This document shows, in pieces, positions 1 to 64,000 of a stretch of 64,000 nt of DNA. Below the pieces are notes generated by a model, which was given only the letters and a program-made list of their open reading frames with translations, made no database searches and was not told where the DNA came from. The stretch is taken from contig NZ_JAMQJY010000003.1 in assembly GCF_023703085.1 (NCBI RefSeq), forward strand, positions 124,001 through 188,000. The letters run 5' to 3'. How positions within the stretch are numbered: position 1 is the stretch's first letter; the number at the start of each line of letters is the position of its first letter. Both the position numbers and the translations under genes were made by a program. This DNA is from Alkalicoccobacillus plakortidis (lineage in GTDB: Bacteria; Bacillota; Bacilli; Bacillales; Bacillaceae_D).

Positions 1-2
1 GA

Positions 3-30
3 AGCAATCCGGAAGCGGATTGCTTTTTTT
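3..30 (+). terminator. Rho-independent terminator of an upstream gene
   Basis: A perfect 9-bp stem, AGCAATCCG / CGGATTGCT, with a GAAG tetraloop is followed by a run of T. It must end a rightward gene lying outside the window. Confidence 0.85.
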
Positions 31-100
31 GTGCGGGTGAATGAGAGATGGTGCATGGCGCGTGGTTAGTTGGGAATTTTTGTGGGTGCTTGCTTCTGCT

Positions 101-184
101 GCGGGAATTCGGGTGGGATACTCGCGGGTATCCTTTCTCCTCACACGGGTAACGACGCTTTCTCGCGGGTTTCTACTCTCCCCT
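101..184. repeat. Short degenerate 41-bp-period array (family A)
   Basis: About four half-units headed by CGGGTA can be aligned: GGGTATCC..., GGGTAACG... and GGGTTTCT..., with complete units of 21 and 20 nt. The head and the alternation match the large array at 27545-27912, so this is a decayed relative 27 kb away. A reading frame runs through it into cwlK, but it has no ribosome site and is not protein-like. It lies about 70 bp after the terminator at 3-30. Confidence 0.6.
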
Positions 185-280
185 AACATAATTTTCAAGA
201 ATCGTTCAGTATTAAAATCTGCTAATCTACGTTACAATAGACGAAGTTTCGACAAAAATCAGAAAAAGGAGTTTCATAGA

Positions 281-853
281 ATGAAAGCAAAAATAGGAAT
301 AGCTCTTTCTTGGGGATTCATCCTACTTACCTTATGCCTCTTTCTAGTGATTCTCTATCAGGAGAAACAACTAGATGGTCCGCACGAAGCCTTCGCAAAA
401 GGTGACGAAGAAAGCGAACCTCCAACTGATCTTCATCCTGTTGTCGCCGAAAAGGCAGATGAACTTGTTGAAGAAGCAAAGAAAAAGGATATTCAAGTCG
501 TCATTACAGACGATTTTCGTACAATAGAAGATCAGGATTCTCTTTATGATAGGGGAAGAGAGTCAGGAGACAAGATCGTAACACATGCCAAAGGTGGCGA
601 ATCCTATCACAATTATGGACTGGCTATAGATTTCGCCCTAAAAACCGATGATGGTGATGTGATCTGGGATCTTAACTACGATGGAAATGATAACGGAGAA
701 GCCGATTGGATGGAGGTTGTCGCCATAGCCAAGGATCTAGGTTTCACATGGGGTGGCGACTGGACAAGATTCAAAGATTATCCGCATTTACAAATGGACT
801 TTGGATATAGCATTAATGAATTACAACGTGGATATTATCCAGCACACGAGTAG
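281..853 (+). CDS. cwlK: Peptidoglycan L-alanyl-D-glutamate endopeptidase, CwlK-like (peptidase M15)
   Basis: This 190-residue membrane-anchored or exported cell-wall hydrolase is predicted to cut the L-Ala-D-Glu bond of peptidoglycan stem peptides. A hydrophobic N-terminal segment covers roughly residues 5-27. The M15 zinc-site signature is present: His about 110 and Asp about 117 in SYHNYGLAIDFA, then WGGDW and His about 169 in DYPHLQM. The body closely resembles Bacillus CwlK, including the DLNYDGNDNGEADWMEV stretch. The start at 281 is chosen because AAAGGAG lies just upstream; the open frame continues to base 41, but that part is repeat-derived sequence. The gene stands alone and converges with the sirtuin gene. 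Confidence 0.88.
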   Translation: MKAKIGIALSWGFILLTLCLFLVILYQEKQLDGPHEAFAKGDEESEPPTDLHPVVAEKADELVEEAKKKDIQVVITDDFRTIEDQDSLYDRGRESGDKIVTHAKGGESYHNYGLAIDFALKTDDGDVIWDLNYDGNDNGEADWMEVVAIAKDLGFTWGGDWTRFKDYPHLQMDFGYSINELQRGYYPAHE

Positions 854-878
854 AGAGCTTTTTTAAAAAACCTCTCTA
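851..878. terminator. Bidirectional terminator between cwlK and the sirtuin gene
   Basis: The near-perfect palindrome TAGAGAG...CTCTCTA encloses TTTTTT/AAAAAA. It overlaps the last bases of both convergent genes, so it can act in either direction. Confidence 0.6.
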
Positions 879-1603
879 CCTAATTCAAGTATAGTTTCAC
901 TCAGATCGCCATGAATTTTACATGAAAACAAGGAATCCATCACAGTTAGTTCCCTATTTACAATTGCTGCTGGAATTCCGCAGTCATACACGGCGTACTC
1001 AGGCAAAAGATTAAAAGGACTTACTTGTAATGATGTACCCAACGTAATCAAAAGATCGCTAGACTGCACACATCTCTCTGCCTCGTTATGTTTTAGAATC
1101 GGGTCACCAAACAGAACAATATCTGGTCTCACAATTGATCCACAACTCACATTTATACAATGAGGTACGTCCTCTTTCAAAATTTGGTCAAAAGATACTT
1201 TGGTTCCGCACACAGGGCAAGAGGCGGTATCTAGCGATCCATGATACTCAATAATTTCTCTGCTACCGGCTGCCTTATGTAGACCATCTACATTTTGAGT
1301 GATGACAAAGATGTTTTTCTTTATCTTCTCAAGGTCCTTAATAAAAGTATGAACTGCGTTCGGCTCATAATTCTGTAATAGCTTTATTCGAAAGATCTCT
1401 TTATACTTTTTCCAAAAATCAATTGGATTCTTTGAAAAATAACGATTCGACATATAGTACTCTCGCGAACGGTCTTCCATCCATAATCCATTTGCAGATC
1501 TAAAATCAGGAATTCCACTCGCAGTTGAGACACCTGCACCAGTTAAAATCGTGATGGCCGAAGCACTTTGAATCATTTCGGCTAACCTATTAACATCTGT
1601 CAT
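863..1603 (-). CDS. srtN: NAD-dependent protein deacylase, Sir2 family (sirtuin)
   Basis: A 246-residue protein predicted to remove acetyl groups from lysines using NAD+. The Rossmann signature GAGVSTASGIPDFRS is near residue 22, the catalytic motif TQNVDGLH lies in the middle, and EYHGSL follows. The zinc ribbon consists of CPVCG and CINVSCG (C-x2-C ... C-x4-C). GTSLQVSPFNLLP closes the NAD site. The length is normal for bacterial CobB/SrtN. The start is supported by GAGGGG about 8 bases upstream. The gene is monocistronic. The deacetylase family is clear; the substrates (acetyl-CoA synthetase in Bacillus) are not shown by the sequence. Confidence 0.93.
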   Translation of the reverse strand: MTDVNRLAEMIQSASAITILTGAGVSTASGIPDFRSANGLWMEDRSREYYMSNRYFSKNPIDFWKKYKEIFRIKLLQNYEPNAVHTFIKDLEKIKKNIFVITQNVDGLHKAAGSREIIEYHGSLDTASCPVCGTKVSFDQILKEDVPHCINVSCGSIVRPDIVLFGDPILKHNEAERCVQSSDLLITLGTSLQVSPFNLLPEYAVYDCGIPAAIVNRELTVMDSLFSCKIHGDLSETILELGREVF

Positions 1604-2029
1604 ATTTCGATCCCCTCTCTCTGATACTATGTTTTCTTATTATAACAAATAGTTATACACCTAAAATTGTGATGGCTTTTAACATGGTGAACCATCTGGC
1701 ATGCTTGGGGAAACCCTTATTTCCCAATATAACGAGATCATTCATATTCAAGAGCTTATGCCTAACTAAAAAGGATAAAATACCTAGCAAAAACCCACAT
1801 GATATATACCTTATCTTAAATTTCCATTAACACACTTCAATAGACTTGATTCCCCTATTTATTCCAATATATTTCTTGATAATAGCGTGATTGCTTGCTA
1901 CAATCGCCTTACATAAGAGATTAGACCTAATAGTAAACCATGTTTTTCCCAATAGAAAAACACCATAATCATCTCCAAATTAACTGATTTTGCTTTATAA
2001 TGAAAACTATAGACACGGGTTGGTGAAGC
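1604..2029. other. Intergenic region between divergent sirtuin and regulator genes
   Basis: This 426-bp AT-rich stretch holds the two divergent upstream regions. A TATAAT box occurs at about 1996-2001, about 30 bases before the regulator start, without a convincing -35 partner. I see no gene, RNA or repeat here. Confidence 0.5.
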
Positions 2030-3274
2030 ATGGAATTTGGACCTATTATCAAATACTACCGTTTAAAAAGCGGAATTACACAAGCAGAACTAGCAGACGG
2101 AATTTGCTCGATCCCTCACTTATCTAAGATTGAGAACAACGCATACAGCGTGAACAAAGAAACAGCATCTATGCTAATGGAAAGACTTGGCCTTGATATT
2201 AATGATGAGGTAGAGCGATATGGGATTTTAACTGAGCAATTAGAAGAGTTCTCAGATGCTATTTTTTATTACGATTTTGAAAGATCAAATCAATTAAGAA
2301 CTCTTATTGAAAGTGAAGAAGATTATTATAACCGTACCAACCTAGTTAACCTATATCATATCTACTTAGGTAGATATTACTTACAAAAGAACAAAAATGA
2401 TATAGGTAATGAACACATTAAAATTATTGAAAAAAACCGGACAAATCTTTCACCTTTAGAAGATCTATTGTATCAAAATTTAATAGGTGTTTACCTTGCT
2501 GTAGAAGGTAAAACACACGAATCAATCAATCATTTTTTAAGATTAAAAGCGAACAGTAACAATGTCACAGTTCAAGAGCTATCTTATAATCTAGCATTAA
2601 ATTTCACAAAACTAGGTCAATATGAAAAATCAATACCTTATGCTCAAGAAGCGTTACAACTTTTTAAAGATAGAAACAACTACATACGGATAATTCACAT
2701 CCAAATGATTTTAGCAATCAATTATGAGAATATGCACCTTTTTGAAGAATCTAAAAATGTTTACAGAAATCTTCTGAGAAACGCTCGCTTGCTTAATCAA
2801 ACTGACATCTACTATAAACTACTTCATAATTTTGCACTTTTATTAAAATCAAATAACATCTACTCTAAAGCTAGTGAGTATTTAAAAGAGTGTGTAGTTT
2901 ATTATAAAAACCTTCCAGATTTAAAGGAAAAAAATGAAGATCTACTTATTACCCTTACCGCTCTTGTAGAAGTACTTTTGGAAATGAATTCAAAAGATGA
3001 AGAAATAGAACTTTATCTAGAAGAAATAGAATATTACATTGAAAAAAGTTCTTCAAAACTTAATAAACTTCAAGCAAAAAAATTAAAATTCGGTTTTGAA
3101 AATAGTGAAAAATATTATGCATTTTTAGATAAAGAATATATTCCTTATCTACAAAAAAATGATATGTATAGTTATTCAAAACCCGCACTCCTTGAAATGG
3201 CAAAATGGCATAGTGAGAATAATCGTTCTCAACTGTCTAATAAATTCTATCAACAATACATTGAACTATATTAA
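2030..3274 (+). CDS. Peptide-responsive transcriptional regulator, HTH + TPR (RRNPP / PlcR-NprR-like)
   Basis: A 414-residue cytoplasmic regulator. Residues 5-60 form a Cro/CI helix-turn-helix (IIKYYRLKSGITQAELADG, then HLSKIE). The rest is a helical TPR-like superhelix of the type that binds a re-imported signalling peptide in the PlcR, NprR and Rap families. A small gene with a signal-peptide-like start follows 13 bases after the stop, the usual place for the cognate pheromone, and a subtilisin gene lies convergent beyond it. A paralogue of nearly equal length sits at 22100-23338, also next to a subtilase. The inferred role is cell-density control of exoprotease production; the target promoters are not proven by sequence. 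Confidence 0.82.
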   Translation: MEFGPIIKYYRLKSGITQAELADGICSIPHLSKIENNAYSVNKETASMLMERLGLDINDEVERYGILTEQLEEFSDAIFYYDFERSNQLRTLIESEEDYYNRTNLVNLYHIYLGRYYLQKNKNDIGNEHIKIIEKNRTNLSPLEDLLYQNLIGVYLAVEGKTHESINHFLRLKANSNNVTVQELSYNLALNFTKLGQYEKSIPYAQEALQLFKDRNNYIRIIHIQMILAINYENMHLFEESKNVYRNLLRNARLLNQTDIYYKLLHNFALLLKSNNIYSKASEYLKECVVYYKNLPDLKEKNEDLLITLTALVEVLLEMNSKDEEIELYLEEIEYYIEKSSSKLNKLQAKKLKFGFENSEKYYAFLDKEYIPYLQKNDMYSYSKPALLEMAKWHSENNRSQLSNKFYQQYIELY

Positions 3275-3287
3275 GGAGGTGTTAAGA

Positions 3288-3429
3288 TTGAAAAAAGCTA
3301 TATTAGCAAGTACATTACTAATTGTACTTGCCTTAGTCGCATCACAAACAGATGTCTCACAATCATATCTAGCATCTTTCGAATTGCTTTCGGGCCCATA
3401 TTTACCTCCTGATGCTAGACCAAGCATAA
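3288..3429 (+). CDS. Probable signalling-peptide precursor of the adjacent regulator (frameshifted near its end)
   Basis: TTG at 3288 follows a perfect TAAGGAGGTG ribosome site that overlaps the regulator stop. The product begins MKKAILASTLLIVLALVAS, a Sec signal or export segment, and ends in a proline-rich tail LLSGPYLPPDARP. As written, the frame has no stop before the terminator and runs into the convergent subtilisin gene. If CCAAGC at 3420-3425 is read as CCAGC (the change that repairs eight other genes here), the frame ends at once: ...DARPA, then TAA TAA, giving 46 residues. PapR/NprX-like precursors have this size, layout and position. The exact mature peptide is not known; the C-terminal tail is the likely candidate. 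Confidence 0.68.
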
Positions 3430-3430
3430 T

Positions 3431-3461
3431 AAAAAAACTCTCCTTCACGGAGAGTTTTTTT
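3431..3461. terminator. Bidirectional terminator between peptide gene and subtilisin gene
   Basis: The stem ACTCTCC / GGAGAGT has a TTCAC loop and is flanked by A-runs and T-runs. It can end both the rightward regulator-peptide transcript and the leftward subtilisin transcript. Confidence 0.85.
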
Positions 3462-3468
3462 ATTATCA

Positions 3469-4585
3469 TTACCTACCAATTGCCGCTTCTGCATCTACCA
3501 ATCCACTTCCGAAGAATTCTTCGTTTCCTAGTGGTGTGGCGGTTTCTTGCAGGATCTGGCCGATTTCTTCAGCTGATGCTGCTGGGTTGGTGGCTTGTAC
3601 TAGTGCGGCTACGCCTGCTACGTGTGGAGAGGCCATTGAAGTTCCGCTCAGTTCTGTGTATTCTCCTCCAATGTACGTACTAAGTGTATCTACACCTGGT
3701 GCGGCGATGTTGTTTTCTGGTCCGAAGCTAGAGAAGCTAGCTTTGTTATTTGATGAGTCAACGGCTGCGACTGAGATCACATTGTCATAGGCTGCTGGGT
3801 AACCGATTCCTCTTGTTCCTGAGTTACCTGCTGCAGCGATTAGTAGTGTTCCTTGTTCTTCTGCATAATCTGCTGCTTGCTCTAATACTGGTGATCCTGT
3901 TGGTCCTCCTAAGCTGAGATTGGCGATATCTATGCCTTGATCAGCTGCCCATTCAATTCCGGCTGCGATGTCACTTGTATAACCGCTACCAAAGCTATCT
4001 AGTACTTTTACTGCATATAATTCGGCATCCGGTGCTACTCCAATGACACCTACTGTGTTATCTAATGCAGCAATCGTACCTGCTACATGTGTACCGTGCC
4101 CGTTAAGATCTTCATAGGTTGGTTCAGTGCTAACAAAACTTTCTCCACCTACTACGTTCAAATCCTCATGTTCAGCAATACCTGTATCAATAACTGCTAC
4201 AGATGCGCCTCCACCAAAGTTACCTGCCTCATGTACAGCTTGGTGCATTTACTTGTGGTATGCCATAAGGTACTTCTTGTAATGTCGTCATCTTCACGTC
4301 TTTTTCAACATATTCAACCGAAGCCTGTTCTTCAAGGGCTGCTGCCTCTTCCTCCGACAGTTCGGCATTAATAACTGGTAAATTCTCATACTCTCTTAAA
4401 ATTTCTACGTCTACTTGGCTTTCAAGTGTTTCTGCCTGGGTTGAAAAAGTAGCGGCATCTGCTTCTTCTTTAAATCCAATCAGATACCTTTCTTTCGCTT
4501 CTTCGGCTCCAGCAAGTGCCGGTATTGCTGAGAGTGTTACCAATACGGATAAACCAACCGTCCATTTGCCTGCTTGAAATTTCAT
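3469..4585 (-). CDS. aprE: Alkaline serine protease, subtilisin (frameshifted in this sequence)
   Basis: A secreted S8 protease, about 371 residues once repaired. ATG at 4585 follows AGGAGGGG. It has a signal peptide (to about residue 27, ...ALAGAEEA), an I9 propeptide ending near YVEKDV, and a mature enzyme starting near QEVPYGIPQVNAP. The catalytic Asp is in VIDTGI, His in [10 protein letters not shown], oxyanion Asn in AAAGNSG and Ser in GTSMASPH. The mature part resembles savinase-type alkaline proteases. The frame breaks at 4238-4243, where GCTTGG on the + strand replaces an expected GCTGG; removing one base gives NAPAVHEAGNFGG. Adjacent to a quorum-type regulator and peptide gene. I regard the break as an artefact or a very recent event. 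Confidence 0.88.
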
Positions 4586-4884
4586 GAAACCCCTCCTAGT
4601 AGTTTGCCAAACTGTTTCTGGCTTGTTACCAACCCTAACAAAATTCGACTTAGCTGAGTATTGGGAAAATTCAAATGTAGCTTGTATCATTTTTGAATAA
4701 AATAAACAACCTACATACGTGTGTCTCGGCTATTTTCCTAGTACTTCAGACTGATTTTCGCATTTAATGAAGAGATTCGGTTTTATTTTGGATCAAATTG
4801 GAATACTGAGTGATTCATTCTGTGTCTTTTGTGTGATAAACTACGAGGGATTGGATATTATTTATACATAGTGGGAGATAAAAT

Positions 4885-6396
4885 ATGACGGAGCCTTCGC
4901 GGAATAAATATGTGGTTGCGGGTTTATTATTAGGGATTTTTATGGCTGCAATCGATAATACAATCGTTGCAACAGCTATGGGAACCATCGTTTCTGATCT
5001 AGGTAGTTATGAAAAGTTTGTATGGGTCACAGCTGGATATATGGTTGCTGTGATGGTTGGTATGCCGATTTACGGTAAATTATCTGACATGTATGGACGT
5101 AAACGTTTTTTTCTTTTTGGCTTATTAGCATTTTTACTGGGCTCAATTTTATGTGGGACTGCCCAAAGTATGGATCAGCTTATTGCTTATAGAGTCATTC
5201 AAGGAATAGGTGGCGGAGCTCTGATGCCTATTGCCTTCACCATTATATTCGATCTTTTCCCTCCTGAAAAACGTGGGAAAATGACTGGATTATTTGGAGC
5301 GGTGTTTGGGTTATCGAGTGTACTTGGTCCCTTGCTTGGCGCTTTTATTACGGACACACTTAGTTGGAACTGGGTATTTTACATCAACATTCCGATTGGC
5401 GCAATTGCGTTTTTTCTTATACTTAGGCATTACCAAGAGGAACGTAACACAGCTAAACAAAAAATTGATTGGCTTGGGGCATCAACTTTAGTCATTGCCA
5501 TTGTTTGTTTAATGTTTGCTCTTGAATTAGGCGGGAAAACGTATGCATGGAGTTCTACGCCAATTCTTTTGCTGTTTAGTATGTTTGGTGCCATGTTTAC
5601 CGCGTTCTTTTTTGTTGAGCGAAAAGCTTCTGAACCCATTATCTCATTTTGGATGTTTAAAAATCGGTTATTTGCAACTTCTCAGATTTTGGCTTTTTTA
5701 TATGGAGGAACCTTCATTATCCTAGCTGTTTTTGTTCCTATCTATGTGCAAGCAGTGTACGGTGGAACTGCCACAAGCGCCGGTTTTATCCTTATGCCGA
5801 TGATGCTTGGTTCTGTTGCCGGCAGTATGGTTGGAGGAATGCTTCAGACTAAAGTAACGTTTCGTTCATTAATGGCTGTTTCTGTTACGTGTTTCTTCAT
5901 TGGAATGAGTTTGTTGTCTGGAATGTCGATTGAAACATCCAGAGTGGCATTAAGTCTATATATCGCGTTAGTTGGTTTTGGGGTTGGATTTTCATTTTCT
6001 CTCCTACCTGCCGCATCTATAAACGGGATCTCCGCTCGCTTTCGTGGATCTGCCAACTCAACCAATTCGTTTCTACGTTCATTTGGTATGACCGTTGGCG
6101 TTACAATCTATGGAACAATTCAAACAAGCATCTTCACATCGCGCCTTGGTCAATCTTCTATGACTGACTCGGGTAATGTGAGTGAACCTGCTGACATTCA
6201 GCAGATCTTCCAAGCCAGAAACAAGGGGAGATATCCAGCTGATCTACTTGCAGAACTTACACAGGCTATGTCTGATTCTATTACGTTTGTCTTTACACTA
6301 GCCCTTGTGCCGATTGCTATCGCTTGCGTAACGGTTGCGTTCATGGGTAATACTCGAGTGTTAACCTCTAAAGAAATGGAAGATCAGGCTAACTAA
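4885..6396 (+). CDS. Drug:H+ antiporter, MFS DHA2 (EmrB/QacA) family
   Basis: A 503-residue membrane exporter with about 14 hydrophobic segments. The MFS motif A is clear (GKLSDMYGRKR, loop 2-3), as is the antiporter motif C in helix 5 (GLSSVLGPLLGAFITD). The first helix carries an acidic residue in AAIDNTIVATA, as in the Bmr3/QacA group. GGGAG precedes the ATG. The gene is alone and divergent from the subtilisin gene. The family gives multidrug or toxic-compound export; the substrate cannot be read from sequence. Confidence 0.9.
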   Translation: MTEPSRNKYVVAGLLLGIFMAAIDNTIVATAMGTIVSDLGSYEKFVWVTAGYMVAVMVGMPIYGKLSDMYGRKRFFLFGLLAFLLGSILCGTAQSMDQLIAYRVIQGIGGGALMPIAFTIIFDLFPPEKRGKMTGLFGAVFGLSSVLGPLLGAFITDTLSWNWVFYINIPIGAIAFFLILRHYQEERNTAKQKIDWLGASTLVIAIVCLMFALELGGKTYAWSSTPILLLFSMFGAMFTAFFFVERKASEPIISFWMFKNRLFATSQILAFLYGGTFIILAVFVPIYVQAVYGGTATSAGFILMPMMLGSVAGSMVGGMLQTKVTFRSLMAVSVTCFFIGMSLLSGMSIETSRVALSLYIALVGFGVGFSFSLLPAASINGISARFRGSANSTNSFLRSFGMTVGVTIYGTIQTSIFTSRLGQSSMTDSGNVSEPADIQQIFQARNKGRYPADLLAELTQAMSDSITFVFTLALVPIAIACVTVAFMGNTRVLTSKEMEDQAN

Positions 6397-6397
6397 A

Positions 6398-6553
6398 TTA
6401 TTTCTTTTTTTCTGACCGTCTTTCTTCAATATATTCTTGGATTAAAACACCTAACCTAGAAGAATCGATCCCTCGTTGGACCGCTTTTTCGATCACAATA
6501 AAAAGAAGAAATAACATAATTAATGCAGAAATAATAGAGAAAAAGATGTTCAT
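6398..6553 (-). CDS. Small single-pass membrane protein, 51 residues
   Basis: A short open frame starts MNIFFSIISALIMLFLLFIV, one strongly hydrophobic segment, then has a charged tail ending ERRSEKKK. A textbook GAGGAGGTG ribosome site lies 7 bases before the ATG, which is the main reason to believe it. It converges with the MFS gene and its stop lies within 5 bases of the MFS stop. I do not recognise a family. It could be a regulatory small membrane protein or a transporter accessory. Confidence 0.62.
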   Translation of the reverse strand: MNIFFSIISALIMLFLLFIVIEKAVQRGIDSSRLGVLIQEYIEERRSEKKK

Positions 6554-6697
6554 TGCACACACCTCCTCAAGGGTCTGTTTGGTTAAGTATAATAAAAATG
6601 AATGAGAACATTCAATGAAACTCCTTCATTCAGGCCCTTGATATCCTCTTACAGACGCGATAACCTTGGAGAAACACATGATGGGGAGGAATCCTGA

Positions 6698-6886
6698 ATG
6701 AGTTTTTTTAAAGGCTTGAGTTTAAACTTAATTGTATTAGTTATTTTGCTACTATTCATAAGTGTGTTTCACTCAAACATTATTTTCTTAATGCTTCTTT
6801 GGACTAGCACGATCTCATTTATCATTGCGTTTTTGGGGTACAATGTGTATTTGCTGCTAGAAAGGAAAAGATCGTTCAGGCAATAA
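6698..6886 (+). CDS. Small two-helix membrane protein, 62 residues
   Basis: It starts MSFFKGLSLNLIVLVILLL and has two hydrophobic stretches (about 9-26 and 28-50) with a basic C-terminus (LLERKRSFRQ). GGGGAGGAA precedes the ATG. It sits head to head with the 51-residue membrane protein and just upstream of aroA. I do not recognise a family; two-helix proteins of this size are common in Bacillaceae. Confidence 0.55.
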   Translation: MSFFKGLSLNLIVLVILLLFISVFHSNIIFLMLLWTSTISFIIAFLGYNVYLLLERKRSFRQ

Positions 6887-6940
6887 ACTGTACTCATTTC
6901 ATGATATAGTATTGTCATAACATTTAACCGAGGTGATTGT

Positions 6941-8275
6941 ATGCATACACCAGATGCTAGGGCCAGATCAGACTGGTCTTCATTAAATGATGTCCAGACT
7001 GTTACAATAAGTCCTTTAGAAAAGTCGATCCATAGAGACATTCGTATTCCGGGCAGTAAAAGCTTTACCAACCGAGCACTAATTATTGCTGCGATGGCAG
7101 AAGGTCCTTCTATCCTTTCTGGAATCCTTAGAAGTGATGATTCCTATTGGTGCATTGATACACTAAATAAATTAGGGATTGAGACTAAAGTTGATGGAGA
7201 TACCATCGAAATCAACGGATGCGCAGGCGACTGGCCGATCAAACAGGCAAATCTCTACATTGGTGCTGCAGGTACAACAGCAAGGTTTTTACCTGGTACT
7301 CTTGCTGCTGCAAATAGTGGAGAATGGTTTGTGGAGGCAAGTGAACGGATGAGCCAACGTCCAGTTGAACTACTTTTAGAAGGGCTTCGAACTCTTGGTG
7401 CTTCCATTGAATCTGAAGGTTATTACCCTTTAAAGATTAAAGGGCAAGGGCTGAAAGGTGGACCTGTCACCATTTCTGGTAAGCAGTCTAGTCAATTTAT
7501 TAGTGGCTTATTAATGGCAAGTCCTTATGCGGAGAATGAAGTGACGGTAACCATTCCAGATTATATTGTTCAACATGCCTATGTGAAAATTACAATAGAC
7601 CTCATGAAACGTTTTGGTGTCAAAGTGGAAGCGAATGATGAGTTAACAACAATGGTTATCCCACCTTCTGTTTACAAAGGTCAAAAGCTTGATCTAGAAG
7701 CCGATGCTTCAACGGCAAGTTATTTTTTTGCATTGGCCGCTTTAACGAATAGCCGCATCAAAGTGACAAACCTGAATATGAAAACCAATCAACCTGATAT
7801 CTTTATGGTTGATTTATATGAAAAAATGGGCTGCACCGTTACACGTGGCGACAGCTTTATCGAAGTAATTGGCACCGATCAGCTACTTGGGGGTTTTGAT
7901 ATTAGCATGAAGGAGATGTCTGATCAGACTCTTACGATTGCAGCATTAGCTCCATTCGCTTCAGGCCCTATTACACTTAGAGATGTTGAGCACATTCGCC
8001 ATCATGAATCTGACCGAATTTCAGCTATTTGTACAGAACTGACAAAGTTAGGTATTAAAGTTGAGGAGTTTGCTGATGGGCTGACGATCTATCCAGGCAC
8101 ACCAAAACCTGCTGTACTCGACTCCTACGATGATCATCGAGTCGCTATGTCACTTGCATTAGTTGGCTTAAAGGTTCCAGGGATCACCATTCATGATCCT
8201 GGTTGTGTTTCAAAGACTTGTCCGACATACTTTGATCTACTAAAAGATCTTGGTGTTTCTGTACAATACAAATAG
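6941..8275 (+). CDS. aroA: 3-phosphoshikimate 1-carboxyvinyltransferase (EPSP synthase)
   Basis: Joins PEP to shikimate-3-phosphate in the chorismate pathway. 444 residues. Substrate-site motifs are visible: PGSKSFTNRAL near residue 37, QSSQFISGLLMA in the middle, HHESDRI and DDHRVAMSLAL near the C-terminus. GAGGTG precedes the ATG, supporting a start that gives a slightly long N-terminus. The usual LGNAGTA motif reads IGAAGTTARFLPG, so the Asn is Ala and the next Ala is Thr, close to the PEP/glyphosate pocket. The gene stands outside any aro cluster and may be a second, divergent copy. Function by family; kinetics unknown. Confidence 0.85.
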   Translation: MHTPDARARSDWSSLNDVQTVTISPLEKSIHRDIRIPGSKSFTNRALIIAAMAEGPSILSGILRSDDSYWCIDTLNKLGIETKVDGDTIEINGCAGDWPIKQANLYIGAAGTTARFLPGTLAAANSGEWFVEASERMSQRPVELLLEGLRTLGASIESEGYYPLKIKGQGLKGGPVTISGKQSSQFISGLLMASPYAENEVTVTIPDYIVQHAYVKITIDLMKRFGVKVEANDELTTMVIPPSVYKGQKLDLEADASTASYFFALAALTNSRIKVTNLNMKTNQPDIFMVDLYEKMGCTVTRGDSFIEVIGTDQLLGGFDISMKEMSDQTLTIAALAPFASGPITLRDVEHIRHHESDRISAICTELTKLGIKVEEFADGLTIYPGTPKPAVLDSYDDHRVAMSLALVGLKVPGITIHDPGCVSKTCPTYFDLLKDLGVSVQYK

Positions 8276-8276
8276 T

Positions 8277-8315
8277 AAACGAAACGGAGTGGGACTAGGC
8301 GCCTGCTTCGTTTTA
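8277..8315 (+). terminator. Terminator after aroA
   Basis: AAACGAA ... TTCGTTT stem with a T-rich tail directly after the aroA stop. Confidence 0.55.
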
Positions 8316-8495
8316 TTTATAACATCTTGATTAATTTTTAACATTCATTCTAATTAATGAAATCACGGTAAAAAATAAATCATTCTGTTTATTAAGAGGA
8401 AAATGGGGTATCGACGGTGTATAGATAAATATATGTACATCTTTAATTGTCAGATCATTTCGTATTTTCAAACCACTCGAAAGGATGAGAGCCGA

Positions 8496-9938
8496 TTGAC
8501 CTTATTAAAACCGTATACAACCGCTCCTTATTATGATGAAATGTTTAAAACGGACGGATCTCTGATGAACCATTATGTTCACTTCAATAACAATTTGAAG
8601 GGTTTCTCCTCAGAAGAGTTAAAGGAGAAGCATGAACTAGCTCAACAATCCTTTTTAAGACAAGGAATTACGTTTACAGTGTACCAAGATGACACTGGGA
8701 CAGAGAGAACCATGCCTTTTGATTTTATCCCGATCATCATTCCCCCTACTGAATGGGCTCGTATTGAAAAAGGTATGATTCAACGCACCACTGCTTTAAA
8801 TCACTTTCTAGAGGATATCTATCATCAACAGAACATATTAAATGATGGCATTATCCCAAAAGAACTTGTTTATAATAATCCTCACTATTATGATTTGATT
8901 CATCAACTGCCCTTCCCAATTCAAAACCATATCTTTTTAGCTGGTATCGATCTGATCCGTGATGAAAACGGCCACTACTGTGTTTTGGAGGACAATCTCC
9001 GGAATCCATCCGGCTTGTCTTACGTCTATCAAAACCGTTTTGTCATGCGACAAGTGTATCCTGAATTTTTTCAGTCTCACTCCCTGCATACATTAGAGAA
9101 TCAATTGCACTATCTCAGGGAAGCAATTTTAGATTATGTACCAGATAATCATACTGGCACACAGACAAATGCTGTTCTGCTCACTCCCGGCATCTACAAT
9201 TCTGCTTATTATGATCATGTTTTTTTAGCTCAAAAGATGGGCATCGAACTAGTTGAAGGCTCTGATCTAATGGTGGAAAATGATTTGGTTTATATGAAAA
9301 CCATTTATGGCTTGGAGAAAGTAGATATCATTTATCGGCGAATTGATGACGATTATCTAGATCCACTAGCTTTTAACAAGGATTCCCTGCTTGGAGTTGA
9401 AGGGTTATTTAACGCCTTCAAAGCTGGTAATGTCTCGATCTTAAATGCAATAGGAAATGGTGTCGCAGATGATAAGGCCATGTACGCATATGTTCCGGAT
9501 ATGATCCGTTATTACTTAAACGAAGATCCGATCATACCAAATGTAACGACGTATTTTCTAAATGAAAAAAAGCAACGAGATTGGGTACTCGAGCACCTTC
9601 ATCAGCTTGTCATTAAAAATGTTGGAGCCTCCGGTGGATATGACATGTTAATAGGTCCTCACGCAACAGCCGCACAGATTCAACTTTTCAGAGAAAAAAT
9701 TATAGCTAAACCTCATCAATACATTGCGCAACCTACAATCAAGCTTTCAAGAGCACCTGCATACCAAAATAGTCAGTTTTATCCTTGCCACATAGATCTA
9801 CGAGTGTTTGTTATGTCCGGTAAGAATACCCATGTCATCCCTGGTGGCTTATCTCGTGTTGCTTTAAAAAAGGGGTCACTAGTTGTTAATTCTTCGCAAG
9901 GTGGTGGAGGAAAGGATACATGGGTACTTAAATCATAG
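8496..9938 (+). CDS. Circularly permuted type-2 ATP-grasp protein
   Basis: First gene of a four-gene set. About 480 residues. Motifs of the permuted ATP-grasp (DUF404/407) family: LEDNLRNPSGLSYV, YRRIDDDYLDPL, NAIGNGVADDKAMYAYVP, the nucleotide-binding IKNVGASGGYDMLIGP, and a C-terminal HIDLRVFV...VIPGGLSRVAL then SSQGGGGKDTWVL. The family is predicted to form amide bonds. TTG at 8496 is preferred because AAGGATGAG lies upstream; an in-frame ATG at 8403 would add 31 residues unlike the family. The neighbours (alpha-E, transglutaminase-like, DUF3891) repeat a known genomic association proposed to make or attach a small peptide. The product is unknown. Confidence 0.82.
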   Translation: MTLLKPYTTAPYYDEMFKTDGSLMNHYVHFNNNLKGFSSEELKEKHELAQQSFLRQGITFTVYQDDTGTERTMPFDFIPIIIPPTEWARIEKGMIQRTTALNHFLEDIYHQQNILNDGIIPKELVYNNPHYYDLIHQLPFPIQNHIFLAGIDLIRDENGHYCVLEDNLRNPSGLSYVYQNRFVMRQVYPEFFQSHSLHTLENQLHYLREAILDYVPDNHTGTQTNAVLLTPGIYNSAYYDHVFLAQKMGIELVEGSDLMVENDLVYMKTIYGLEKVDIIYRRIDDDYLDPLAFNKDSLLGVEGLFNAFKAGNVSILNAIGNGVADDKAMYAYVPDMIRYYLNEDPIIPNVTTYFLNEKKQRDWVLEHLHQLVIKNVGASGGYDMLIGPHATAAQIQLFREKIIAKPHQYIAQPTIKLSRAPAYQNSQFYPCHIDLRVFVMSGKNTHVIPGGLSRVALKKGSLVVNSSQGGGGKDTWVLKS

Positions 9939-9953
9939 GAGGGGAACAGATAC

Positions 9954-10865
9954 ATGCTGTTAAGAGTGGCTGACTCGTTATACTGGATGGCACGAAATAT
10001 TGAACGTGCAGAGAACCATGCGCATGTTCTATCTGTTGAGTTAATACAAGCACTAGAGGCATCAGATGAGGATCTATTAATGAATGAAGAATGGGATGTC
10101 ATTTTAGATATTTGTGCAGCCGGGGAAGAACGCAAAAACCTAATGACAAACGGAAGTCCCGACTTAGAAAAAATCATCCGACACCTTACATTCTCAGCAG
10201 ATAACCCTAGCTCTACGCGAACATGTATACAAATTGCTCGTGAAAATGCTAGAAAAAGCCGAGATCACTTGTCAAACGATTTGTGGATGATTCTAAATGA
10301 GTGTTATCTCTATTTGATTAAATGGAGTGACGCCAATTGGTCTAACTATCATATACAGAGCACGTTACAACGTGTTAAAATGACATCACTATCCGTGCAA
10401 GGTGTCATTGAAACTACTGCAAGTCGAGGCGTTGATTACAGACTAATTAAAATTGGGTTCTGGATTGAACGCGCGGATCATACACTACGAATTCTTCGTT
10501 CTATTTGCAAGAAGCTAAAAGAACAACCTCAACACACAACGTACTACTTAAATTTAGCACTTCAATTATCTAAAGGTTCAGACGCGTACCTAAGAGGACA
10601 GCTGCCCTATATGAGACCTCAGCAAGTGTTTTCCTTTTTAATGATTAATCCCGATTTCCCAAGATCCATCCGCTACTGCATTGATCACGCCTGGTACGCC
10701 ATTAAACAAGTAGAAGGCGATCAAGGCTCCGGTTATGCAAAACACTTAAAAGAAACGTTAACTCAGATGACTGACAGTATTCAATCACTTGAACTTGGCT
10801 CATTAGAAGTGGATTACATGTTGGATTTTTTTCGGACTCAATATTCAGGAATAAAAGTCACGTAG
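9954..10865 (+). CDS. Alpha-E domain protein (DUF403)
   Basis: 303 residues, mostly helical. It begins MLLRVADSLYWMARNIERAE, the standard opening of alpha-E proteins, and repeats a similar motif later (KIGFWIERADHTLRILR). It follows the ATP-grasp gene by 15 bases with AGGAGGGG before the ATG, so the two are co-translated. Alpha-E proteins almost always travel with the permuted ATP-grasp and are thought to be its partner. No catalytic residues are established. Confidence 0.85.
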   Translation: MLLRVADSLYWMARNIERAENHAHVLSVELIQALEASDEDLLMNEEWDVILDICAAGEERKNLMTNGSPDLEKIIRHLTFSADNPSSTRTCIQIARENARKSRDHLSNDLWMILNECYLYLIKWSDANWSNYHIQSTLQRVKMTSLSVQGVIETTASRGVDYRLIKIGFWIERADHTLRILRSICKKLKEQPQHTTYYLNLALQLSKGSDAYLRGQLPYMRPQQVFSFLMINPDFPRSIRYCIDHAWYAIKQVEGDQGSGYAKHLKETLTQMTDSIQSLELGSLEVDYMLDFFRTQYSGIKVT

Positions 10866-10930
10866 GCATCTAATGATACGATTACAACCTGCCTCCCTAA
10901 AAAGAGACGAGAGAACGAGGAGTGCTGCAT

Positions 10931-11781
10931 TTGAAGTTCGAAATTGTGCATACAAACTTATTTACCTATGATTCGGCAGTTGAACAAAGCCTGAACACAA
11001 TTAGACTGAAACCAAGAATGGATGAATGTCAGCGTTTGATCTCTTACCGTGCTGATATCACTCCCTCTTCACTTACCTCTTCACATACCGACTTATGGGG
11101 AAATCATGTAGAGACATTTTTTATAGCAGAACAGCATCAATCACTTGAAGTCAAAACAACATCCATAGTTAGCATCCAACGAAGTCCATTTATTAAAAAA
11201 CTGGATTACTCGATGGAAATGCAAAAAATATTTATTTCATCTATTTTTCAAAATCAATATCTTGCATTCCTTACTCAAACCAATTATACCTACCTGAACT
11301 ATGATGACATTCAGCTTGTCACAAAGAGTATCGGCCCAATGGATAACCCCATTCAATTTTCATTAGACTTAATGGACTTTTTATACCGCACATTCAAGTA
11401 CAGTCCAGGATCTACTAATGTGAACACCACTGCTGCAGATGCATTTAAACAAAAAAGCGGGGTGTGTCAGGATATCACACATGTCATGCTAGGTATCTTA
11501 AGAGCGCACCAAATCCCTGCCAGATATTTGAGTGGGTACTTATACGTTGGTGAAGACTCTGCTCTTGTAGGGGATGCTGCAGCCATGCCTGGGTTGAAGT
11601 CATGGCACCAGGAATTGGATGGATTGGCTTAGATCCAACAAATAATGTAGAAGCACTTGAGAATCATATTCGTGTCTGTACTGGACGCGATTACGCAGAT
11701 GTAAGTCCTGTACAAGGTGTATATAAAGGTGGTAATCAAAAGCTTAATGTATCAGTTGGTGTCACACTGCTCGAATCCTAA
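10931..11781 (+). CDS. Transglutaminase-like cysteine peptidase/amidase (frameshifted in this sequence)
   Basis: The third gene of the operon. It has an N-terminal beta-rich bacterial transglutaminase-like region (FEIVHTNLFTYDSAVEQSLN), then the core with catalytic Cys in KSGVCQDITHVMLG. After SGYLYVGEDSALVGDAA the frame breaks at about 11583. One more C (GCCCATGCC) gives HAWVEVMAPGIGWIGLDPTN, restoring the catalytic His and Asp, and the frame then runs to TAA at 11781 (about 283 residues). TTG at 10931 is chosen because GAGGAG lies 9 bases upstream; the GTG at 10922 touches that site. In the known gene set this enzyme may trim or transfer the peptide made by the ATP-grasp protein. Confidence 0.8.
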
Positions 11782-11806
11782 AAGCTTACAGCAATGGGGG
11801 ATTTAG

Positions 11807-12550
11807 ATGATTATTAGACAAAAAGAGAAGCAAATTGAATGCATCAAACAACATGACCATGCACATATATCAGGAGAAATCGCTACGCATTGGCGCGAAG
11901 TCGTTGATCCCGACGTAGTATTCGGAATCTATGAACATGACCGTGCGTGGATTCCATTGGATGAGGTCGTCGAAAAAGACGCAGACCAAGATATGCCTTA
12001 CGATTTTATTTCATATCCTCTCACACCTAAACTAACAGCCTATACAAATGGTGTAGATGAAGTTCAGGAACAATCTGCCTACGCAGCATTACTCTGTAGC
12101 AAGCACTATTGTTCATTCTTCACAGGATCAATCACATCAGAGCCTGGGGTTCAAACCTTTCTTGATCAAGAGCAACAGAGGCAAGAATCACTACTCAAGA
12201 AAATAGATTTGAAATCTACCTCCAAGAAACTTGCGGAGCACTTTAAGCTACTTCAATTTTGTGATGACCTCTCACTCTATATCTGTATGAATCAGCCGGG
12301 TATCCCAAAATCAGAAGAAGTATCATGGTTCAAAGATGGTTTCACACAACCTTTTTCATTTGCACCATCTGGCATAAAAGCAGAATGGATAAACGAAACC
12401 GACATTAAACTGGAACCCTTTCCTTTCAAAGAACCAATCACCATCTCATTTCCAGTATATGAACTACCAATAACCGGAAACCTGAAACTAAACGGAAAAT
12501 TGGAATTGGAAAAGCTCTCTACTTATACACAAACCGTTGTTTTGCGGTGA
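11807..12550 (+). CDS. DUF3891 family protein
   Basis: 247 residues, soluble. Features typical of DUF3891: HDHAHISGEIATHW at residues 15-28, EHDRAWIPLDE, and a middle HYCSFFTG stretch. Two His and several acidic residues could bind a metal, but no activity is known. GGGGGA lies before the ATG, 25 bases after the transglutaminase-like gene, so it is the last gene of the amidoligase-type operon. Confidence 0.75.
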   Translation: MIIRQKEKQIECIKQHDHAHISGEIATHWREVVDPDVVFGIYEHDRAWIPLDEVVEKDADQDMPYDFISYPLTPKLTAYTNGVDEVQEQSAYAALLCSKHYCSFFTGSITSEPGVQTFLDQEQQRQESLLKKIDLKSTSKKLAEHFKLLQFCDDLSLYICMNQPGIPKSEEVSWFKDGFTQPFSFAPSGIKAEWINETDIKLEPFPFKEPITISFPVYELPITGNLKLNGKLELEKLSTYTQTVVLR

Positions 12551-12600
12551 TGGAGTGGCGGAATTTTGTACTGGCGGAGAAAGCAAGATCATTGGAGAAA

Positions 12601-12636
12601 CACCGACATCGCTCCTTGGCGATATCGGTGTTTTTT
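12601..12636 (+). terminator. Terminator of the ATP-grasp operon
   Basis: CACCGACATCGC / GCGATATCGGTG stem with TTTTTT, 50 bases after the DUF3891 stop. Confidence 0.88.
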
Positions 12637-12656
12637 GCCGCTGCGGCTGCGCTTTG

Positions 12657-12819
12657 GCAAGAGGGATGGTGCTTTACCAAGAGCTTTTCCGCTCTCATCA
12701 AGAGGTCTGATGCTTCTCCAAGACCTTTTCCTCTCCTATCAAGAGATCACACGCTTCTCCAAGACCGTGTTCCTTCCACCAAGTGATCACACACCTTACC
12801 AAGGCCTTCTCCCCTCCTC
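12657..12819. repeat. 41-bp-period intergenic array (family B)
   Basis: About eight half-units beginning CAAGA, with lengths 20, 21, 20, 21, 20, 20, 20 nt and a truncated end. On the other strand the heads read CTCTTGGTAAAG and CTCTTGATAGG, matching the arrays at 39139-39515 and 43657-45405. It lies exactly between the terminators of two convergent genes. Stop codons and lack of ribosome sites argue against coding. Confidence 0.75.
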
Positions 12820-12827
12820 CACACATC

Positions 12828-12869
12828 AAAAAACCAAGCAGACATCAATTGATGCCCGCTTGGTTTTTT
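12828..12869. terminator. Bidirectional terminator
   Basis: AAAAAACCAAGC / GCTTGGTTTTTT stem at the 3' end of the leftward hydrolase gene, overlapping its last codons. Confidence 0.85.
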
Positions 12870-13726
12870 AGATAGTTTGCAATTAGTTGATTCACAATAT
12901 CGGGTTGCTCGTGGTTCACCCAGTGGGTTGCTTCGCCAACGAATGTGAGAGTTCCGTCCTCACAATGCTCGATACTTTTTTTAGCAAGTTTTTTTGATAA
13001 GAAGGGGTCGTTTACTCCCCAGATCATTCGTGTTGGGACTTTTACTTTTTCGGGTTGGGTGAATCCTTCGGGTATTCCGGCACGGATTGCTCGATACCAG
13101 TTTAGCATCGCTGTCATTGCACCGGGTTGGGACCATGCTTCTTTGTATTGCAAAAGATCCTCTTGGCTAAAGGCGCTGCTCTTGCTTGCAGATAGCTTAA
13201 TTCCTTTAGCCATACCATCAAAATGGTCAGCCGAAAGAAGTTTTTCTGGCCATTCTGGAAGCTGAAAAAATGCCATATAGGAGCTCCGTAGCCATTGAAG
13301 CGGCAACGTTAGCATGGCTTTTGGCATAATTGCTGGATGTGGAATATTAATTGGAATCAGTGTCTCCACATACTCAGGGCGTGTAGATGCTAGATGCCAG
13401 GCTACGGCCCCTCCCCAATCATGTCCAATAATATGAGCTTTTTCACGATTATACAGTTTTATTAAACCAATAATGTCGTCTCTTAAAATATCAAGAGTAT
13501 ACTGCTCAATTCCTTCTGGCTTTTGGCTTTTATTAAAGCCTCGTTGGTCGGGTACAAGTACGCGATACCCGGCTTCTGCTAATGGTTTGATCTGGTTTCG
13601 CCAGCCATACCAAAACTCGGGAAATCCATGCAATAAAACAACCAGTGGGCCATTCCTCGGACCTGCTGTAACGGCATGAAGGGTCATTTTATTTGTCTTA
13701 ACCAGTTGAAATTCCAATTCAGTCAT
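12845..13726 (-). CDS. Alpha/beta hydrolase, epoxide-hydrolase-like (YfhM-like)
   Basis: 293 residues, no signal peptide. Alpha/beta fold motifs: oxyanion HGFPEFW near residue 33, DQRGFNKSQKP, the nucleophile Asp in GHDWGGAVAW near residue 101, a late acidic residue in WGVNDPF, and catalytic His in ATHWVNHEQP. Asp as nucleophile and HGFPE fit epoxide hydrolases or dehalogenases rather than esterases. It resembles Bacillus YfhM, a stress-induced hydrolase. It lies downstream of mqnB-mqnD on the same strand, with a 66-base gap. The substrate is unknown. Confidence 0.82.
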   Translation of the reverse strand: MTELEFQLVKTNKMTLHAVTAGPRNGPLVVLLHGFPEFWYGWRNQIKPLAEAGYRVLVPDQRGFNKSQKPEGIEQYTLDILRDDIIGLIKLYNREKAHIIGHDWGGAVAWHLASTRPEYVETLIPINIPHPAIMPKAMLTLPLQWLRSSYMAFFQLPEWPEKLLSADHFDGMAKGIKLSASKSSAFSQEDLLQYKEAWSQPGAMTAMLNWYRAIRAGIPEGFTQPEKVKVPTRMIWGVNDPFLSKKLAKKSIEHCEDGTLTFVGEATHWVNHEQPDIVNQLIANYLKNQAGIN

Positions 13727-13792
13727 GCTGAACCTCTCCTCTCACAGGCTTGTCCAATTACGTTCCCTTTCTTTTTTCCGCTAAAACGTTGG

Positions 13793-14635
13793 TTACTTTC
13801 CTTTAAGTGAATACAACAAATCTTTATCAACACTTGGGACCAAACCTTCGTCTGCAGCTCTAGATAACAAAGCATCAATTGCATGATAACCATCATCACC
13901 AAGATCACGCGAAAATTCGTTTACATACAACTCAATATGTTGATTGGCGACATCCTCTGACATTTCTTGAGCATGAGCCATCACGTATTCCTTTGATTCT
14001 TCAGGGTGCTCAAAGGCATATTCAACTGAGGAGCGAATCCATTTTGTGATTTGTGTAGTGTCTTCTGAACGTCTTGCGATAATTGCTCCAAGTGGGATCG
14101 GTAAGCCTGTATCTTCTTCCCACCATTCGCCCATATCAGCTACTACATTGAGTCCATAATTCTGATAGGTAAATCTTGCTTCATGAATGACCAATCCAGC
14201 GTCTATTGTCCCTTCTTGAACAGCTGGCATAATCTCGTGAAATGGCATAACAACAATCTCACCGACACCACCAGGCACTTTTTGGGCAGCCCATAATCGA
14301 AATAATAGATAGGCTGTGGAGCGTTCGCTTGGCACAGCCACACGTTTGCCGCTTAGAGACTTCGAATCCTGCTCACCTTTTGTTAAAACTAATGGGCCAC
14401 AGCCACGTCCAAGTGCTCCTCCACAAGGGATGAGCTCATATTTGTCTAACACCCATGGAAGGGCAGCAAATGAGATTTTTAAGACCTCTGGTCCCGTGTG
14501 ATCAGCTGCTAAAGTATTTGTAATATCAATATCGGCAAATGTTACATCTAATGCTTGGGCTCCAGAGATTAATCCGTGTGCCAACGCATGAAAAACAAAT
14601 GTATCATTTGGACAAGGTGAAAATGCAATATTCAT
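13793..14635 (-). CDS. mqnD: 1,4-dihydroxy-6-naphthoate synthase
   Basis: Late step of the futalosine route to menaquinone: converts cyclic dehypoxanthine futalosine to 1,4-dihydroxy-6-naphthoate. About 280 residues, periplasmic-binding-protein-like fold but cytoplasmic. MNIAFSPCPNDTFVFHAL opens the protein and ALGRGCGPLVLTK, VPSERSTAYLLFRLW and VIHEARFTY follow as in MqnD. ATG at 14635 overlaps the mqnB stop (ATGA) with GGAGG 9 bases upstream, so I reject longer starts inside mqnB. Coupled to mqnB. Confidence 0.93.
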   Translation of the reverse strand: MNIAFSPCPNDTFVFHALAHGLISGAQALDVTFADIDITNTLAADHTGPEVLKISFAALPWVLDKYELIPCGGALGRGCGPLVLTKGEQDSKSLSGKRVAVPSERSTAYLLFRLWAAQKVPGGVGEIVVMPFHEIMPAVQEGTIDAGLVIHEARFTYQNYGLNVVADMGEWWEEDTGLPIPLGAIIARRSEDTTQITKWIRSSVEYAFEHPEESKEYVMAHAQEMSEDVANQHIELYVNEFSRDLGDDGYHAIDALLSRAADEGLVPSVDKDLLYSLKGK

Positions 14636-15303
14636 GACCATACCTCCGTTAATGCACGTCCTACACGTTCTAGTGCTTGTAGTGCTTCTTTTATCTGCCA
14701 CGCATCTCGATCTCGTGGACCTACTTGATTTGAAATGGTTCGAACTTCTAGTACAGGTATCTGAGCAAGTTCAGCTGCTGTTGCGACACCGTGCCCCTCC
14801 ATCGCTTCTGCTGCTGCATCTGGAAAGCGTGAAGTTAGCTCATTTGTTGTTTTTTGTGTGCCCGTTACAGTTGCTAAAGTCAATACAGGTGCCAACGTAA
14901 CTGTTGCGTTCATGTCCTCTAACCTTTTCACAAGCTCAGTTGACTTTGAACGATCTGGTTTGATCTCTGAGCTACCTAAACCTAGTTGGTCAACTGGTAA
15001 GAAACCATCAACAGATTCCGAACCAAGATCTGCTGCGATGATTCGACTGGCTACAACGATTGAGGTGATATCAGCTTTCCCACTAAATCCACCGGCAACA
15101 CCTGCATTTATGACATATTGATATGTGCGCGCGGCTAGTTCTGTTGCTGTTCTTGCAGCTGCTTTGGCTGGGCCAACTCCAGTAAGAGCTACTTGAAATT
15201 GACTAGAACCACTCAACCCTCGTTCGATCGCCTCTTTTTCTGCTGCAACACTCGTCATAATTAATATTGACGGTGTTGTTGAATCTCTTTGATCTCTTAT
15301 CAT
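14632..15303 (-). CDS. mqnB: Futalosine hydrolase
   Basis: Releases hypoxanthine from futalosine in menaquinone synthesis. 223 residues, nucleoside-phosphorylase-like fold: SVAAEKEAIERGL near the N-terminus, LTGVGPAKAA, INAGVAGGF, and EAMEGHGVATAAE with the purine/ribose-binding acid. The stop shares ATGA with mqnD. An AAGGGG ribosome site precedes the ATG. The pathway is found in alkaliphilic bacilli, unlike the Men route of B. subtilis; mqnA and mqnC are not in this window. Confidence 0.92.
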   Translation of the reverse strand: MIRDQRDSTTPSILIMTSVAAEKEAIERGLSGSSQFQVALTGVGPAKAAARTATELAARTYQYVINAGVAGGFSGKADITSIVVASRIIAADLGSESVDGFLPVDQLGLGSSEIKPDRSKSTELVKRLEDMNATVTLAPVLTLATVTGTQKTTNELTSRFPDAAAEAMEGHGVATAAELAQIPVLEVRTISNQVGPRDRDAWQIKEALQALERVGRALTEVWS

Positions 15304-15400
15304 GATAATTACCCCTTTTGGTTAAACCAAGCTACCTTCTTAGTGTATCTTTTATCCGTCTCTTATTGCTACTAAATAGAATTATATCTTGAAGAAACAG

Positions 15401-15429
15401 TTGACAGTTAATGTGTTCGAGTATATGAT
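15401..15429 (+). promoter_or_regulatory. Sigma-A promoter of the TerC gene
   Basis: TTGACA, a 17-base spacer, then TATGAT, about 25 bases before the riboswitch begins. Confidence 0.72.
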
Positions 15430-15451
15430 TTAAATAACTTAATACGGTTTC

Positions 15452-15600
15452 TTCCAAAGGGGAGTAGCGTCAAGTTTATTAGATAAACTTGAAACAAAGT
15501 CGTCATTTCGTGGACATTACGTCCGCCGGCTTTGTTGGCATGATATACATAGTGCTCAGCAAGACCTTTGCCAATTACATGGCAGGGGTCTTTTTTCTAT
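15452..15600 (+). promoter_or_regulatory. yybP-ykoY (manganese) riboswitch with terminator
   Basis: The conserved opening CCAAAGGGGAGTAGCG is followed by GTCGTCATTTCGTGGACATTACG-like and CCGGC elements and by TGCTCAGCAAGACC, as in the yybP-ykoY family. AGACCTTTGCC / GGCAGGGGTCT plus TTTTTT forms the expression-platform terminator. Members of this family sense Mn2+ and switch on Mn exporters of the kind encoded directly downstream. Confidence 0.9.
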
Positions 15601-15660
15601 TGATTGATCCCTTCTCATGTGTTGGCTCGGTAGAAGCACATCAGAGAGGGGAAATAGATT

Positions 15661-16428
15661 ATGGATGTAGCTTTAATTTTAGAATACAGTTGGGTGTTAT
15701 TAGTACTCATTGCGTTAGAAGGTGTTCTTTCAGCCGATAATGCTCTAGTTCTTGCAATCATGGTTAAACACCTTCCTGAAGAAGAACGCAAAAAAGCTTT
15801 ACTTTATGGATTGGCCGGTGCTTTTGTTTTCCGTTTTGCTTCATTATTTCTTATCTCGCTCCTTGTGGATGTTTGGCAGATCCAAGCAATCGGTGCCCTT
15901 TATCTCTTATTCATCGCTCTTAATCACCTCTTCCGAAAACATGTGGTGAATAAGCATGGCGGACCTGATAAGGATAAGAAAAAAGAACGTAAAAAAAGTG
16001 GATTTTGGCCTACAGTTATTAAAGTAGAATTAGCTGATATCGCTTTTGCTGTTGATTCAATTCTTGCAGCTGTTGCTTTGGCTATGGCTTTGACACCAAC
16101 TGGATTAGGTATGGTCGGAAGTCTTGATGTTGGTCAATTTGCGGTAGTCTTTATTGGTGGATTAGTTGGTCTATTGATTATGCGTTTTGCGGCAACAAAA
16201 TTTGTTGTACTGCTTGAAAAACGTCCAGGTCTTGAAAGTGCGGCTTTTATTATCGTAGGTTGGGTAGGAGTTAAATTAGTTGTGACCGTATTAGCTCATC
16301 CAGAGCTTGCGATTATTGATTCTCACTTCCCACATTCTACAGGATGGAAAGTATTCTTCTATAGCGTATTAGTTCTAATCGTACTAGCTGTTGGTTCCTT
16401 TCAAAAGAACAAAACTCAGAAGAAATAG
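15661..16428 (+). CDS. TerC/Alx-family membrane protein, probable Mn2+ exporter (YkoY-like)
   Basis: 255 residues with about seven membrane segments. TerC signatures: EGVLSADNALVLAIMV with its conserved Asp in the first helix, and VELADIAFAVDSILAAVAL with Asp residues in the middle. A charged loop (DKDKKKERKK) separates the two halves. The yybP-ykoY riboswitch upstream ties it to manganese. In Bacillus such proteins export Mn2+ and help metallate secreted enzymes. GAGAGGGG lies before the ATG. Confidence 0.9.
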   Translation: MDVALILEYSWVLLVLIALEGVLSADNALVLAIMVKHLPEEERKKALLYGLAGAFVFRFASLFLISLLVDVWQIQAIGALYLLFIALNHLFRKHVVNKHGGPDKDKKKERKKSGFWPTVIKVELADIAFAVDSILAAVALAMALTPTGLGMVGSLDVGQFAVVFIGGLVGLLIMRFAATKFVVLLEKRPGLESAAFIIVGWVGVKLVVTVLAHPELAIIDSHFPHSTGWKVFFYSVLVLIVLAVGSFQKNKTQKK

Positions 16429-16463
16429 AAGAAAAGAAAAAAGAAATAAAAGAAAATATGTAA

Positions 16464-16507
16464 CAAAAAGCTGTTCCCGCCATCAATGTCGGGAACAGCT
16501 TTTTTAT
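16464..16507 (+). terminator. Terminator of the TerC gene
   Basis: AAAAAGCTGTTCCCG / CGGGAACAGCTTTTTT, a strong perfect stem. Confidence 0.92.
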
Positions 16508-16785
16508 ATGATCAGGTAAATTCAATCATTTATTCTCTAGGTTCGCCTTGCTCTCATCTGTCATCGTTACTCATTTTACAATGTCGAGTTAAATAAGCGA
16601 GATCCGCTCCTTGTACTTGTAACGAGTTAGTTGCGCATTCTTGCAAAAAAAACTCTTACCTCTCCTCCTCTCTCCTAAGCCGACACTAGTCCATAGCTTA
16701 TGACTTATTTGATTTTATGAATGATTTTTCACTTGCTTGGGAACGTTAAGTGAAGAAATCGTGTGAGTAAAGGAGTGAGCCATCT

Positions 16786-18311
16786 ATGAGAAAACACCCT
16801 CGTAAGCTACAAGTATCTAATCAACAACAAAAGCCAAAATCAATTAGAGCAACAGGGAAAATTGCTGAAGATCTTGAATCTTTTAAGGCGTTTTTTCATT
16901 ATCCTGATGATCTCACTATCCGTCATTTCAGGTTCCAGAATAAAAAGGGCTGTGTCCTTTTTTTGAATCATTAATAGATACCGATATATTAGAGCAATCG
17001 TTTTTTGTCCCCCTATCAGAGGAGAAGTACGACGACCGTTACTCTATAGAAGATCTCATTACATCATCTAATAAAAAAGTTAGCAGTAGTATTTCCAAAG
17101 AAGCAAACTTATTAACTAGTGGCTTCGCCGTTATCTTATTAGAAGGACATCCTGATTTACTTTATGTTAATGTTGGATTGTTTTTTGATAGAAGCATTGA
17201 GGAACCTAATAACGAAAAAATTGTTCGTGGCTCTCATGAAGGTCTAGTTGAAAGCTTATTTGTAAACTTAAATATATTAAGAAGAAGAGCACAAACCCCA
17301 GAACTAAGCATAAAAAAGACAAAAATAGGTAATAAACTAAAACGTGAAACGGCTATTGTTTATATGCATGATATAGCAGATCCCGAAACAGTAACATTAA
17401 TTGAAGACAGGATAAAGGATATTTCATCTGACCTTGTCATATCCCCTGGATTTATCGGGGAATATATACAGGATGGTGCCTATTCACCCTTCCCGCAGCT
17501 TTTATATACAGAAAGACCTGACCGTATCATCTCCCATCTATTAGAAGGTAGAATTGTCATTTTAACAGATGGAAGTCCTACTGCCCTTATTGCTCCAATC
17601 TCTGTTTTTGCTTTTTTTCAATCGCCTGATGATTATAATGTTCATTTTATTCTTGGGTCTTTTTACAGAGTGATTCGGTTTCTCAGCTTAGCGATCGCGG
17701 TCACCTTGCCTGCTTTATATATTTCTGTCGTGGCTTTTAATTATGAGATATTGCCCAATCCGCTCATATTGCCGGTTAAAAATTCATTAGCAAACATCCC
17801 CTATCCACCTTTGATAGAGGCACTCATTATGGAATTCACCATTGAATTAATTAGAGAAGCCGGGGTTCGTCTTCCATCACCAATCGGGCAAACCATTGGT
17901 ATTGTTGGTGGTTTAGTTATAGGTGAAGCGGTAGTAAATGCTGGGCTTGTATCAAACATGATGATCATTGTTGTAGCATTAACAGCTATCGCTTCTTTTG
18001 TTATTCCTTCTCCTGAAATGAACTCTGTTGTGAGGGTGTTACGTTTTCCATTTATGTTCTTATCAGCGATTTTCGGCATTCTCGGTGTGACTCTTGCTTC
18101 GATGTTGCTTATCATCCACCTCTGTAAATTAACATCATTCGGGCGATCTTATTTGTCTCCAATTGCACCATTTCGTTTAAAAGATATGAAGGACACTGTC
18201 ATTCGTATGCCTGTTTGGCTACTTAATACAAGACCGCTTGCGACAAAACCTAAAGAACTTAAACAACAAGGCTATTCTTGGTGGTGGAGACAACGTGAAA
18301 AAGGAAAATAG
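16786..18311 (+). CDS. gerKA: Spore germination protein, GerA/GerKA family (frameshifted in this sequence)
   Basis: A-subunit of a nutrient germinant receptor in the spore inner membrane. About 508 residues once repaired. The N-terminal soluble domain runs through DLTIRHFRF to ...GCVLF; the frame then stops. Eight rather than seven T at 16958-16964 gives VLFFESLIDTDILEQS and joins the long downstream frame. Later parts are typical: LLEGRIVILTDGSPTALIAP, membrane helices from about residue 300, MEFTIELIREAGVRLPSP and PIGQTIGIVGGLVIGEAAV-like (here GEAVVNAG). AAAGGAG precedes the ATG. The gene overlaps gerKB by 17 bases. Confidence 0.88.
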
Positions 18312-19380
18312 TATTAATTTAGTGCAATTTTTTTGGTTTTTTGTTCAAACTCAAATTGCCATTAGTATTATGACATTGCCATATAACATTTATCATGCAG
18401 CAAAAACGGATGGTTGGATTTCCGTACTGATTGCGGGTATCATTACTCAACTATTACTTATTTTGGTTTGGCTACTCGCTATCAGATTTCCAGCATTTAC
18501 ATTCTACGAGATGTTAGAATCTCTGTTAGGAAAAACGCTTGGTAAGATAATATCTATCCTCTATATTGCTTATTACCTAGCTGTTGCAGCATTTGTTTTG
18601 CTTGTATTTAATTTTCTCATTTCTGTATGGGTACTGAATAAAACGCCAGACATTATTGCCATTCCCTTATTTGTAGTTGCATGCCTCTATTTACTTAATA
18701 GCAACATACAAGTTATTGCTAGGTTTATGACAATCATTGGACCAATCATGTTACTAATACCGTTACTTGCTACCTATGCATTTTTTGATTCCGAACCTTT
18801 ATACCTTTTGCCTATTCTCACTTCTACTTGGATGGAAATTGGAAAAGGTGTTTTCACTGCTTCTTTGTCGATGCAAGGGTTTCTTATTGTAACCATCCTT
18901 TACCCGCTAGTAAAGGGCTCTAATAAAGAAAAGTTAGTAGCAGCTACCTATGCTAATGTATTGGTGACGGCGATTTATACGTTTACCGTTGTAGCATCCT
19001 TTGTCTATTTTAGCCCAGGACAGTTTGAGATTTTACCTGAGCCACTTCTTTATATGATCAAAACCATCTCACTAGTTCTAATAGAAAGAATTGATTTAAT
19101 TTTCCTTGCCATTTGGTCAATTGTTGTTCTGGCAACCCTTGTGAGTTATCTTTATATGGCTTCAAGTGGGATGACAACAGTCTTTAATCATAAAAAACCC
19201 TTATGGTTTAATATATTTTCAGGTGCTATTATTTCTGTGTTAGCCCTAATACCGCAGAATATATTAACAGTAAGAAAATTGTTAATTTATATAGATTACG
19301 TTGGCATTCTATTCATGGCGATTATCCCTGTTATGCTTTTGCTTTATGCGGTTCTGTTTAAAAGGAGAGAGTCCTCATGA
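18295..19380 (+). CDS. gerKB: Spore germination permease, GerAB/GerKB family
   Basis: B-subunit of the germinant receptor, an APC-type integral membrane protein. About 361 residues and ten hydrophobic segments. GTG at 18295 follows GGTGGTGGAGA; the longer frame would duplicate the gerKA end. The helix-1 region reads VQFFWFFVQTQIAISIMTLP, as in GerAB proteins. It overlaps gerKA at its start and gerKC at its end (ATGA), so the three genes are translationally coupled. Confidence 0.9.
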   Translation: MKKENSINLVQFFWFFVQTQIAISIMTLPYNIYHAAKTDGWISVLIAGIITQLLLILVWLLAIRFPAFTFYEMLESLLGKTLGKIISILYIAYYLAVAAFVLLVFNFLISVWVLNKTPDIIAIPLFVVACLYLLNSNIQVIARFMTIIGPIMLLIPLLATYAFFDSEPLYLLPILTSTWMEIGKGVFTASLSMQGFLIVTILYPLVKGSNKEKLVAATYANVLVTAIYTFTVVASFVYFSPGQFEILPEPLLYMIKTISLVLIERIDLIFLAIWSIVVLATLVSYLYMASSGMTTVFNHKKPLWFNIFSGAIISVLALIPQNILTVRKLLIYIDYVGILFMAIIPVMLLLYAVLFKRRESS

Positions 19381-20500
19381 GAAAACTGACAAAAATAATA
19401 ATCCTTGCATTCAGTTTGTTACTTCTTCTTTCTGGATGTTGGGACGAGCAGCTCCTAAAGGATGTAGCGCTTATTAACAGCCAAGCCATAGACATTGATT
19501 CAGAGAACGATTCGATTAAACTGACTATTGCTTTAGTTAGCGGGAATTCCAATGAAAAAGTTCCAACAACAACAACCATCGTTACAGCTGAAGGTCATTC
19601 CATTCGTGACAGTCGTACTGAATTGGATAAGAAAATTGGTAGTGAATTGTTTGCTTCTAAAAATCAAATTACGATGTTTAGCCGAGAATTAGCAGAACAG
19701 GATATATACTCCGTATTAGATGGTAACTATCGATCTCCACTAAGCTCATTAACAGCAAGACTTGCTGTTATAGACGGGGAAGCAGAACCTATCCTACATG
19801 TTGAAACAGAGAATAAACCTCTTATTAGTGACTACTTACGCGATCTATTAATTAGTGCTGAGGACACGGGTGCCATTCCCGTTGTGAACCTGCAAAACAC
19901 ACTGGCCATTATCTATGATGATGGCCAAGACATTGTCCTTCCTAGACTTCAGGTCCTTGATAAGCAGGCTGGAGCAAAATTAACCGGGTCAGCATTATTT
20001 AGTGATCGACATATGACAGGTACGCTAAATTCTGATGAAACCATTATGCTTCTTTTATTGGCTGTAGTAAAAAAGGAGAACATAGGATAACCAGAAAGGT
20101 TCACTCATCGGAGGATATCAAAATCTATGACTATGTTACTGTTGACGTCGAAAAAATGACTCGACAATTAAAGGTCACAAAAACAAATGATGGTGACTTC
20201 GAAGTAAACATTGAATTAGTTTTAAAAATTGATGCCAATGAATATCCAGGATATCATCTGTACATTCGAGATACCGTTAAGAAGCTTAATACGGATCTTT
20301 CACAGCAACTAACTAGGGAAGCAAATGATGTGTTAGATAAGATAAAAGAAGCTAATTGTGATTACCTTGCCATTGGCAGACGTGTCCAAGCTCACCATTA
20401 CTCCGATTGGAGAAATATGGAGTGGAAGGAAATGTACCCGAACATACAAATGAAGGCTAATGTGAAAGTAGAAATTATTACTCACGGAATTATTAACTAA
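19377..20500 (+). CDS. gerKC: Germination lipoprotein, GerC/GerKC family (frameshifted in this sequence)
   Basis: C-subunit of the germinant receptor. A lipoprotein signal ends LLLLLSGCWDE with the lipidated Cys. About 374 residues after repair. The frame stops at 20090; adding one A to the six-A run at 20069-20074 gives AVVKKGEHRITRKV and joins the C-terminal domain (IKIYDYVTVDVEKM...). The C-terminus keeps the family stretch LGIGRRVQ-like (here YLAIGRRVQAHHYSDW). Last gene of the operon. As with gerKA, the loss is in a homopolymer, which suggests a base-calling error. Confidence 0.87.
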
Positions 20501-20501
20501 T

Positions 20502-20541
20502 AAAAAAAGATTCCCCCTTTAAGATGGAGGAATCTTTTTGT
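20502..20541. terminator. Bidirectional terminator between gerKC and the EIIC-like gene
   Basis: AAAAAAGATTCC ... GGAATCTTTTTG stem between two convergent genes. Confidence 0.82.
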
Positions 20542-20546
20542 TTAAT

Positions 20547-21569
20547 TTATTGCACCTCAACATGCAGTGCATTTGGTTTTACCCAGCCAAGACGTTTGAT
20601 TACTACGTAAAGAGATAGCGATATAATAATCGGGACTACCACTCCCATTAATAAGAAAATCAATAAGCCTGACCAACCTTGTGTCGACAAGATACTAAGA
20701 GGTGCTATTAATGAATTCATACCAAGTCCTGCTAATTCATAAGTTGCTTCAAAATTAAAGAGAATCGTTGCAATTGGTGCACATATAAGCGAAGCTACAA
20801 AGGTTGGAATAACTAGTCTTGGATTCTTCACCAAGTTAGGAAATTGGACTTTTGGCGTTACCAAGGACTGAGCCAAGAACCCACCTAAATCATTTTGCCT
20901 AAGCGACATGGCCGTGAATCCTGCAAATTGAGCAGTACATCCTATAAGAGCCGCAGCACTAGAAACAGGATCCATTTGCAATGCAATAGCTAATGCCGCT
21001 GACGATGCTGGTGTCATTAATAGAACACTCCATGCCAAAGCAATGATACTTGATGCTAAAATGGGTGATCCTTGCACTGAGCTTGTAATCTCGGCACTCA
21101 TCGCTGTTAAGAGTGGCGTTGCAACAGCAGCAGCACCCACTCCGGTTATCCCACCTGCAAGTGTTGCTGCTAGTGGTATTGCCATTAGATCCAACTTGGT
21201 CTTTCCTGTCACCCTTTTTCCTACATACGTTGCAACAAGTGCAGCAATTAATGCACTGATAGGCTGACCGGTTACCATAACCATACCAAATTCAGTGAGT
21301 TTCATCGCTCCTCCACCCACCGTACTACAGATGATAGCACTATAGATGACTAGCGTATTCCCACCAAGCTGATAGGCGACTCCTGCTCCAATTGCTGGCG
21401 CAAGTAGAACTTTTGCAATTCCACCTATTGTTAAGAAGGCATTCCATCCTAAAAAGTTTCCAAATGTCTCAAACAATAATCCAATGGCAAGAGTAACTAA
21501 GACCGCATTTGCTACTCCTGCAGATGCTTTATACATCCGATCAATTACATATTCCTTCAACGACTCCAC
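20547..21569 (-). CDS. EIIC-like integral membrane permease (PTS_EIIC_2 family)
   Basis: 340 residues, about nine hydrophobic segments, glycine- and alanine-rich. It resembles the stand-alone PTS EIIC-type family (PF13303-like) that lacks linked EIIA and EIIB genes; typical stretches are GIAKVLLAPAIGAGVAYQLG and ALAGGITGVGAAAVATPLL-like. No histidine or cysteine phosphorylation domain is present. A minus-strand terminator hairpin lies 77 bases before the start, which could be attenuation. The substrate cannot be read. Confidence 0.7.
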   Translation of the reverse strand: MESLKEYVIDRMYKASAGVANAVLVTLAIGLLFETFGNFLGWNAFLTIGGIAKVLLAPAIGAGVAYQLGGNTLVIYSAIICSTVGGGAMKLTEFGMVMVTGQPISALIAALVATYVGKRVTGKTKLDLMAIPLAATLAGGITGVGAAAVATPLLTAMSAEITSSVQGSPILASSIIALAWSVLLMTPASSAALAIALQMDPVSSAAALIGCTAQFAGFTAMSLRQNDLGGFLAQSLVTPKVQFPNLVKNPRLVIPTFVASLICAPIATILFNFEATYELAGLGMNSLIAPLSILSTQGWSGLLIFLLMGVVVPIIISLSLYVVIKRLGWVKPNALHVEVQ

Positions 21570-21645
21570 CCCAAATCCTTCTTACAGACGGTTCTCTCTT
21601 ATACATATACTAATATGATTTAAATCAATAAAGTATCATCCTATA

Positions 21646-21684
21646 AAAACCACTCTCGTTACACAGTAAACGTAACAAGAGCGG
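21646..21684 (-). terminator. Minus-strand terminator upstream of the EIIC-like gene
   Basis: Read on the minus strand: CCGCTCTTGTTAC / GTAACGAGAGTGG followed by TTTTT. It lies between the regulator at 22100-23338 and the EIIC-like gene, so it either ends the regulator transcript or attenuates the permease. Confidence 0.75.
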
Positions 21685-22020
21685 CTCATCTGTCTGTTTA
21701 TTCAGTTATCATAGCACCAGAGAACAAGCGTGTAAAACATTTTCTGGTTCCATCTTTATTAAAGCGTCACCAAAAGATATAAGAGAGGATAGAGATGTCG
21801 GAGACTCCTAATTTATCTATCACCGGTGAATGTGAATCTTATCTCTTTGTTCCGATGAAGTCAGCCACCAATCTCGTTCGCTAGGTGAGAGTGTCTAATT
21901 CCCAACAGATTATTACCCGCATCTAAATCGTTCTTCAAACACTTCCTAAACTAATGAAACCTCTTATTTAGTGAACGAATGATATCAATGCTTTTTCATT
22001 AGCGCCAAGCAAGTATGAAG

Positions 22021-22055
22021 CCGAAGACAGTGAACCTTCACTTCACTGTCTTCGG
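22021..22055. terminator. Perfect hairpin after the second peptide-type regulator
   Basis: CCGAAGACAGTGAA / TTCACTGTCTTCGG, a 14-bp perfect stem 45 bases after the regulator stop, without a clear T-run. Confidence 0.55.
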
Positions 22056-22099
22056 CCGGCTGACACTGCGTATGATTATCCTGTATTGCCGCTTTGCTT

Positions 22100-23338
22100 C
22101 TAACTCCCCTTTATATATGAATAAGCAACTTGAGAAGCTTTTTCTCCTTCGTTTGCATCAACATAATAGTGGAACAATTGCTTTTCATAATAGCTAGCTA
22201 ATGTTATATTTCCATTCTTCCTTAAGTACGGGATAAAAGCTTCATGTAAATACGTGTAATAACGAGTTGTTTGACCTTTTATAAGATAAGTTAACAATTT
22301 AAACCTTTTTGTATTGCCTATATTCCCATTCTTCTTAGCTAGTTGAGTCCCTTCATTAACTAGTCTCAATAATACACTTTGAGGCTCTACATTCTGTAAT
22401 AAATGACTAGTATGAATATATCCAAATAATGGCATTGAGTAGTCTGGTTGCTCACACTGTTTATACAGCTCAAGTGCAGCTTTATAATATGAATTTGATT
22501 CTCTATATTTAGAAACTAAGAAGTATTCTTTGCCAAGGTTGCACATCAAAACTCCTTTTTTTTCATTTTCACCAAATAAATCGCAGCTTCGCATTAAATC
22601 TGTGTACTTCTTTTTGACATGATCCATTTCTTCTTGGATAATTTGCCCGCTCTGCGTTAGCAAAATTAATGTTTCTGCATCGATAATCTTACGAAAATGA
22701 TTTGCTTGTTTAAAGAAATGTAAGCTTGTTCTCGCATATTCGTATGCCTTTACAAGGTGGCCAAAGCGGTAGCATGTAATAGCAAGATGATAGTAATACT
22801 CATTATTACGGTAAATATCCGGTTCAATTTGTTTAAAGAAACCAAGTGCTTTGGCATACTCACCTGTATATAAACAATGAACTCCACTCACATGTAGATA
22901 TAGCTGTTCTTCCCTGTCTGTCAGTAAATGCTTCTTTAACTCGATTTTATTTAGTAATCGCAAAGCCTCTTTTAGATCCTTTTTTGTTAGATAATACCGA
23001 ACTTGTAATAGTTGATAGTGTAAAGCTAAATTAGAACGTGTTAGCAATTCATTATCCTCTAGTGATGATTTGTAGGTCTCTGTTTTTTCTCTGTCCTGCA
23101 TAATCATCGAATCATGCCAATTCTTTAATATCTCTTTAAGCTTCTCGAACTTTTTCACTTCATGACTGATATTCACACCAAGGCGATCACTCAATAATTG
23201 AGTAATCTCTTTAGAGTAATGTGCTGTACCTCGCTCAATTCGACTCATATGTGCGACAGAACAGATCCCCTGGCAAAGTTGGTGCTGTGTGAACTTCTGT
23301 TGTTCTCGATAGTATTTTATAATAAATCCTTCATGCAT
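22100..23338 (-). CDS. Peptide-responsive transcriptional regulator, HTH + TPR (RRNPP-like), paralogue
   Basis: 412 residues. The N-terminal HTH (IIKYYREQQKFTQHQLCQG, then GICSVAHMSRIE) is clearly related to the regulator at 2030-3274, and the C-termini also match (YYxxLxxxxIPYLxKN). The remainder is a TPR-like helical array. It is divergent from the Vpr-like subtilase and the sipW-camelysin genes, the same partnership (regulator next to subtilase) seen at 2-4.6 kb. I find no pheromone gene downstream, only a hairpin, so it may use a peptide encoded elsewhere. Role in exoprotease and matrix control is inferred. Confidence 0.8.
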   Translation of the reverse strand: MHEGFIIKYYREQQKFTQHQLCQGICSVAHMSRIERGTAHYSKEITQLLSDRLGVNISHEVKKFEKLKEILKNWHDSMIMQDREKTETYKSSLEDNELLTRSNLALHYQLLQVRYYLTKKDLKEALRLLNKIELKKHLLTDREEQLYLHVSGVHCLYTGEYAKALGFFKQIEPDIYRNNEYYYHLAITCYRFGHLVKAYEYARTSLHFFKQANHFRKIIDAETLILLTQSGQIIQEEMDHVKKKYTDLMRSCDLFGENEKKGVLMCNLGKEYFLVSKYRESNSYYKAALELYKQCEQPDYSMPLFGYIHTSHLLQNVEPQSVLLRLVNEGTQLAKKNGNIGNTKRFKLLTYLIKGQTTRYYTYLHEAFIPYLRKNGNITLASYYEKQLFHYYVDANEGEKASQVAYSYIKGS

Positions 23339-23727
23339 TAATGATTACCTACCTTTCTAGTTACCGTTTCAAAACCGGGACTTACCCTATACACTGACCA
23401 GTTAAACATGACTTTTGTTCCGGTTGGAATAAGGACTTTTTCATTATTTATCTTTTTTCACCTTATTATTATAAATTATATCAAATTTCTGAGTCATTTT
23501 TGCGGTATTCTCACAAATATCTGAAAGTTCATATTAATAAAAATCCAATTAATTCGGCTTCTACTATGAACAATGCCTAATTCACTCTATCTTTTGACAT
23601 ACTTTCTATTTAGCTAATTCTACGAGATTTGTGTTAATGCTCTAAATCGATTCATATTCTCCAAATTTTCGCTATACTTCATCTCATGAATAAACAAAAT
23701 ACACAATATTTTGAGAGGAGCGCTGCG
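23339..23727. promoter_or_regulatory. Divergent regulatory region, regulator / subtilase
   Basis: 389 bp, strongly AT-rich, with divergent promoters expected. TTGACA at 23594-23599 is the best -35 for the protease side but lacks a good -10 at 17 bases. No gene, and no clear operator palindrome that I can support. Confidence 0.4.
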
Positions 23728-26045
23728 ATGAATATCGATAAAAAGAAACAAAAACCGTGGAACGTAATGGTATTAACCGCACTGTCAACAAGTTTGGTAT
23801 TCGGAGGGTTTGGCTATTCTCCACAACAAGTATCAGCTGAAACAAAAACTGGTTCACTCAATCTATCAGATGACATCAAATTAGATAGTACTGAGACGGT
23901 CTCTGTCATCGTTGAGCTAGAAGAATCTCCCGAGCATTTAGCGATTGCAGAAGCACTTGAAAAAGGTGAGGATCTAACAGAATCGCAAGCAAAAGCAAAG
24001 GTAGAAGCGTCTCAGGATTCATTTGAGGAAGACTTATCTACTAAACAATCATCTTATACAATTACACATACGTATCAATCCGTTTTTAATGGTTTTACCA
24101 TTGAATTACCTGCAAATCAATTAGAAGCACTTTCAGAGATTGACGGTGTTAAAACCGTCTGGGAAAACGAAGAGGTTCAACTCATTGATCCTGTATTAGA
24201 AGAAAGTGTTCTAGAAGAAGCGATTGAACCCTATATGGCAGATAGTGTGCCTTATCTAGGTGTTGATCGACTCCATATTGATGGGATCACTGGTGAAGGG
24301 GTAAAAGTCGGAGTCATTGATACTGGTGTTGATTACACACACCCTGACCTTACAGCAGCCTACAAAGGTGGATATGACTTTGTCGATAATGATGATGATG
24401 CACAAGAAACAACCTACGATGATTGGTTAGCATCAGGAATGCCGGAATTTAATATCAATGGAAGTTCGTATTATACATCACATGGTACACATGTTGCTGG
24501 CACCATTGCTTGGACAAGGTGATAACGAATCTGATTTTGCCACAACAGGTATTGCACCTGACGCTGACATTTATTCCTATCGAGTATTAGGTCCTTATGG
24601 ATCAGGTACAACAGCAAATGTACTTGGTGGTATTGAACTTTCTGTTGAAGATGGAATGGATGTTATTAATCTATCTCTTGGGGCTAATGTTAACGATCCA
24701 CTATACCCTACTAGTGTTGCAGTAAATAATGCTGTTTTAGCTGGCGTTACGGCTGTTGTTTCAGCAGGTAACAGTGGTAGAGATGGTCTTTATACACTTG
24801 GTTCACCAGGTACCTCTCCACTTGCCATTACGGTTGGTGCCAACGATGTGCCGTTAGTGTTCACTGACTTTACTGGCTATCTTGATGAATCATTCTCAGC
24901 TGGCCTTGTGAATATCTCAAGCGGGTTTGATACTGATTTTGATGAATTAGAAGCGGGTGAATATGGCATTGTTTATGCCGGCCTTGGTTCAGTTGCAGAG
25001 TTTAATCAGGTTGATGCAGAAGGAAAAGTTGCTCTTGTTGCTCGTGGAGAATTGGCGTTTGTAGATAAAATTGCAAATGCTAAAGCCGCTGGTGCAGAAG
25101 CGATTATTATCTATAACAACATACCGGGAGCTTGGACACATCCCTAACTACTTTGGAGAAGGCGTGAATTTTGTCGTTGGTTTCTCTTTAACCTATGAGG
25201 ATGGTATTGCTCTAAGAGATGCGATTACCGATGAAAGCTCATTCTCGTTTGGTGACCGAAGCGAATCACAAACTCCAGGTGGTGTACTAGCTGATTTCAG
25301 TTCTCGTGGTCCAGTTAATGAATCATTTGCAATTAAACCTGAAGTAAGTGCACCAGGTGTCAATACGTTATCACCTGTTCCTACTTATATGAACGGTCCT
25401 GACTATATTGGCGATTACGAGTACGCGTATGGGCGTAAATCAGGTACATCAATGTCAGCACCACATGTTGCAGGTACAGCGGCCCTTCTTCTTGAAGTGA
25501 AGCCGGACTTATCGCCAGCAGACATTAAAACAACGTTAATGAATACGGCTAATCCAATGACACTAGATTATAGTGTGTTTGAAATTGGTGCTGGGCAAAT
25601 TGATCCAGTAGCAGCCATTGAAACAGACGTACTTGTTCAAGTAAAAGGTGAAACATTAACATTAGATCCTACTAATAATGAAGTTGCTATTAGAGATCTA
25701 ACTGGAGCATTAAACTATGGCACTTTTGCTAAAAACGGCAAAAACGTTCGAGACTTCCAATCGGTAACGTTTAAGAATACAAGTGCCGAAAGCAAAACGT
25801 TTACGATTGAATTTGATCACCATGTAGGTATTCAAGGCTCTAAGGATGCGGCACTCAATGGCATTGCATTCCAAGCTCCACAAACCGTTGTGGTTCCTGC
25901 AGGTCAAACAATCACTCAAAATATATTCTTCATCAGTCCAAAAACGGCTGAAGCGGGCACATATGAAGGGTATATCAATATTACAAATCAAGCTGACAGC
26001 AATGAGCAATATCGTGTTCCATTTGCTGCTGGAATCACTAATTAA
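23728..26045 (+). CDS. vpr: Vpr-like secreted subtilase, S8 with PA domain (two frameshifts in this sequence)
   Basis: About 771 residues when repaired. ATG at 23728 follows GAGAGGAG; an upstream in-frame ATG at 23686 lacks a site. Signal peptide to about residue 38, I9 propeptide to about 160, catalytic Asp in [14 protein letters not shown], His in [11 protein letters not shown], a PA-domain insertion ([20 protein letters not shown]), catalytic Ser in [17 protein letters not shown], then a C-terminal beta domain. Breaks lie at 24508-24513 and 25130-25135; in both, GCTTGGACA replaces GCTGGACA, and deleting one T each time restores HVAGTIAGQGD and NNIPGAGHIPNYF. The gene lies directly before sipW and camelysin and divergent from a peptide-type regulator. 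Confidence 0.87.
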
Positions 26046-26066
26046 ACGTACATTTAGAGCCGGATT

Positions 26067-26104
26067 GGAAAGTGTTCTGGAAACAGACACTTTCCCTTCC
26101 TTTT
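26067..26104 (+). terminator. Hairpin after the subtilase gene
   Basis: GGAAAGTGT / ACACTTTCC stem with a pyrimidine tail, between the protease and sipW. It may only partly terminate. Confidence 0.55.
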
Positions 26105-26157
26105 ACACTTTGAATGTATGCGAATGGTGCTCTTAGCTACAGGAGGTAATGGTTGTT

Positions 26158-26691
26158 ATGAAGCGTACCCTTTCGTTCGTTATTAAGTCTTTTTTGGGGC
26201 TCCTATGCTTGGGTGTAGCCTTTCTTTTTATTCAAAGTCAGCAACAGAGTCAACAAACGCCAAATCTATTTGGTTATTCAGCCCTAACAATTCTTTCAAA
26301 TAGTATGCAGCCGGAATTTAGCGAAGGAGATGTCATCGTCATTCAGCAGACATCATCAAGTGATCTCGCTACAAATGACATCATTACCTTTGGAACAAAA
26401 GACGGTAATCGTGTCACACACAGAATTACAGATACGATGGATCAAGATCAAAATCGTTTTTTCACTACTAAAGGTGATAACAACAATGTAGCTGATGCGG
26501 AGCCTGTTTTTGAAGGACAAGTGATCGGCAAGGTACTCTTTTCCATTCCAAAGCTCGGATTCGTTGCTAGATTTTTATCTGAACCGATTGGTTTTATGCT
26601 GTTAATTGTTTTACCACTAGTAGCATATGTCGGCATCACAGTATATGAACGGCTCTCAAAGCCAACTAAAAAAGAGGAGGCATTTAAATGA
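26158..26691 (+). CDS. sipW: Signal peptidase I, SipW (ER/archaeal) type
   Basis: 177 residues. One N-terminal and one C-terminal membrane segment flank the protease domain. The Ser nucleophile is in ILSNSMQPEFSEGDVI and the His of the SipW/ER type is in GNRVTHRI, in place of the usual bacterial Lys; GDNNNVADAEPV follows. ATG at 26158 is preferred over 26149 because AGGAGG is 11 bases upstream. Its stop overlaps the camelysin start (ATGA). In Bacillus, SipW processes TasA and similar fibre proteins, matching this pair. Confidence 0.92.
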   Translation: MKRTLSFVIKSFLGLLCLGVAFLFIQSQQQSQQTPNLFGYSALTILSNSMQPEFSEGDVIVIQQTSSSDLATNDIITFGTKDGNRVTHRITDTMDQDQNRFFTTKGDNNNVADAEPVFEGQVIGKVLFSIPKLGFVARFLSEPIGFMLLIVLPLVAYVGITVYERLSKPTKKEEAFK

Positions 26692-27401
26692 AAAACGTAA
26701 AAAAAGCATTACTCGGAACAGCATTAGCAGGTGCATTGGTACTCGGAGCAGGGTTTGGATCTTACTCTTGGTTCACATCTGAGATTCAAGCAACTGGACA
26801 ATTAACAACAGGCACACTTGAAATTAATAATGGGAACGATATTGAAGAGAACATTGTAAACTACAATGGCTTTGCTCCATCAAACCTAGTATTTGGAGAT
26901 TGGCTAACCATTGAAAATACAGGTAGTATGGATACAAACCTTGAAGTCCAATTCTCGCATGAACTCGATCAAAATGTAGATATCTCATCTTTCAAAGTTG
27001 GATACATAGCGATTAAGTATACCATCCAACCAAGTAGAGACGTATTAGAAGCAACCCAATTAAAACTTCAGGATCTATTTGATGGCGTGACAAATGAAGT
27101 AGAGACACAAGCGGCTATTGCAGAGATTACAAATGACGCAGAAATTGTCAGTGGCTTTGTTGAAGCACCTGCTTTTAGAGCATTTAGTGATGGAGCTGTC
27201 AACACAGGCGGTTTCTTGCTTGGAGATGGCGCTCTGTCTGGATCAACTAATGAATTCTGGCAGCTTGATGAAGCTCAATACATTGACCTAAATTTCGGTG
27301 TAAAGCTTGATGAAAACGCAGGAAACGAATATCAAGGCTTAGCTTACTCAGCTACTCTAGACGTAACTGCCAAACAAACGGATGATGGTGCTGAAAAGTA
27401 A
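26688..27401 (+). CDS. calY: Camelysin/TasA-family secreted fibre protein
   Basis: 237 residues. Signal peptide KKALLGTALAGALVLGAG..., then the family hallmark SYSWFTSE and TTGTLEI. The mature domain is acidic and beta-rich, as in TasA/CalY biofilm fibre subunits. It is translationally coupled to sipW, its likely processing peptidase. M73 family members were named metalloproteases, but a structural matrix role is better supported. The operon ends at a strong terminator. Confidence 0.87.
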   Translation: MKNVKKALLGTALAGALVLGAGFGSYSWFTSEIQATGQLTTGTLEINNGNDIEENIVNYNGFAPSNLVFGDWLTIENTGSMDTNLEVQFSHELDQNVDISSFKVGYIAIKYTIQPSRDVLEATQLKLQDLFDGVTNEVETQAAIAEITNDAEIVSGFVEAPAFRAFSDGAVNTGGFLLGDGALSGSTNEFWQLDEAQYIDLNFGVKLDENAGNEYQGLAYSATLDVTAKQTDDGAEK

Positions 27402-27413
27402 GAGACTAAGGAC

Positions 27414-27466
27414 ACAAAAAAACGAGCCATTATGTGGTTAAACTCACATAACGGTTCTTTTTTTTA
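27414..27466 (+). terminator. Terminator of the sipW-calY operon
   Basis: GAGCCATTATGTG / CACATAACGGTTC stem with a T-run of eight. Confidence 0.9.
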
Positions 27467-27544
27467 TTAATATGAGAACGGATTGGTACCAGTCAGCGTT
27501 ACTAGGGGTCTAGAATTGGAATGATTTGATGGTATGTCTCTGGT

Positions 27545-27912
27545 GGCGCGGGTATTCGCTCTTCTCCGGCGGGTATGGCCCTGCTCTCGCGGGTATTTGC
27601 CCTACTCTCACGGGTATGGCTCCACTCCCGCGGGTATTCGCTCTTCTCTCGCTGGTATAACTCTGCTCTCGCGGGTATTTCCTCTTCTCCCACGGGTATG
27701 GCCCTGCTCTCGCGGGTATTTGCCCTACTCTCACGGGTATGGCTCCACTCCCGCGGGTATTCGCTCTTCTCTCGTTGGTATAACTCTGCTCTCGCGGGTA
27801 TTTCCTCTACTCCCACGGGTATGGCCCTTCTCTCGCGGGTATTTCCTCTACTCCCGCGGGTATGCCCCTGTTCTCGCGGGTATTTGCTCTTCTCCCACAG
27901 GTATCTCCGCCA
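27545..27912. repeat. 41-bp-period intergenic array (family A) with 123-bp higher-order repeat
   Basis: About 18 contiguous half-units of form CTCTCGCGGGTAT followed by 7-8 variable bases, lengths alternating 21 and 20. Six half-units repeat almost exactly: the block starting GGGTATTTGCCC at 27591 recurs at 27714, a 123-bp step. Because 123 is a multiple of 3, long open frames exist on both strands (up to about 128 codons), but they have no ribosome sites and mirror each other. It lies between convergent genes, after the calY terminator. Confidence 0.88.
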
Positions 27913-28042
27913 TTATTTAATTTGTAAGTAGATAGAGTTGTTAGAGGCATATTATCAAAGTACTAGATAGTGAAGCTGCGCATTTACGCATCCTCGCAAG
28001 ATTCCCTCTCCCATTACAGTAGTAGAGTCTCCACCAATTCCC

Positions 28043-28098
28043 CAAAACTAAACGACGAACGGTCCTAATGCACATCACATCAGGATCGTTCGCCGTTA
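28043..28098 (-). terminator. Terminator of the threonine aldolase gene
   Basis: On the minus strand AACGGCGAACGATCCTGATG pairs imperfectly with CATTAGGACCGTTCGTCGTT, followed by TTTAGTTTT. Confidence 0.7.
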
Positions 28099-28145
28099 TA
28101 TTTTATCCTTATATTTCTTTCCTAAGCTCTGTTAGGTTTTTACAG

Positions 28146-29183
28146 CTATTTACCTATCTTCTCTGAGACTAGGAGTCTCAACACATCTGCCGTTTGTTCA
28201 ATATCAACTCTGCTTACATCATAATGTGTAACCAAACGCACAATTGTTGGAGCAAATGGATTAGCAAGGACTCCGTTTTCTTTTAGGAGCTCAACAAACT
28301 GCTTTGAGGTTAAACCCGTCTCAGAGACATCCATCATGACGATGTTCGTCTCAACTTCGAAAGCAACTCGTAATTGCGGAAGTGCATGTATTTGCTCTGC
28401 TAGCCACTTTGCATGCTGATGATCTTCGTCCAATCGGTCAACCATTTCTGTAAGAGCGATGATGCCAGGTGCAGCAAGTACACCGGATTGACGAAGCCCT
28501 CCACCTAAACGCTTTCTCCATTTTCGTGCTTTTGCAATAAACTCGCTACTACCTGCAATGATCGACCCTACAGGTGCTCCAAGTCCTTTTGACAAACAGA
28601 TTTGAACCGTTGTCACATATTGCGTAAAATCAGTCATTGGGCGCTTTAAGGCTACAGCAGCGTTCATTAGTCTGGCTCCATCTAGATGCACAGGAAGATG
28701 ATGCCGCTTTGCTACTTCATAAATTTCTTTCATACTCTCAGGAGTTGTGACAGTACCTCCGGCTCGATTATGAGTGTTCTCCAAACAGATTAATCCCGTT
28801 TCAGCTTCATGGATATCAGATCCTCGAATAGCTGCTTCAATATCTAATGCATTCATTGATCCACGTTCCCCTTTTATCGGGAAAGGCTGAATACCCGCAA
28901 AAGCCGAGGTTGCTCCACCTTCATAGCGAAAAATATGCGAGCCTTCTTCTAGAATAATTTCCTGACCTAACGAACAATGCACCAAAACGGCAATCTGATT
29001 TCCCTGAGTCCCACTTGTGACAAAAAGGGCTTCTTCTTTCCCAAGCATGTCAGCTGCTAGTTCTTCCAATTTACGCATGGTTGGATCATCTCGATATACA
29101 TCATCTCCAACCTCTGCCTCATACATCTTCTGTCTCATCCGGTCTGTCAGCTTTGTTACTGTATCACTGCGAAGATCAATCAT
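28146..29183 (-). CDS. ltaE: Low-specificity L-threonine aldolase
   Basis: PLP enzyme splitting threonine or allo-threonine to glycine and acetaldehyde. 345 residues, usual for the family. It starts MIDLRSDTVTKLTDRMR; LDGARLMNAAVAL carries the PLP-ring Asp, and CLSKGLGAPVGS the Schiff-base Lys. GGGGTG lies before the ATG. The gene is alone between array A and the SDR gene. Confidence 0.9.
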   Translation of the reverse strand: MIDLRSDTVTKLTDRMRQKMYEAEVGDDVYRDDPTMRKLEELAADMLGKEEALFVTSGTQGNQIAVLVHCSLGQEIILEEGSHIFRYEGGATSAFAGIQPFPIKGERGSMNALDIEAAIRGSDIHEAETGLICLENTHNRAGGTVTTPESMKEIYEVAKRHHLPVHLDGARLMNAAVALKRPMTDFTQYVTTVQICLSKGLGAPVGSIIAGSSEFIAKARKWRKRLGGGLRQSGVLAAPGIIALTEMVDRLDEDHQHAKWLAEQIHALPQLRVAFEVETNIVMMDVSETGLTSKQFVELLKENGVLANPFAPTIVRLVTHYDVSRVDIEQTADVLRLLVSEKIGK

Positions 29184-29336
29184 TACACAACACCCCTGAC
29201 CTCTTATTTATCTGTAGTATACCATCATCTCAAACCAAGAGTCTGTACATTCGTTAACTTCAATGACATGGATATGTTTTAGATCTCATCCACCGGGAAA
29301 ACCATATACTACGATATTAAAAATGAGGTGTTAAGT

Positions 29337-30080
29337 ATGAGTATTGAAGGAAAAGTTGTCATTATTACAGGTGCGTCAAGTGGAATTGGTGAAGCAACTG
29401 CCAAAGAACTAGGTGCAAATGGGGCAAAATTAGTTCTTGCTGCAAGAAGAGAGGACAGGCTTCAATCACTACAAAACAACCTAAAAAAAGAAGGCGTAGA
29501 AGTGGCCTATACAACAGCGGATGTAACTTCTAATGAGGAAATGGAACAGCTTGCACAGTTCACTTTAGATAAATACGGACAAATTGATGTGATTATCAAC
29601 AATGCCGGTTTAATGCCACTCGCTAATTTAAATAAGAAAAAAGTAGACGAGTGGAATACGATGATTGATGTAAATATTAAAGGTGTACTTTACGGGATTG
29701 GTGCTGTTCTGCCTCATATGAGAGAACGTAAGTCCGGGCATATTATTAATATCTCATCTGTAGCAGGTCATGAAGTGATGCCAGGTGGCGCTGTTTATTG
29801 TGGAACAAAATTTGCCGTTCGTGCAATTACCGAGGGCTTACGAAAAGAAGAAGCTGCTGAAGGTAACAATATTCGTACAACTATTATCTCGCCAGGAGCC
29901 GTACAAACTGAATTAACGGATCATATTTCTGATTCAGACGCTAAGCAGGGTGCAGATGCATTATATGAAGTAGCCATTTCACCAAACAGTATCGCACGAG
30001 CAATCCGTCATACAATAAGTGAACCGGATGATGTAGCAACAAACGAAATAATCATCCGCCCAACTGCACAAGAATTGTAA
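29337..30080 (+). CDS. Short-chain dehydrogenase/reductase
   Basis: 247 residues. Classical SDR: TGASSGIG cofactor loop at residues 11-18 followed by AARREDRL (Arg after strand 2 suggests NADP), NNAG at about 88, catalytic Ser in INISSVAGHE, YxxxK as YCGTK. ATG at 29337 lies 7 bases after GAGGTG; a GTG 9 bases upstream is inside the ribosome site. Resembles YdfG-type reductases of 3-hydroxy acids, but the substrate is uncertain. Confidence 0.88.
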   Translation: MSIEGKVVIITGASSGIGEATAKELGANGAKLVLAARREDRLQSLQNNLKKEGVEVAYTTADVTSNEEMEQLAQFTLDKYGQIDVIINNAGLMPLANLNKKKVDEWNTMIDVNIKGVLYGIGAVLPHMRERKSGHIINISSVAGHEVMPGGAVYCGTKFAVRAITEGLRKEEAAEGNNIRTTIISPGAVQTELTDHISDSDAKQGADALYEVAISPNSIARAIRHTISEPDDVATNEIIIRPTAQEL

Positions 30081-30100
30081 ACATTTTATCTCAAGACTAA

Positions 30101-30143
30101 AAAGGAACTGGACGTACTTACTCGTGTCCAGTTCCTTTTTATT
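30101..30143 (+). terminator. Terminator of the SDR gene
   Basis: AAAAAGGAACTGGAC / GTCCAGTTCCTTTTT stem. Confidence 0.9.
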
Positions 30144-30149
30144 TATCGT

Positions 30150-30410
30150 TTCACCAGTTTTCCATGAACAACAAATCTACATTTTACCTGCTCTTGTTTC
30201 TTCCATTATGTAATTCCGATTAAGATAAAATTAATTATCCTCTGATTGAAGAACAGGGTAATTAATCAGTATCGTCTATCTTGATCCAACCTACGATATC
30301 TTGGTTAATGGATAAAAGATCAGAAAAACAGGATAACATCTCATCGTTTTCAATACTAGTTGGTTCTAGTTCTCATTCTTCTTCCAGATCAAAGTCAACA
30401 TAATTTAGCC
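30150..30410 (-). pseudogene. Degraded class B sortase remnant
   Basis: Read on the minus strand, this apparently empty gap translates to LLSINQDIVGWIKIDDT (at about 30270-30320), then after a one-base shift NYPVLQSEDN, a stop, FYLNRNYIMEETRAGKM and another stop. This follows the sortase B order (INPDVVGWI, INYPVVQ..DN..YL..N....E.RAG). At least three stops and one shift interrupt it, and the catalytic Cys and Arg regions are missing. Unlike the single-indel genes in this window, this looks like a true relic. Confidence 0.7.
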
Positions 30411-30522
30411 AATTTTATGAGCAAATCCAAAAAGAATGTTTTTTTTACACTTATTTATTTATCCAGGCAATTAGAGTATGATAAAACGAGAAAAAAATAT
30501 AAGAGAAAACGAGTGAATATCC

Positions 30523-31554
30523 ATGTCTGAAAAACAATATAAAATGCCCGCTGAATGGTCATCACATGCACGTACAATGATTGCATGGCCTGTAAAAGAT
30601 TCAATGGTCTATCCAGAAAATTTCGCGCAAGTATGTGATGGGTACGAACAGTTAATTTTAGCAATAAGTGAATTCGAACCTGTTCTGGTCGTTGTAAATC
30701 CAGAGGATGAAGCTATAGTTTCTCCTCGCTTTACACATGCACCTGTTGAATTAATCTCACTCCCTCATAACGATGCGTGGCTGAGAGACAACGGACCAAC
30801 CTTTGTACGAGATGAAGAAAATCAATTAGTCGGAATCAATTGGGGTTTTAATGCGTGGGGAGAAAAATACGAGCCTTGGGACCTTGATGATGAGGTAGCC
30901 CCTGCTCTCCTTTCTTTTATGAAGGTTCCAACCGTTGATGCCCCCTTGATCTTAGAAGGGGGTAGTATTCATGTAGATGGCGAGGGAACGTTGCTTACAA
31001 CTGAAGAATGCCTGCTTAATCCAAATCGCAATCCCCATTTAAGCAAAGAGGATGTAGAAAAACACCTTAGTACACTACTTGGTGTTAGCAAAACCGTCTG
31101 GCTGCCTCTTGGTTTAGAAGGTGATGAAACAGATGGTCACATTGATAATGTTGCCTGTTTCGCCGCTCCTGGAAAAGTGATTTTGCAGGTATGCAATGAC
31201 CCTAAAGATCCTAATTATACAAGAAGCCAAGAGCATCTTCATATTTTGTCGCAAGAGACAGATGCTTTAGGCCGACCATTTGAAGTCATTCAGATCGAAC
31301 AGCCTCCTTATCGGGAAGCGGAAGGACAGCGTCTGACTTTAAGCTATCTTAACTTCTATTTTGTAAATGATGGCTTAATCCTTCCAGTATTCGGTGGAGA
31401 TGCCGTAGAGTATGATCAGAGAGCTCAGGATGTACTACAACAAGTCTTTCCTAATCGTAAAATCCGTACAATTGACGGGATGGCTATCATCTTAGAAGGT
31501 GGCAATGTACATTGTACAACCCAACAAGTCCCCTCAGAAAGGAGCACAAAATGA
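30523..31554 (+). CDS. aguA: Agmatine deiminase
   Basis: Converts agmatine to N-carbamoylputrescine. 343 residues. Guanidino-modifying enzyme motifs: NDAWLRDNGPTFV with Asp, NWGFNAWG, DGHIDN with His/Asp, and the catalytic Cys in GGNVHCTTQQVP near the end. The ribosome site is weak. The stop overlaps the aguB start (ATGA), so both steps of putrescine synthesis are made together. Confidence 0.93.
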   Translation: MSEKQYKMPAEWSSHARTMIAWPVKDSMVYPENFAQVCDGYEQLILAISEFEPVLVVVNPEDEAIVSPRFTHAPVELISLPHNDAWLRDNGPTFVRDEENQLVGINWGFNAWGEKYEPWDLDDEVAPALLSFMKVPTVDAPLILEGGSIHVDGEGTLLTTEECLLNPNRNPHLSKEDVEKHLSTLLGVSKTVWLPLGLEGDETDGHIDNVACFAAPGKVILQVCNDPKDPNYTRSQEHLHILSQETDALGRPFEVIQIEQPPYREAEGQRLTLSYLNFYFVNDGLILPVFGGDAVEYDQRAQDVLQQVFPNRKIRTIDGMAIILEGGNVHCTTQQVPSERSTK

Positions 31555-32427
31555 GCGTACTAAAAGTAGCAGCCACTCAGATGAGCTGTAATTCAGATAT
31601 TCAAACCAATATTCAAAGAGCAGATCAAATCGTACGCGATGCCGCGGCAAATGGCGCAAAGCTTATCTTGCTTCAAGAGTTATTTGAGACTCCATACTTC
31701 TGTCAAAAAGAGAAGCCTGAGTATTACGCCTATGCAACAACTGTTGATGAGAACCCAAGCCATCGTTCACTTTAAAAAACTAGCAAAAGAATTAGGCGTT
31801 GTTCTACCCATTAGTTTTTATGAAAAAAAGAATACAGCTCGTTATAATTCTGTAGCAATGATTGATGCGAATGGTGAAATTCTAGGGATTTATCGTAAAA
31901 GTCATATTCCAGATGGGCCTGGCTATGAAGAGAAATATTATTTCACTCCAGGAGACACTGGGTTTAAAGTATGGAATACAAGTATCGGCAAAATTGGTGT
32001 AGGTATTTGTTGGGATCAGTGGTTCCCTGAAGCTGCTCGCGCAATGGCTTTGCAAGGAGCAGAAATCTTATTGTATCCAACTGCTATTGGGTCTGAGCCG
32101 GAGGATGCGAGTGTAGATAGCAAACAACATTGGCAGACGTGTATGCTCGGTCATGCTGCCACGAATCTTATGCCCGTTATTGCTTCAAACCGGATCGGTG
32201 TGGAAAGCGACGAAGATTCATCGATCACTTTTTATGGATCATCTTTTATTGCGGGACCAACTGGTGCCCTACTTGAGGAAGCCAGTCGCGATACAGAAGA
32301 GATCATATATGCTGAGTTTGACCTGAAACAGCTTGAAGCACAACGAGTGGAATGGGGACTATTTAGAGATCGCCGTCCTGATTTATACCATGTATTAACC
32401 ACTCATGACGGACAGATAAACCGTTAA
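31551..32427 (+). CDS. aguB: N-carbamoylputrescine amidase (frameshifted in this sequence)
   Basis: Nitrilase-superfamily enzyme making putrescine. About 291 residues when repaired. Catalytic triad: Glu in LLQELFETPYF, Lys in YRKSHIPDGPGY, Cys in GVGICWDQWFPE. The frame breaks at 31755-31760, where CCAAGC replaces CCAGC; dropping one A gives TVDENPAIVHFKKLAKE and the full downstream enzyme. AAAGGAG precedes the ATG, which overlaps the aguA stop. Confidence 0.9.
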
Positions 32428-32429
32428 AA

Positions 32430-32466
32430 AAACATCCAGTCGAATCATTCGGCTGGATGTTTCTTT
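32430..32466 (+). terminator. Terminator of aguAB
   Basis: AACATCCAGTCGAA / TTCGGCTGGATGTT stem and T-rich tail; may also serve the convergent uxaB. Confidence 0.85.
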
Positions 32467-32473
32467 TAAAAGA

Positions 32474-33940
32474 TTAAACAAGCTCATGTATACCTTGCTC
32501 TAAGTCAGCTGTTACCTTCTCCGTAAGACCTTTCATTTGAGTCAGATCCGTTCCCCAAATCTCTGTATTTACTAAAAGCTTATGCACCGTTTGCTCGAGT
32601 GTCGCATCTCCTGCTTCATACTCTTCCCACACAGTCTCAAGAAAAGCTAATGTTTGCTCGTTATCACGAATGATGTAACGAGTACCATTGCGATCTCCAG
32701 CAAGGAAAGCACCTTCTTTGTCCACTGGTTTAGTGTAGGCAAGGAGTGCAGCTAGACTTAAGGCTAGCTTATTAGGCAATGTCGCATTCTTTTCTACATA
32801 GGCTAATAAACTAGGAACTACTCTTGTCTTAAACTTATATAATGGATTCATGCCGATATCCGTTAGCTGATGCTCTAAGAACGGATTGCTAAACCGCTCT
32901 AATACAGATACGGCAAACTGTTCTTTTTCTTCATCATCTGCTTGTACGGTTGGTAGGATTTCATTAAATAGTCCGTCCTTCACAAACGCAGACAATCTCT
33001 CATTTGTCATGGCTTGATACACTGTATCTACGCCTGCTAAGTAACACGCTGCAAACATCATCGTGTGTGCACCATTTAATAATCGCACCTTCAGCTCACG
33101 ATACGGTGTAGCATCTCCCCACTTCACATTTAAACCAGCTTTATGAAAAGGAAGTCGTTCCGCTACTTCTTCTGGAGCATCAATAACAAATAAGTGATAC
33201 GGCTCACCTATTGTCAAAAGGATATCCTCGTAACCAAGTCGTTCTCTAAAGGAATCTTCTTCCCCTCTAGGGAATCCAGTCACAATTCGATCTACCAATG
33301 TATTGCAGAAGAGATTATCGGTCTCAACCCACTCTTTAAATGCTTGTGGTAGCTGCCAATCATGAATTAATTTGAGTACAATCTCTTTTAGAAGATCACC
33401 ATTTCCTTCTACAAGTTCACATGGAATCAGTGTTATTCCTTTTGACGAATCGCCATCAAACGTTTTGTATCGTTCATATAGAAAAGCAACAACCTTTCCA
33501 GGGAAAGATAATGGAGAGGTATTCTCGTCAAAAGTCTCTTGATGATAGGTTAGTCCAGCTTCTGTTGTATTTGAAAACATAAATTCAATATGAGGGGATC
33601 TAGCAAGCTCAAGAACGTCTGACCAAAGATTGTAGGGATCAATGCCTCTTGAGATGGATTCAATTAATTCAGCACGATTAACTGTTTCACCATTTTCGAC
33701 GCCTCTTAGTACGGATGTGTATAATCCATCTTGAGCGTTAAGCTTTGGTACAACCTTCCCATGAGGAGTAGGCTGGATTGCCACTACTTTTCCATCATAA
33801 AGTCCTTTAACATTTAATTGATGGATCATCCAATCAACAAATCCACGAAGGAAGTTCCCTTCTCCTACTTGAACTATAGTTTCTTTCACATCATGATTCG
33901 ATTGGTTTGCATGCTCTTTTGAAAGACTCTTCCACTCCAT
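32474..33940 (-). CDS. uxaB: Tagaturonate reductase (altronate oxidoreductase)
   Basis: NADH-dependent reduction of tagaturonate to altronate in galacturonate breakdown. About 488 residues, mannitol-dehydrogenase superfamily: IVQVGEGNFLRGFVDWMI at the N-terminus (dinucleotide site), VRLLNGAHTMMFAACYLAG in the middle. ATG at 33940 is chosen since AGAGAGG lies 9 bases upstream. It follows uxaA by about 17 bases on the same strand. Confidence 0.92.
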   Translation of the reverse strand: MEWKSLSKEHANQSNHDVKETIVQVGEGNFLRGFVDWMIHQLNVKGLYDGKVVAIQPTPHGKVVPKLNAQDGLYTSVLRGVENGETVNRAELIESISRGIDPYNLWSDVLELARSPHIEFMFSNTTEAGLTYHQETFDENTSPLSFPGKVVAFLYERYKTFDGDSSKGITLIPCELVEGNGDLLKEIVLKLIHDWQLPQAFKEWVETDNLFCNTLVDRIVTGFPRGEEDSFRERLGYEDILLTIGEPYHLFVIDAPEEVAERLPFHKAGLNVKWGDATPYRELKVRLLNGAHTMMFAACYLAGVDTVYQAMTNERLSAFVKDGLFNEILPTVQADDEEKEQFAVSVLERFSNPFLEHQLTDIGMNPLYKFKTRVVPSLLAYVEKNATLPNKLALSLAALLAYTKPVDKEGAFLAGDRNGTRYIIRDNEQTLAFLETVWEEYEAGDATLEQTVHKLLVNTEIWGTDLTQMKGLTEKVTADLEQGIHELV

Positions 33941-33957
33941 AACGATCAACCTCTCTT

Positions 33958-35447
33958 TTATAAAATAACGCCATCTTTAAATAAGGCAATTTCCTTAAAA
34001 CCATGTCGCTCATTGTGTGTGCGAACATCACCGGAAGCTAAGTTCAGCACATACTCCAATAGTTCTTCCGACAGGTCTTCCATTTTTTTATCTTGGACCA
34101 ATTCACCAGCATTAAAATCGATCCAATTTTTCTTTCTTTCAAAAAGTGGTGTATTGGTAGACATTTTCACAGTAGGAACCGGTCCACCAAATGGAGTGCC
34201 GCGACCTGTTGTGAATAGGACAATATGGGCTCCAGATGCAGCCAAGGCCGTTACTGACACCAAATCATTTCCAGGTCCTTGTAGTAGGCTTAACCCGTTT
34301 TTCTTTAACCTTCCCCCGTACGGAAGCACATCAACAACTGGAGCAAATCCGCCTTTTTGTACACAGCCTAATGACTTCTCTTCAAGTGTTGTAATACCAC
34401 CTTCTTTGTTTCCTGGCGATGGATTCTCATACACTACTTGATCATGTCGAATAAAATAATCTTTGAATCCATTTACCATATCCACAATTCCAGTAAATAC
34501 ATGTTCGTCTGCTGCTCGTTCCATAAGAATGGTTTCTGCACCAAACATTTCTGGAACCTCTGTTAGTACAGTAGAACCTCCATGTGCGATGAGTTTGTCT
34601 GAGAATACACCTACAAGTGGGTTAGCCGTAATTCCGGATAGTCCATCAGACCCCCCACATTTTAAGCCTACTTTTAGTTTTGATACTGGAACAGGCTCTC
34701 TTTTAAAACTCCCTGCATAAGTAGCAAGTTCTTCAAGGAGCTCTAGTCCACCTCTAGTTCATCCTCAACTTGTTGGACACTTAAAAACTTCACCCGATCA
34801 GGATCATATTCCCCAATTACACCTTTAAAGGCGTCAATATAATTATTCTCACAGCCAAGGCCTAATACCAATACTCCTGCAGCATTTGGGTGAGCAACTA
34901 GATTACTTAATATTTTCTGTGTGGCTTGAAGGTCGTCTCCAAGCTGAGAACAGCCAAATGGATGTGGAAAGTGAGATACGGCATCAACGCCCTCAAAACC
35001 CATGCTATCAGCTTGACGAGCCAATACCTCTGCTGTTTTGTTAATACAGCCCACCGTATTCACAATCCAGATCTCATTCCGAATTCCAACATCTCCATTT
35101 TTTCGAACATATCCTTGGAACGTTTTTGGACTTGCCTGCTCGCTGCTGCTTACTGCCACTTCATTTGGCTGGAATGTGTAATCCAACGTTCCTTCAAGTG
35201 TCGTCTTAATATTATGAGTATGAATCCAAGCACCTTTTTTAATCGTTGTAGTGGCATAGCCAATAGGGAAACCATACTTGTGAACTGGGTCCCAAGCCGT
35301 AAGATCTTGAAGTGCAACCTTGTGACCGCGCTTTACATCCTCTAGAAGTTTCAATGTTTGTCCCTCAAGCTGCAAAATTTCACCAGCTTGATAATCGCGA
35401 AGCACAACTACAACATGATCCTGATTATGAACAATGATATGATCCAT
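33958..35447 (-). CDS. uxaA: Altronate dehydratase (frameshifted in this sequence)
   Basis: Converts altronate to 2-keto-3-deoxygluconate. About 496 residues when repaired, the family length. An N-terminal SAF-like domain (HTHNIKTTLEG) is followed by the catalytic domain with VNTVGCINKTAE, HPFGCSQLGDD and LGCENN cysteines, and in the second half TGRGTPFGGPVPTVK. The frame breaks at 34747-34750: GTGGACTAG on the coding strand should be GTGGGACTAG, giving EVGLELLEELATYAG. One G of a run of three is lost. First gene of uxaA-uxaB, with a cre box upstream. Confidence 0.9.
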
Positions 35448-35553
35448 TATGCTACCCCTCTCATTAATCTCAAATTTTTCCCAAGTACATCTGGACTCTT
35501 AATACATGGTTTTCTATTGTTTTATGAACAATCATAAAGGTAAAATCAATTTA

Positions 35554-35567
35554 TGAAAGCGCTTTCT
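35554..35567. promoter_or_regulatory. CcpA cre site between uxaAB and pelA
   Basis: TGAAAGCGCTTTCT fits the catabolite-responsive element consensus at every constrained base. It lies between two divergent transcription units and could repress both when preferred sugars are present. Confidence 0.75.
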
Positions 35568-35654
35568 AAATGTCTATATTATAGCATGATCAGAAGGAGG
35601 GCTGTAAAGTAGACAAGACTTCCAAGCAAACAATTAATTAAAAGGAGTGATTGT

Positions 35655-36665
35655 ATGAAGAAGGTACTACCCTTTTCCCCACTACTCGTTTTCTTTATTA
35701 TTGCCGGTCTGTTTTACCCATCACAGGTGAAGGCTAACGACGTCGTTACTCAAGCCGAACATTTGATTACATGGCAAATGGAACATGGCGGTTGGACAAA
35801 AGATAAGCCCGAGATCTACACTCGTGATTGGAATGGCAGTGAATCACGATCAGTTTGGGAATCAAATGGTCAAGAACTTGGGACCGTTGATAATGACGCA
35901 ACCGTATCTGAAATATTGGTAGTTGCAGAAGCATATCAACTAACAGACGATCAACGTTTTTTAGATAGTGCTTATGATGGAATTGACTTTCTCTTTAAAC
36001 TCCAATATGAAAGCGGAGGAATTAGCCAAGTCTATCCTGAGCGTGGATCTGATCCTTCTAGCTCTGTTTGGTATTCAAATTATGTGACCTTTAATGACCG
36101 TGCTATGATCAACGTGCTCGAACTATTTGAACAGGTTTTAAATCAAGAAGCTCCCTTTAATGACGATTTCCTAAACAGTACCCTTCAATCTGAACTGGAA
36201 GGTGCCATTGATGGTGGACTCGACTACATCCTTCAATCACAAATTGTGGCGAACGGAACACCAACTGCTTGGTGCCAGCAACATGATCCGAATACGTACG
36301 AGCCTATGCCAGGTCGGGCGTATGAACATATATCTATCTCAGGTGATGAATCAGTCAGTATTGTCGAATGGCTGCAAGCACGCCCGAATCCTACACCAGA
36401 AGTCACAGCTTCAATTAATCACGCACTCAATTGGTTTGAAGAAGCCAAGCTCACTGATACTAAATACGAAAGACGAACAGAGCCCCATTTCTTTGATGAA
36501 ACAGGCACAGACACGTGGGCTAGATTCTATGAGATAGGCACAAATCGTCCTATCTTCTCTGGCCGTGACGGTATTGTTCGCTATGACATCATGGAAGTTG
36601 AGCAGGAGCGAAGATATGGATATGCTTGGGCTGGTCAATGGCCAGCACGCGTCTTAAATGAATGA
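35655..36665 (+). CDS. pelA: Pectate lyase, polysaccharide lyase family 10
   Basis: Secreted enzyme cleaving polygalacturonate by beta-elimination. 336 residues with a signal peptide ending near VKANDVV. PL10 stretches: WQMEHGGWTKDKPEIY, WESNGQELGTVDNDAT, WYSNYVTFNDRAMINVL, GTPTAWCQQHDPNTYEP and YEHISISGDESVSIVEW; the tail WARFYEIGTNRPIFSGRDG is typical of the catalytic Arg/Asp region. AAAGGAG precedes the ATG. Divergent from uxaAB and convergent with uxaC, so polymer attack and monomer breakdown sit together. Confidence 0.92.
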   Translation: MKKVLPFSPLLVFFIIAGLFYPSQVKANDVVTQAEHLITWQMEHGGWTKDKPEIYTRDWNGSESRSVWESNGQELGTVDNDATVSEILVVAEAYQLTDDQRFLDSAYDGIDFLFKLQYESGGISQVYPERGSDPSSSVWYSNYVTFNDRAMINVLELFEQVLNQEAPFNDDFLNSTLQSELEGAIDGGLDYILQSQIVANGTPTAWCQQHDPNTYEPMPGRAYEHISISGDESVSIVEWLQARPNPTPEVTASINHALNWFEEAKLTDTKYERRTEPHFFDETGTDTWARFYEIGTNRPIFSGRDGIVRYDIMEVEQERRYGYAWAGQWPARVLNE

Positions 36666-36667
36666 AG

Positions 36668-36710
36668 TGAAAAAAGGTCTGTCGCTGCTAGAGTGGCAGA
36701 CCCATTTTTC
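36668..36710. terminator. Terminator between pelA and uxaC
   Basis: AAAAGGTCTG ... CAGACC stem with TTTTT, shared by convergent genes. Confidence 0.78.
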
Positions 36711-36712
36711 AT

Positions 36713-38131
36713 TTAGGCAAACTCGAAGTAACGCTCTGCGTTGTTGTAGCATATATTTTCAATCATCGCACCAATCCACTCGTAATCATCAGGCGCTTCA
36801 CCTGCTGCTATCCAGCTACCTACAAGATCACATAAAACCCGACGGAAATATTCATGTCTTGTATAAGATAGGAAGCTTCGCGAGTCAGTCAGCATTCCAA
36901 CAAACGTACTTAAAAGTCCAATGTTTGAAAGATCCTTCAACTGTTTGATCATGCCGTCTTTTTGATCATTAAACCACCAACCTGATCCAAACTGGATCTT
37001 ACCTCGGGCTCCACTAGATTGAAAGTTTCCAATGGCCGAAGCGATCACTTCATTATAAATAGGGTTTACTGTGTAAATAATTGATTTAGGCAGTTCGTCT
37101 GTCCGTTCAAGCTCATTCAAAAATCCATTTAACGATTGAGCCATAGGAGCGTCTCCCATTGAATCAAAACCTGTATCTGCCCCAAGTTGATTAAACATTC
37201 TTGTATTGTTGTTTCTTGCCGCTCCTAAATGAAGCTGCATTGTCCAATCTAACTTATGGTAGAGACGTCCTAGAAATTGCATCGTATACGCTTGATAGGA
37301 AAGCTCTTCTTCTGGTGTAATAGAGCTGCCATTAAGGGCCTTTTCAAATACAGCCTCCGCTTCAGCTTGAGTTACTTCTTTAAATGGAATCGTCTCAATT
37401 CCATGATCAGATAAACGACAACCAGCCTCATGAAAAACATCAGCTCGTTTTTCTAGAGCTTTTAATAAATCGCTATACGTGCGGATATCTAAATCACTTG
37501 CCGCTGCAAGCTTTTCTACATAGCCAATAAACGTATCTGTTTTCACCGCAAGCACCTTGTCAGGACGAAACGCAGGGTATACGTTTGTTTTAAAATCTCC
37601 ATTTTCAGCAGCTAGTTTCTTATGAGATTCCAATGAATCAATTGGATCATCCGTCGTACAAATGACATTTACATTTGATTGATTAATAATACCTCTCGTA
37701 CTCATATCAGCATCCTGCAGGCGTTCATTTGCTTGAGTCCAAATTCGTTCTGCAGATTGTTCATTTAATAATTCATCTACACCAAAGTATCGCTTTAGTT
37801 CGAGATGAGTCCAGTGGTATAGAGGATTACCAATCGTATGAGGCACGGCTGATGCCCACTTAAGAAATTTATCCTTATCACTTTTTTCCCCAGTAATATA
37901 AGACTCATCAATGCCTAATGCACGCATACCTCTCCACTTATAATGGTCTCCATGCAACCACACTTCAGCAATATTGTTATATCTACGATCTCCAGCAATT
38001 TCATGAGGTGAAACATGACAATGATAATCTAGAATAGGTTGATCCTTTGCATATTCGTGATACAGTCTTTTTGCAGGTTCGTTTGTTAAAAGGAAATCAT
38101 CATGAATAAACGCTTTACCAGTAGTGATCAT
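36713..38131 (-). CDS. uxaC: Uronate (glucuronate/galacturonate) isomerase
   Basis: Turns galacturonate into tagaturonate, or glucuronate into fructuronate. 472 residues, standard size. ILDYHCHVSPHEIAGDR carries the metal-binding His pair; CTTDDPIDSLESH, LDWTMQLHLGAARNNNTR and FQSSGARGKIQFGSGWWFN follow as in UxaC. It is monocistronic, with cre-like and palindromic sites upstream. Confidence 0.94.
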   Translation of the reverse strand: MITTGKAFIHDDFLLTNEPAKRLYHEYAKDQPILDYHCHVSPHEIAGDRRYNNIAEVWLHGDHYKWRGMRALGIDESYITGEKSDKDKFLKWASAVPHTIGNPLYHWTHLELKRYFGVDELLNEQSAERIWTQANERLQDADMSTRGIINQSNVNVICTTDDPIDSLESHKKLAAENGDFKTNVYPAFRPDKVLAVKTDTFIGYVEKLAAASDLDIRTYSDLLKALEKRADVFHEAGCRLSDHGIETIPFKEVTQAEAEAVFEKALNGSSITPEEELSYQAYTMQFLGRLYHKLDWTMQLHLGAARNNNTRMFNQLGADTGFDSMGDAPMAQSLNGFLNELERTDELPKSIIYTVNPIYNEVIASAIGNFQSSGARGKIQFGSGWWFNDQKDGMIKQLKDLSNIGLLSTFVGMLTDSRSFLSYTRHEYFRRVLCDLVGSWIAAGEAPDDYEWIGAMIENICYNNAERYFEFA

Positions 38132-38151
38132 GTGCTATCTCTCCTTTGATA

Positions 38152-38202
38152 TATGAACGCTTTCAAAGTATTAAAGACTATAAATGTTCGAATGCGTTCG
38201 AA
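38152..38202. promoter_or_regulatory. cre-like site and TTCGAA palindrome upstream of uxaC
   Basis: 38152-38165 reads TGAAAGCGTTCATA on the minus strand, one mismatch from the cre consensus. 38187-38202 is TTCGAATGCGTTCGAA, an inverted repeat with a 4-base centre, a plausible operator for the DeoR regulator next door. Confidence 0.5.
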
Positions 38203-38270
38203 TTAGTTTGATCATACCATGTTTGCGCTTACATCACAATGCTCTTATTTAAGCTAAAATAATGCGACAA

Positions 38271-39011
38271 TTAAGACTGGAGAATTGTTTGTATATACTT
38301 TGATCCAAGCTCAGAATCAGTAATCACCTCATCAAGCTCATTAAGCTCTGCAAATTTCATTAAACCAACTTGTTCAAATTTTGTAGAGTCAGCAAGCAGC
38401 GTCACGTATTTCGCCCGCTTAATAACTGTGCTTTTCCAGTCATAGTGAAAACTATTTAAGACAGACAAACCTTGAGTAATTGAGACTCCTGCTGTTCCAA
38501 GAAATAACCGATTCACATATAGGTGAGATAATGCCTCTATTGTTTGTTTACCAAACAACGAGGTCGTTGCCCCAAGCTGAGAGCCTCCAAGCATCGTTAA
38601 TTGAACATTCTCTTTCGCATACAAATTGTGCGCAATCTCAATATCATTCGTGATGACCGTGACCGGAAACTCACCTAATAATTCAGCTAACGCATACGTT
38701 GTACTACCCCCATCCAATAAAATCACTTCGTTTGGAGTAATCATCTTTAATGCTTCTAAAGCAATATCTGATTTTTTATTCTGATGACTAGATTGTCGTT
38801 CCTTCTCAGGAAACAGTCGTCTTGTATCCTTACGTAACACCGCCCCGCCATGGACACGTTGTAATAAGTTCCGCTTTTCGAGCTCTTCTAAATCAAGGCG
38901 AATCGTTTTCTCAGTTACCTTTAGCAACTCACTTACAACAGATACCTTTAGCGCTTTATGTTTGTTTAAATAGGCCAATAACTTTTCATGGCGTTCTAAT
39001 GGTAACATCAT
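38271..39011 (-). CDS. DeoR-family transcriptional regulator
   Basis: 246 residues. N-terminal winged HTH (ERHEKLLAYLNKHKALKVS, VTEKTIRLDLEELEKRN, VHGGAV), then the DeoR sensor domain with LLDGGSTTYALAELL and VITNDIEIA that bind phosphosugars. GGGGATA lies before the ATG pair. Placed just upstream of uxaC on the same strand; likely controls uronate genes, by context only. Confidence 0.85.
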   Translation of the reverse strand: MMLPLERHEKLLAYLNKHKALKVSVVSELLKVTEKTIRLDLEELEKRNLLQRVHGGAVLRKDTRRLFPEKERQSSHQNKKSDIALEALKMITPNEVILLDGGSTTYALAELLGEFPVTVITNDIEIAHNLYAKENVQLTMLGGSQLGATTSLFGKQTIEALSHLYVNRLFLGTAGVSITQGLSVLNSFHYDWKSTVIKRAKYVTLLADSTKFEQVGLMKFAELNELDEVITDSELGSKYIQTILQS

Positions 39012-39138
39012 GTATCCCCTTTACTTACGTTCTCCCTTCATTATCAAACAAAAACGAACATTAGTAAACAGTGATTTATGATGAAGCTGCGAAATTGTGT
39101 ACTTAGCTAAAGTAGGAGGCAAGTGCGAAGAATCTTCA

Positions 39139-39515
39139 GTAGGAGCTTCGGCGCTGGTATCAAGCGCGGGGCTTCTTTAGTAAGAGCTTCAGCTCGCTCA
39201 CCAAGCTCGGGGGGCTCCTTTACTAAGAGCTTTGGCGCGCTCACCAAGCTCGAGGCTCCTTTAACAAGCGCTTCGGCGTAGTCACCAAGCGCAGGACTCC
39301 TTTACTAAGAGCTTTGGCGCGCTCACCAAGCTCGGGGCTCCTTTAATAAGAACTTTGGGGTGGTCACCAAGCGCGGGACTCCTTTAGCAAGAGCTTCGGC
39401 GCACTCACTAAGCGCGCGGCTCCTTTACTAAGAGCTTTGGCGCTCTCACCAAGCGCGAGGCTCCTTTACCAATCGCTTCGGCTCGCTCACCAAGCGCGAG
39501 GCTCCTTTACCAAGA
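39139..39515. repeat. 41-bp-period intergenic array (family C)
   Basis: About 18 contiguous half-units: 21-mers AAGAGCTTTGGCGCGCTCACC-like alternating with 20-mers AAGCGCGAGGCTCCTTTACC-like, with one 22-nt unit. On the minus strand the heads are CTCTTAGTAAAGGAG and GCTTGGTGAGCG, related to the array at 43657-45405. Frequent TAG/TAA exclude coding. It lies between two same-strand genes, near the terminator at 39545-39598. Confidence 0.87.
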
Positions 39516-39544
39516 AGCCCCTCCCCCAAAAGTACTCCCAAAAT

Positions 39545-39598
39545 AAAAAAACGAAACAGTTCGCTCCTCGGAACGTCCATTTCGCGTAATTTTTTTAA
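39545..39598. terminator. Terminator-like hairpin after the ABC importer genes
   Basis: A-run, CGAAA...GTTC / GAAC...TTTCG, T-run; on the minus strand it follows the binding-protein gene by about 15 bases. Confidence 0.55.
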
Positions 39599-39613
39599 AC
39601 TTCTTAGTTACTC

Positions 39614-40619
39614 TCATTCAACAAATTGCATATCAACCATTTTTTCATAAGAGTATGGTTTGTCATGGATGCCTGTTTTCTTTAAGACATCCATAGTTTT
39701 TGCTAATGCTTCTTCTGTAATGATTCCATCCTTGCTCCAGTGTTCATCTGCGTATGCTCTATTCTGAGTTGCTTCTATTTGCTCGTCGCTCAATGTTGGG
39801 AATTCCGTGCGTAGTACTTCTTCTGCTAATTCGGGATCCTCATAAACGGTTTCAAGTCCACGAAGGACGGCTTGCACAAATCCTTCAACTAATTCTGGCT
39901 CTTCTTCAATAGTAGATTGTTTTACACTGATGACTGAGTATGGGTAATCTCCAAGTGACGGGAATCCGAAAAATGGTTCTTCCCACACACCCTTATTGAT
40001 TCCTTCTGTAATTGTAGGTTCTGCTCCGTTTGCTATTTGTGATTTGCCTTGTTCTACTAATGCAAGAACGGCCGTAACATCGGTTGGTTCTTCTAGGATG
40101 ACATCTTCTTCTAAGTCAATTCCAAGGTCGATAAACAATGATCTTGTCAGTAGGTTTGGGCTTCCTCCATAACGGCTCGCCGCAATGTTTTTTTCTTTTA
40201 TAAATTCAGCAAGAGCCTCATCGCTATCATCTACTGGCTGCTCTCCTTTTTCGGCCATTAGATACACATTCGCTCGGTTCACGACATTTGCTACCGCTAC
40301 AATCGGATCACTGCTTCCATCATTTGCAAGTTCATTTGAGTCAGGACCAAGCGATATTTCCCCATACCTCACCACTGACTAGTGTTGTAACATGTGCGCC
40401 ACCTGCAGCAGTCACCATTTCTACTTCTAGTCCCTCTTCTTCAAAATAGCCTTCATGTATCGCAATATATAGAGGCAGATACCCCGTTAGATGAGCCGGT
40501 TCGGCAATCGATACTTTCTTCATTTCTTCCTCATTACCACCACTACACCCAGCTACAATCAAGCCACAAATAATGGCTATCACCATGCCTACTTTCACCT
40601 TCCACGTTTGTGTTCGCAT
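39614..40619 (-). CDS. ABC transporter substrate-binding lipoprotein, NitT/TauT (NMT1-like) type (frameshifted)
   Basis: About 334 residues after repair. Lipoprotein signal ends LIVAGCSGGNEEE. The binding fold begins VSIAEPAHLTGYLPLYIAIHEG-like, with GYFEEEGLEVEMV. The frame breaks at 40347-40352: GCTTGG on the coding strand for expected GCTGG; dropping one T gives WGNIAGPDSNELA and the full C-terminal half (NRANVYLMAEKG, ISVKQSTIEEEPELV). ATG at 40619 follows AGGAGG. Last gene of an ATPase-permease-receptor operon. The ligand could be a sulfonate, nitrate-like anion or thiamine precursor; no riboswitch helps to choose. Confidence 0.82.
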
Positions 40620-40636
40620 TGAGTTTCTCTGCCTCC

Positions 40637-41448
40637 TTATGTTTGTTGCCCGATTTTTTTTAGTAACCAACGTTCAATCAATCCCACAAACCAATACATA
40701 AACAGCGCCAGAAAAGATAAAACAGTTACACCTACCCAAACAAGGTCTATATCTAAAATTTGTCCTGCGTATAAAATCATACGGCCAATTCCTTCACGTG
40801 AGGCAATAAATTCACCAACAATTGTACCTGCTAATGCCAATGCAATATTGATGCGCAGGCTACTAATAATCCACGGTAACGACGACGGAATCACCACTTT
40901 AAGAAAGACATGGTACCTTTTAGCACCAAGCGTGTAGAGTAGCTTTTCCATGTCGGGATCAATCTGTTTCACTCCGCTGTATGCAGCTAGCGCGGTCACA
41001 ATGACCGTCATACTAAAAGCTAGAACTACCTTTGAGGAGAAGCCGATTCCAATTAAAATAACTAATACTGGCGCAAGAGCCAATTTGGGAATGGCATTAA
41101 ATGCAACTAAATAAGGCTCACTAATTGCTGCATAGAGCTTTGACCACCAAAAGGAGAGCCCGATCATTGCACCAATCACAGTTCCGAGTACAAAGCCGTA
41201 AATGGTTGCACCAGACGTGAAGAGTAGATCTTGAATGAGTGTACTTTGTGTGAGCTGGAACCATCCCTTTTCAACAATGGTTGTTGGAGAGCTCCAATAG
41301 TATTGGTCTACAAAACCAAAACGCACACCCACTTCCCAACCAGGATTAAAAGGATTCCAACCAAACAACGTCCTAAAATGGTATAGATAGAAAATCGTTT
41401 GCTTGTTCCTTCTTGATCATCACCTTCCTCCGTTTTCTTCAGGTTCAT
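40637..41448 (-). CDS. ABC transporter permease, NitT/TauT type (frameshifted near its N-terminus)
   Basis: About 270 residues when repaired. ATG at 41448 has a fine GGAGGTG site and overlaps the ATPase gene; it opens MNLKKTEEGDDQEGTSKRF followed by a hydrophobic helix IYTILGRCLVGILLILV. The frame then slips at about 41336-41341, where one base is missing; with it, LVWEVGVRFGFVDQYYW continues into the main frame. The permease EAA loop reads YTLGAKRYHVFLKVVIPSSLP. Six helices. A start inside the second frame at 41368 would lose the first helix. Confidence 0.8.
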
Positions 41449-42226
41449 CGCCTTCACCTCCAACCTCCTCCTTTTCCTCTTGAGCGAGTAAATTATAGAG
41501 AGTGCGTTTCATATCAAGAAATTCATTTGTTAGTAATACGTCTCGTGAACGAGGACGCTCAAGATCGACTGATAGAACAGCCTTTATTGACCCTGGTCTT
41601 GCGGAAAGAACATAAACCGTATCAGACAAGAATAAGGCTTCATCAATATCATGGGTTACAAACATAATAGTTTTCTCAACGTCCGCCCACATCCTTAATA
41701 ACCAGGATTGCATTTGCCCTTTAGTCTGAGCATCTAGTGCTGCAAAAGGTTCATCTAAGAGCATGATGTCAGCATCAAATAAAAATGTACGCAATAGAGC
41801 AGCACGCTGCCTCATGCCTCCCGAGAGCTCATTTGGGAAATGGTTCTCAAATCCCTTTAACCCGTATCGTTCTAATAAGGGCATCGCTTGTGCAATCGCT
41901 ACTTTTTTTGTTATTCCTTTGATCTCAAGTCCAAGGATGATGTTTTGAATGATCGTTCTCCAAGGTAAAAGTAGGTCTTTTTGCAACATATATCCGACCT
42001 GCCCATTTCGATTCAATATACTAACGCCATCAACTAACACATCTCCTGATGATGGTCTTGTTAGTCCAACGATGATATTAAAAAGCGTTGACTTTCCACA
42101 TCCACTTGGCCCTACCACGCTGACAAACGTTCCTTTATCTATTTCAATACTTGTTGGTTTAAGTACCTCAGTTATTTTCCCATCCTTTTGAAACGATTTC
42201 CCTACCTCTTTAATCTCAAGTTTCAT
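41420..42226 (-). CDS. ABC transporter ATP-binding protein, NitT/TauT type
   Basis: About 268 residues. Walker A GPSGCGKST, Q-loop YMLQKDLLLPWRT, signature LSGGMRQRAALLR, Walker B IMLLDEPFAALD, switch His in FVTHDIDEA. ATG at 42226 lies 6 bases after GGAGGTG; a GTG 9 bases upstream is inside that site. First gene of the importer operon; its end overlaps the permease start by 29 bases. The C-terminal tail (EEKEEVGGEGDEPEENGG) is unusually acidic. Confidence 0.9.
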   Translation of the reverse strand: MKLEIKEVGKSFQKDGKITEVLKPTSIEIDKGTFVSVVGPSGCGKSTLFNIIVGLTRPSSGDVLVDGVSILNRNGQVGYMLQKDLLLPWRTIIQNIILGLEIKGITKKVAIAQAMPLLERYGLKGFENHFPNELSGGMRQRAALLRTFLFDADIMLLDEPFAALDAQTKGQMQSWLLRMWADVEKTIMFVTHDIDEALFLSDTVYVLSARPGSIKAVLSVDLERPRSRDVLLTNEFLDMKRTLYNLLAQEEKEEVGGEGDEPEENGGR

Positions 42227-42462
42227 GTAGCTCACCTCCTCCTGAGAAACGAATGCTTGTATCGTTTAATCATAAGCGTAGTCTCTTTTTCAGGTGTTTT
42301 ATCCTATGCAAATACCCTCGATAAATGAAGACTTTATTTAAAAATAAGCATGTACTTTGTCATATTTACTAACTATGTGAGCAGAATAATTGCGGATGAG
42401 TGAATATATAACTAAACTGATCAAAGTTACTTAATTTATAAATTGAAAGAAGGACACTGAAA

Positions 42463-43575
42463 ATGAACTCTGCTTATACATCGCTTTTTAAACCATTTAC
42501 TTTTAGAAGTGGATTAGAAGTAGATAACCGGATTATGGTTGCACCAATGACGCATTATAGCTCTAATGGGGATGGAACAATCTCTGAGCAAGAATTACCA
42601 TATATATCAGCTCGATCTGAAGGCCCAGGTGTCGTTATTACCGCTTGTGCAAACGTAACAGCTAACGGAAAAGCTTTCCCTGGTCAACCAGGAATTAACG
42701 ATGATGCTCATATACCTGGCTTAAAACAGTTAGCAGAAGCCATTCATGAAAAAGGTTCAAAAGCCGTTATTCAGATTCATCATGGTGGTGTGGAATGTCC
42801 ACCTGAATTAGTTCCAAATGGAGATGTTCTTAGTGCAAGTGATCTACCTGAGAGAGGTGCACGTGCTCTAACAGACGAAGAAGTTAAAGAGGTTATTACT
42901 GGATTTGGGGAAGCGACTGCAAGAGCGATCGAAGCTGGATTTGATGGCGTGGAAATCCACGGAGCAAACGGCTATCTCATTCAACAATTCTTCTCTCCAC
43001 ATACCAACAAGAGAACAGACGCGTGGGGTGGAGAAACAGCAACTGATCGATTAGCATTTCCTTTGGCAATCGTTGACGCTGTAAAAAAAGTAGTTGCTGA
43101 AAAAGCTCCAAAAAACTTCCTGGTTGGCTATCGCTTTTCACCTGAAGAACCAGAAACTCCAGGACTAACGATGGAGGATACATTTGTTTTAGTAGACGCA
43201 TTAGCGGAGAGTCAGCTCGATTACCTTCACGTCTCTCTGATGGAAGCTCATTCTAAAGCACGTAGAGGTGCCGATGAAACAAGAAGTCGATTAAGTCTAC
43301 TTCATGAGCGTGTTGGCAAATTAATTCCATTGGTTGGCGTAGGCTCCGTTCACACACCAGAAGAAGCAGTGTCAGTACTCGAAGAAGGAATGGACTTTGT
43401 CGCGTTAGGAAGAGGATTACTAATCGAACCAAACTGGGTTAATTTAGTTAAAAATGGCGAGGAAGCTCATATACAAACAGTTATCAAAGTCAGCGAGAAA
43501 GAGAAATACGTTTTACCTGATCCCTTATGGAATGTCATCATGAATGCCGGTGGTTGGGTACCATTTGAAGAATAG
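42463..43575 (+). CDS. NADH:flavin oxidoreductase, old yellow enzyme family (YqiG-like)
   Basis: 370 residues, FMN-binding TIM barrel. RIMVAPMTHYSSNGDG near residue 25, HGGVECPP with the substrate-binding His region, EIHGANGYLIQQFFSPHTN (FMN and active-site signature), NKRTDAWGG, and GVGSVHTPEEA with FALGRGLL-like (here VALGRGLLIEPNW). AAAGAAGGA precedes the ATG. Reduces activated double bonds; natural substrate unknown. Monocistronic. Confidence 0.9.
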   Translation: MNSAYTSLFKPFTFRSGLEVDNRIMVAPMTHYSSNGDGTISEQELPYISARSEGPGVVITACANVTANGKAFPGQPGINDDAHIPGLKQLAEAIHEKGSKAVIQIHHGGVECPPELVPNGDVLSASDLPERGARALTDEEVKEVITGFGEATARAIEAGFDGVEIHGANGYLIQQFFSPHTNKRTDAWGGETATDRLAFPLAIVDAVKKVVAEKAPKNFLVGYRFSPEEPETPGLTMEDTFVLVDALAESQLDYLHVSLMEAHSKARRGADETRSRLSLLHERVGKLIPLVGVGSVHTPEEAVSVLEEGMDFVALGRGLLIEPNWVNLVKNGEEAHIQTVIKVSEKEKYVLPDPLWNVIMNAGGWVPFEE

Positions 43576-43587
43576 AACGAAGTGCAG

Positions 43588-43630
43588 AGGAGAAACAGAC
43601 AAATTTAACTGTCTGTCTCTCCTTTTTTTC
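43588..43630 (+). terminator. Terminator of the OYE gene
   Basis: GGAGAAACAGACA / TGTCTGTCTCTCC stem and seven T. Confidence 0.9.
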
Positions 43631-43656
43631 GTGGATGTCTTGTTAAACTGGATTAG

Positions 43657-44057
43657 CTCTTGGTGAGGCAGGGGTACTCTTGCTAATTTGTGCTTCTCTC
43701 TTGGTGCGGAGGGTTCGCTCTTGCTAGTTAACGCTCCTCTCTTGGTGCGGAGGGTTCGCTCTTGCTAGTTAACGTTTCTCTCTTGGTGCGGAGAGCTCGC
43801 TCTTGCTAGTTAACGCTTCTCTCTTGGTGCGGGGGCTCTGCTCTTGCTAACATATCCTTCTCTCTTGCTAAGGAGAGCTCGCTCTTGCTAACACATCCTT
43901 CTCTCTTGATGAAGTGAGCTCGCTCTTGCTAACACATCCTTCTCTCTTGATGCGGAGAGCTCGCTCTTGCTAACACACGCTTCTCTCTTGATGCAGAGGC
44001 TCTGCTCTTGCTAACACATCCTTCTCTCTTGATGAAGGAGGCTCGCTCTTGCTAACA
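43657..44057. repeat. 41-bp-period intergenic array (family D), left part
   Basis: Twenty half-units, each starting CTCTTG, with strictly alternating 20-mers (CTCTTGGTGCGGAGAGCTCG-like) and 21-mers (CTCTTGCTAACACATCCTTC plus T). The 21-mers change along the array from GCTAGTTAACGC to GCTAACACATCC, showing local spreading of variants. TAA and TAG abound, so it is not coding. An IS element interrupts the last unit at 44058. Confidence 0.92.
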
Positions 44058-44135
44058 TGGACCGGTTACACTTAATTAGACAGATTCTCTAAGGTCTACT
44101 AAACTGGGGTCAAACCCATAAGAGGAGAATGTCTT

Positions 44136-44426
44136 ATGACTAAAAGAAATCGTCGAATCTTTTCATCACCATTTAAAAAGCAACTTGTTCAACTATATGA
44201 GGCAGGGAAGCCTCGTACTGAGATTATTAGAGAATATGAGTTAAATCCATCTACCTTTGATCGGTGGGTGAGTCAGTTTCGCAATAGTGGTTCTTTTGAA
44301 GAAAAGGACAATCGGAGTCCTGAACAAGAAGAACTACTAAAGTTACGCAAAGAAAATCAGAAACTGGCTATGGAAAATGATATTTTAAAGCAAGCAGCGC
44401 TGATTATGGGGCGAAAATCCGAGTAA
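44136..44426 (+). CDS. IS3-family transposase OrfA
   Basis: 96 residues. N-terminal helix-turn-helix (FSSPFKKQLVQLYEAGKPR, YELNPSTFDRWV) and a C-terminal leucine-zipper-like coiled coil (EELLKLRKENQKLAMEND). AGAGGAGAATG precedes the ATG. T TTA AAG at 44384-44390 is a canonical -1 slippery heptamer in this frame; slipping there enters the OrfB frame and yields the OrfAB transposase. Without slipping, OrfA ends at 44426. Confidence 0.9.
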   Translation: MTKRNRRIFSSPFKKQLVQLYEAGKPRTEIIREYELNPSTFDRWVSQFRNSGSFEEKDNRSPEQEELLKLRKENQKLAMENDILKQAALIMGRKSE

Positions 44427-45262
44427 TTCAACAGAACCGGCATAAATACTCTGTCACTGATATGTGCGCTGTTCTTAAGCTTCCAAGAAGCACGTTTTAT
44501 TATGAGGCCAAACAACCGTGCAAAAAGGAAGAAGAGGCCCTTAGGGCCTTGATTACCGAGATTTTTCATCAGAGTAGACAGTCTTTTGGTCAGCGCAAAA
44601 TTAAAAAAATGCTTGAGAGAAGAGGCTGGCAAGTCTCTCGACGACGTATTGGACGAATCATGAAAGAAAAAGGGCTCGTTTCGAAATATACCGTTGCCCA
44701 ATATAAACCGACTCGGAGTCCGTCTAACGAAGCCAGTATTGAGAATGTGTTAGATCGACAGTTTAAACAAGAACAAGTGCTCAAAGTCGTCGTGAGTGAC
44801 CTGACTTATGTACGCGTGAAGGACAAGTGGCATTATATTTGCATCATCATTGATTTATATAATCGAGAAATTATTGGCTATAGTGCTGGACCGAATAAGG
44901 ACGCAGCTCTGGTTCAACGCGCCTTCGCCTCGATTCCTTACAACCTTCATAAACTTGGAATGTTTCATACAGACCGAGGTGGAGAATTTAAGAACCACCT
45001 CATCGAGGAAGCTCTTTCGACGTTTAGTATTGAGAGATCATTAAGCCATAAAGGAACGCCCTACGATAACGCTGTCGCAGAAGCAACATTTAAAGCAGTT
45101 AAGACGGAGTTTGTCTCAGGTCAGATCTTCTCTAGCCAACAAGAACTTGATCTCGCTTTATTTGATTTCGTCCATTGGTTTAACCATGTTCGTATTCATG
45201 GATCTCTTAACTATTTAACACCGGAAGAATACAAAGTCACGCACCTTAAGGAATTTGTCTAG
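44381..45262 (+). CDS. IS3-family transposase OrfB (DDE catalytic domain, made by -1 frameshift)
   Basis: The frame is open from 44381 and has an internal ATG at 44462. It contains HTH_21 (DMCAVLKLPRSTFYYEAK, FGQRKIKKML), then the retroviral-integrase-like core: Asp in VVSDLTYVRV, Asp in HTDRGGEF, Glu in AEATFKAVKTE, with the family tail FVHWFNHVRIHGSLNYLTP. All three acidic residues are intact, so the element may be active. Confidence 0.92.
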   Translation, partial: YFKASSADYGAKIRVIQQNRHKYSVTDMCAVLKLPRSTFYYEAKQPCKKEEEALRALITEIFHQSRQSFGQRKIKKMLERRGWQVSRRRIGRIMKEKGLVSKYTVAQYKPTRSPSNEASIENVLDRQFKQEQVLKVVVSDLTYVRVKDKWHYICIIIDLYNREIIGYSAGPNKDAALVQRAFASIPYNLHKLGMFHTDRGGEFKNHLIEEALSTFSIERSLSHKGTPYDNAVAEATFKAVKTEFVSGQIFSSQQELDLALFDFVHWFNHVRIHGSLNYLTPEEYKVTHLKEFV

Positions 45263-45280
45263 TTTAGTGTTGACATACCA

Positions 45281-45405
45281 ACACATCCTTCTCTCTTGAT
45301 GAAGGAGAGCTCGCTCTTGCTAACACACCCTTCTCTCTTGATGAAGTGAGCTCGCTCTTGCTAACACACCTTTCTCTCTTGCTAAGGAGGGCATGTTCTT
45401 GCTAA
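45281..45405. repeat. 41-bp-period intergenic array (family D), right part
   Basis: Continuation beyond the IS: remainder of the split unit (ACACATCCTTCT), then about five CTCTTG half-units (one of 21 where 20 is expected), decaying at about 45400 into ordinary sequence. Confidence 0.88.
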
Positions 45406-45500
45406 ATTCATTACCTTTCGGGTTATCAAGCCTTTGCCTTTTAATCCAATATGCTTGACCTTGATATGGAGCTAGTTCCTCTTGATAAACCCTCATCATC

Positions 45501-45917
45501 TTATTTTTGAGCTTTTAATAGTCCTACTTCAGGCATATTTACAAAAACAGAATGATATTGATGAGCTGCAACTGTATAGGCTTCATGATAAATACCTAGA
45601 CTATGATCGGCTGCAACACTTTTATTAAAATGCTTCCATGCCTTCAAGTGTTTGGCGCCTCTTGAATAGGACATGATTGATTCATGCGAATCCCAATATT
45701 GAACTAGTGTGATGCCCCGCCATGTTAGAAAATAATCAGTGTGGTAAAAGCCTAACTCCGCTTTATTTTGATACAATTCAGCAACCATCGGCCTCATCGA
45801 CATAAAGCTTTTAAACCATTTATGTACAGCCCATAGCTTATTAATTTTCACACCAATAATAAAGACAGCTAGTGGCTGATCGGTTTTAGGCGTGATACGT
45901 CCTTTATTAATATTCAT
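45501..45917 (-). CDS. DUF4188 domain protein (dimeric ferredoxin-like, monooxygenase-like)
   Basis: 138 residues. Family stretches: IIGVKINKLWAVHKWF, MRPMVAELYQNKAELGF, TLVQYWDSHESIMSYSRG, LKAWKHFNKSV, GIYHEAYTV and a closing VFVNMPEVGLLKA. These proteins resemble small heme-oxygenase or antibiotic-biosynthesis monooxygenase folds, but activity is unknown. Divergent from a TetR gene with two palindromes between, so the pair is probably an autoregulated response module. Confidence 0.8.
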   Translation of the reverse strand: MNINKGRITPKTDQPLAVFIIGVKINKLWAVHKWFKSFMSMRPMVAELYQNKAELGFYHTDYFLTWRGITLVQYWDSHESIMSYSRGAKHLKAWKHFNKSVAADHSLGIYHEAYTVAAHQYHSVFVNMPEVGLLKAQK

Positions 45918-45972
45918 GTAGTTCTCCCTTCAAGTAAGATGGTGGTATTTGACTTTTATATCGTTGGAGTTT

Positions 45973-46023
45973 AACCTAAAACAAACCATTGGTCTGTTTT
46001 AGGTTACGATACCGACTGTCGGT
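45973..46023. promoter_or_regulatory. Two palindromic operators between DUF4188 and tetR genes
   Basis: 45973-46005 is a 33-bp inverted repeat, AACCTAAAACA...TGTTTTAGGTT, 15 of 16 arm bases pairing, centred on CCATTGG. 46011-46023 is ACCGACTGTCGGT, a perfect TetR-style palindrome ending 30 bases before the regulator start. Confidence 0.72.
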
Positions 46024-46053
46024 TTGTCAATCATTCTGAAAGGATTTTATTCT

Positions 46054-46674
46054 ATGCCACTAACCTATCCCTACACTGCTAATCTGAAGCATATCTTAAG
46101 CCAAACTGAGATGTTGATTAAAGAACACGGATGTGCTCACACTACACTAAAAATGATCATGGAAAAAGCTGAGGTTTCAAAAGGCGCCATCTATCATTAT
46201 GTTAAAAGTAAAGATGAATTATTTGGCCTGATGTTGCAGAAGAATATCGCTGAGACCAATGATTCATTTTGGGAGATCTTAAATAGTAAGTGTACAGATC
46301 TTTCAGAGCCACTCAAAGCAATTACTGAAGGTTTAACTTTTTTCCTTAACAAAGAGGATGTATCTAATCCTATTTTCATTTATCTACTTGGTAAAAATGA
46401 CAACCCAGCAGTAGAAAAGGTGTTAGACGAATTCTATCAATTTAGCGAAAAGCAAGCGAGTAGCTGGATACAAGCTGGCCAAGAAGGTGGAGTCATTGAA
46501 ACCTCTATTGATCCGAAAGCAACTGCCTCATCATTTCTTGCCTATTCTTACGGATTAAGAGTAACTCTAATGTTATCGAAGGAGCGCGCCTTGAATGTAA
46601 AGGAGCAATTTTATTCCTACATGCTGCACGTTCTCTCCCCAAAGTCATCACAAAAAAGAACCTCGCAATATTAA
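46054..46674 (+). CDS. TetR/AcrR-family transcriptional regulator
   Basis: 206 residues. HTH at residues 15-60: LIKEHGCAHTTLKMIMEKAE, VSKGAIYHYVKSKDELF. The C-terminal ligand domain is not distinctive. ATG at 46054 lies after AAAGGA; an in-frame TTG at 46024 falls within the operator. Divergently paired with the DUF4188 gene, which it probably represses. Confidence 0.88.
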   Translation: MPLTYPYTANLKHILSQTEMLIKEHGCAHTTLKMIMEKAEVSKGAIYHYVKSKDELFGLMLQKNIAETNDSFWEILNSKCTDLSEPLKAITEGLTFFLNKEDVSNPIFIYLLGKNDNPAVEKVLDEFYQFSEKQASSWIQAGQEGGVIETSIDPKATASSFLAYSYGLRVTLMLSKERALNVKEQFYSYMLHVLSPKSSQKRTSQY

Positions 46675-46692
46675 TTTGCGAGACTCTTTTTT
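46656..46692 (+). terminator. Terminator of tetR
   Basis: AAAAAAGAACCTCGCA / TGCGAGACTCTTTTTT stem between convergent genes. Confidence 0.8.
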
Positions 46693-47819
46693 CTACTCAT
46701 CCTTCTGGTATCTCAGCGGTGAATATGCTTCTACATCAACATCCATATCTTTCTTTAATACAATGTCGGCGGTCAGTTTCCCGACATAGGGTCCCATGGT
46801 TAAGCCAGAGGCACCTAATCCAGTTGCAACGACCAATCCTTTAACTGTGGGAATTCGACCAAACAACGGAGTGACATCAGGGCCAAGCTTGGTCTAAAGC
46901 CAATTCGAGTCTCCTTTAGAGTACTATTTGCTAATCCAGGAGCTACGTATAATGCCTCGTCTAAGACTTCTTTTAAGCCTTCTGCAGTTACTCTGTAATC
47001 AAAGCCAGATCCTGTTTCGCGGGTTGCCCCAACTACAACACGTGAATCATCAAAAGATAATTGGTAGTGACCCGTTTTTGGAAGGATAACTGGCCACTTT
47101 GATGTGTCTACTCCCGGAAGTTCAAGGTGTGCAATTTGTCCTTTTTGTGGTTCCACTGGGATGCGCACGCCGATCGTTTCTAGTATTTCATTTATCCATG
47201 CGCCACTAGTTAGAACAACGTGATCAGCGGGAAGCAATTGATTATCAACTAAAACCCCTTTAACCACTTCTTGTTCCACAACTAGTTCTGCTCTTGCGTT
47301 TAAAAATTGTACGCCATGCTTTTCTGCTGCTTTTTGCAGAGAATTTCGCAGTAATCTTCCATCTAGCCTCGCCGCACCACTAATATGAACAGCTTCGTAC
47401 CTTGAATCTAGTGGTGGATATAGCATGTTTGCCTGCTTTTGTGTAAGTCTAGTTATGTCTCCTGCTTCTGGTGCTTCCTCTTGTCGTAGCCTTGCCATTT
47501 GTTCGATCCGGTCAAGCTTTTCAGGGTCTTCACTAATTGCCATCGCCCCTACTATTTTGTAACCAGTCTCTTCTTCACCATCTTGCCGTAACTGTTCTAG
47601 TAAATCTTGATAATATTTCGCGCCGGCAGAAGCAAGAGTATACCAACTCTCCCCCCGCTCTGTGAACCACGGGCACACAATCCCAGCACCGGCTGCTGTA
47701 GCTTGACCTTCATGCTGCTGATCAACAACACATACATCTTCTCCTGATAAAGCTAGTGAGTAAGCTACACTAGCACCAAAAATCCCAGCCCCTACTACAA
47801 TGGTTGTCATGCCCCTCAC
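46693..47819 (-). CDS. FAD-dependent amino-acid oxidase/dehydrogenase, DAO (glycine oxidase-like) family (frameshifted)
   Basis: About 374 residues when repaired. N-terminal dinucleotide fold VVGAGIFGASVAYSLALSG and VCVVDQQHEGQAT; GAARLDGRLLRNSLQKAA and LTSGAWINEI follow. Near the C-terminus the frame breaks at CCAAGCTTGG (46883-46892). Reading it as CCAGCTGG, two bases shorter, gives GFRPAGPDVTPLFGRIP with the usual RPxxPD spacing, then GLVVATGLGASGLTMGP to TAG at 46693. The site is a double case of the window-wide CCAGC change, once per strand. It sits 10 bases after the regulator gene, hence in that operon. Confidence 0.84.
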
Positions 47820-47829
47820 CCTTTTTAAA

Positions 47830-49092
47830 TTAGACTTTTATCTTATATATTTTCTTTGGTCTACCTCTTAAGCGTTCCTGTCTTTTTAGGGAAACTTCTG
47901 CTAAATTCGCTTCTTCTAATTTTTTTAAGATACGGTTTGCACTACGGATCGTTACGCCCAAGTAGAAAGCGAGTTCTTCTGAAGAGATGACATCCGATCC
48001 TACTCTTTTTAGAGCAGCTTGGATCTTCTGCAATTGTAGGATCGTTAAACCTGATTGTTCGCTCATATTCATTAGTTGATCACCCGCAGGAAAATCCCGA
48101 TTAACCGTAGTTGGCATTCCTTGCATTGGACCTATTAAATCCGATTCAGTCAATACATATGATCCTTGCTCCTGCCTACTCGCCGTCTCTGCATGTAATC
48201 TTGCTTGTAACAATGACTTCCCTGTGCCCCAGCCAACATGCATTTGTTCTTGAAGCTGTTCTGAGAGAAATATAGAAAGTGAGCAACTCGTGAAATCACT
48301 CGTCATTTGCTTCAACTCTCCATAAGTTGTAATAATCTCAAGTTCAGGATATTTGTTATGTATTAAAAAGGAGTATCCATATTTTTGTTCAAATTGCTTA
48401 ATATATTCAATCCGAATTTGATTCGTTTGATCTTGTTTACCAGATAGATGTCCTACAACTGTTTGATTATTTAGTAGCTTCAGTTCTTGAATCTGATGAA
48501 TCAGTGTTCGAATACTATCCTGGATTGATGCCTCTGAAGGAAACAGAAATAGCGTGTGAATTCCTCTACTTTTTAGTTCATCTACAACATTACTCATTCT
48601 AGTAATTGAAAGATCAACTAACCCTTTTTCCCATAAGGAAACATGAAATTCAATCAGTCTCTCATAAACATCCTCGTGTAGATAGTCGGTAAATTCATTA
48701 CTGTATGTATATGGTCTCTCATCTTTTGTGAGGATTTGCTTTAGACCCATGTAATTATTTTCGATAGTTAAGAAGTCTATAATCGTTCGACTTACGTTAA
48801 GTCCATTTGTTCTAGCAATATTAAATAACTCCTGATAAAAATCTCCTTCACTCACATCTAAATAGACACTAGGTACACTCACATGTTGAAGCTCTTGTGA
48901 TAAGACCGATTGTGTATAGATACCACTAAGTAGAAAGCCATCTACCTTATATTCATACTTTTGATATAACTCACTAATTTGTGATGGACGTTCATAAGGA
49001 AGAAAGATAAACTCAATATTTTCTATTTCACTGACTGCTTTTTCTATATAGGCTTGCGAGTGAAATGCTGTGAGTACTCCGATTCGATGCAA
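47830..49092 (-). CDS. Transcriptional regulator with ligand-sensing N-terminus and C-terminal winged HTH
   Basis: About 420 residues. TTG at 49092 is preferred: AGGAGGAG lies 6 bases upstream and the product starts MHRIGVLTAFHSQAYIEKAV; the ATG at 49122 would place the ribosome site inside the coding region. The N-terminal part recalls PrpR/periplasmic-binding sensors (DGFLLSGIYTQS). The C-terminus has EELAFYLGVTIRSANRILKK and ends RGRPKKIYKIKV. Divergent from abgB; two 12-base direct repeats lie between. Likely regulates the abg-like operon. I do not know a named family. Confidence 0.65.
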   Translation of the reverse strand: MHRIGVLTAFHSQAYIEKAVSEIENIEFIFLPYERPSQISELYQKYEYKVDGFLLSGIYTQSVLSQELQHVSVPSVYLDVSEGDFYQELFNIARTNGLNVSRTIIDFLTIENNYMGLKQILTKDERPYTYSNEFTDYLHEDVYERLIEFHVSLWEKGLVDLSITRMSNVVDELKSRGIHTLFLFPSEASIQDSIRTLIHQIQELKLLNNQTVVGHLSGKQDQTNQIRIEYIKQFEQKYGYSFLIHNKYPELEIITTYGELKQMTSDFTSCSLSIFLSEQLQEQMHVGWGTGKSLLQARLHAETASRQEQGSYVLTESDLIGPMQGMPTTVNRDFPAGDQLMNMSEQSGLTILQLQKIQAALKRVGSDVISSEELAFYLGVTIRSANRILKKLEEANLAEVSLKRQERLRGRPKKIYKIKV

Positions 49093-49165
49093 CCTATCTC
49101 CTCCTCTCTTCATTCTCGTCATTTATACATTTATATCATAGGCTGATAATTAAAGGCAAAAGAAC

Positions 49166-49225
49166 ATTCTCTTATGAGAGATTAGTTAACAAAAAGGTTG
49201 TAATTGATAGAATATTCTCATATGA
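49166..49225. promoter_or_regulatory. Direct repeats ATTCTCNTATGA upstream of abgB
   Basis: ATTCTCTTATGA (49166-49177) and ATTCTCATATGA (49214-49225), 11 of 12 identical, 48 bases apart in the divergent promoter region. Candidate regulator binding sites. Confidence 0.45.
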
Positions 49226-49287
49226 TGGGTAAAACATCGAAACGTCTTTAATATGTCCAAAAATAAAAATGACGAGGAGAATAAATC

Positions 49288-50730
49288 ATGTCTGACTTCG
49301 AAACCATTCGCTCCATTATCGATGCTAAACAACCTCTTTTTGAAGATACTGCTAAGAAAATTTGGAATCTTGCTGAGCTACGTTTTGAAGAAACGAAATC
49401 TTCAAAATTATTGAGCGAAATACTTGAACAGGAAGGATTTAAGCTTACATATAATGTGGCTGGTCTTTCAACTGCGTTCACTGCCTCTTACGGATCTGGT
49501 TCACCGGTCATTTCCTTTTTAGGTGAGTTCGATGCTTTATCGCAGCTAAGTCAAAAGCCAGAAATCCCCCATCAAGAGCCTATTCAAGCCGGCGAGAGCG
49601 GCCACGGATGTGGTCATCACCTTCTTGGTACCGGGGCACTTGCTGCCGCTGTCACTGTTCGTCATTACCTAGATAAACATCAACTCTCTGGGACTGTTCG
49701 TTTTTATGGCTGTCCAGGTGAAGAAGGTGGATCTGGGAAAGCATTTATGGCGCGTGAAGGTGTTTTCGATGATATTGATACAGCCATTACTTGGCACCCT
49801 GGTAGCTATAATGGCATTTGGGCTGTTGAATCACTAGCTAATTATCAGGTTTCCTTTCGTTTTAAAGGAAAGGCTTCTCATGCCGCTGCAAGTCCTCACC
49901 TTGGAAGAAGCGCATTAGATGCCGTGGAATTAATGAATGTTGGAGTGAATTATTTAAGAGAGCATATGATTGATGAAGCACGGGTCCATTATTCAATTGT
50001 TAATTCCGGTGGTCTTTCTCCTAATGTAGTTCAACCTGAAGCTGAAGTTCTGTATCTAGTGCGCGCACCAGAAATTAGTCAAGTTGATGCCTTGTTCAAA
50101 CGAGTAGAGAAGATTGCAAAGGGCGCCGCATTGATGACTGAAACAACTTTTGAGATTCACTTTGAAAAAGGCTGCAGTAATTTCATTCGTAATCATGTGC
50201 TAGAGGAACAGATGGCTGCTGCTTTTCAAACCGTTCCATTAGCCATCTATACCGATGAAGAACAGTCTTTTGCAAAAGCCATTCAAAAATCGATCACAGA
50301 AGAAGAACGAACAGGCTTCTTTAACGATATTAAAGAAATGCTACCAGATAATCAGAAGCAACTGATCCATTCTTTAGAAGAAAAAGACTTGCTAGAGGAT
50401 GTTATACCAACTACATCAAAAAAAGGGAAGAATATCGGGTCCACTGATGTAGGGGATGTGAGTTGGATCGCTCCAACTGTACAATGCTTCACCACTTGTT
50501 TTACTGTGGGCACTCCATTTCATACGTGGCAAATGGTTACACAAGGAGTTAGCACAGCCGCATTTAAAGGAATGAGACAAGCTTCATTAGTCATGGCAGA
50601 TACAGCCATTAGACTATTTGAATCACCAGAACTTGTTGATCAAGCTAAAAAAGAGCTTCATTCTAAACTTGATAAAACACCATATGTTTGTCCAATACCA
50701 AAGGGTGTAACACCCTCACTCGTAAAATAA
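49288..50730 (+). CDS. abgB: Amidohydrolase M20, AbgB-like (aminobenzoyl-glutamate hydrolase subunit B)
   Basis: 480 residues, matching AbgB. Zinc-peptidase motifs: FLGEFDALSQLSQ, GHGCGHHLLGTGA, CPGEEGGSGKAFMAREG, TWHPGSYNGIW, then the dimerisation domain SFRFKGKASHAAASPHLGRS and the C-terminal STDVGDVSWIAPT. CGAGGAGAAT precedes the ATG. First gene of a three-gene operon with the AbgT transporter and an AbgA-like subunit. Named after E. coli uptake and cleavage of p-aminobenzoyl-glutamate; the substrate here could be another N-acyl amino acid. Confidence 0.9.
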   Translation: MSDFETIRSIIDAKQPLFEDTAKKIWNLAELRFEETKSSKLLSEILEQEGFKLTYNVAGLSTAFTASYGSGSPVISFLGEFDALSQLSQKPEIPHQEPIQAGESGHGCGHHLLGTGALAAAVTVRHYLDKHQLSGTVRFYGCPGEEGGSGKAFMAREGVFDDIDTAITWHPGSYNGIWAVESLANYQVSFRFKGKASHAAASPHLGRSALDAVELMNVGVNYLREHMIDEARVHYSIVNSGGLSPNVVQPEAEVLYLVRAPEISQVDALFKRVEKIAKGAALMTETTFEIHFEKGCSNFIRNHVLEEQMAAAFQTVPLAIYTDEEQSFAKAIQKSITEEERTGFFNDIKEMLPDNQKQLIHSLEEKDLLEDVIPTTSKKGKNIGSTDVGDVSWIAPTVQCFTTCFTVGTPFHTWQMVTQGVSTAAFKGMRQASLVMADTAIRLFESPELVDQAKKELHSKLDKTPYVCPIPKGVTPSLVK

Positions 50731-50764
50731 GTTTATTACTTTTGAATTAACGGAGGTTAGTATT

Positions 50765-52309
50765 ATGTCAACTGCGCAAATGGAGAAAAAAGGATTATTC
50801 AACCGTTTTTTAAATGTCGTTGAGAAAGTTGGAAATAAACTTCCACATCCTTTTATTCTCTTTATCTACTTAGCTATTTTCCTAATGATTGTTTCTTTTA
50901 TTGTTAACTTGTTTGATGTAACAGTTACTCATCCAACAACAAGTGAAGAGATTGTAGCTAAATCGTTATTATCAAAAGAAGGCGTTCTTTACATGCTATC
51001 CTCCATGCTTGATAACTTTACAGGGTTTGCTCCTTTTGGACTTGTCATTGTCATGATGTTCGGTATTGGACTCGCTCAGAAAGTTGGATTTTTTGAAACG
51101 TTTATGAAATCAACGATCATTCGTGCGCCAAAAGGACTGATTACCTACGCGATTATTTTCACAGGTGTATTAGGTAATATCGCTTCTGATGCCGCTATGA
51201 TTATTATCCCACCCTTAGCAGGCATGGTTTATTACGCAATTGGTCGTCACCCATTAGCAGGTATGGCTGCCGCTTTTGCTGGTGTTGGGATTGGGTTTAC
51301 AGCTAATTTTTTAATTGCTGGGACTGATGCGCTGCTTTCAGGCATCACAACGGAGGCTGCTAGAATCATCATTCCTGATTATACCGTTACACCGGTTGAT
51401 AACTGGTTCTTTATGTGTGCATCCGTCGTTATGTTAGTTTTTGTAGGTGCGTTTATTACGGATAAAATAGTAGAACCACGACTAGGGAAATTTGATCCGA
51501 AGTATGCGGATCAAGGACTCATCAATGAAAAAATCAGTAACCCGACTAGTCAAGAAATCAAAGGACTTCGTAATGCAGTGATTGCAGGTGGACTCTATAT
51601 CGTAATACTTGCAGCACTTATCGTTCCTGTAAATGGTTTCTTAAGAAGCGATGAAGGAACCATTATTCCTTCACCATTTATTTCTAACATCATTCCGATT
51701 ATACTAATCATGTTTATCCTTGTTGCAGTTGTATATGGTAAAACAGCCGGTACAATTAAGAAAAGTGCTGATGTTCCTACCTTAATGGCTGAAGCAATGA
51801 AGGACATGTCAGGATACATTGTCTTAATCTTTGCAGCGGCACAATTTATTAGTTATTTTAACTGGACTAATTTAAGTACGATTACTGCTATATCTAGTTC
51901 TTCATTGTTACAAAATGCGAATTTTACTGGTATGGGTTTTGTCGTTTCTTTTATCTTATTAGTAACAATTGTTAATCTGGTTATTTCTAGTGGATCAGCA
52001 CAATGGGCGTTGATGGCTCCCGTCTTTGTCCCATTATTCATGCTTCTCGACTATGATCCTGCTTTCGCACAACTTGCCTATCGTATTGGTGACTCAACTA
52101 CAAATAATATCTCACCAGTTAATCCATATGTCATTATGGTGTTAGGTTTTATGAAACGATATGATTCTCGCTTTGGGTTTGGGTCTATCATTTCATTGAT
52201 GCTTCCATATACATTGATTATTCTTGTAATCTGGATTGTTATGTTCCTAGCGTGGAATCTAATTGGTATTCCAATTGGACCAGGAACAGGTGTTTACTTA
52301 GATCAATAA
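50765..52309 (+). CDS. abgT: AbgT-family transporter
   Basis: 514 residues, about 12 membrane segments. Family motifs: VEKVGNKLPHPFILFIYLA at the N-terminus, GNIASDAAMIIIPPLAGM, SSGSAQWALMAPVFVPLFML and IGDSTTNNISPVNPY. AbgT proteins import aminobenzoyl-glutamate or, in other species, export sulfonamides. Genetic coupling to two amidohydrolases favours uptake of their substrate. Confidence 0.92.
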   Translation: MSTAQMEKKGLFNRFLNVVEKVGNKLPHPFILFIYLAIFLMIVSFIVNLFDVTVTHPTTSEEIVAKSLLSKEGVLYMLSSMLDNFTGFAPFGLVIVMMFGIGLAQKVGFFETFMKSTIIRAPKGLITYAIIFTGVLGNIASDAAMIIIPPLAGMVYYAIGRHPLAGMAAAFAGVGIGFTANFLIAGTDALLSGITTEAARIIIPDYTVTPVDNWFFMCASVVMLVFVGAFITDKIVEPRLGKFDPKYADQGLINEKISNPTSQEIKGLRNAVIAGGLYIVILAALIVPVNGFLRSDEGTIIPSPFISNIIPIILIMFILVAVVYGKTAGTIKKSADVPTLMAEAMKDMSGYIVLIFAAAQFISYFNWTNLSTITAISSSSLLQNANFTGMGFVVSFILLVTIVNLVISSGSAQWALMAPVFVPLFMLLDYDPAFAQLAYRIGDSTTNNISPVNPYVIMVLGFMKRYDSRFGFGSIISLMLPYTLIILVIWIVMFLAWNLIGIPIGPGTGVYLDQ

Positions 52310-52333
52310 TTAAAAATGAAAGGCTTGTGACTT

Positions 52334-53639
52334 ATGACTGTAAAACAACATGTATCTGATAAAGTGAAAAAATTAGAGCCACTACTAGCAGAGTGGCGTA
52401 GAGACCTGCACCAATTCCCTGAACTTGGCTTGGTGCGAATATCAAACAACGGCTTATATTGTAGAAAAGCTCAGCCCGCTTTCGTTCAAGCTATTTTTAG
52501 GAAAAGACGTCAGTGATTCAGATGCTCGTATGGGCCTTCCAACTCAAGAAGAAGATCAATGGCACGTAGATCGTGCTCGAAAAAACGGTGTTCCTCATGA
52601 GTTACTTGAAAAAATGAAAGGTAATCATACAGGTTTAGTTGCTCAATTAGACACAGGTAAACCAGGTAAACATATGGCGTTCAGATTTGATATTGATGCC
52701 CTACCTATACACGAAACTCAAGAGGTAGAGCATGCTCCCGTCAAAAATCAATTTGCATCAAGACATAATGGACAGATGCATGCTTGTGGCCATGATGGAC
52801 ATACATCAATTGGTCTTGGAGTTGCACATCTACTTCATGACTTAAAGGACGAGTTGACCGGTACATATACACTTATTTTCCAACCGGCAGAAGAAGGCGT
52901 TCGTGGAGCTAAATCAATTGTTCAAAAAGGTTGGCTTGATCATGCTGATTTATTCTTAGCTGGTCATATCATGCATCAACCTGAAGGAACAATTGTCCCT
53001 GGAATTTCCTCATCGCTTGCTACATCAAAATATAATGTTGTGTTTTCTGGTGTTTCGTCGCATGCAGGAGCGAGTCCAGAAACCGGACAAAATGCATTAT
53101 TTGCAGCAGCCACTGCCGCTACTCAGCTCTACGGTATCGCGCGCCATTCAGGTGGAGCGACTAGAATCAATGTTGGTAAGCTGATTGCAGGGAATGGGCG
53201 TAACATCATTGCTGACACTGCCTATATGGAAATCGAAACCCGTGGTGAAACAAACGAACTTAACGAATACGTGTCATCAAAAGCGGAGAAGATCCTCAAA
53301 GCAGCAGCTGATATGCACGATGTTCAGGTATCTACAGAATTAGTTGGAAAAGGAATTTCAGCACAATCAGACGACATATGGAATGAAATTGTTCAATCGT
53401 CTGTGAGTGATAGTACGTATGTAACACATGTGTCACCTGCTTTTGAAAAGATTGGCGGTTCTGAGGATGCTACCTATATGATGGAGCGTGTTCAAGCAAA
53501 AGGTGGACTCGCCACCTATCTTTTATATGGATCTACCCTTTCAGCAGCTCATCATAATCCAGCCTTTGACTACGGGGAAGGTGTTCTCGCAATAGCTGTG
53601 GATTCACTCATCCATATTGTGTTAAATCAACAAATTTGA
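52334..53639 (+). CDS. abgA: Amidohydrolase M20, AbgA-like (frameshifted in this sequence)
   Basis: About 434 residues when repaired, the AbgA length. It opens with RRDLHQFPELGW, FRFDIDALPI, MHACGHDGHTSIGLGVA, IFQPAEEGVRGAKSI, and GVSSHAGASPETGQNA follow, with the final His region AAHHNPAFDYGE. The frame breaks at 52428-52433: GGCTTGGTGC for expected GGCTGGTGC; dropping one T gives PELGWCEYQTTAYIVEKL. Last gene of the abg-like operon, before a strong terminator. Confidence 0.9.
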
Positions 53640-53642
53640 AAA

Positions 53643-53678
53643 AGAGTCACATGAGCAATAACTGCTCATGTGACTCTT
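53643..53678. terminator. Terminator of the abg-like operon
   Basis: AGAGTCACATGAGCA / TGCTCATGTGACTCT, perfect 15-bp stem, bidirectional with the convergent gene. Confidence 0.92.
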
Positions 53679-54181
53679 AATTGTTATGAAACGCCGTAGA
53701 ATGATTTTGACTCTTTTTGTTATGTAGCACCAAATCAAGAACGATCATAATCGCTAAACAAGGTAACACTAACTTTTCCTCATTAATCGTTACATGATAC
53801 GTATCTCCCCAGGTCAGCCATTCTTTTTTAACCGTCATGATTTCTGTTGATTCATCTCTGAGGATGTAATGATGGTTAAACACATCGCCTTCAACGACCC
53901 AATTAAAAGGAGATATGTCAAAACTGGCCTTGAAAAACGTGAACTTTTTGACCACCTCACAGACCACTTTGTTATCCATTTCAATGGCATATCGAGGCAT
54001 CCAAGAAGCTAATTTCTGCTTTATATGGATTTGGGCTTGGCCCATCTACTTCAGAAATCGTTAATTGATCACCAAATGAAAATACTTTGCCTTGTACTTC
54101 ATAAAGCTTGTTTCCTTGTTGGTCTGAAACTGTAAATTGATCGCCAAATGTGAACACTCGTTGTTTAATGTATAAGTCCAT
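53677..54181 (-). CDS. LURP-one-related (YxjI-like) protein (frameshifted in this sequence)
   Basis: About 167 residues when repaired. Tubby-like beta-barrel family: MDLYIKQRVFTFGDQFTV, GNKLYEVQGKVFSFGDQLTI, then KQKLASWMPRYAIEMDNK, VCEVVKKFTFFKASF and GDVFNHHYILRDES. The frame breaks at 54035-54040: CCAAGCC on the coding strand for CCAGCC; dropping one A gives EVDGPAQIHIKQKL. Function of the bacterial members is unknown; a phospholipid-scramblase-like fold is suggested by the family. Confidence 0.82.
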
Positions 54182-54253
54182 CTCTCCACATCCCTTCTTA
54201 GCACACTAGTTCATGTACGGTTCTACCATACAAAAAGTTCCACTTAATTAAAT

Positions 54254-54291
54254 AAAAACCTTCATTCTGTAATAGAATGAAGGTTTTTTTC
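54254..54291 (-). terminator. Terminator of the maeA-carrier operon
   Basis: AAAAACCTTCATTC / GAATGAAGGTTTTTT stem right after the AEC transporter gene. Confidence 0.9.
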
Positions 54292-54294
54292 AAC

Positions 54295-55242
54295 TTACAT
54301 CAATAATGAAATTAAGAAAGGCAGCGTAAGCACTGATATAAGCGCACTCAGTACAAATGCAGAGCCTGCTTCTGCTTCCATTGATTCAAAGCGAACAGCA
54401 ATCATGGCTGCTACCGCTGAGCCTGGGAATGCAACAAGAAGAACAAGCATCGTTGTATTTTCAGCTGACATACCCATTGCCCAAGCAATTAAGAACATTA
54501 GCGTTGGCTGAACAATTGTTTTTAAGAAAGCAATGCTAAATGCAGGGATGTTAAAGCTCACTTTACGAATACCCACGGTTACACCAACCGCAAATAATGC
54601 TACACCAGAGGTAACGTCCCCTATTTCATTAAAGGAATCTGATAACAAACCTGGAGCATGGAATCCAAGAAGTGTTAAAATAACGGCAATTAGCGGAACC
54701 AATGCCAACGGCTCACGTAATCCGTGTGCAAACGTTTTGGCTACAACTTTTGCCATGCTCTCATTTTCTGCTTTTTCTCGTTGTGCAATTGTCCCCATAA
54801 TCGTAGCCGTAGGATCAAGAAGTGCGTTTACCACAATCCCTGTTACAGCGATAGGTACGGCGACAGCCTCTGACCCAAACAAACTTCCTAGAACAGGAAT
54901 ACCCATAAAAGCAAAAGTTGGTTGGGCAGAGTTCAAGGAGAACATTGCCGCATTGGATAAGTTAAACTTAAATCCAAATTTCGTAACCAAAAATATAATA
55001 AAATAAAAAACAAAGATCCCTAAAACCAATGCGATCATAAATGGCCATTGGGCTAGTAACACATCTCGAGGTGTCGTTGTGACACCTACAAATAGATGTG
55101 CAGGTAATGCAAACTTTGTAACAAGTGTATTAATCCCTTTTGATGAGTTCTTGTCAAATACATTCAAGTACCCTGCTAGATACCCTAATATAATAACAAA
55201 AAAGATCGGTATCAGGATAATAAAAATTTCACCAATTCCCAC
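54295..55242 (-). CDS. Auxin efflux carrier (AEC) family transporter, probable malate permease (YwkB-like)
   Basis: 315 residues with about ten hydrophobic segments in two halves. It starts MGIGEIFIILIPIFFVIILG, with the AEC stretch FDKNSSKGINTLVTKFALPA; the middle has SAQPTFAFMGIPVLGSLFG. Directly downstream of the malic enzyme gene, as ywkB follows maeA in B. subtilis, so malate or a related acid is the likely cargo. Confidence 0.85.
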   Translation of the reverse strand: MGIGEIFIILIPIFFVIILGYLAGYLNVFDKNSSKGINTLVTKFALPAHLFVGVTTTPRDVLLAQWPFMIALVLGIFVFYFIIFLVTKFGFKFNLSNAAMFSLNSAQPTFAFMGIPVLGSLFGSEAVAVPIAVTGIVVNALLDPTATIMGTIAQREKAENESMAKVVAKTFAHGLREPLALVPLIAVILTLLGFHAPGLLSDSFNEIGDVTSGVALFAVGVTVGIRKVSFNIPAFSIAFLKTIVQPTLMFLIAWAMGMSAENTTMLVLLVAFPGSAVAAMIAVRFESMEAEAGSAFVLSALISVLTLPFLISLLM

Positions 55243-55278
55243 TTTTCAGGACTCCAATTTCATTTGAGTTTCACTCAG

Positions 55279-56979
55279 TTAGTTTGACGGTACAATCGAT
55301 TTATACGTCGGTTCCCACATTGCATCTTTAACTGCCTGTTCGATATTATCAGGAGTTATTCGAGCAACACCATCTTCAATGGCTGCTTTTGCAACAGCAA
55401 TAGCGACTTCGGTTGATACCGAGCGAAGATCTTCTACTCTAGGCAATATAGCAGCTCCTCTGCCTGTACCTTTTGTTGCATTCGCAACAGCATTAGCAGA
55501 AGCAGCAAACATTTTCTCTGTAATAAGTTTCGCTTTTACAGCTACGGCACCAAGTCCAAGACCAGGGAAAACAAATGCATTGTTCGCCTGACCAATTACG
55601 TAATCAACACCCTTATAGCTGACTGGAGCAAACGGGCTTCCTGTGGCAATTAACGCTTGTCCATCTGTCCAATTAATAAGATCTTCCGGAACAGCTTCAG
55701 CTAGTGACGTTGGGTTTGACATCGGCATGATGATCGGTCGCTCAGTATGAGCCGCCATTTCACGAATGATTTCTTCGTTAAATGCACCGGTTGATCCTGA
55801 AGTACCAATAAGAATGGTTGGTTTCACCTGTTTTACAACTTCTAATAAACTAATCTGACCCTGTTCATCTCGTTTCCAATCAGAAACTTCTGAGTCTGGG
55901 CGAAGATACGGCTTATGGAAGTCTGCTGTATTGCCTCTGTCTTCTGTTAGCAATCCAAACTGATCGACAGCCCAGAAGTTTTTATAGGCTTCTTCCTCTG
56001 TAATTCCGTTTAATGCCATGGCACCAACAATTTGATCAGCGTTCCCAATCCCAGCTGAACCTGGACCAAATACAACGACACGCTGTTTTTCTAAAGGTTG
56101 CCCTGTTACTTTCAAGCCTGAAACAACAGCTGATAACGTAACGGCTCCAGTTCCTTGGATATCATCATTAAAATTCAGAACTGAGTCTTTGTAATCATCA
56201 ATAATTTTACGCGCATTCGCTCCACCAAAATCTTCCCAATGAAGCAAAGCTCCAGGGAATTTCTTTAATGCCTCATCTACATAAGTAGAAATAAATTGAT
56301 CATACTTTTCACCACGAACACGTTCGTGACGCTCTCCTATATACAATGGATCATCAAGAAGCTTTTTATTATTTGTACCTGCATCCAACACAACTGCCAG
56401 AACACGACTAGGATCAATTCCTGCTGCAGCTGTATATACAGCTAACTTACCAATCGCAATTTTAATTCCTCCAACTCCCCAGTCTCCTATTCCTAGGATG
56501 CTTTCAGAGTCAGTAGCTACAATGACATCAATATCCTCTGGATTTGCATCAATGTTATCAAAGGCTTTAGAAATACCATCTAAATCATTAATAGAAAGAT
56601 ACAATCCTTCTGGACGATAATATTCATGGCTATATTCCTGGATTGCTGTACCTACAGTTGGTGTGTAAACGATAGGTAGCATCTCAGCAATATGCTTGCT
56701 AAACAAATGATAAAATAAGACTCGATTACGGTTAGCTAAATCACTTAGCACAACATTTTTTCGTAAGCTTGTCGGTTGCGAAAGAAATTGCTCATACGCT
56801 CGATCACTTTGTTCTTTTATAGTTAATACAGTCGGGGGAAGTAACCCTTCCAAATCTAATTCTTTTCTTTCTTCTTCCGTAAAAGCAACGCCTTTATTTA
56901 AGCTTGGATTCATTAATAAATCCTTACCTTTTAAAGCTGTTTTCACTTCTTGTTTAGATAAAGTTTGTGTTGAATTCAC
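55279..56979 (-). CDS. maeA: NAD-dependent malic enzyme (large type; malolactic-enzyme relative)
   Basis: Oxidative decarboxylation of malate to pyruvate. 566 residues. [21 protein letters not shown] carries the active-site Tyr, shortened here as [52 protein letters not shown] (metal site) and [17 protein letters not shown] (NAD site) follow. Paired with an AEC carrier as in maeA-ywkB; malolactic enzyme MleA with MleP is the close alternative and cannot be excluded. Confidence 0.9.
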
Positions 56980-57208
56980 AATAGGACCTTCTTTCGTTTA
57001 GTTAAAGGTTATTTCCTTTAATACTTCGCGACACAAAATATACACCCTTGACAATTTCATGTCAATGTGATTCATACTTTATTTAGTTAGTTTATTATTT
57101 ATTAAATTTATAAAAATATGTATGGACTCAATTAAGCATTTTTCTAGACAACTTTGGCTAAAACTGTAATCATTAAAGTAATATAGATATCCCTTAGAGG
57201 TGACAGCA

Positions 57209-57709
57209 GTGATAAGACTAGCAACAGTTACAGATATTCAACATATAGCAAGAATGGCAACAGAAACCGTGCAAATCATGAAGGAAGAAAAAAATGATCA
57301 ATGGGATGAAACGTACCCACTACCCGAACACTTTCAACATGATGTGGAAAATGGAACAATTTTTGTGAAAGAGCTTGATCATGAAGTTGTTGGCTCAATC
57401 ACCATTGACCGTGATTTTTCCGAAGCCTACAGCCACTTCTCCTGGGAGCAGCCCATTGAGCAGACTATGATTTTCCATCGGTTAGTCGTAAACCCCGCTA
57501 TTCGTAAAAAGGGAATTGCTTCACAGCTAATTGAATTTGCAGAACAACACGCAAGAACAAAGGGATGTACGTCTATGAAGGTCGACACCTATTCATTAAA
57601 CCAAAAGGCTCAAGGACTTTTCCTACGACATAGCTACCGTCCAGTTGGAGAATTAAAGTTGCCTGAGCGAGCGAATCCCTTCTACTTTTATGAGAAGACT
57701 CTGATCTAA
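57209..57709 (+). CDS. GNAT-family N-acetyltransferase
   Basis: 166 residues. Acetyl-CoA-binding motif A is RLVVNPAIRKKGIASQLIEF (with the R/Q-x-x-G-x-A pattern KKGIAS), then KVDTYSLNQKAQGLFLRHSY (motif B). GTG at 57209 lies 6 bases after AGAGGTG; a GTG at 57200 would be inside the ribosome site. Monocistronic; substrate unknown. Confidence 0.86.
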   Translation: MIRLATVTDIQHIARMATETVQIMKEEKNDQWDETYPLPEHFQHDVENGTIFVKELDHEVVGSITIDRDFSEAYSHFSWEQPIEQTMIFHRLVVNPAIRKKGIASQLIEFAEQHARTKGCTSMKVDTYSLNQKAQGLFLRHSYRPVGELKLPERANPFYFYEKTLI

Positions 57710-57711
57710 GC

Positions 57712-57756
57712 ACAAAAAAACCACCATTCCGCAATGACGAAATGGTGGTTCTTTGT
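57712..57756. terminator. Bidirectional terminator
   Basis: AAAAAAACCACCATT / AATGGTGGTTCTTTG stem between the acetyltransferase and cyclophilin genes. Confidence 0.87.
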
Positions 57757-57759
57757 ATG

Positions 57760-58347
57760 TTATTCAACAGTTATAGATTGAATGATTTGCTCCTGACCTT
57801 CTAGCGGCTTGCTCTGATCGTCTGTTTCAACAGCTACAATTTCATCTACAACATCCATACCTTCAGTGACTTTTCCAAATGCCGCATAATCACCATCAAG
57901 ATGAGGTGAATCTTCTACAACGATAAAAAACTGACTACCTGCTGAATCAGGATCTTGGCTTCTAGCCATTGAAAGTACACCACGATCATGCTTCAAATCA
58001 TTTTCAAATCCGTTGCTTGAGAATTCTCCCTCTATAGAATGGTCAGGTCCTCCCATTCCCGTACCATCCGGATCTCCACCTTGAATCATAAACCCAGGGA
58101 TAATACGGTGAAAGGTTAATCCATCGTAAAAACTATCTCTAGCAAGTGAAACAAAATTCTCCACTGTTTTTGGAGCAATGTCAGGATATAGCTCCATGAC
58201 CACTTCTCCACCGTTTTCCATTGTCATCGTAACATTTATTGGATCTTCTGTTGCTGTCTCTTCTGGATCATTATTAGACGTTCCACATCCACTTATGATA
58301 AAAAGGCTTGTCAATAAAGCCATTCCAATACTTTTTGTCCATTTCAC
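57760..58347 (-). CDS. Peptidyl-prolyl cis-trans isomerase, cyclophilin lipoprotein
   Basis: 195 residues. Lipoprotein signal with lipobox FIISGCG, then a short linker and a cyclophilin domain: VENFVSLARDSFYDGLTFHR, VIPGFMIQGGDP-like (here IIPGFMIQGGDPDGTG), SMARSQDPDSAGSQFFI and AAFGKVTEGMDVVD. Likely an extracytoplasmic folding helper for secreted proteins on the outer face of the membrane. Ribosome site AGGAG. Confidence 0.93.
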   Translation of the reverse strand: MKWTKSIGMALLTSLFIISGCGTSNNDPEETATEDPINVTMTMENGGEVVMELYPDIAPKTVENFVSLARDSFYDGLTFHRIIPGFMIQGGDPDGTGMGGPDHSIEGEFSSNGFENDLKHDRGVLSMARSQDPDSAGSQFFIVVEDSPHLDGDYAAFGKVTEGMDVVDEIVAVETDDQSKPLEGQEQIIQSITVE

Positions 58348-58547
58348 GATTAAAACCTCTCCTTTTTCGTCGATGTCTCTTACCTCTTATCATACTACAT
58401 GAAGTTTAAAACAATAAAAAGACAAGACCCTATCTATTCTTCCTTTCATCACAATATGTGACAATTCAAGGGTCAAGAGAGTGTGATGAAAACGCATACA
58501 AAACAAAATTTGTCGGTGTTACACTAAAAAAGAAGGGAGGCCACATC

Positions 58548-60605
58548 ATGTATCTTGATAGTCGCAGTACGGACTTATTAAACGATGTTGTATCAAACCC
58601 TGCTCTAAAAAGTTCGGATCTTGAACAAAAGCATAATCTTAATCGTCGTCAGTTAAAATACAGTTTTGACAAAATTAATGATTGGCTAAAGACCAAAAAC
58701 CTTCCAAAGATTGAACGAACAAAAAAAGGTTCATTTATGATTAGTCCGCTTTTATCATCAACAATTCTTACAGATGAACAAGAGGTGGTCCAGGAAACCA
58801 TTCCTTCTGAAGGTGAAAGAGTGCTGATGATTTTACTAATGCTAATCAGCAGGCAAGAAGAGTTATCCTTGCTTCATTTTACAAGTGAATTGGAATTTAG
58901 TAAAAATACGATTTTAAATGATCTAAAAAAAACTCAAACGTATGTGGATCGTTTTCAAATTAACATCACCTATTCAAGACGACATGGTTATGTTCTCACT
59001 GGCAAGGAATTTTCTAAGCGCAAACTATTAATCTCGTTAGTTCATAGCTACTTACTGATTCATCACGGTAAACGTTATCTGATTAAAACTACAGACATTA
59101 GTCAGGATGAACTTAAAAAACTGAGAGAAAAAATGACGCATGTTGAATCTGAACTGGGACTTAAGTTTACTGATGACAAAATCGAAGCAATGCCATTTAT
59201 TTTAGCACTGCTTCTTAGAAGAATTAAGCAGAAGAAAACAATTGATCCATTTTATGTTCATTATGATGAACTCTCAGACACCAAAGAGTATCTGGCTACA
59301 GAATTAATTTTAGATGAAGCAGGTCATGTACCAATCAGTGACAGACTATTTATTACTCTTCATTTACTCACAGCCAATGTGTATTGGTCAGAGGCAATTA
59401 CAGAAGATGTGATTCCTGAACTTAGAGAGGCCTTAAGTGAAATGCTTGAGCTTTTCGAAAAACGTTCCTGCATCTTTTTAAGAGATAAGGAACAGCTGCT
59501 TGCTAAGCTGATGCTCCACACAAAACCAGCTTATTATCGAATTAAATACCGACTAACAGATATGAATGAAATTCATCAATCTACCAGTCCAGAATTCGAT
59601 GAGCTTCATCACATTGCTCGGTTAGCAATGCGTCCACTAGAGAAATTGATTGGTGAACCAATCCCTAATCATGAAGCGATGTACCTCAGCATGTTTTTAG
59701 GAGGCTGGTTAACCAAACAAGGTGATAGTCTTCAAGAGAAAATTAAGGCAGTGGTTGTTTGTCCAAAAGGAGTATCCATTTCAAGGCTGATGCTCTCTCA
59801 ATTAAATGAACTTTTTCCTGAATTCATCTTCCTTGAAGCACTTTCGGTCAGAGAGTTTCAAACGTACAGCTTTCACTATGACTTAGTTTTCTCACCTATT
59901 TATGTCGAGACAGATAAAAAGTTATTTATTATTTCTCCTCTAATGAATGAGAGTGAGAAGCTACGTTTGCGAAAACAAGTGATGACTGAGACAGAAGGAT
60001 ACGTCCCTTCAGATGTACAAATGGATCAGCTTATGCACATTATTGAAGCCCATTCGACTATTGAAAATAAGGAGGCTTTACAGGTAGAGCTAAGTCGTTT
60101 TATGAACCAGGATCAACCGACACATCATAGTTTGCCTGAAGCAATTACACCTGATTTATCTGATTTTTTAACAGAGCAAACGATTCAACTCGCAGATCGG
60201 GTTCATTCTTGGGAAGAGGCTGTTGCGCTTGCTGGCAAACCATTGCTTACAAACAACAGTATTACATCATCCTATATCGATGCTTTACAGAAATTAGATT
60301 CAGAGGACCCCTATATTGTGATTGGGTCTAATACCGCTATCCCTCACGCTGATCCAGAGGAAGGGGTAAAACGTGTCTCAATGAGCTTGCTGCAGTTAAA
60401 GGAAGGGGTGACATTCGCAAAGTCATACACTATCCACACAATTGTTGTCATTGCGGCTCCCGATAAATACCAGCATCTGCGGGCACTCAGACAATTGATT
60501 AAGCTATCTCAAGATTCAGAAGCAATGAATACGATTAAGGTCGCTGACAATGCACGCGTGCTTGCACAACAAATTAAGCAGAATATTTCAATCGAACCAC
60601 TCTAA
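58548..60605 (+). CDS. PRD-containing transcriptional activator with EIIB-like and EIIA domains (MtlR/LicR type)
   Basis: About 685 residues. ATG at 58548 follows AAGGGAGG; the open frame upstream is not family-like. Order: two N-terminal HTH regions (residues 1-150), PRD1 and PRD2 with regulatory His residues (about 180-400), an EIIB-like domain with Cys in VVVCPKGVSISRLML, and a C-terminal EIIA with His in SNTAIPHADPEEGVK. It precedes the EIIA-EIIB-EIIC genes by 27 bases and should activate them when the sugar alcohol is being transported. Confidence 0.9.
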   Translation: MYLDSRSTDLLNDVVSNPALKSSDLEQKHNLNRRQLKYSFDKINDWLKTKNLPKIERTKKGSFMISPLLSSTILTDEQEVVQETIPSEGERVLMILLMLISRQEELSLLHFTSELEFSKNTILNDLKKTQTYVDRFQINITYSRRHGYVLTGKEFSKRKLLISLVHSYLLIHHGKRYLIKTTDISQDELKKLREKMTHVESELGLKFTDDKIEAMPFILALLLRRIKQKKTIDPFYVHYDELSDTKEYLATELILDEAGHVPISDRLFITLHLLTANVYWSEAITEDVIPELREALSEMLELFEKRSCIFLRDKEQLLAKLMLHTKPAYYRIKYRLTDMNEIHQSTSPEFDELHHIARLAMRPLEKLIGEPIPNHEAMYLSMFLGGWLTKQGDSLQEKIKAVVVCPKGVSISRLMLSQLNELFPEFIFLEALSVREFQTYSFHYDLVFSPIYVETDKKLFIISPLMNESEKLRLRKQVMTETEGYVPSDVQMDQLMHIIEAHSTIENKEALQVELSRFMNQDQPTHHSLPEAITPDLSDFLTEQTIQLADRVHSWEEAVALAGKPLLTNNSITSSYIDALQKLDSEDPYIVIGSNTAIPHADPEEGVKRVSMSLLQLKEGVTFAKSYTIHTIVVIAAPDKYQHLRALRQLIKLSQDSEAMNTIKVADNARVLAQQIKQNISIEPL

Positions 60606-60632
60606 ATTACTTTTTCAAAGAGGTGCCACATT

Positions 60633-61122
60633 ATGACAACCGTTTTTATTGACGAATCACTCGTCTTACATGACATTCAAGCTTCTTCTAAAGAAGATGC
60701 ACTAAGACAGATGGCAAACAACATGTTAGAACAAGGCATTGTGAAAAGTAGCTATGTTGAAGCCATCATTGAAAGAGAGAATAACTATGCCACAGGTCTT
60801 CCAACAAAAGGAGTGCCCGTTGCAATTCCCCATACAGATCGAGAGCACGTCATTCAAAAAAGCATCAGTATTGGTGTACTTAAGGACCCTGTAGATTTTG
60901 TCATTATGGGGGAATCTGATCAAACCGTTCCTGTTAAGCTCATTTTTATGCTTGCTATGGATGAAAACCATACCCAAGCTATCACTTTTGCAGAAGCTTA
61001 TGAGTGTGTTCCAGGATGAGCAGAGATTGCTCTATTTAGCAGGAGAAAAGGATAAAACAAAACTGATTGATGCGCTTCGTATTAGCCTTGATTTAACTTT
61101 AGAAGGAGGTGAAAAAGCATGA
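60633..61122 (+). CDS. gatA: PTS EIIA, galactitol/fructose type (frameshifted in this sequence)
   Basis: About 162 residues after repair. Phospho-His in VPVAIPHTDREHVIQ, preceded by ERENNYATGLPTKG. The frame breaks at 60974-60979: CCAAGC for CCAGC; dropping one A turns the C-terminus into NHTQLSLLQKLMSVFQDEQR, a standard EIIA ending, and the frame then stops at 61122, overlapping the EIIB start (ATGA). AGAGGTG precedes the ATG. Confidence 0.88.
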
Positions 61123-61400
61123 AAAAACGCGTATTAGTAGCTTGTGGGACTGGAATTGCAACGTCCACCATTGTGAATGATGCAGTTGAAACCATGATTA
61201 AGGAAAACAAAATTGACGCAGAGGTGCTACAAATTAAAGTTTCTGACATCTCTTCTTATGTTGACTCAGCTCATCTTTTGGTCACAACAACAATTGTTAA
61301 AACAGAATACCCATTCCCTGTCATCAACGCTCGCTCGTTCCTTACTGGAATTGGGTTAGATGAAACAAAACAAGAGATTTTAGATGAATTAAAAAAATAA
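61119..61400 (+). CDS. gatB: PTS EIIB, galactitol type
   Basis: 93 residues. The phospho-Cys loop is VACGTGIATSTIV at the N-terminus, followed by the usual small EIIB fold. AGGAGGTG precedes the ATG. Passes phosphate from EIIA to the incoming polyol. Confidence 0.92.
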   Translation: MKKRVLVACGTGIATSTIVNDAVETMIKENKIDAEVLQIKVSDISSYVDSAHLLVTTTIVKTEYPFPVINARSFLTGIGLDETKQEILDELKK

Positions 61401-61408
61401 CAAAGTAT

Positions 61409-61440
61409 GGATGGTGTCCCGATAATCCGGGACCCATCCT
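61409..61440 (+). ncRNA. Intra-operon mRNA hairpin between gatB and gatC
   Basis: GGATGGTGTCCCG / CGGGACCCATCC folds into a strong stem with an AATAATC-like loop, with no T-run after it. Probably an mRNA stability or processing element setting the EIIB to EIIC ratio. Confidence 0.5.
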
Positions 61441-61511
61441 GCTATCACTAATTTTTGAACGCAATGGTACACATATAGATAAATTTGTACTAAATAAAGG
61501 AGGCACTATTT

Positions 61512-62777
61512 ATGCAACAAGTCATTGATGGACTTCAAGCATTTCTGGATCTTGGCCCTACAGTCATTTTACCCGTCGCTATTTTTCTTCTCGGATTATT
61601 TTTCAGACAAAAAATCGGTAAGGCGTTTCGTTCAGCCATCACAATTGGTGTCGCATTTGTAGGGATCTTCCTAGTCGTTGACTTGCTCGTTAACAACTTA
61701 GGACCTGCTGCAGAAGCAATGGTTGCAAGACTTGGCGTTGAATTAAATATCATTGATGTCGGTTGGCCTGCTGCAGCAACGATTTCATGGGCAAGTCCAG
61801 TGGCTGCGTTTGTTATTCCCCTCGCCTTAATTGTAAACGTACTTATGCTTGTAACAAAAACAACCAAAACAATGAACGTAGATATTTGGAATTTCTGGCA
61901 TTACACATTTATTGGAGCAATTGTCTATGTGCTTTCTGATGGAAGCTTTGTTCAAGCTCTAATCGCAGCTGTTATCTTCCAAATTATTTGTTTAAAGGTT
62001 GCCGACTATACAGCACCAATGCTTGAAAAATACTTTGAGCTACCGGGTATATCCGTTGCAACAGGAAGTACGATTTCATATGCAATCCTGGGTATTCCGC
62101 TCGTCAAACTCTTACAAAAAGTGCCTGGTATCAACAAGTTAAATGCTGATCCTGAATCTATCCAACGACGCTTTGGTGTATTTGGTGAATCTCTCATTAT
62201 TGGTTTAGTTCTTGGTTTACTACTTGGTGTATTAGCCGGCTACAGCGTTGGCGATACGATTAATATCGGGATGTCTATGGCAGCGGTTATGCTCCTGATG
62301 CCACGTATGGTGAAAATTTTAATGGAAGGTCTAATGCCTGTATCCCAATCAGCCAGAGAATTTTTAAACAAACGATTTGGCACAAAGGATATCTATATTG
62401 GCTTAGATGCAGCCGTTGCGATCGGCCATCCATCTGTTATTGCAACAGCCTTACTGCTGGTACCTATTACGGTTATCCTGGCTATCATTCTTCCAGGTAA
62501 CAACGTCCTTCCATTTGGTGACCTTGCAACGATACCGTTTATCGTAGCCTTTATCGTCGGAGCAGCAAAAGGAAACATCGTACACTCTGTTATTGTTGGA
62601 TCTGCTTTAATCGGCTTATCCCTTTATATGGCTACTGATATAGCTGTGCTTCATACACAAATGGCTGAAAGTGCTGCATTCCAAATCCCTGAAGGTACAA
62701 GCCTAATCTCTAGTATTGACCAAGGCGGTAACCATGTGAACTACGTTATTTATAAGCTGTTTCAACTATTTAATTAA
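61512..62777 (+). CDS. gatC: PTS EIIC, galactitol type
   Basis: 421 residues, about nine to ten membrane segments. Family stretches: GPTVILPVAIFLLGLFF, IDVGWPAAATISWASPVAAF, MNVDIWNFWHYTF, and EYFE-like LEKYFELPGISVATG. AAAGGAGG precedes the ATG. The membrane channel of the EIIABC system encoded here; the true substrate may be galactitol, arabitol or another polyol. Confidence 0.92.
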   Translation: MQQVIDGLQAFLDLGPTVILPVAIFLLGLFFRQKIGKAFRSAITIGVAFVGIFLVVDLLVNNLGPAAEAMVARLGVELNIIDVGWPAAATISWASPVAAFVIPLALIVNVLMLVTKTTKTMNVDIWNFWHYTFIGAIVYVLSDGSFVQALIAAVIFQIICLKVADYTAPMLEKYFELPGISVATGSTISYAILGIPLVKLLQKVPGINKLNADPESIQRRFGVFGESLIIGLVLGLLLGVLAGYSVGDTINIGMSMAAVMLLMPRMVKILMEGLMPVSQSAREFLNKRFGTKDIYIGLDAAVAIGHPSVIATALLLVPITVILAIILPGNNVLPFGDLATIPFIVAFIVGAAKGNIVHSVIVGSALIGLSLYMATDIAVLHTQMAESAAFQIPEGTSLISSIDQGGNHVNYVIYKLFQLFN

Positions 62778-62792
62778 TTGGGAGGCACTCTT

Positions 62793-63830
62793 ATGAAAGC
62801 ATTGGTAAAAGAAGAACTTGGCTTCGGAAACCTAACTCTCTTGACTGTCGATGAACCTGCCGTTCGAGAAGGACAAGTGAAAATAGAAGTGAAATACGCT
62901 GGCATATGTGGCTCGGATCTACACACATATGAAGGAAACTACAAAGTGAATGCACCTGTCACTCTTGGGCATGAATTTTCTGGTGTGATTACTGAAGTAG
63001 CTTCAGATGTAACAGAGTTAAATGTAGGAGATCGAGTCACTTCTGAAACGACCTTCTATGTTTGTGGAGAGTGTCGCTATTGCCAAACAGGGGATTTTAA
63101 TCTATGTAATCATCGAAAAGGACTAGGAACACAAGTTAACGGTGGGTTTGCCAAATATCTTGTCGCAAAAGCAAGCAGTGTTCATAAGCTGCCTGATCAT
63201 GTTGATTATGCATCAGCTTCTTTAACGGAACCACTTGCTTGTGCCCACCACGCTGTTAAAAAAGCAACGATAAGCCCTGGTGATGTTGCTGTGGTGCTTG
63301 GTCCAGGTCCAATTGGATTGTTAACGGCTCAAGTGGCTAAAGCATATGGAGCGAAAGTAATTATCACAGGGCTTGATAACGATTTAACCCGTTTAAATAA
63401 AGCAGAAGAGCTAGGTATTGATTCTGTTGTAAATATACAAAAAGAAAACATTCATGACATAGTCAATAGCTTTACTAATGGATATGGTGCAGACCTCATA
63501 TTTGAATGTACAGGTGCTGTGCCTGCAGCCAATATGGGACTTGATCTGCTTGCGAAAAAAGGACAATTTGTTCAAGTTGGGATCTTCCCACACGCTAAAA
63601 TCGAAATCGATTTTGAGAAAATTATTCAAAAGGAAATACGTGTTGTTGGAACACGAAGCCAAAAATCAGCCGATTGGGCTCCATCACTTGACATGATGAA
63701 TGATGGACGAGTGAACGCCAAAGCCCTCATCACCCATGAATTCAGTATTGCAGAATGGGATAAAGGCTACGAAGCGATTAAAAGTGGAGAAGCCATCAAA
63801 GTGTCCCTACTGCCATTAGATCAAAACTAG
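62793..63830 (+). CDS. gatD: Zinc-dependent polyol(-phosphate) dehydrogenase, GatD-like
   Basis: 345 residues, MDR superfamily. Catalytic zinc: Cys in GICGSDLHTYEG and GHEFSG; structural zinc: CGECRYCQTGDFNLC. NAD site VVLGPGPIGLLTAQVAKAYG. ATG at 62793 follows GGGAGG. Next to a galactitol-type EIIC, it should oxidise the imported polyol phosphate; sorbitol-type dehydrogenases are similar, so the exact substrate is open. Confidence 0.87.
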   Translation: MKALVKEELGFGNLTLLTVDEPAVREGQVKIEVKYAGICGSDLHTYEGNYKVNAPVTLGHEFSGVITEVASDVTELNVGDRVTSETTFYVCGECRYCQTGDFNLCNHRKGLGTQVNGGFAKYLVAKASSVHKLPDHVDYASASLTEPLACAHHAVKKATISPGDVAVVLGPGPIGLLTAQVAKAYGAKVIITGLDNDLTRLNKAEELGIDSVVNIQKENIHDIVNSFTNGYGADLIFECTGAVPAANMGLDLLAKKGQFVQVGIFPHAKIEIDFEKIIQKEIRVVGTRSQKSADWAPSLDMMNDGRVNAKALITHEFSIAEWDKGYEAIKSGEAIKVSLLPLDQN

Positions 63831-63843
63831 GAGGTAGATGAAT

Positions 63844-64000
63844 ATGATTCAATTTATGGTCGATTCAATGCTAGGTCCCTATGGAAAAATGGTCAGCACG
63901 TTTTATTTAGATCACCAATTAATCATTAACTCTTTTGTGGTAGGTATCGGAATGATTAGTCTGATTAAGAAAAGAAAGAAACAAGAGACAACTACAACCT
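63844..64000 (+). CDS. Small hypothetical protein, cut by the window end
   Basis: ATG at 63844 lies 9 bases after AGGAGG. The visible 52 residues start MIQFMVDSMLGPYGKMVSTF, then a hydrophobic segment around IINSFVVGIGMISLI and a basic stretch KKRKKQ. It follows gatD by 13 bases and so belongs to the PTS operon. I do not recognise it. Confidence 0.55.
   Translation, partial: MIQFMVDSMLGPYGKMVSTFYLDHQLIINSFVVGIGMISLIKKRKKQETTTT

Follow-up and report, generated by a model that had tools for sequence, protein, structure and literature searches.

The window analysed here, a 64,000-nt stretch of the Alkalicoccobacillus plakortidis genome, holds four large intergenic repeat arrays built of short half-units, each with a recurring head sequence. 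Array B (12641-12819) carries CTTGGT/CTTGAT heads on the minus strand and lies in the gap between two convergent genes, 11807-12550 (+) and 12845-13726 (-); A. porphyridii has an array of the same family at the corresponding site. Array A (27545-27912, plus strand) has CGGGTAT heads and a 41-bp unit, includes a duplicated block of 123 bp and is flanked by the convergent genes 26688-27401 (+) and 28146-29183 (-); a second CGGGTAT array is found in the same genome at G000:C1, about position 2601700. Array C (39139-39515), with CTTGGT/CTTAGT heads on the minus strand, is flanked by the co-directional genes 38271-39011 (-) and 39614-40375 (-). A short degenerate run of the array A family at 101-184 on the plus strand, with 3-4 half-units and CGGGTAT-type heads, was read by eye; its steps are 21 and 20 by hand count, and none of the scans applied flagged it.

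The fourth array, D, had been read as a contiguous tract at 43657-45405. It is indeed a single array, but it is split by an IS3-type element on the plus strand (44058-45280) that is not array DNA. The left part (43657-44057, plus strand), with CTTGGT/CTTGCT/CTTGAT heads, lies 3' of the gene 42463-43575 (+), and the right part (45281-45501, plus strand) ends in degenerate half-units. The element is 1223 bp long, with a 3-bp (ACA) target duplication and ends that match at 18 of 27 positions, and its ORFs (44136-44426 and 44462-45262) carry HTH_Tnp_1 and rve domains. Once it is skipped, the head phase is unbroken across the insertion, and the right part is in phase with the left. With the element ignored, D joins B and A between convergent genes, leaving C as the co-directional case, as the sequence-only reading had it for three of the four large arrays.

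The repeat arrays of the window are real. Tandem Repeats Finder reports periods of 41, 82 and 123 at 12658-12818, 27547-27904, 39143-39515, 43657-44057 and 45280-45405, and autocorrelation reaches 0.55 or more at only five places in the window, with best lags of 41, 82 or 123; in composition shuffles of the window (n=3) it nowhere exceeds 0.49. The four large arrays thus lie on the 41-bp (20+21) grid described for them. Alternation of 20- and 21-nt steps, which had been proposed as the rule, holds well in this genome, in 109 of 129 consecutive step pairs on C3 (the contig of the window) and 298 of 357 across all of its arrays examined, both counts coming from chains that permit only single steps of 20 or 21. 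It is not universal: A. porphyridii, A. gibsonii and genome G024 have a mean step of about 20.65 and many 21+21 neighbours. Unconditioned CTTG-to-CTTG distances on the 389-kb C3 peak at 20, 21, 41, 61/62, 82, 102/103 and 123. Inside 66 arrays from the genus, 1122 distances from one head to another fall at 16-25 nt, and 1064 of them are 20 or 21, although these arrays were themselves found with the 20/21 rule. Steps of the main family are phase-locked at 20.4-20.7 nt, which bears out the suggestion of a step near two helical turns.

The step extends beyond any one sequence. A motif-blind scan for periods of 14-60 nt, run on 1.76 Mb of DNA from five Alkalicoccobacillus genomes, yielded 76 non-coding periodic regions, of which 74 have a period of 20-21, 40-41 or 62 nt (period 31 being taken as half of 62). 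It also recovered further head families in A. plakortidis that share the step rule, so that the idea of unlike sequences under one rule is borne out and extended. There are at least six head types on C3, and the CTTG family accounts for 43 of the 70 scanned regions with flanking genes, the remaining 27 having other heads or looking like coding sequence. Periods of 20.5, 41 and 62 are not codon multiples, whereas those of 16 of the 17 coding periodic regions in the scan are, and a coding role is therefore rejected.

Within the main family a fixed head, CTTGGTa, is followed by a mostly free spacer of 12-13 bp. Identity at lag 41 is 0.88 for heads and 0.71 for spacers in three A. plakortidis arrays. 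Adjacent spacers are only 0.28 identical. At 15 matching-site pairs between species the heads and the step are kept while the spacers are nearly unrelated (0.036 above shuffled). In one of these pairs the spacers remain alike (0.69, shuffled 0.49), and a 62-bp consensus is common to the A. porphyridii arrays; spacers are therefore not wholly free within a species. Nor are they at plain genomic equilibrium, since they are G+C-rich relative to third codon positions. CTTGGTA occurs 12.3 times per kb of array, against 0.14 in coding sequence and 0.20 in other intergenic DNA, and arrays make up 1.8% of the sampled genus DNA, part of which was picked for its arrays. Alternation of a constant with a variable part is also the plan of CRISPR arrays; here, however, the constant part is about 8 nt and the variable part 12-13 nt, there are dozens of arrays, and the spacers are related within blocks and so look duplicated, not acquired.

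Placement and orientation of the arrays are both biased. Convergent-gene gaps hold 32 of the 66 arrays, against 106 of 702 background gaps (p 2e-9), and the heads run against the leading strand in 57 of the 66 arrays when replication direction is taken from GC skew, nine being oriented the opposite way, or in 50 of 66 when it is taken from the gene-strand majority. Gene direction does not account for this: 12 of 14 C3 arrays have a same-strand gene upstream, but this count is uninformative because convergent flanks give it whichever way the array faces, and arrays in co-directional gaps split into 13 sense and 15 antisense. The adjacency to rho-independent terminators noted for the window arrays proved not to be specific. 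A crude detector of terminator-like hairpins, covering 120 bp on each side, found one at 24 of the 66 arrays and at 23 of 72 array-free convergent gaps, and thus no association above the ordinary gene-end background in this comparison.

Individual arrays turn over between species. Syntenic convergent gaps of C3 and the A. porphyridii contig C22 include 2 with an array in both, 3 and 4 with an array in one only, and 6 with neither. Across these two whole contigs co-occurrence is not beyond chance, which leaves none of these arrays demonstrably indispensable. Same-site arrays were found in several species pairs, in a comparison where the A. gibsonii and A. murimartini stretches had been selected for their arrays, and common descent was rejected as their explanation given the whole-contig result, although both sites shared by C3 and C22 have the rarer orientation in both species. 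One array was copied within a genome: A. porphyridii C22:20772 matches C22:29948 at 87% over 212 bp reaching into the flank, and the corresponding gaps are only 47 bp in A. plakortidis and 38 bp in A. murimartini. Repeated local duplication is seen in blocks of 41, 61, 62 or about 287 nt.

CTTG heads are present in all five Alkalicoccobacillus genomes, with a block consensus that varies by species. Across the order, a strict CTTG pattern was matched in 15 of 397 genomes, four of them genus members with 27-51 matches each and the other 11 having 1-3 each. Inspection by eye of eight of these 11 assigned five to coding repeats or chance and three (G220, G256 and G077) to 21-nt arrays or array-like sequence; the G077 head is missing from two congeners. 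When 18 stretches from other genera were scanned, three of them centred on known arrays, two of the three arrays were called, that of G220 was missed, and no array was called in the remaining 15.

The sequence-only reading knew of no described repeat class with this rule, but one has been published. Subirana & Messeguer (2021; PMC8161180) describe non-coding Bacillus repeats of constant size (20-21 nt, with 40-41-nt relatives) and variable sequence, detected with SATFIND as at least four repeats, 60% of them of equal length (+/-1). According to their main text these mostly non-coding repeats form several families per genome, called species-specific, each with a characteristic short conserved sequence; their function is given as unknown, and the authors remark on the match to two helical turns and suggest a role for nucleoid proteins or small RNA. 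The arrays described here agree with that account in size (74 of 76 regions, and the window periods of 41, 82 and 123), in the several sequence families of one genome, and in being intergenic with periods that are not multiples of three. In contrast to the published families, the CTTG head is common to five species, with very divergent spacers. The convergent bias, replication orientation, persistence of head and step, block structure, filled and empty sites and copying measured here go beyond the account just summarised; the words "convergent" and "orientation" are absent from the main text of PMC8161180. The same source describes 52-nt Bacillus repeats that are likewise of constant size, variable in sequence and non-coding but differ in unit size; none appeared in our motif-blind scan of the five genus genomes. 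By arithmetic, 52 nt is about five helical turns. Staphylococcal STAR elements (PMC3532100) are likewise described as intergenic direct repeats in Firmicutes.

We tentatively favour, at somewhat less than even confidence, a reading in which the arrays spread like satellites and serve as runs of helically phased binding sites on double-stranded DNA. Each half-unit of about 20.5 bp would combine a short head that is recognised (in the main family CTTGGTa) with a 12-13-bp spacer of little sequence importance. With steps of roughly two helical turns, successive heads face almost the same side of the duplex, and a putative protein could therefore bind cooperatively along the array. The reader may be one protein, or related proteins with differing head preferences. 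Arrays would lengthen as blocks of 41 or 62 bp are duplicated, would occasionally be copied to new genomic sites, and would persist chiefly at the ends of genes, most of all where two genes converge; there, a bound tract could insulate against read-through or insulate DNA topology. The step kept across head families, the contrast of head and spacer, the density of CTTGGTA in arrays, the convergent bias and the orientation against the leading strand speak for this reading. Against it, several head families call for several readers or one loosely specific reader, the syntenic gaps show no co-occurrence beyond chance, the spacers depart from full freedom and from genomic equilibrium, nine of the 66 arrays are oriented the opposite way, and harmless DNA would equally be expected to favour convergent gaps and avoid divergent ones.

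An alternative that comes close to the binding reading is an essentially neutral self-expanding satellite. Its unit length would reflect how the arrays arise and expand, for instance through template switching or through flap duplication spanning about two turns; heads would persist as the homology or cleavage points that allow a unit to be copied, and arrays would survive where they do least harm. The gain and loss of arrays at syntenic gaps, the C22 copy beside near-empty sites in two other species, the block duplications and a convergent bias compatible with tolerated DNA all agree with it. Plain drift, however, should yield single-base length changes by the time spacers have fully diverged, yet few steps leave 20/21; heads persist while spacers change; and several head families with one step demand a length-setting process without a known example. 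We regard this alternative as possible but on balance doubtful.

A role as transcribed RNA (a small RNA, sponge or structured 3' RNA) is quite unlikely. The arrays lie at gene 3' ends, and transcription of 52-nt relatives has been reported for B. coagulans (PMC8625621), but structured RNA is disfavoured by the even split of orientations in co-directional gaps, by the absence of an Rfam match in the window and by folding no stronger than in dinucleotide shuffles for the 30 of 66 arrays richest in units (z averages -0.17 and -0.13 on the two strands and drops below -2 in 2 and 3 arrays). A Rho site was likewise rejected, the head strand having no excess of C over G (C 0.234, G 0.233).

REP/BIME elements of enteric bacteria absorb supercoils, and the convergent bias and helix-locked step would suit arrays acting likewise between convergent genes as DNA-topology sites, through curved DNA or gyrase wrapping. 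The roughly 10-bp A/T or pyrimidine periodicity expected of either is absent inside the 66 arrays, on which ground both were rejected, and a bend site is not expected to have a fixed, oriented head; we consider such a role very improbable.

Least probable of all is that the arrays, or at least the CTTGGT family, are polar replication-fork barriers read by the replication terminator protein (RTP) of the genus. In B. subtilis, RTP and Ter sites (motif GTACYAAA) form a replication fork trap around the terminus. The idea was raised by PF02334 matches above cut-off in all five genus genomes, and among the family genomes sampled RTP and the strict CTTG pattern occur together (4 of 4 from the genus, 0 of the 12 others); the arrays are also oriented relative to replication, and the head read in reverse complement, TACCAAG, is similar to part of the Ter motif. 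It is weakened by the distribution of RTP, found in 116 of the 397 genomes of the order, few of which have the CTTG pattern, and the coincidence in the family amounts to one lineage. Other head families do not resemble Ter. Counts of the Ter motif in the genus fall below a reversed-pattern control, but as the motif is clear only in G163 and not in five other RTP genomes either, this says little for or against Ter sites here. Unlike the fork trap, the arrays have a 20.5-bp step and are spread over the chromosome rather than near the terminus; that of G024 has 26 loci throughout, none of those listed lying between 1.66 and 2.38 Mb. Structures of RTP exist (1f4k and others).

Beyond phased binding as such, it is conceivable, though we think it improbable, that the arrays form polar, helix-phased nucleoprotein tracts, chromosome-wide, laid out relative to replication direction, that together act as a distributed barrier or insulator, working one way, against replication and convergent transcription, with a reader that can switch to other heads under an unchanged two-turn step. 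If true, this would explain the constant-size, variable-sequence repeats of bacteria, with 20-21 nt corresponding to two turns and 52 nt to about five. Alkalicoccobacillus is in any case a rich example of such repeats, with a defined head, phase-locked steps, nearly free spacers, an orientation relative to replication and pairs of filled and empty sites, and these handles make the function of constant-size repeats easier to test.

Direct reading of the sequence and Tandem Repeats Finder bore out the array positions put forward by the sequence-only reading, and within the window autocorrelation reached 0.55 or more in array regions only, with top lags of 41, 82 or 123. Two stretches need qualification. 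As an array, 101-184 is marginal, and 43657-45405 (array D), which had been described as contiguous, is a single array interrupted at 44058-45280 by a 1223-bp IS3-type element (ends agreeing at 18 of 27 positions; 3-bp ACA target duplication), both ORFs of which carry transposase domains. Head phase is unbroken across the element and the array is otherwise continuous. Through array A (27502-27931), overlapping ORFs of 104, 128 and 118 aa run on both strands; these are probably spurious gene calls of the sort that fills databases. The genome is a 4.37-Mb draft in nine contigs, and the protein at 26688-27401 has its closest named relatives in Alkalicoccobacillus murimartini (95% identity), A. 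gibsonii (86%) and A. porphyridii (79%). Five genomes made up our genus sample.

Constant-size repeats were reportedly first described in a 2020 J Bacteriol paper. Our literature search recognised no further work on the features of these arrays, and their orientation and convergent bias may already figure in earlier work on this class. A survey of 176 Bacillus genomes counts 781 repeats in the 20-21-nt range and 1886 in the 51-53-nt range, constant in size and variable in sequence; remarks on 40-41-nt relatives, short conserved sequences and a length of two helical turns in the 20-21-nt class; and proposes nucleoid or small-RNA roles (PMC8161180). Related work surveys prokaryote satellites (PMC6749651) and reports expression of 52-nt repeats (PMC8625621). 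Three of six features of membership are found in our arrays, and we therefore place them, once thought undescribed, in this known 20-21-nt class.

One step rule accommodates many head sequences. When C3, the 389-kb contig holding the window, was scanned motif-blind for periods 14-60 (a shuffled copy gave 0 matches at the same threshold), matches with less than half coding overlap had periods of 20, 20.5, 21, 40 or 41, and those with more had 15, 18, 21, 24 or 30, besides two (90328, period 20.5; 279874, period 41) inside ORFs taken as spurious. Head types on C3 include CTTGGTa, CGGGTAT, CTATCGTTT/CCATCGCTCC, CGCGCA, the ATACTTCGGTTAA type and CTACATGCGG, alongside a 20-bp CTCATCCTTGATTCC array. 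The five genomes contributed 1.76 Mb, in which 76 non-coding regions had periods of 20 (6), 20.5 (33), 21 (1), 31 (4, counted as half of 62), 40 (3), 41 (27), 15 (1) and 18 (1). Coding periodic regions had codon-multiple periods in 16 of 17 cases, the remaining one being 40.5; ORFs lying mostly within a region of non-codon-multiple period were dropped as spurious before classing, which biases toward this split. C3 and the A. porphyridii contig C22 were scanned whole, and because some other sequence was picked for containing arrays, array densities in the 1.76 Mb are not genome averages.

Three CTTG heads at 20-21-nt spacing occur 762 times in this genome, where the reversed pattern occurs 5 times; across the five genus genomes the counts are 762, 215, 376, 1247 and 201 against 5, 9, 4, 3 and 9. 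Seventeen named outgroup genomes gave 3-20 against 1-60 for controls (stretch L019 left out), and some Shouchella show a modest excess, 20 against 2 at most. CTTG-to-CTTG distances on C3, unconditioned on arrays, peak at 20, 21, 41, 61/62, 82, 102/103 and 123. The mean step is 20.51 here, 20.69 in A. gibsonii, 20.41 in A. murimartini, 20.67 in the genus genome G024 and 20.63 in A. porphyridii, or 10.2-10.35 bp per turn if a step is two turns. Spacer identity in this genome is 0.52 two half-units apart versus 0.28 between neighbours; its unit is a 41-bp dimer. In other genus species the blocks measure 61, 62 or about 287 nt (the last estimated by eye). The constant element is the half-unit, and the block is a product of local duplication. 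A 42-nt repeat of two 21-nt halves at G021:C10:114594-114891 and G022:C1:119873-120002 also fits the CTTG pattern and looks, by eye, like a piece of a coding repeat gene.

Array context was taken from our own longest-ORF calls. After three arrays at stretch edges were removed from the 69 with at least five heads, 66 remained. Convergent genes flank 32 of them, co-directional genes 28 (13 in sense and 15 in antisense orientation) and divergent genes 6, against 106, 420 and 176 in a background of 702 gaps of at least 100 bp, array gaps included (Fisher p 2e-9 for the convergent and 0.002 for the divergent class). By local GC skew, array excluded, heads are carried by the strand that opposes the leading one (polar) in 57 of 66 arrays: 22/28 in this genome, 8/8 in A. 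gibsonii, 6/6 in A. murimartini, 9/9 in G024 and 12/15 in A. porphyridii. The p value of 1e-9 assumes independent arrays, which is untrue of matching sites across species. The majority strand of local genes gives 50 of 66. On the single-contig G024 chromosome a strict pattern has 85 matches; with one at 1.266 Mb removed as a presumed coding repeat (it would have scored polar), the remaining 84 form 26 loci, 21 of them polar (p 0.0025; the terminus was set at 1.95 Mb, where the skew changes).

Other families were oriented by the pyrimidine-rich strand alone, with 6 of the 76 regions excluded for want of a flanking gene. Of 27 regions of these families, 26 have that strand opposite the leading one (24 of 25 once the coding-looking C3:109740 and L231_2:8201 are set aside), as do 40 of 43 CTTG regions; a weak skew of the same sign is present in array-free gaps (mean 0.045-0.065 versus 0.248). 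Pooled spacer composition tracks replication strand and not head orientation (polar arrays A 0.134, T 0.313; non-polar A 0.242, T 0.171, with A exceeding T in only six of the nine), so the non-CTTG skew may be mutation bias, not head polarity.

Three more genomes of the order have arrays similar in architecture but with other heads. G077 has a TGCACGAA head (29 matches versus 0; none in two congeners), G256 a near-perfect 21-nt array, and G220 TGTACCAAG about every 21 nt in a six-unit array (L135/L244, about 12750) whose flanking genes, read by eye, are presumably prfB and galU. The three arrays of L245 and L246 likewise have their pyrimidine-rich strand opposite the leading one; no skew is seen in the G220 array of L244. 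The G220 genome has a weak match to the replication terminator protein (RTP), and the head of its array resembles part of the RTP-site (Ter) motif. RTP homologues (PF02334) are encoded in all five genus genomes, among them G000:C1:410083-410415 here (L265; relative of PDB 1f4k, E 8e-29) and G024:C1:1868298-1868630 (L268), near the GC-skew terminus. None of 12 genomes sampled from the family's other genera has RTP at E 1e-7, and its presence coincides with arrays in the family sample (4/4 versus 0/12). Across the order it occurs in 116 of 397 genomes, few with the CTTG pattern. The Ter motif was not recovered in the genus, but it likewise fails in five other RTP genomes, so its failure in the genus says little about Ter sites there.

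A neutral satellite ranks close behind the reading we prefer. Arrays do come and go: among syntenic convergent gaps of C3 and A. porphyridii C22, both are filled in 2, ours only in 3, A. porphyridii only in 4 and neither in 6. Array-free gaps here opposite A. porphyridii arrays span 41, 47, 47 and 416 bp, plus 48 bp at a co-directional site, and all three that were read hold a terminator-like hairpin. The array at C22:20772 matches that at C22:29948 at 87% over 212 bp, reaching flank past the last head, and the gap at its site is 47 bp here and 38 bp in A. murimartini; therefore copying inside a genome gave rise to at least one array. The A. gibsonii gap there, about 290 bp, was taken as neither filled nor empty; a separate scan of L006/L007 gave no period call there. 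A 62-bp consensus is common to several arrays of A. porphyridii. Between one 41-bp unit and the next in three arrays of this genome, identity is 0.88 at head positions versus 0.71 in spacers. Spacer similarity above shuffled averages 0.036 for 15 cross-species pairs at matching sites, and 0.026 within and 0.020 between species for non-matching pairs; one of the 15 has similar spacers (G024 L162 with A. gibsonii L114, 0.69 versus 0.49). Neither an Rfam search of the window nor folding of 30 of the 66 arrays against dinucleotide shuffles pointed to a structured RNA. We lean, tentatively, toward phased DNA-binding arrays: a protein reading the heads on one helix face would impose a fixed step, oriented heads and nearly free spacers.
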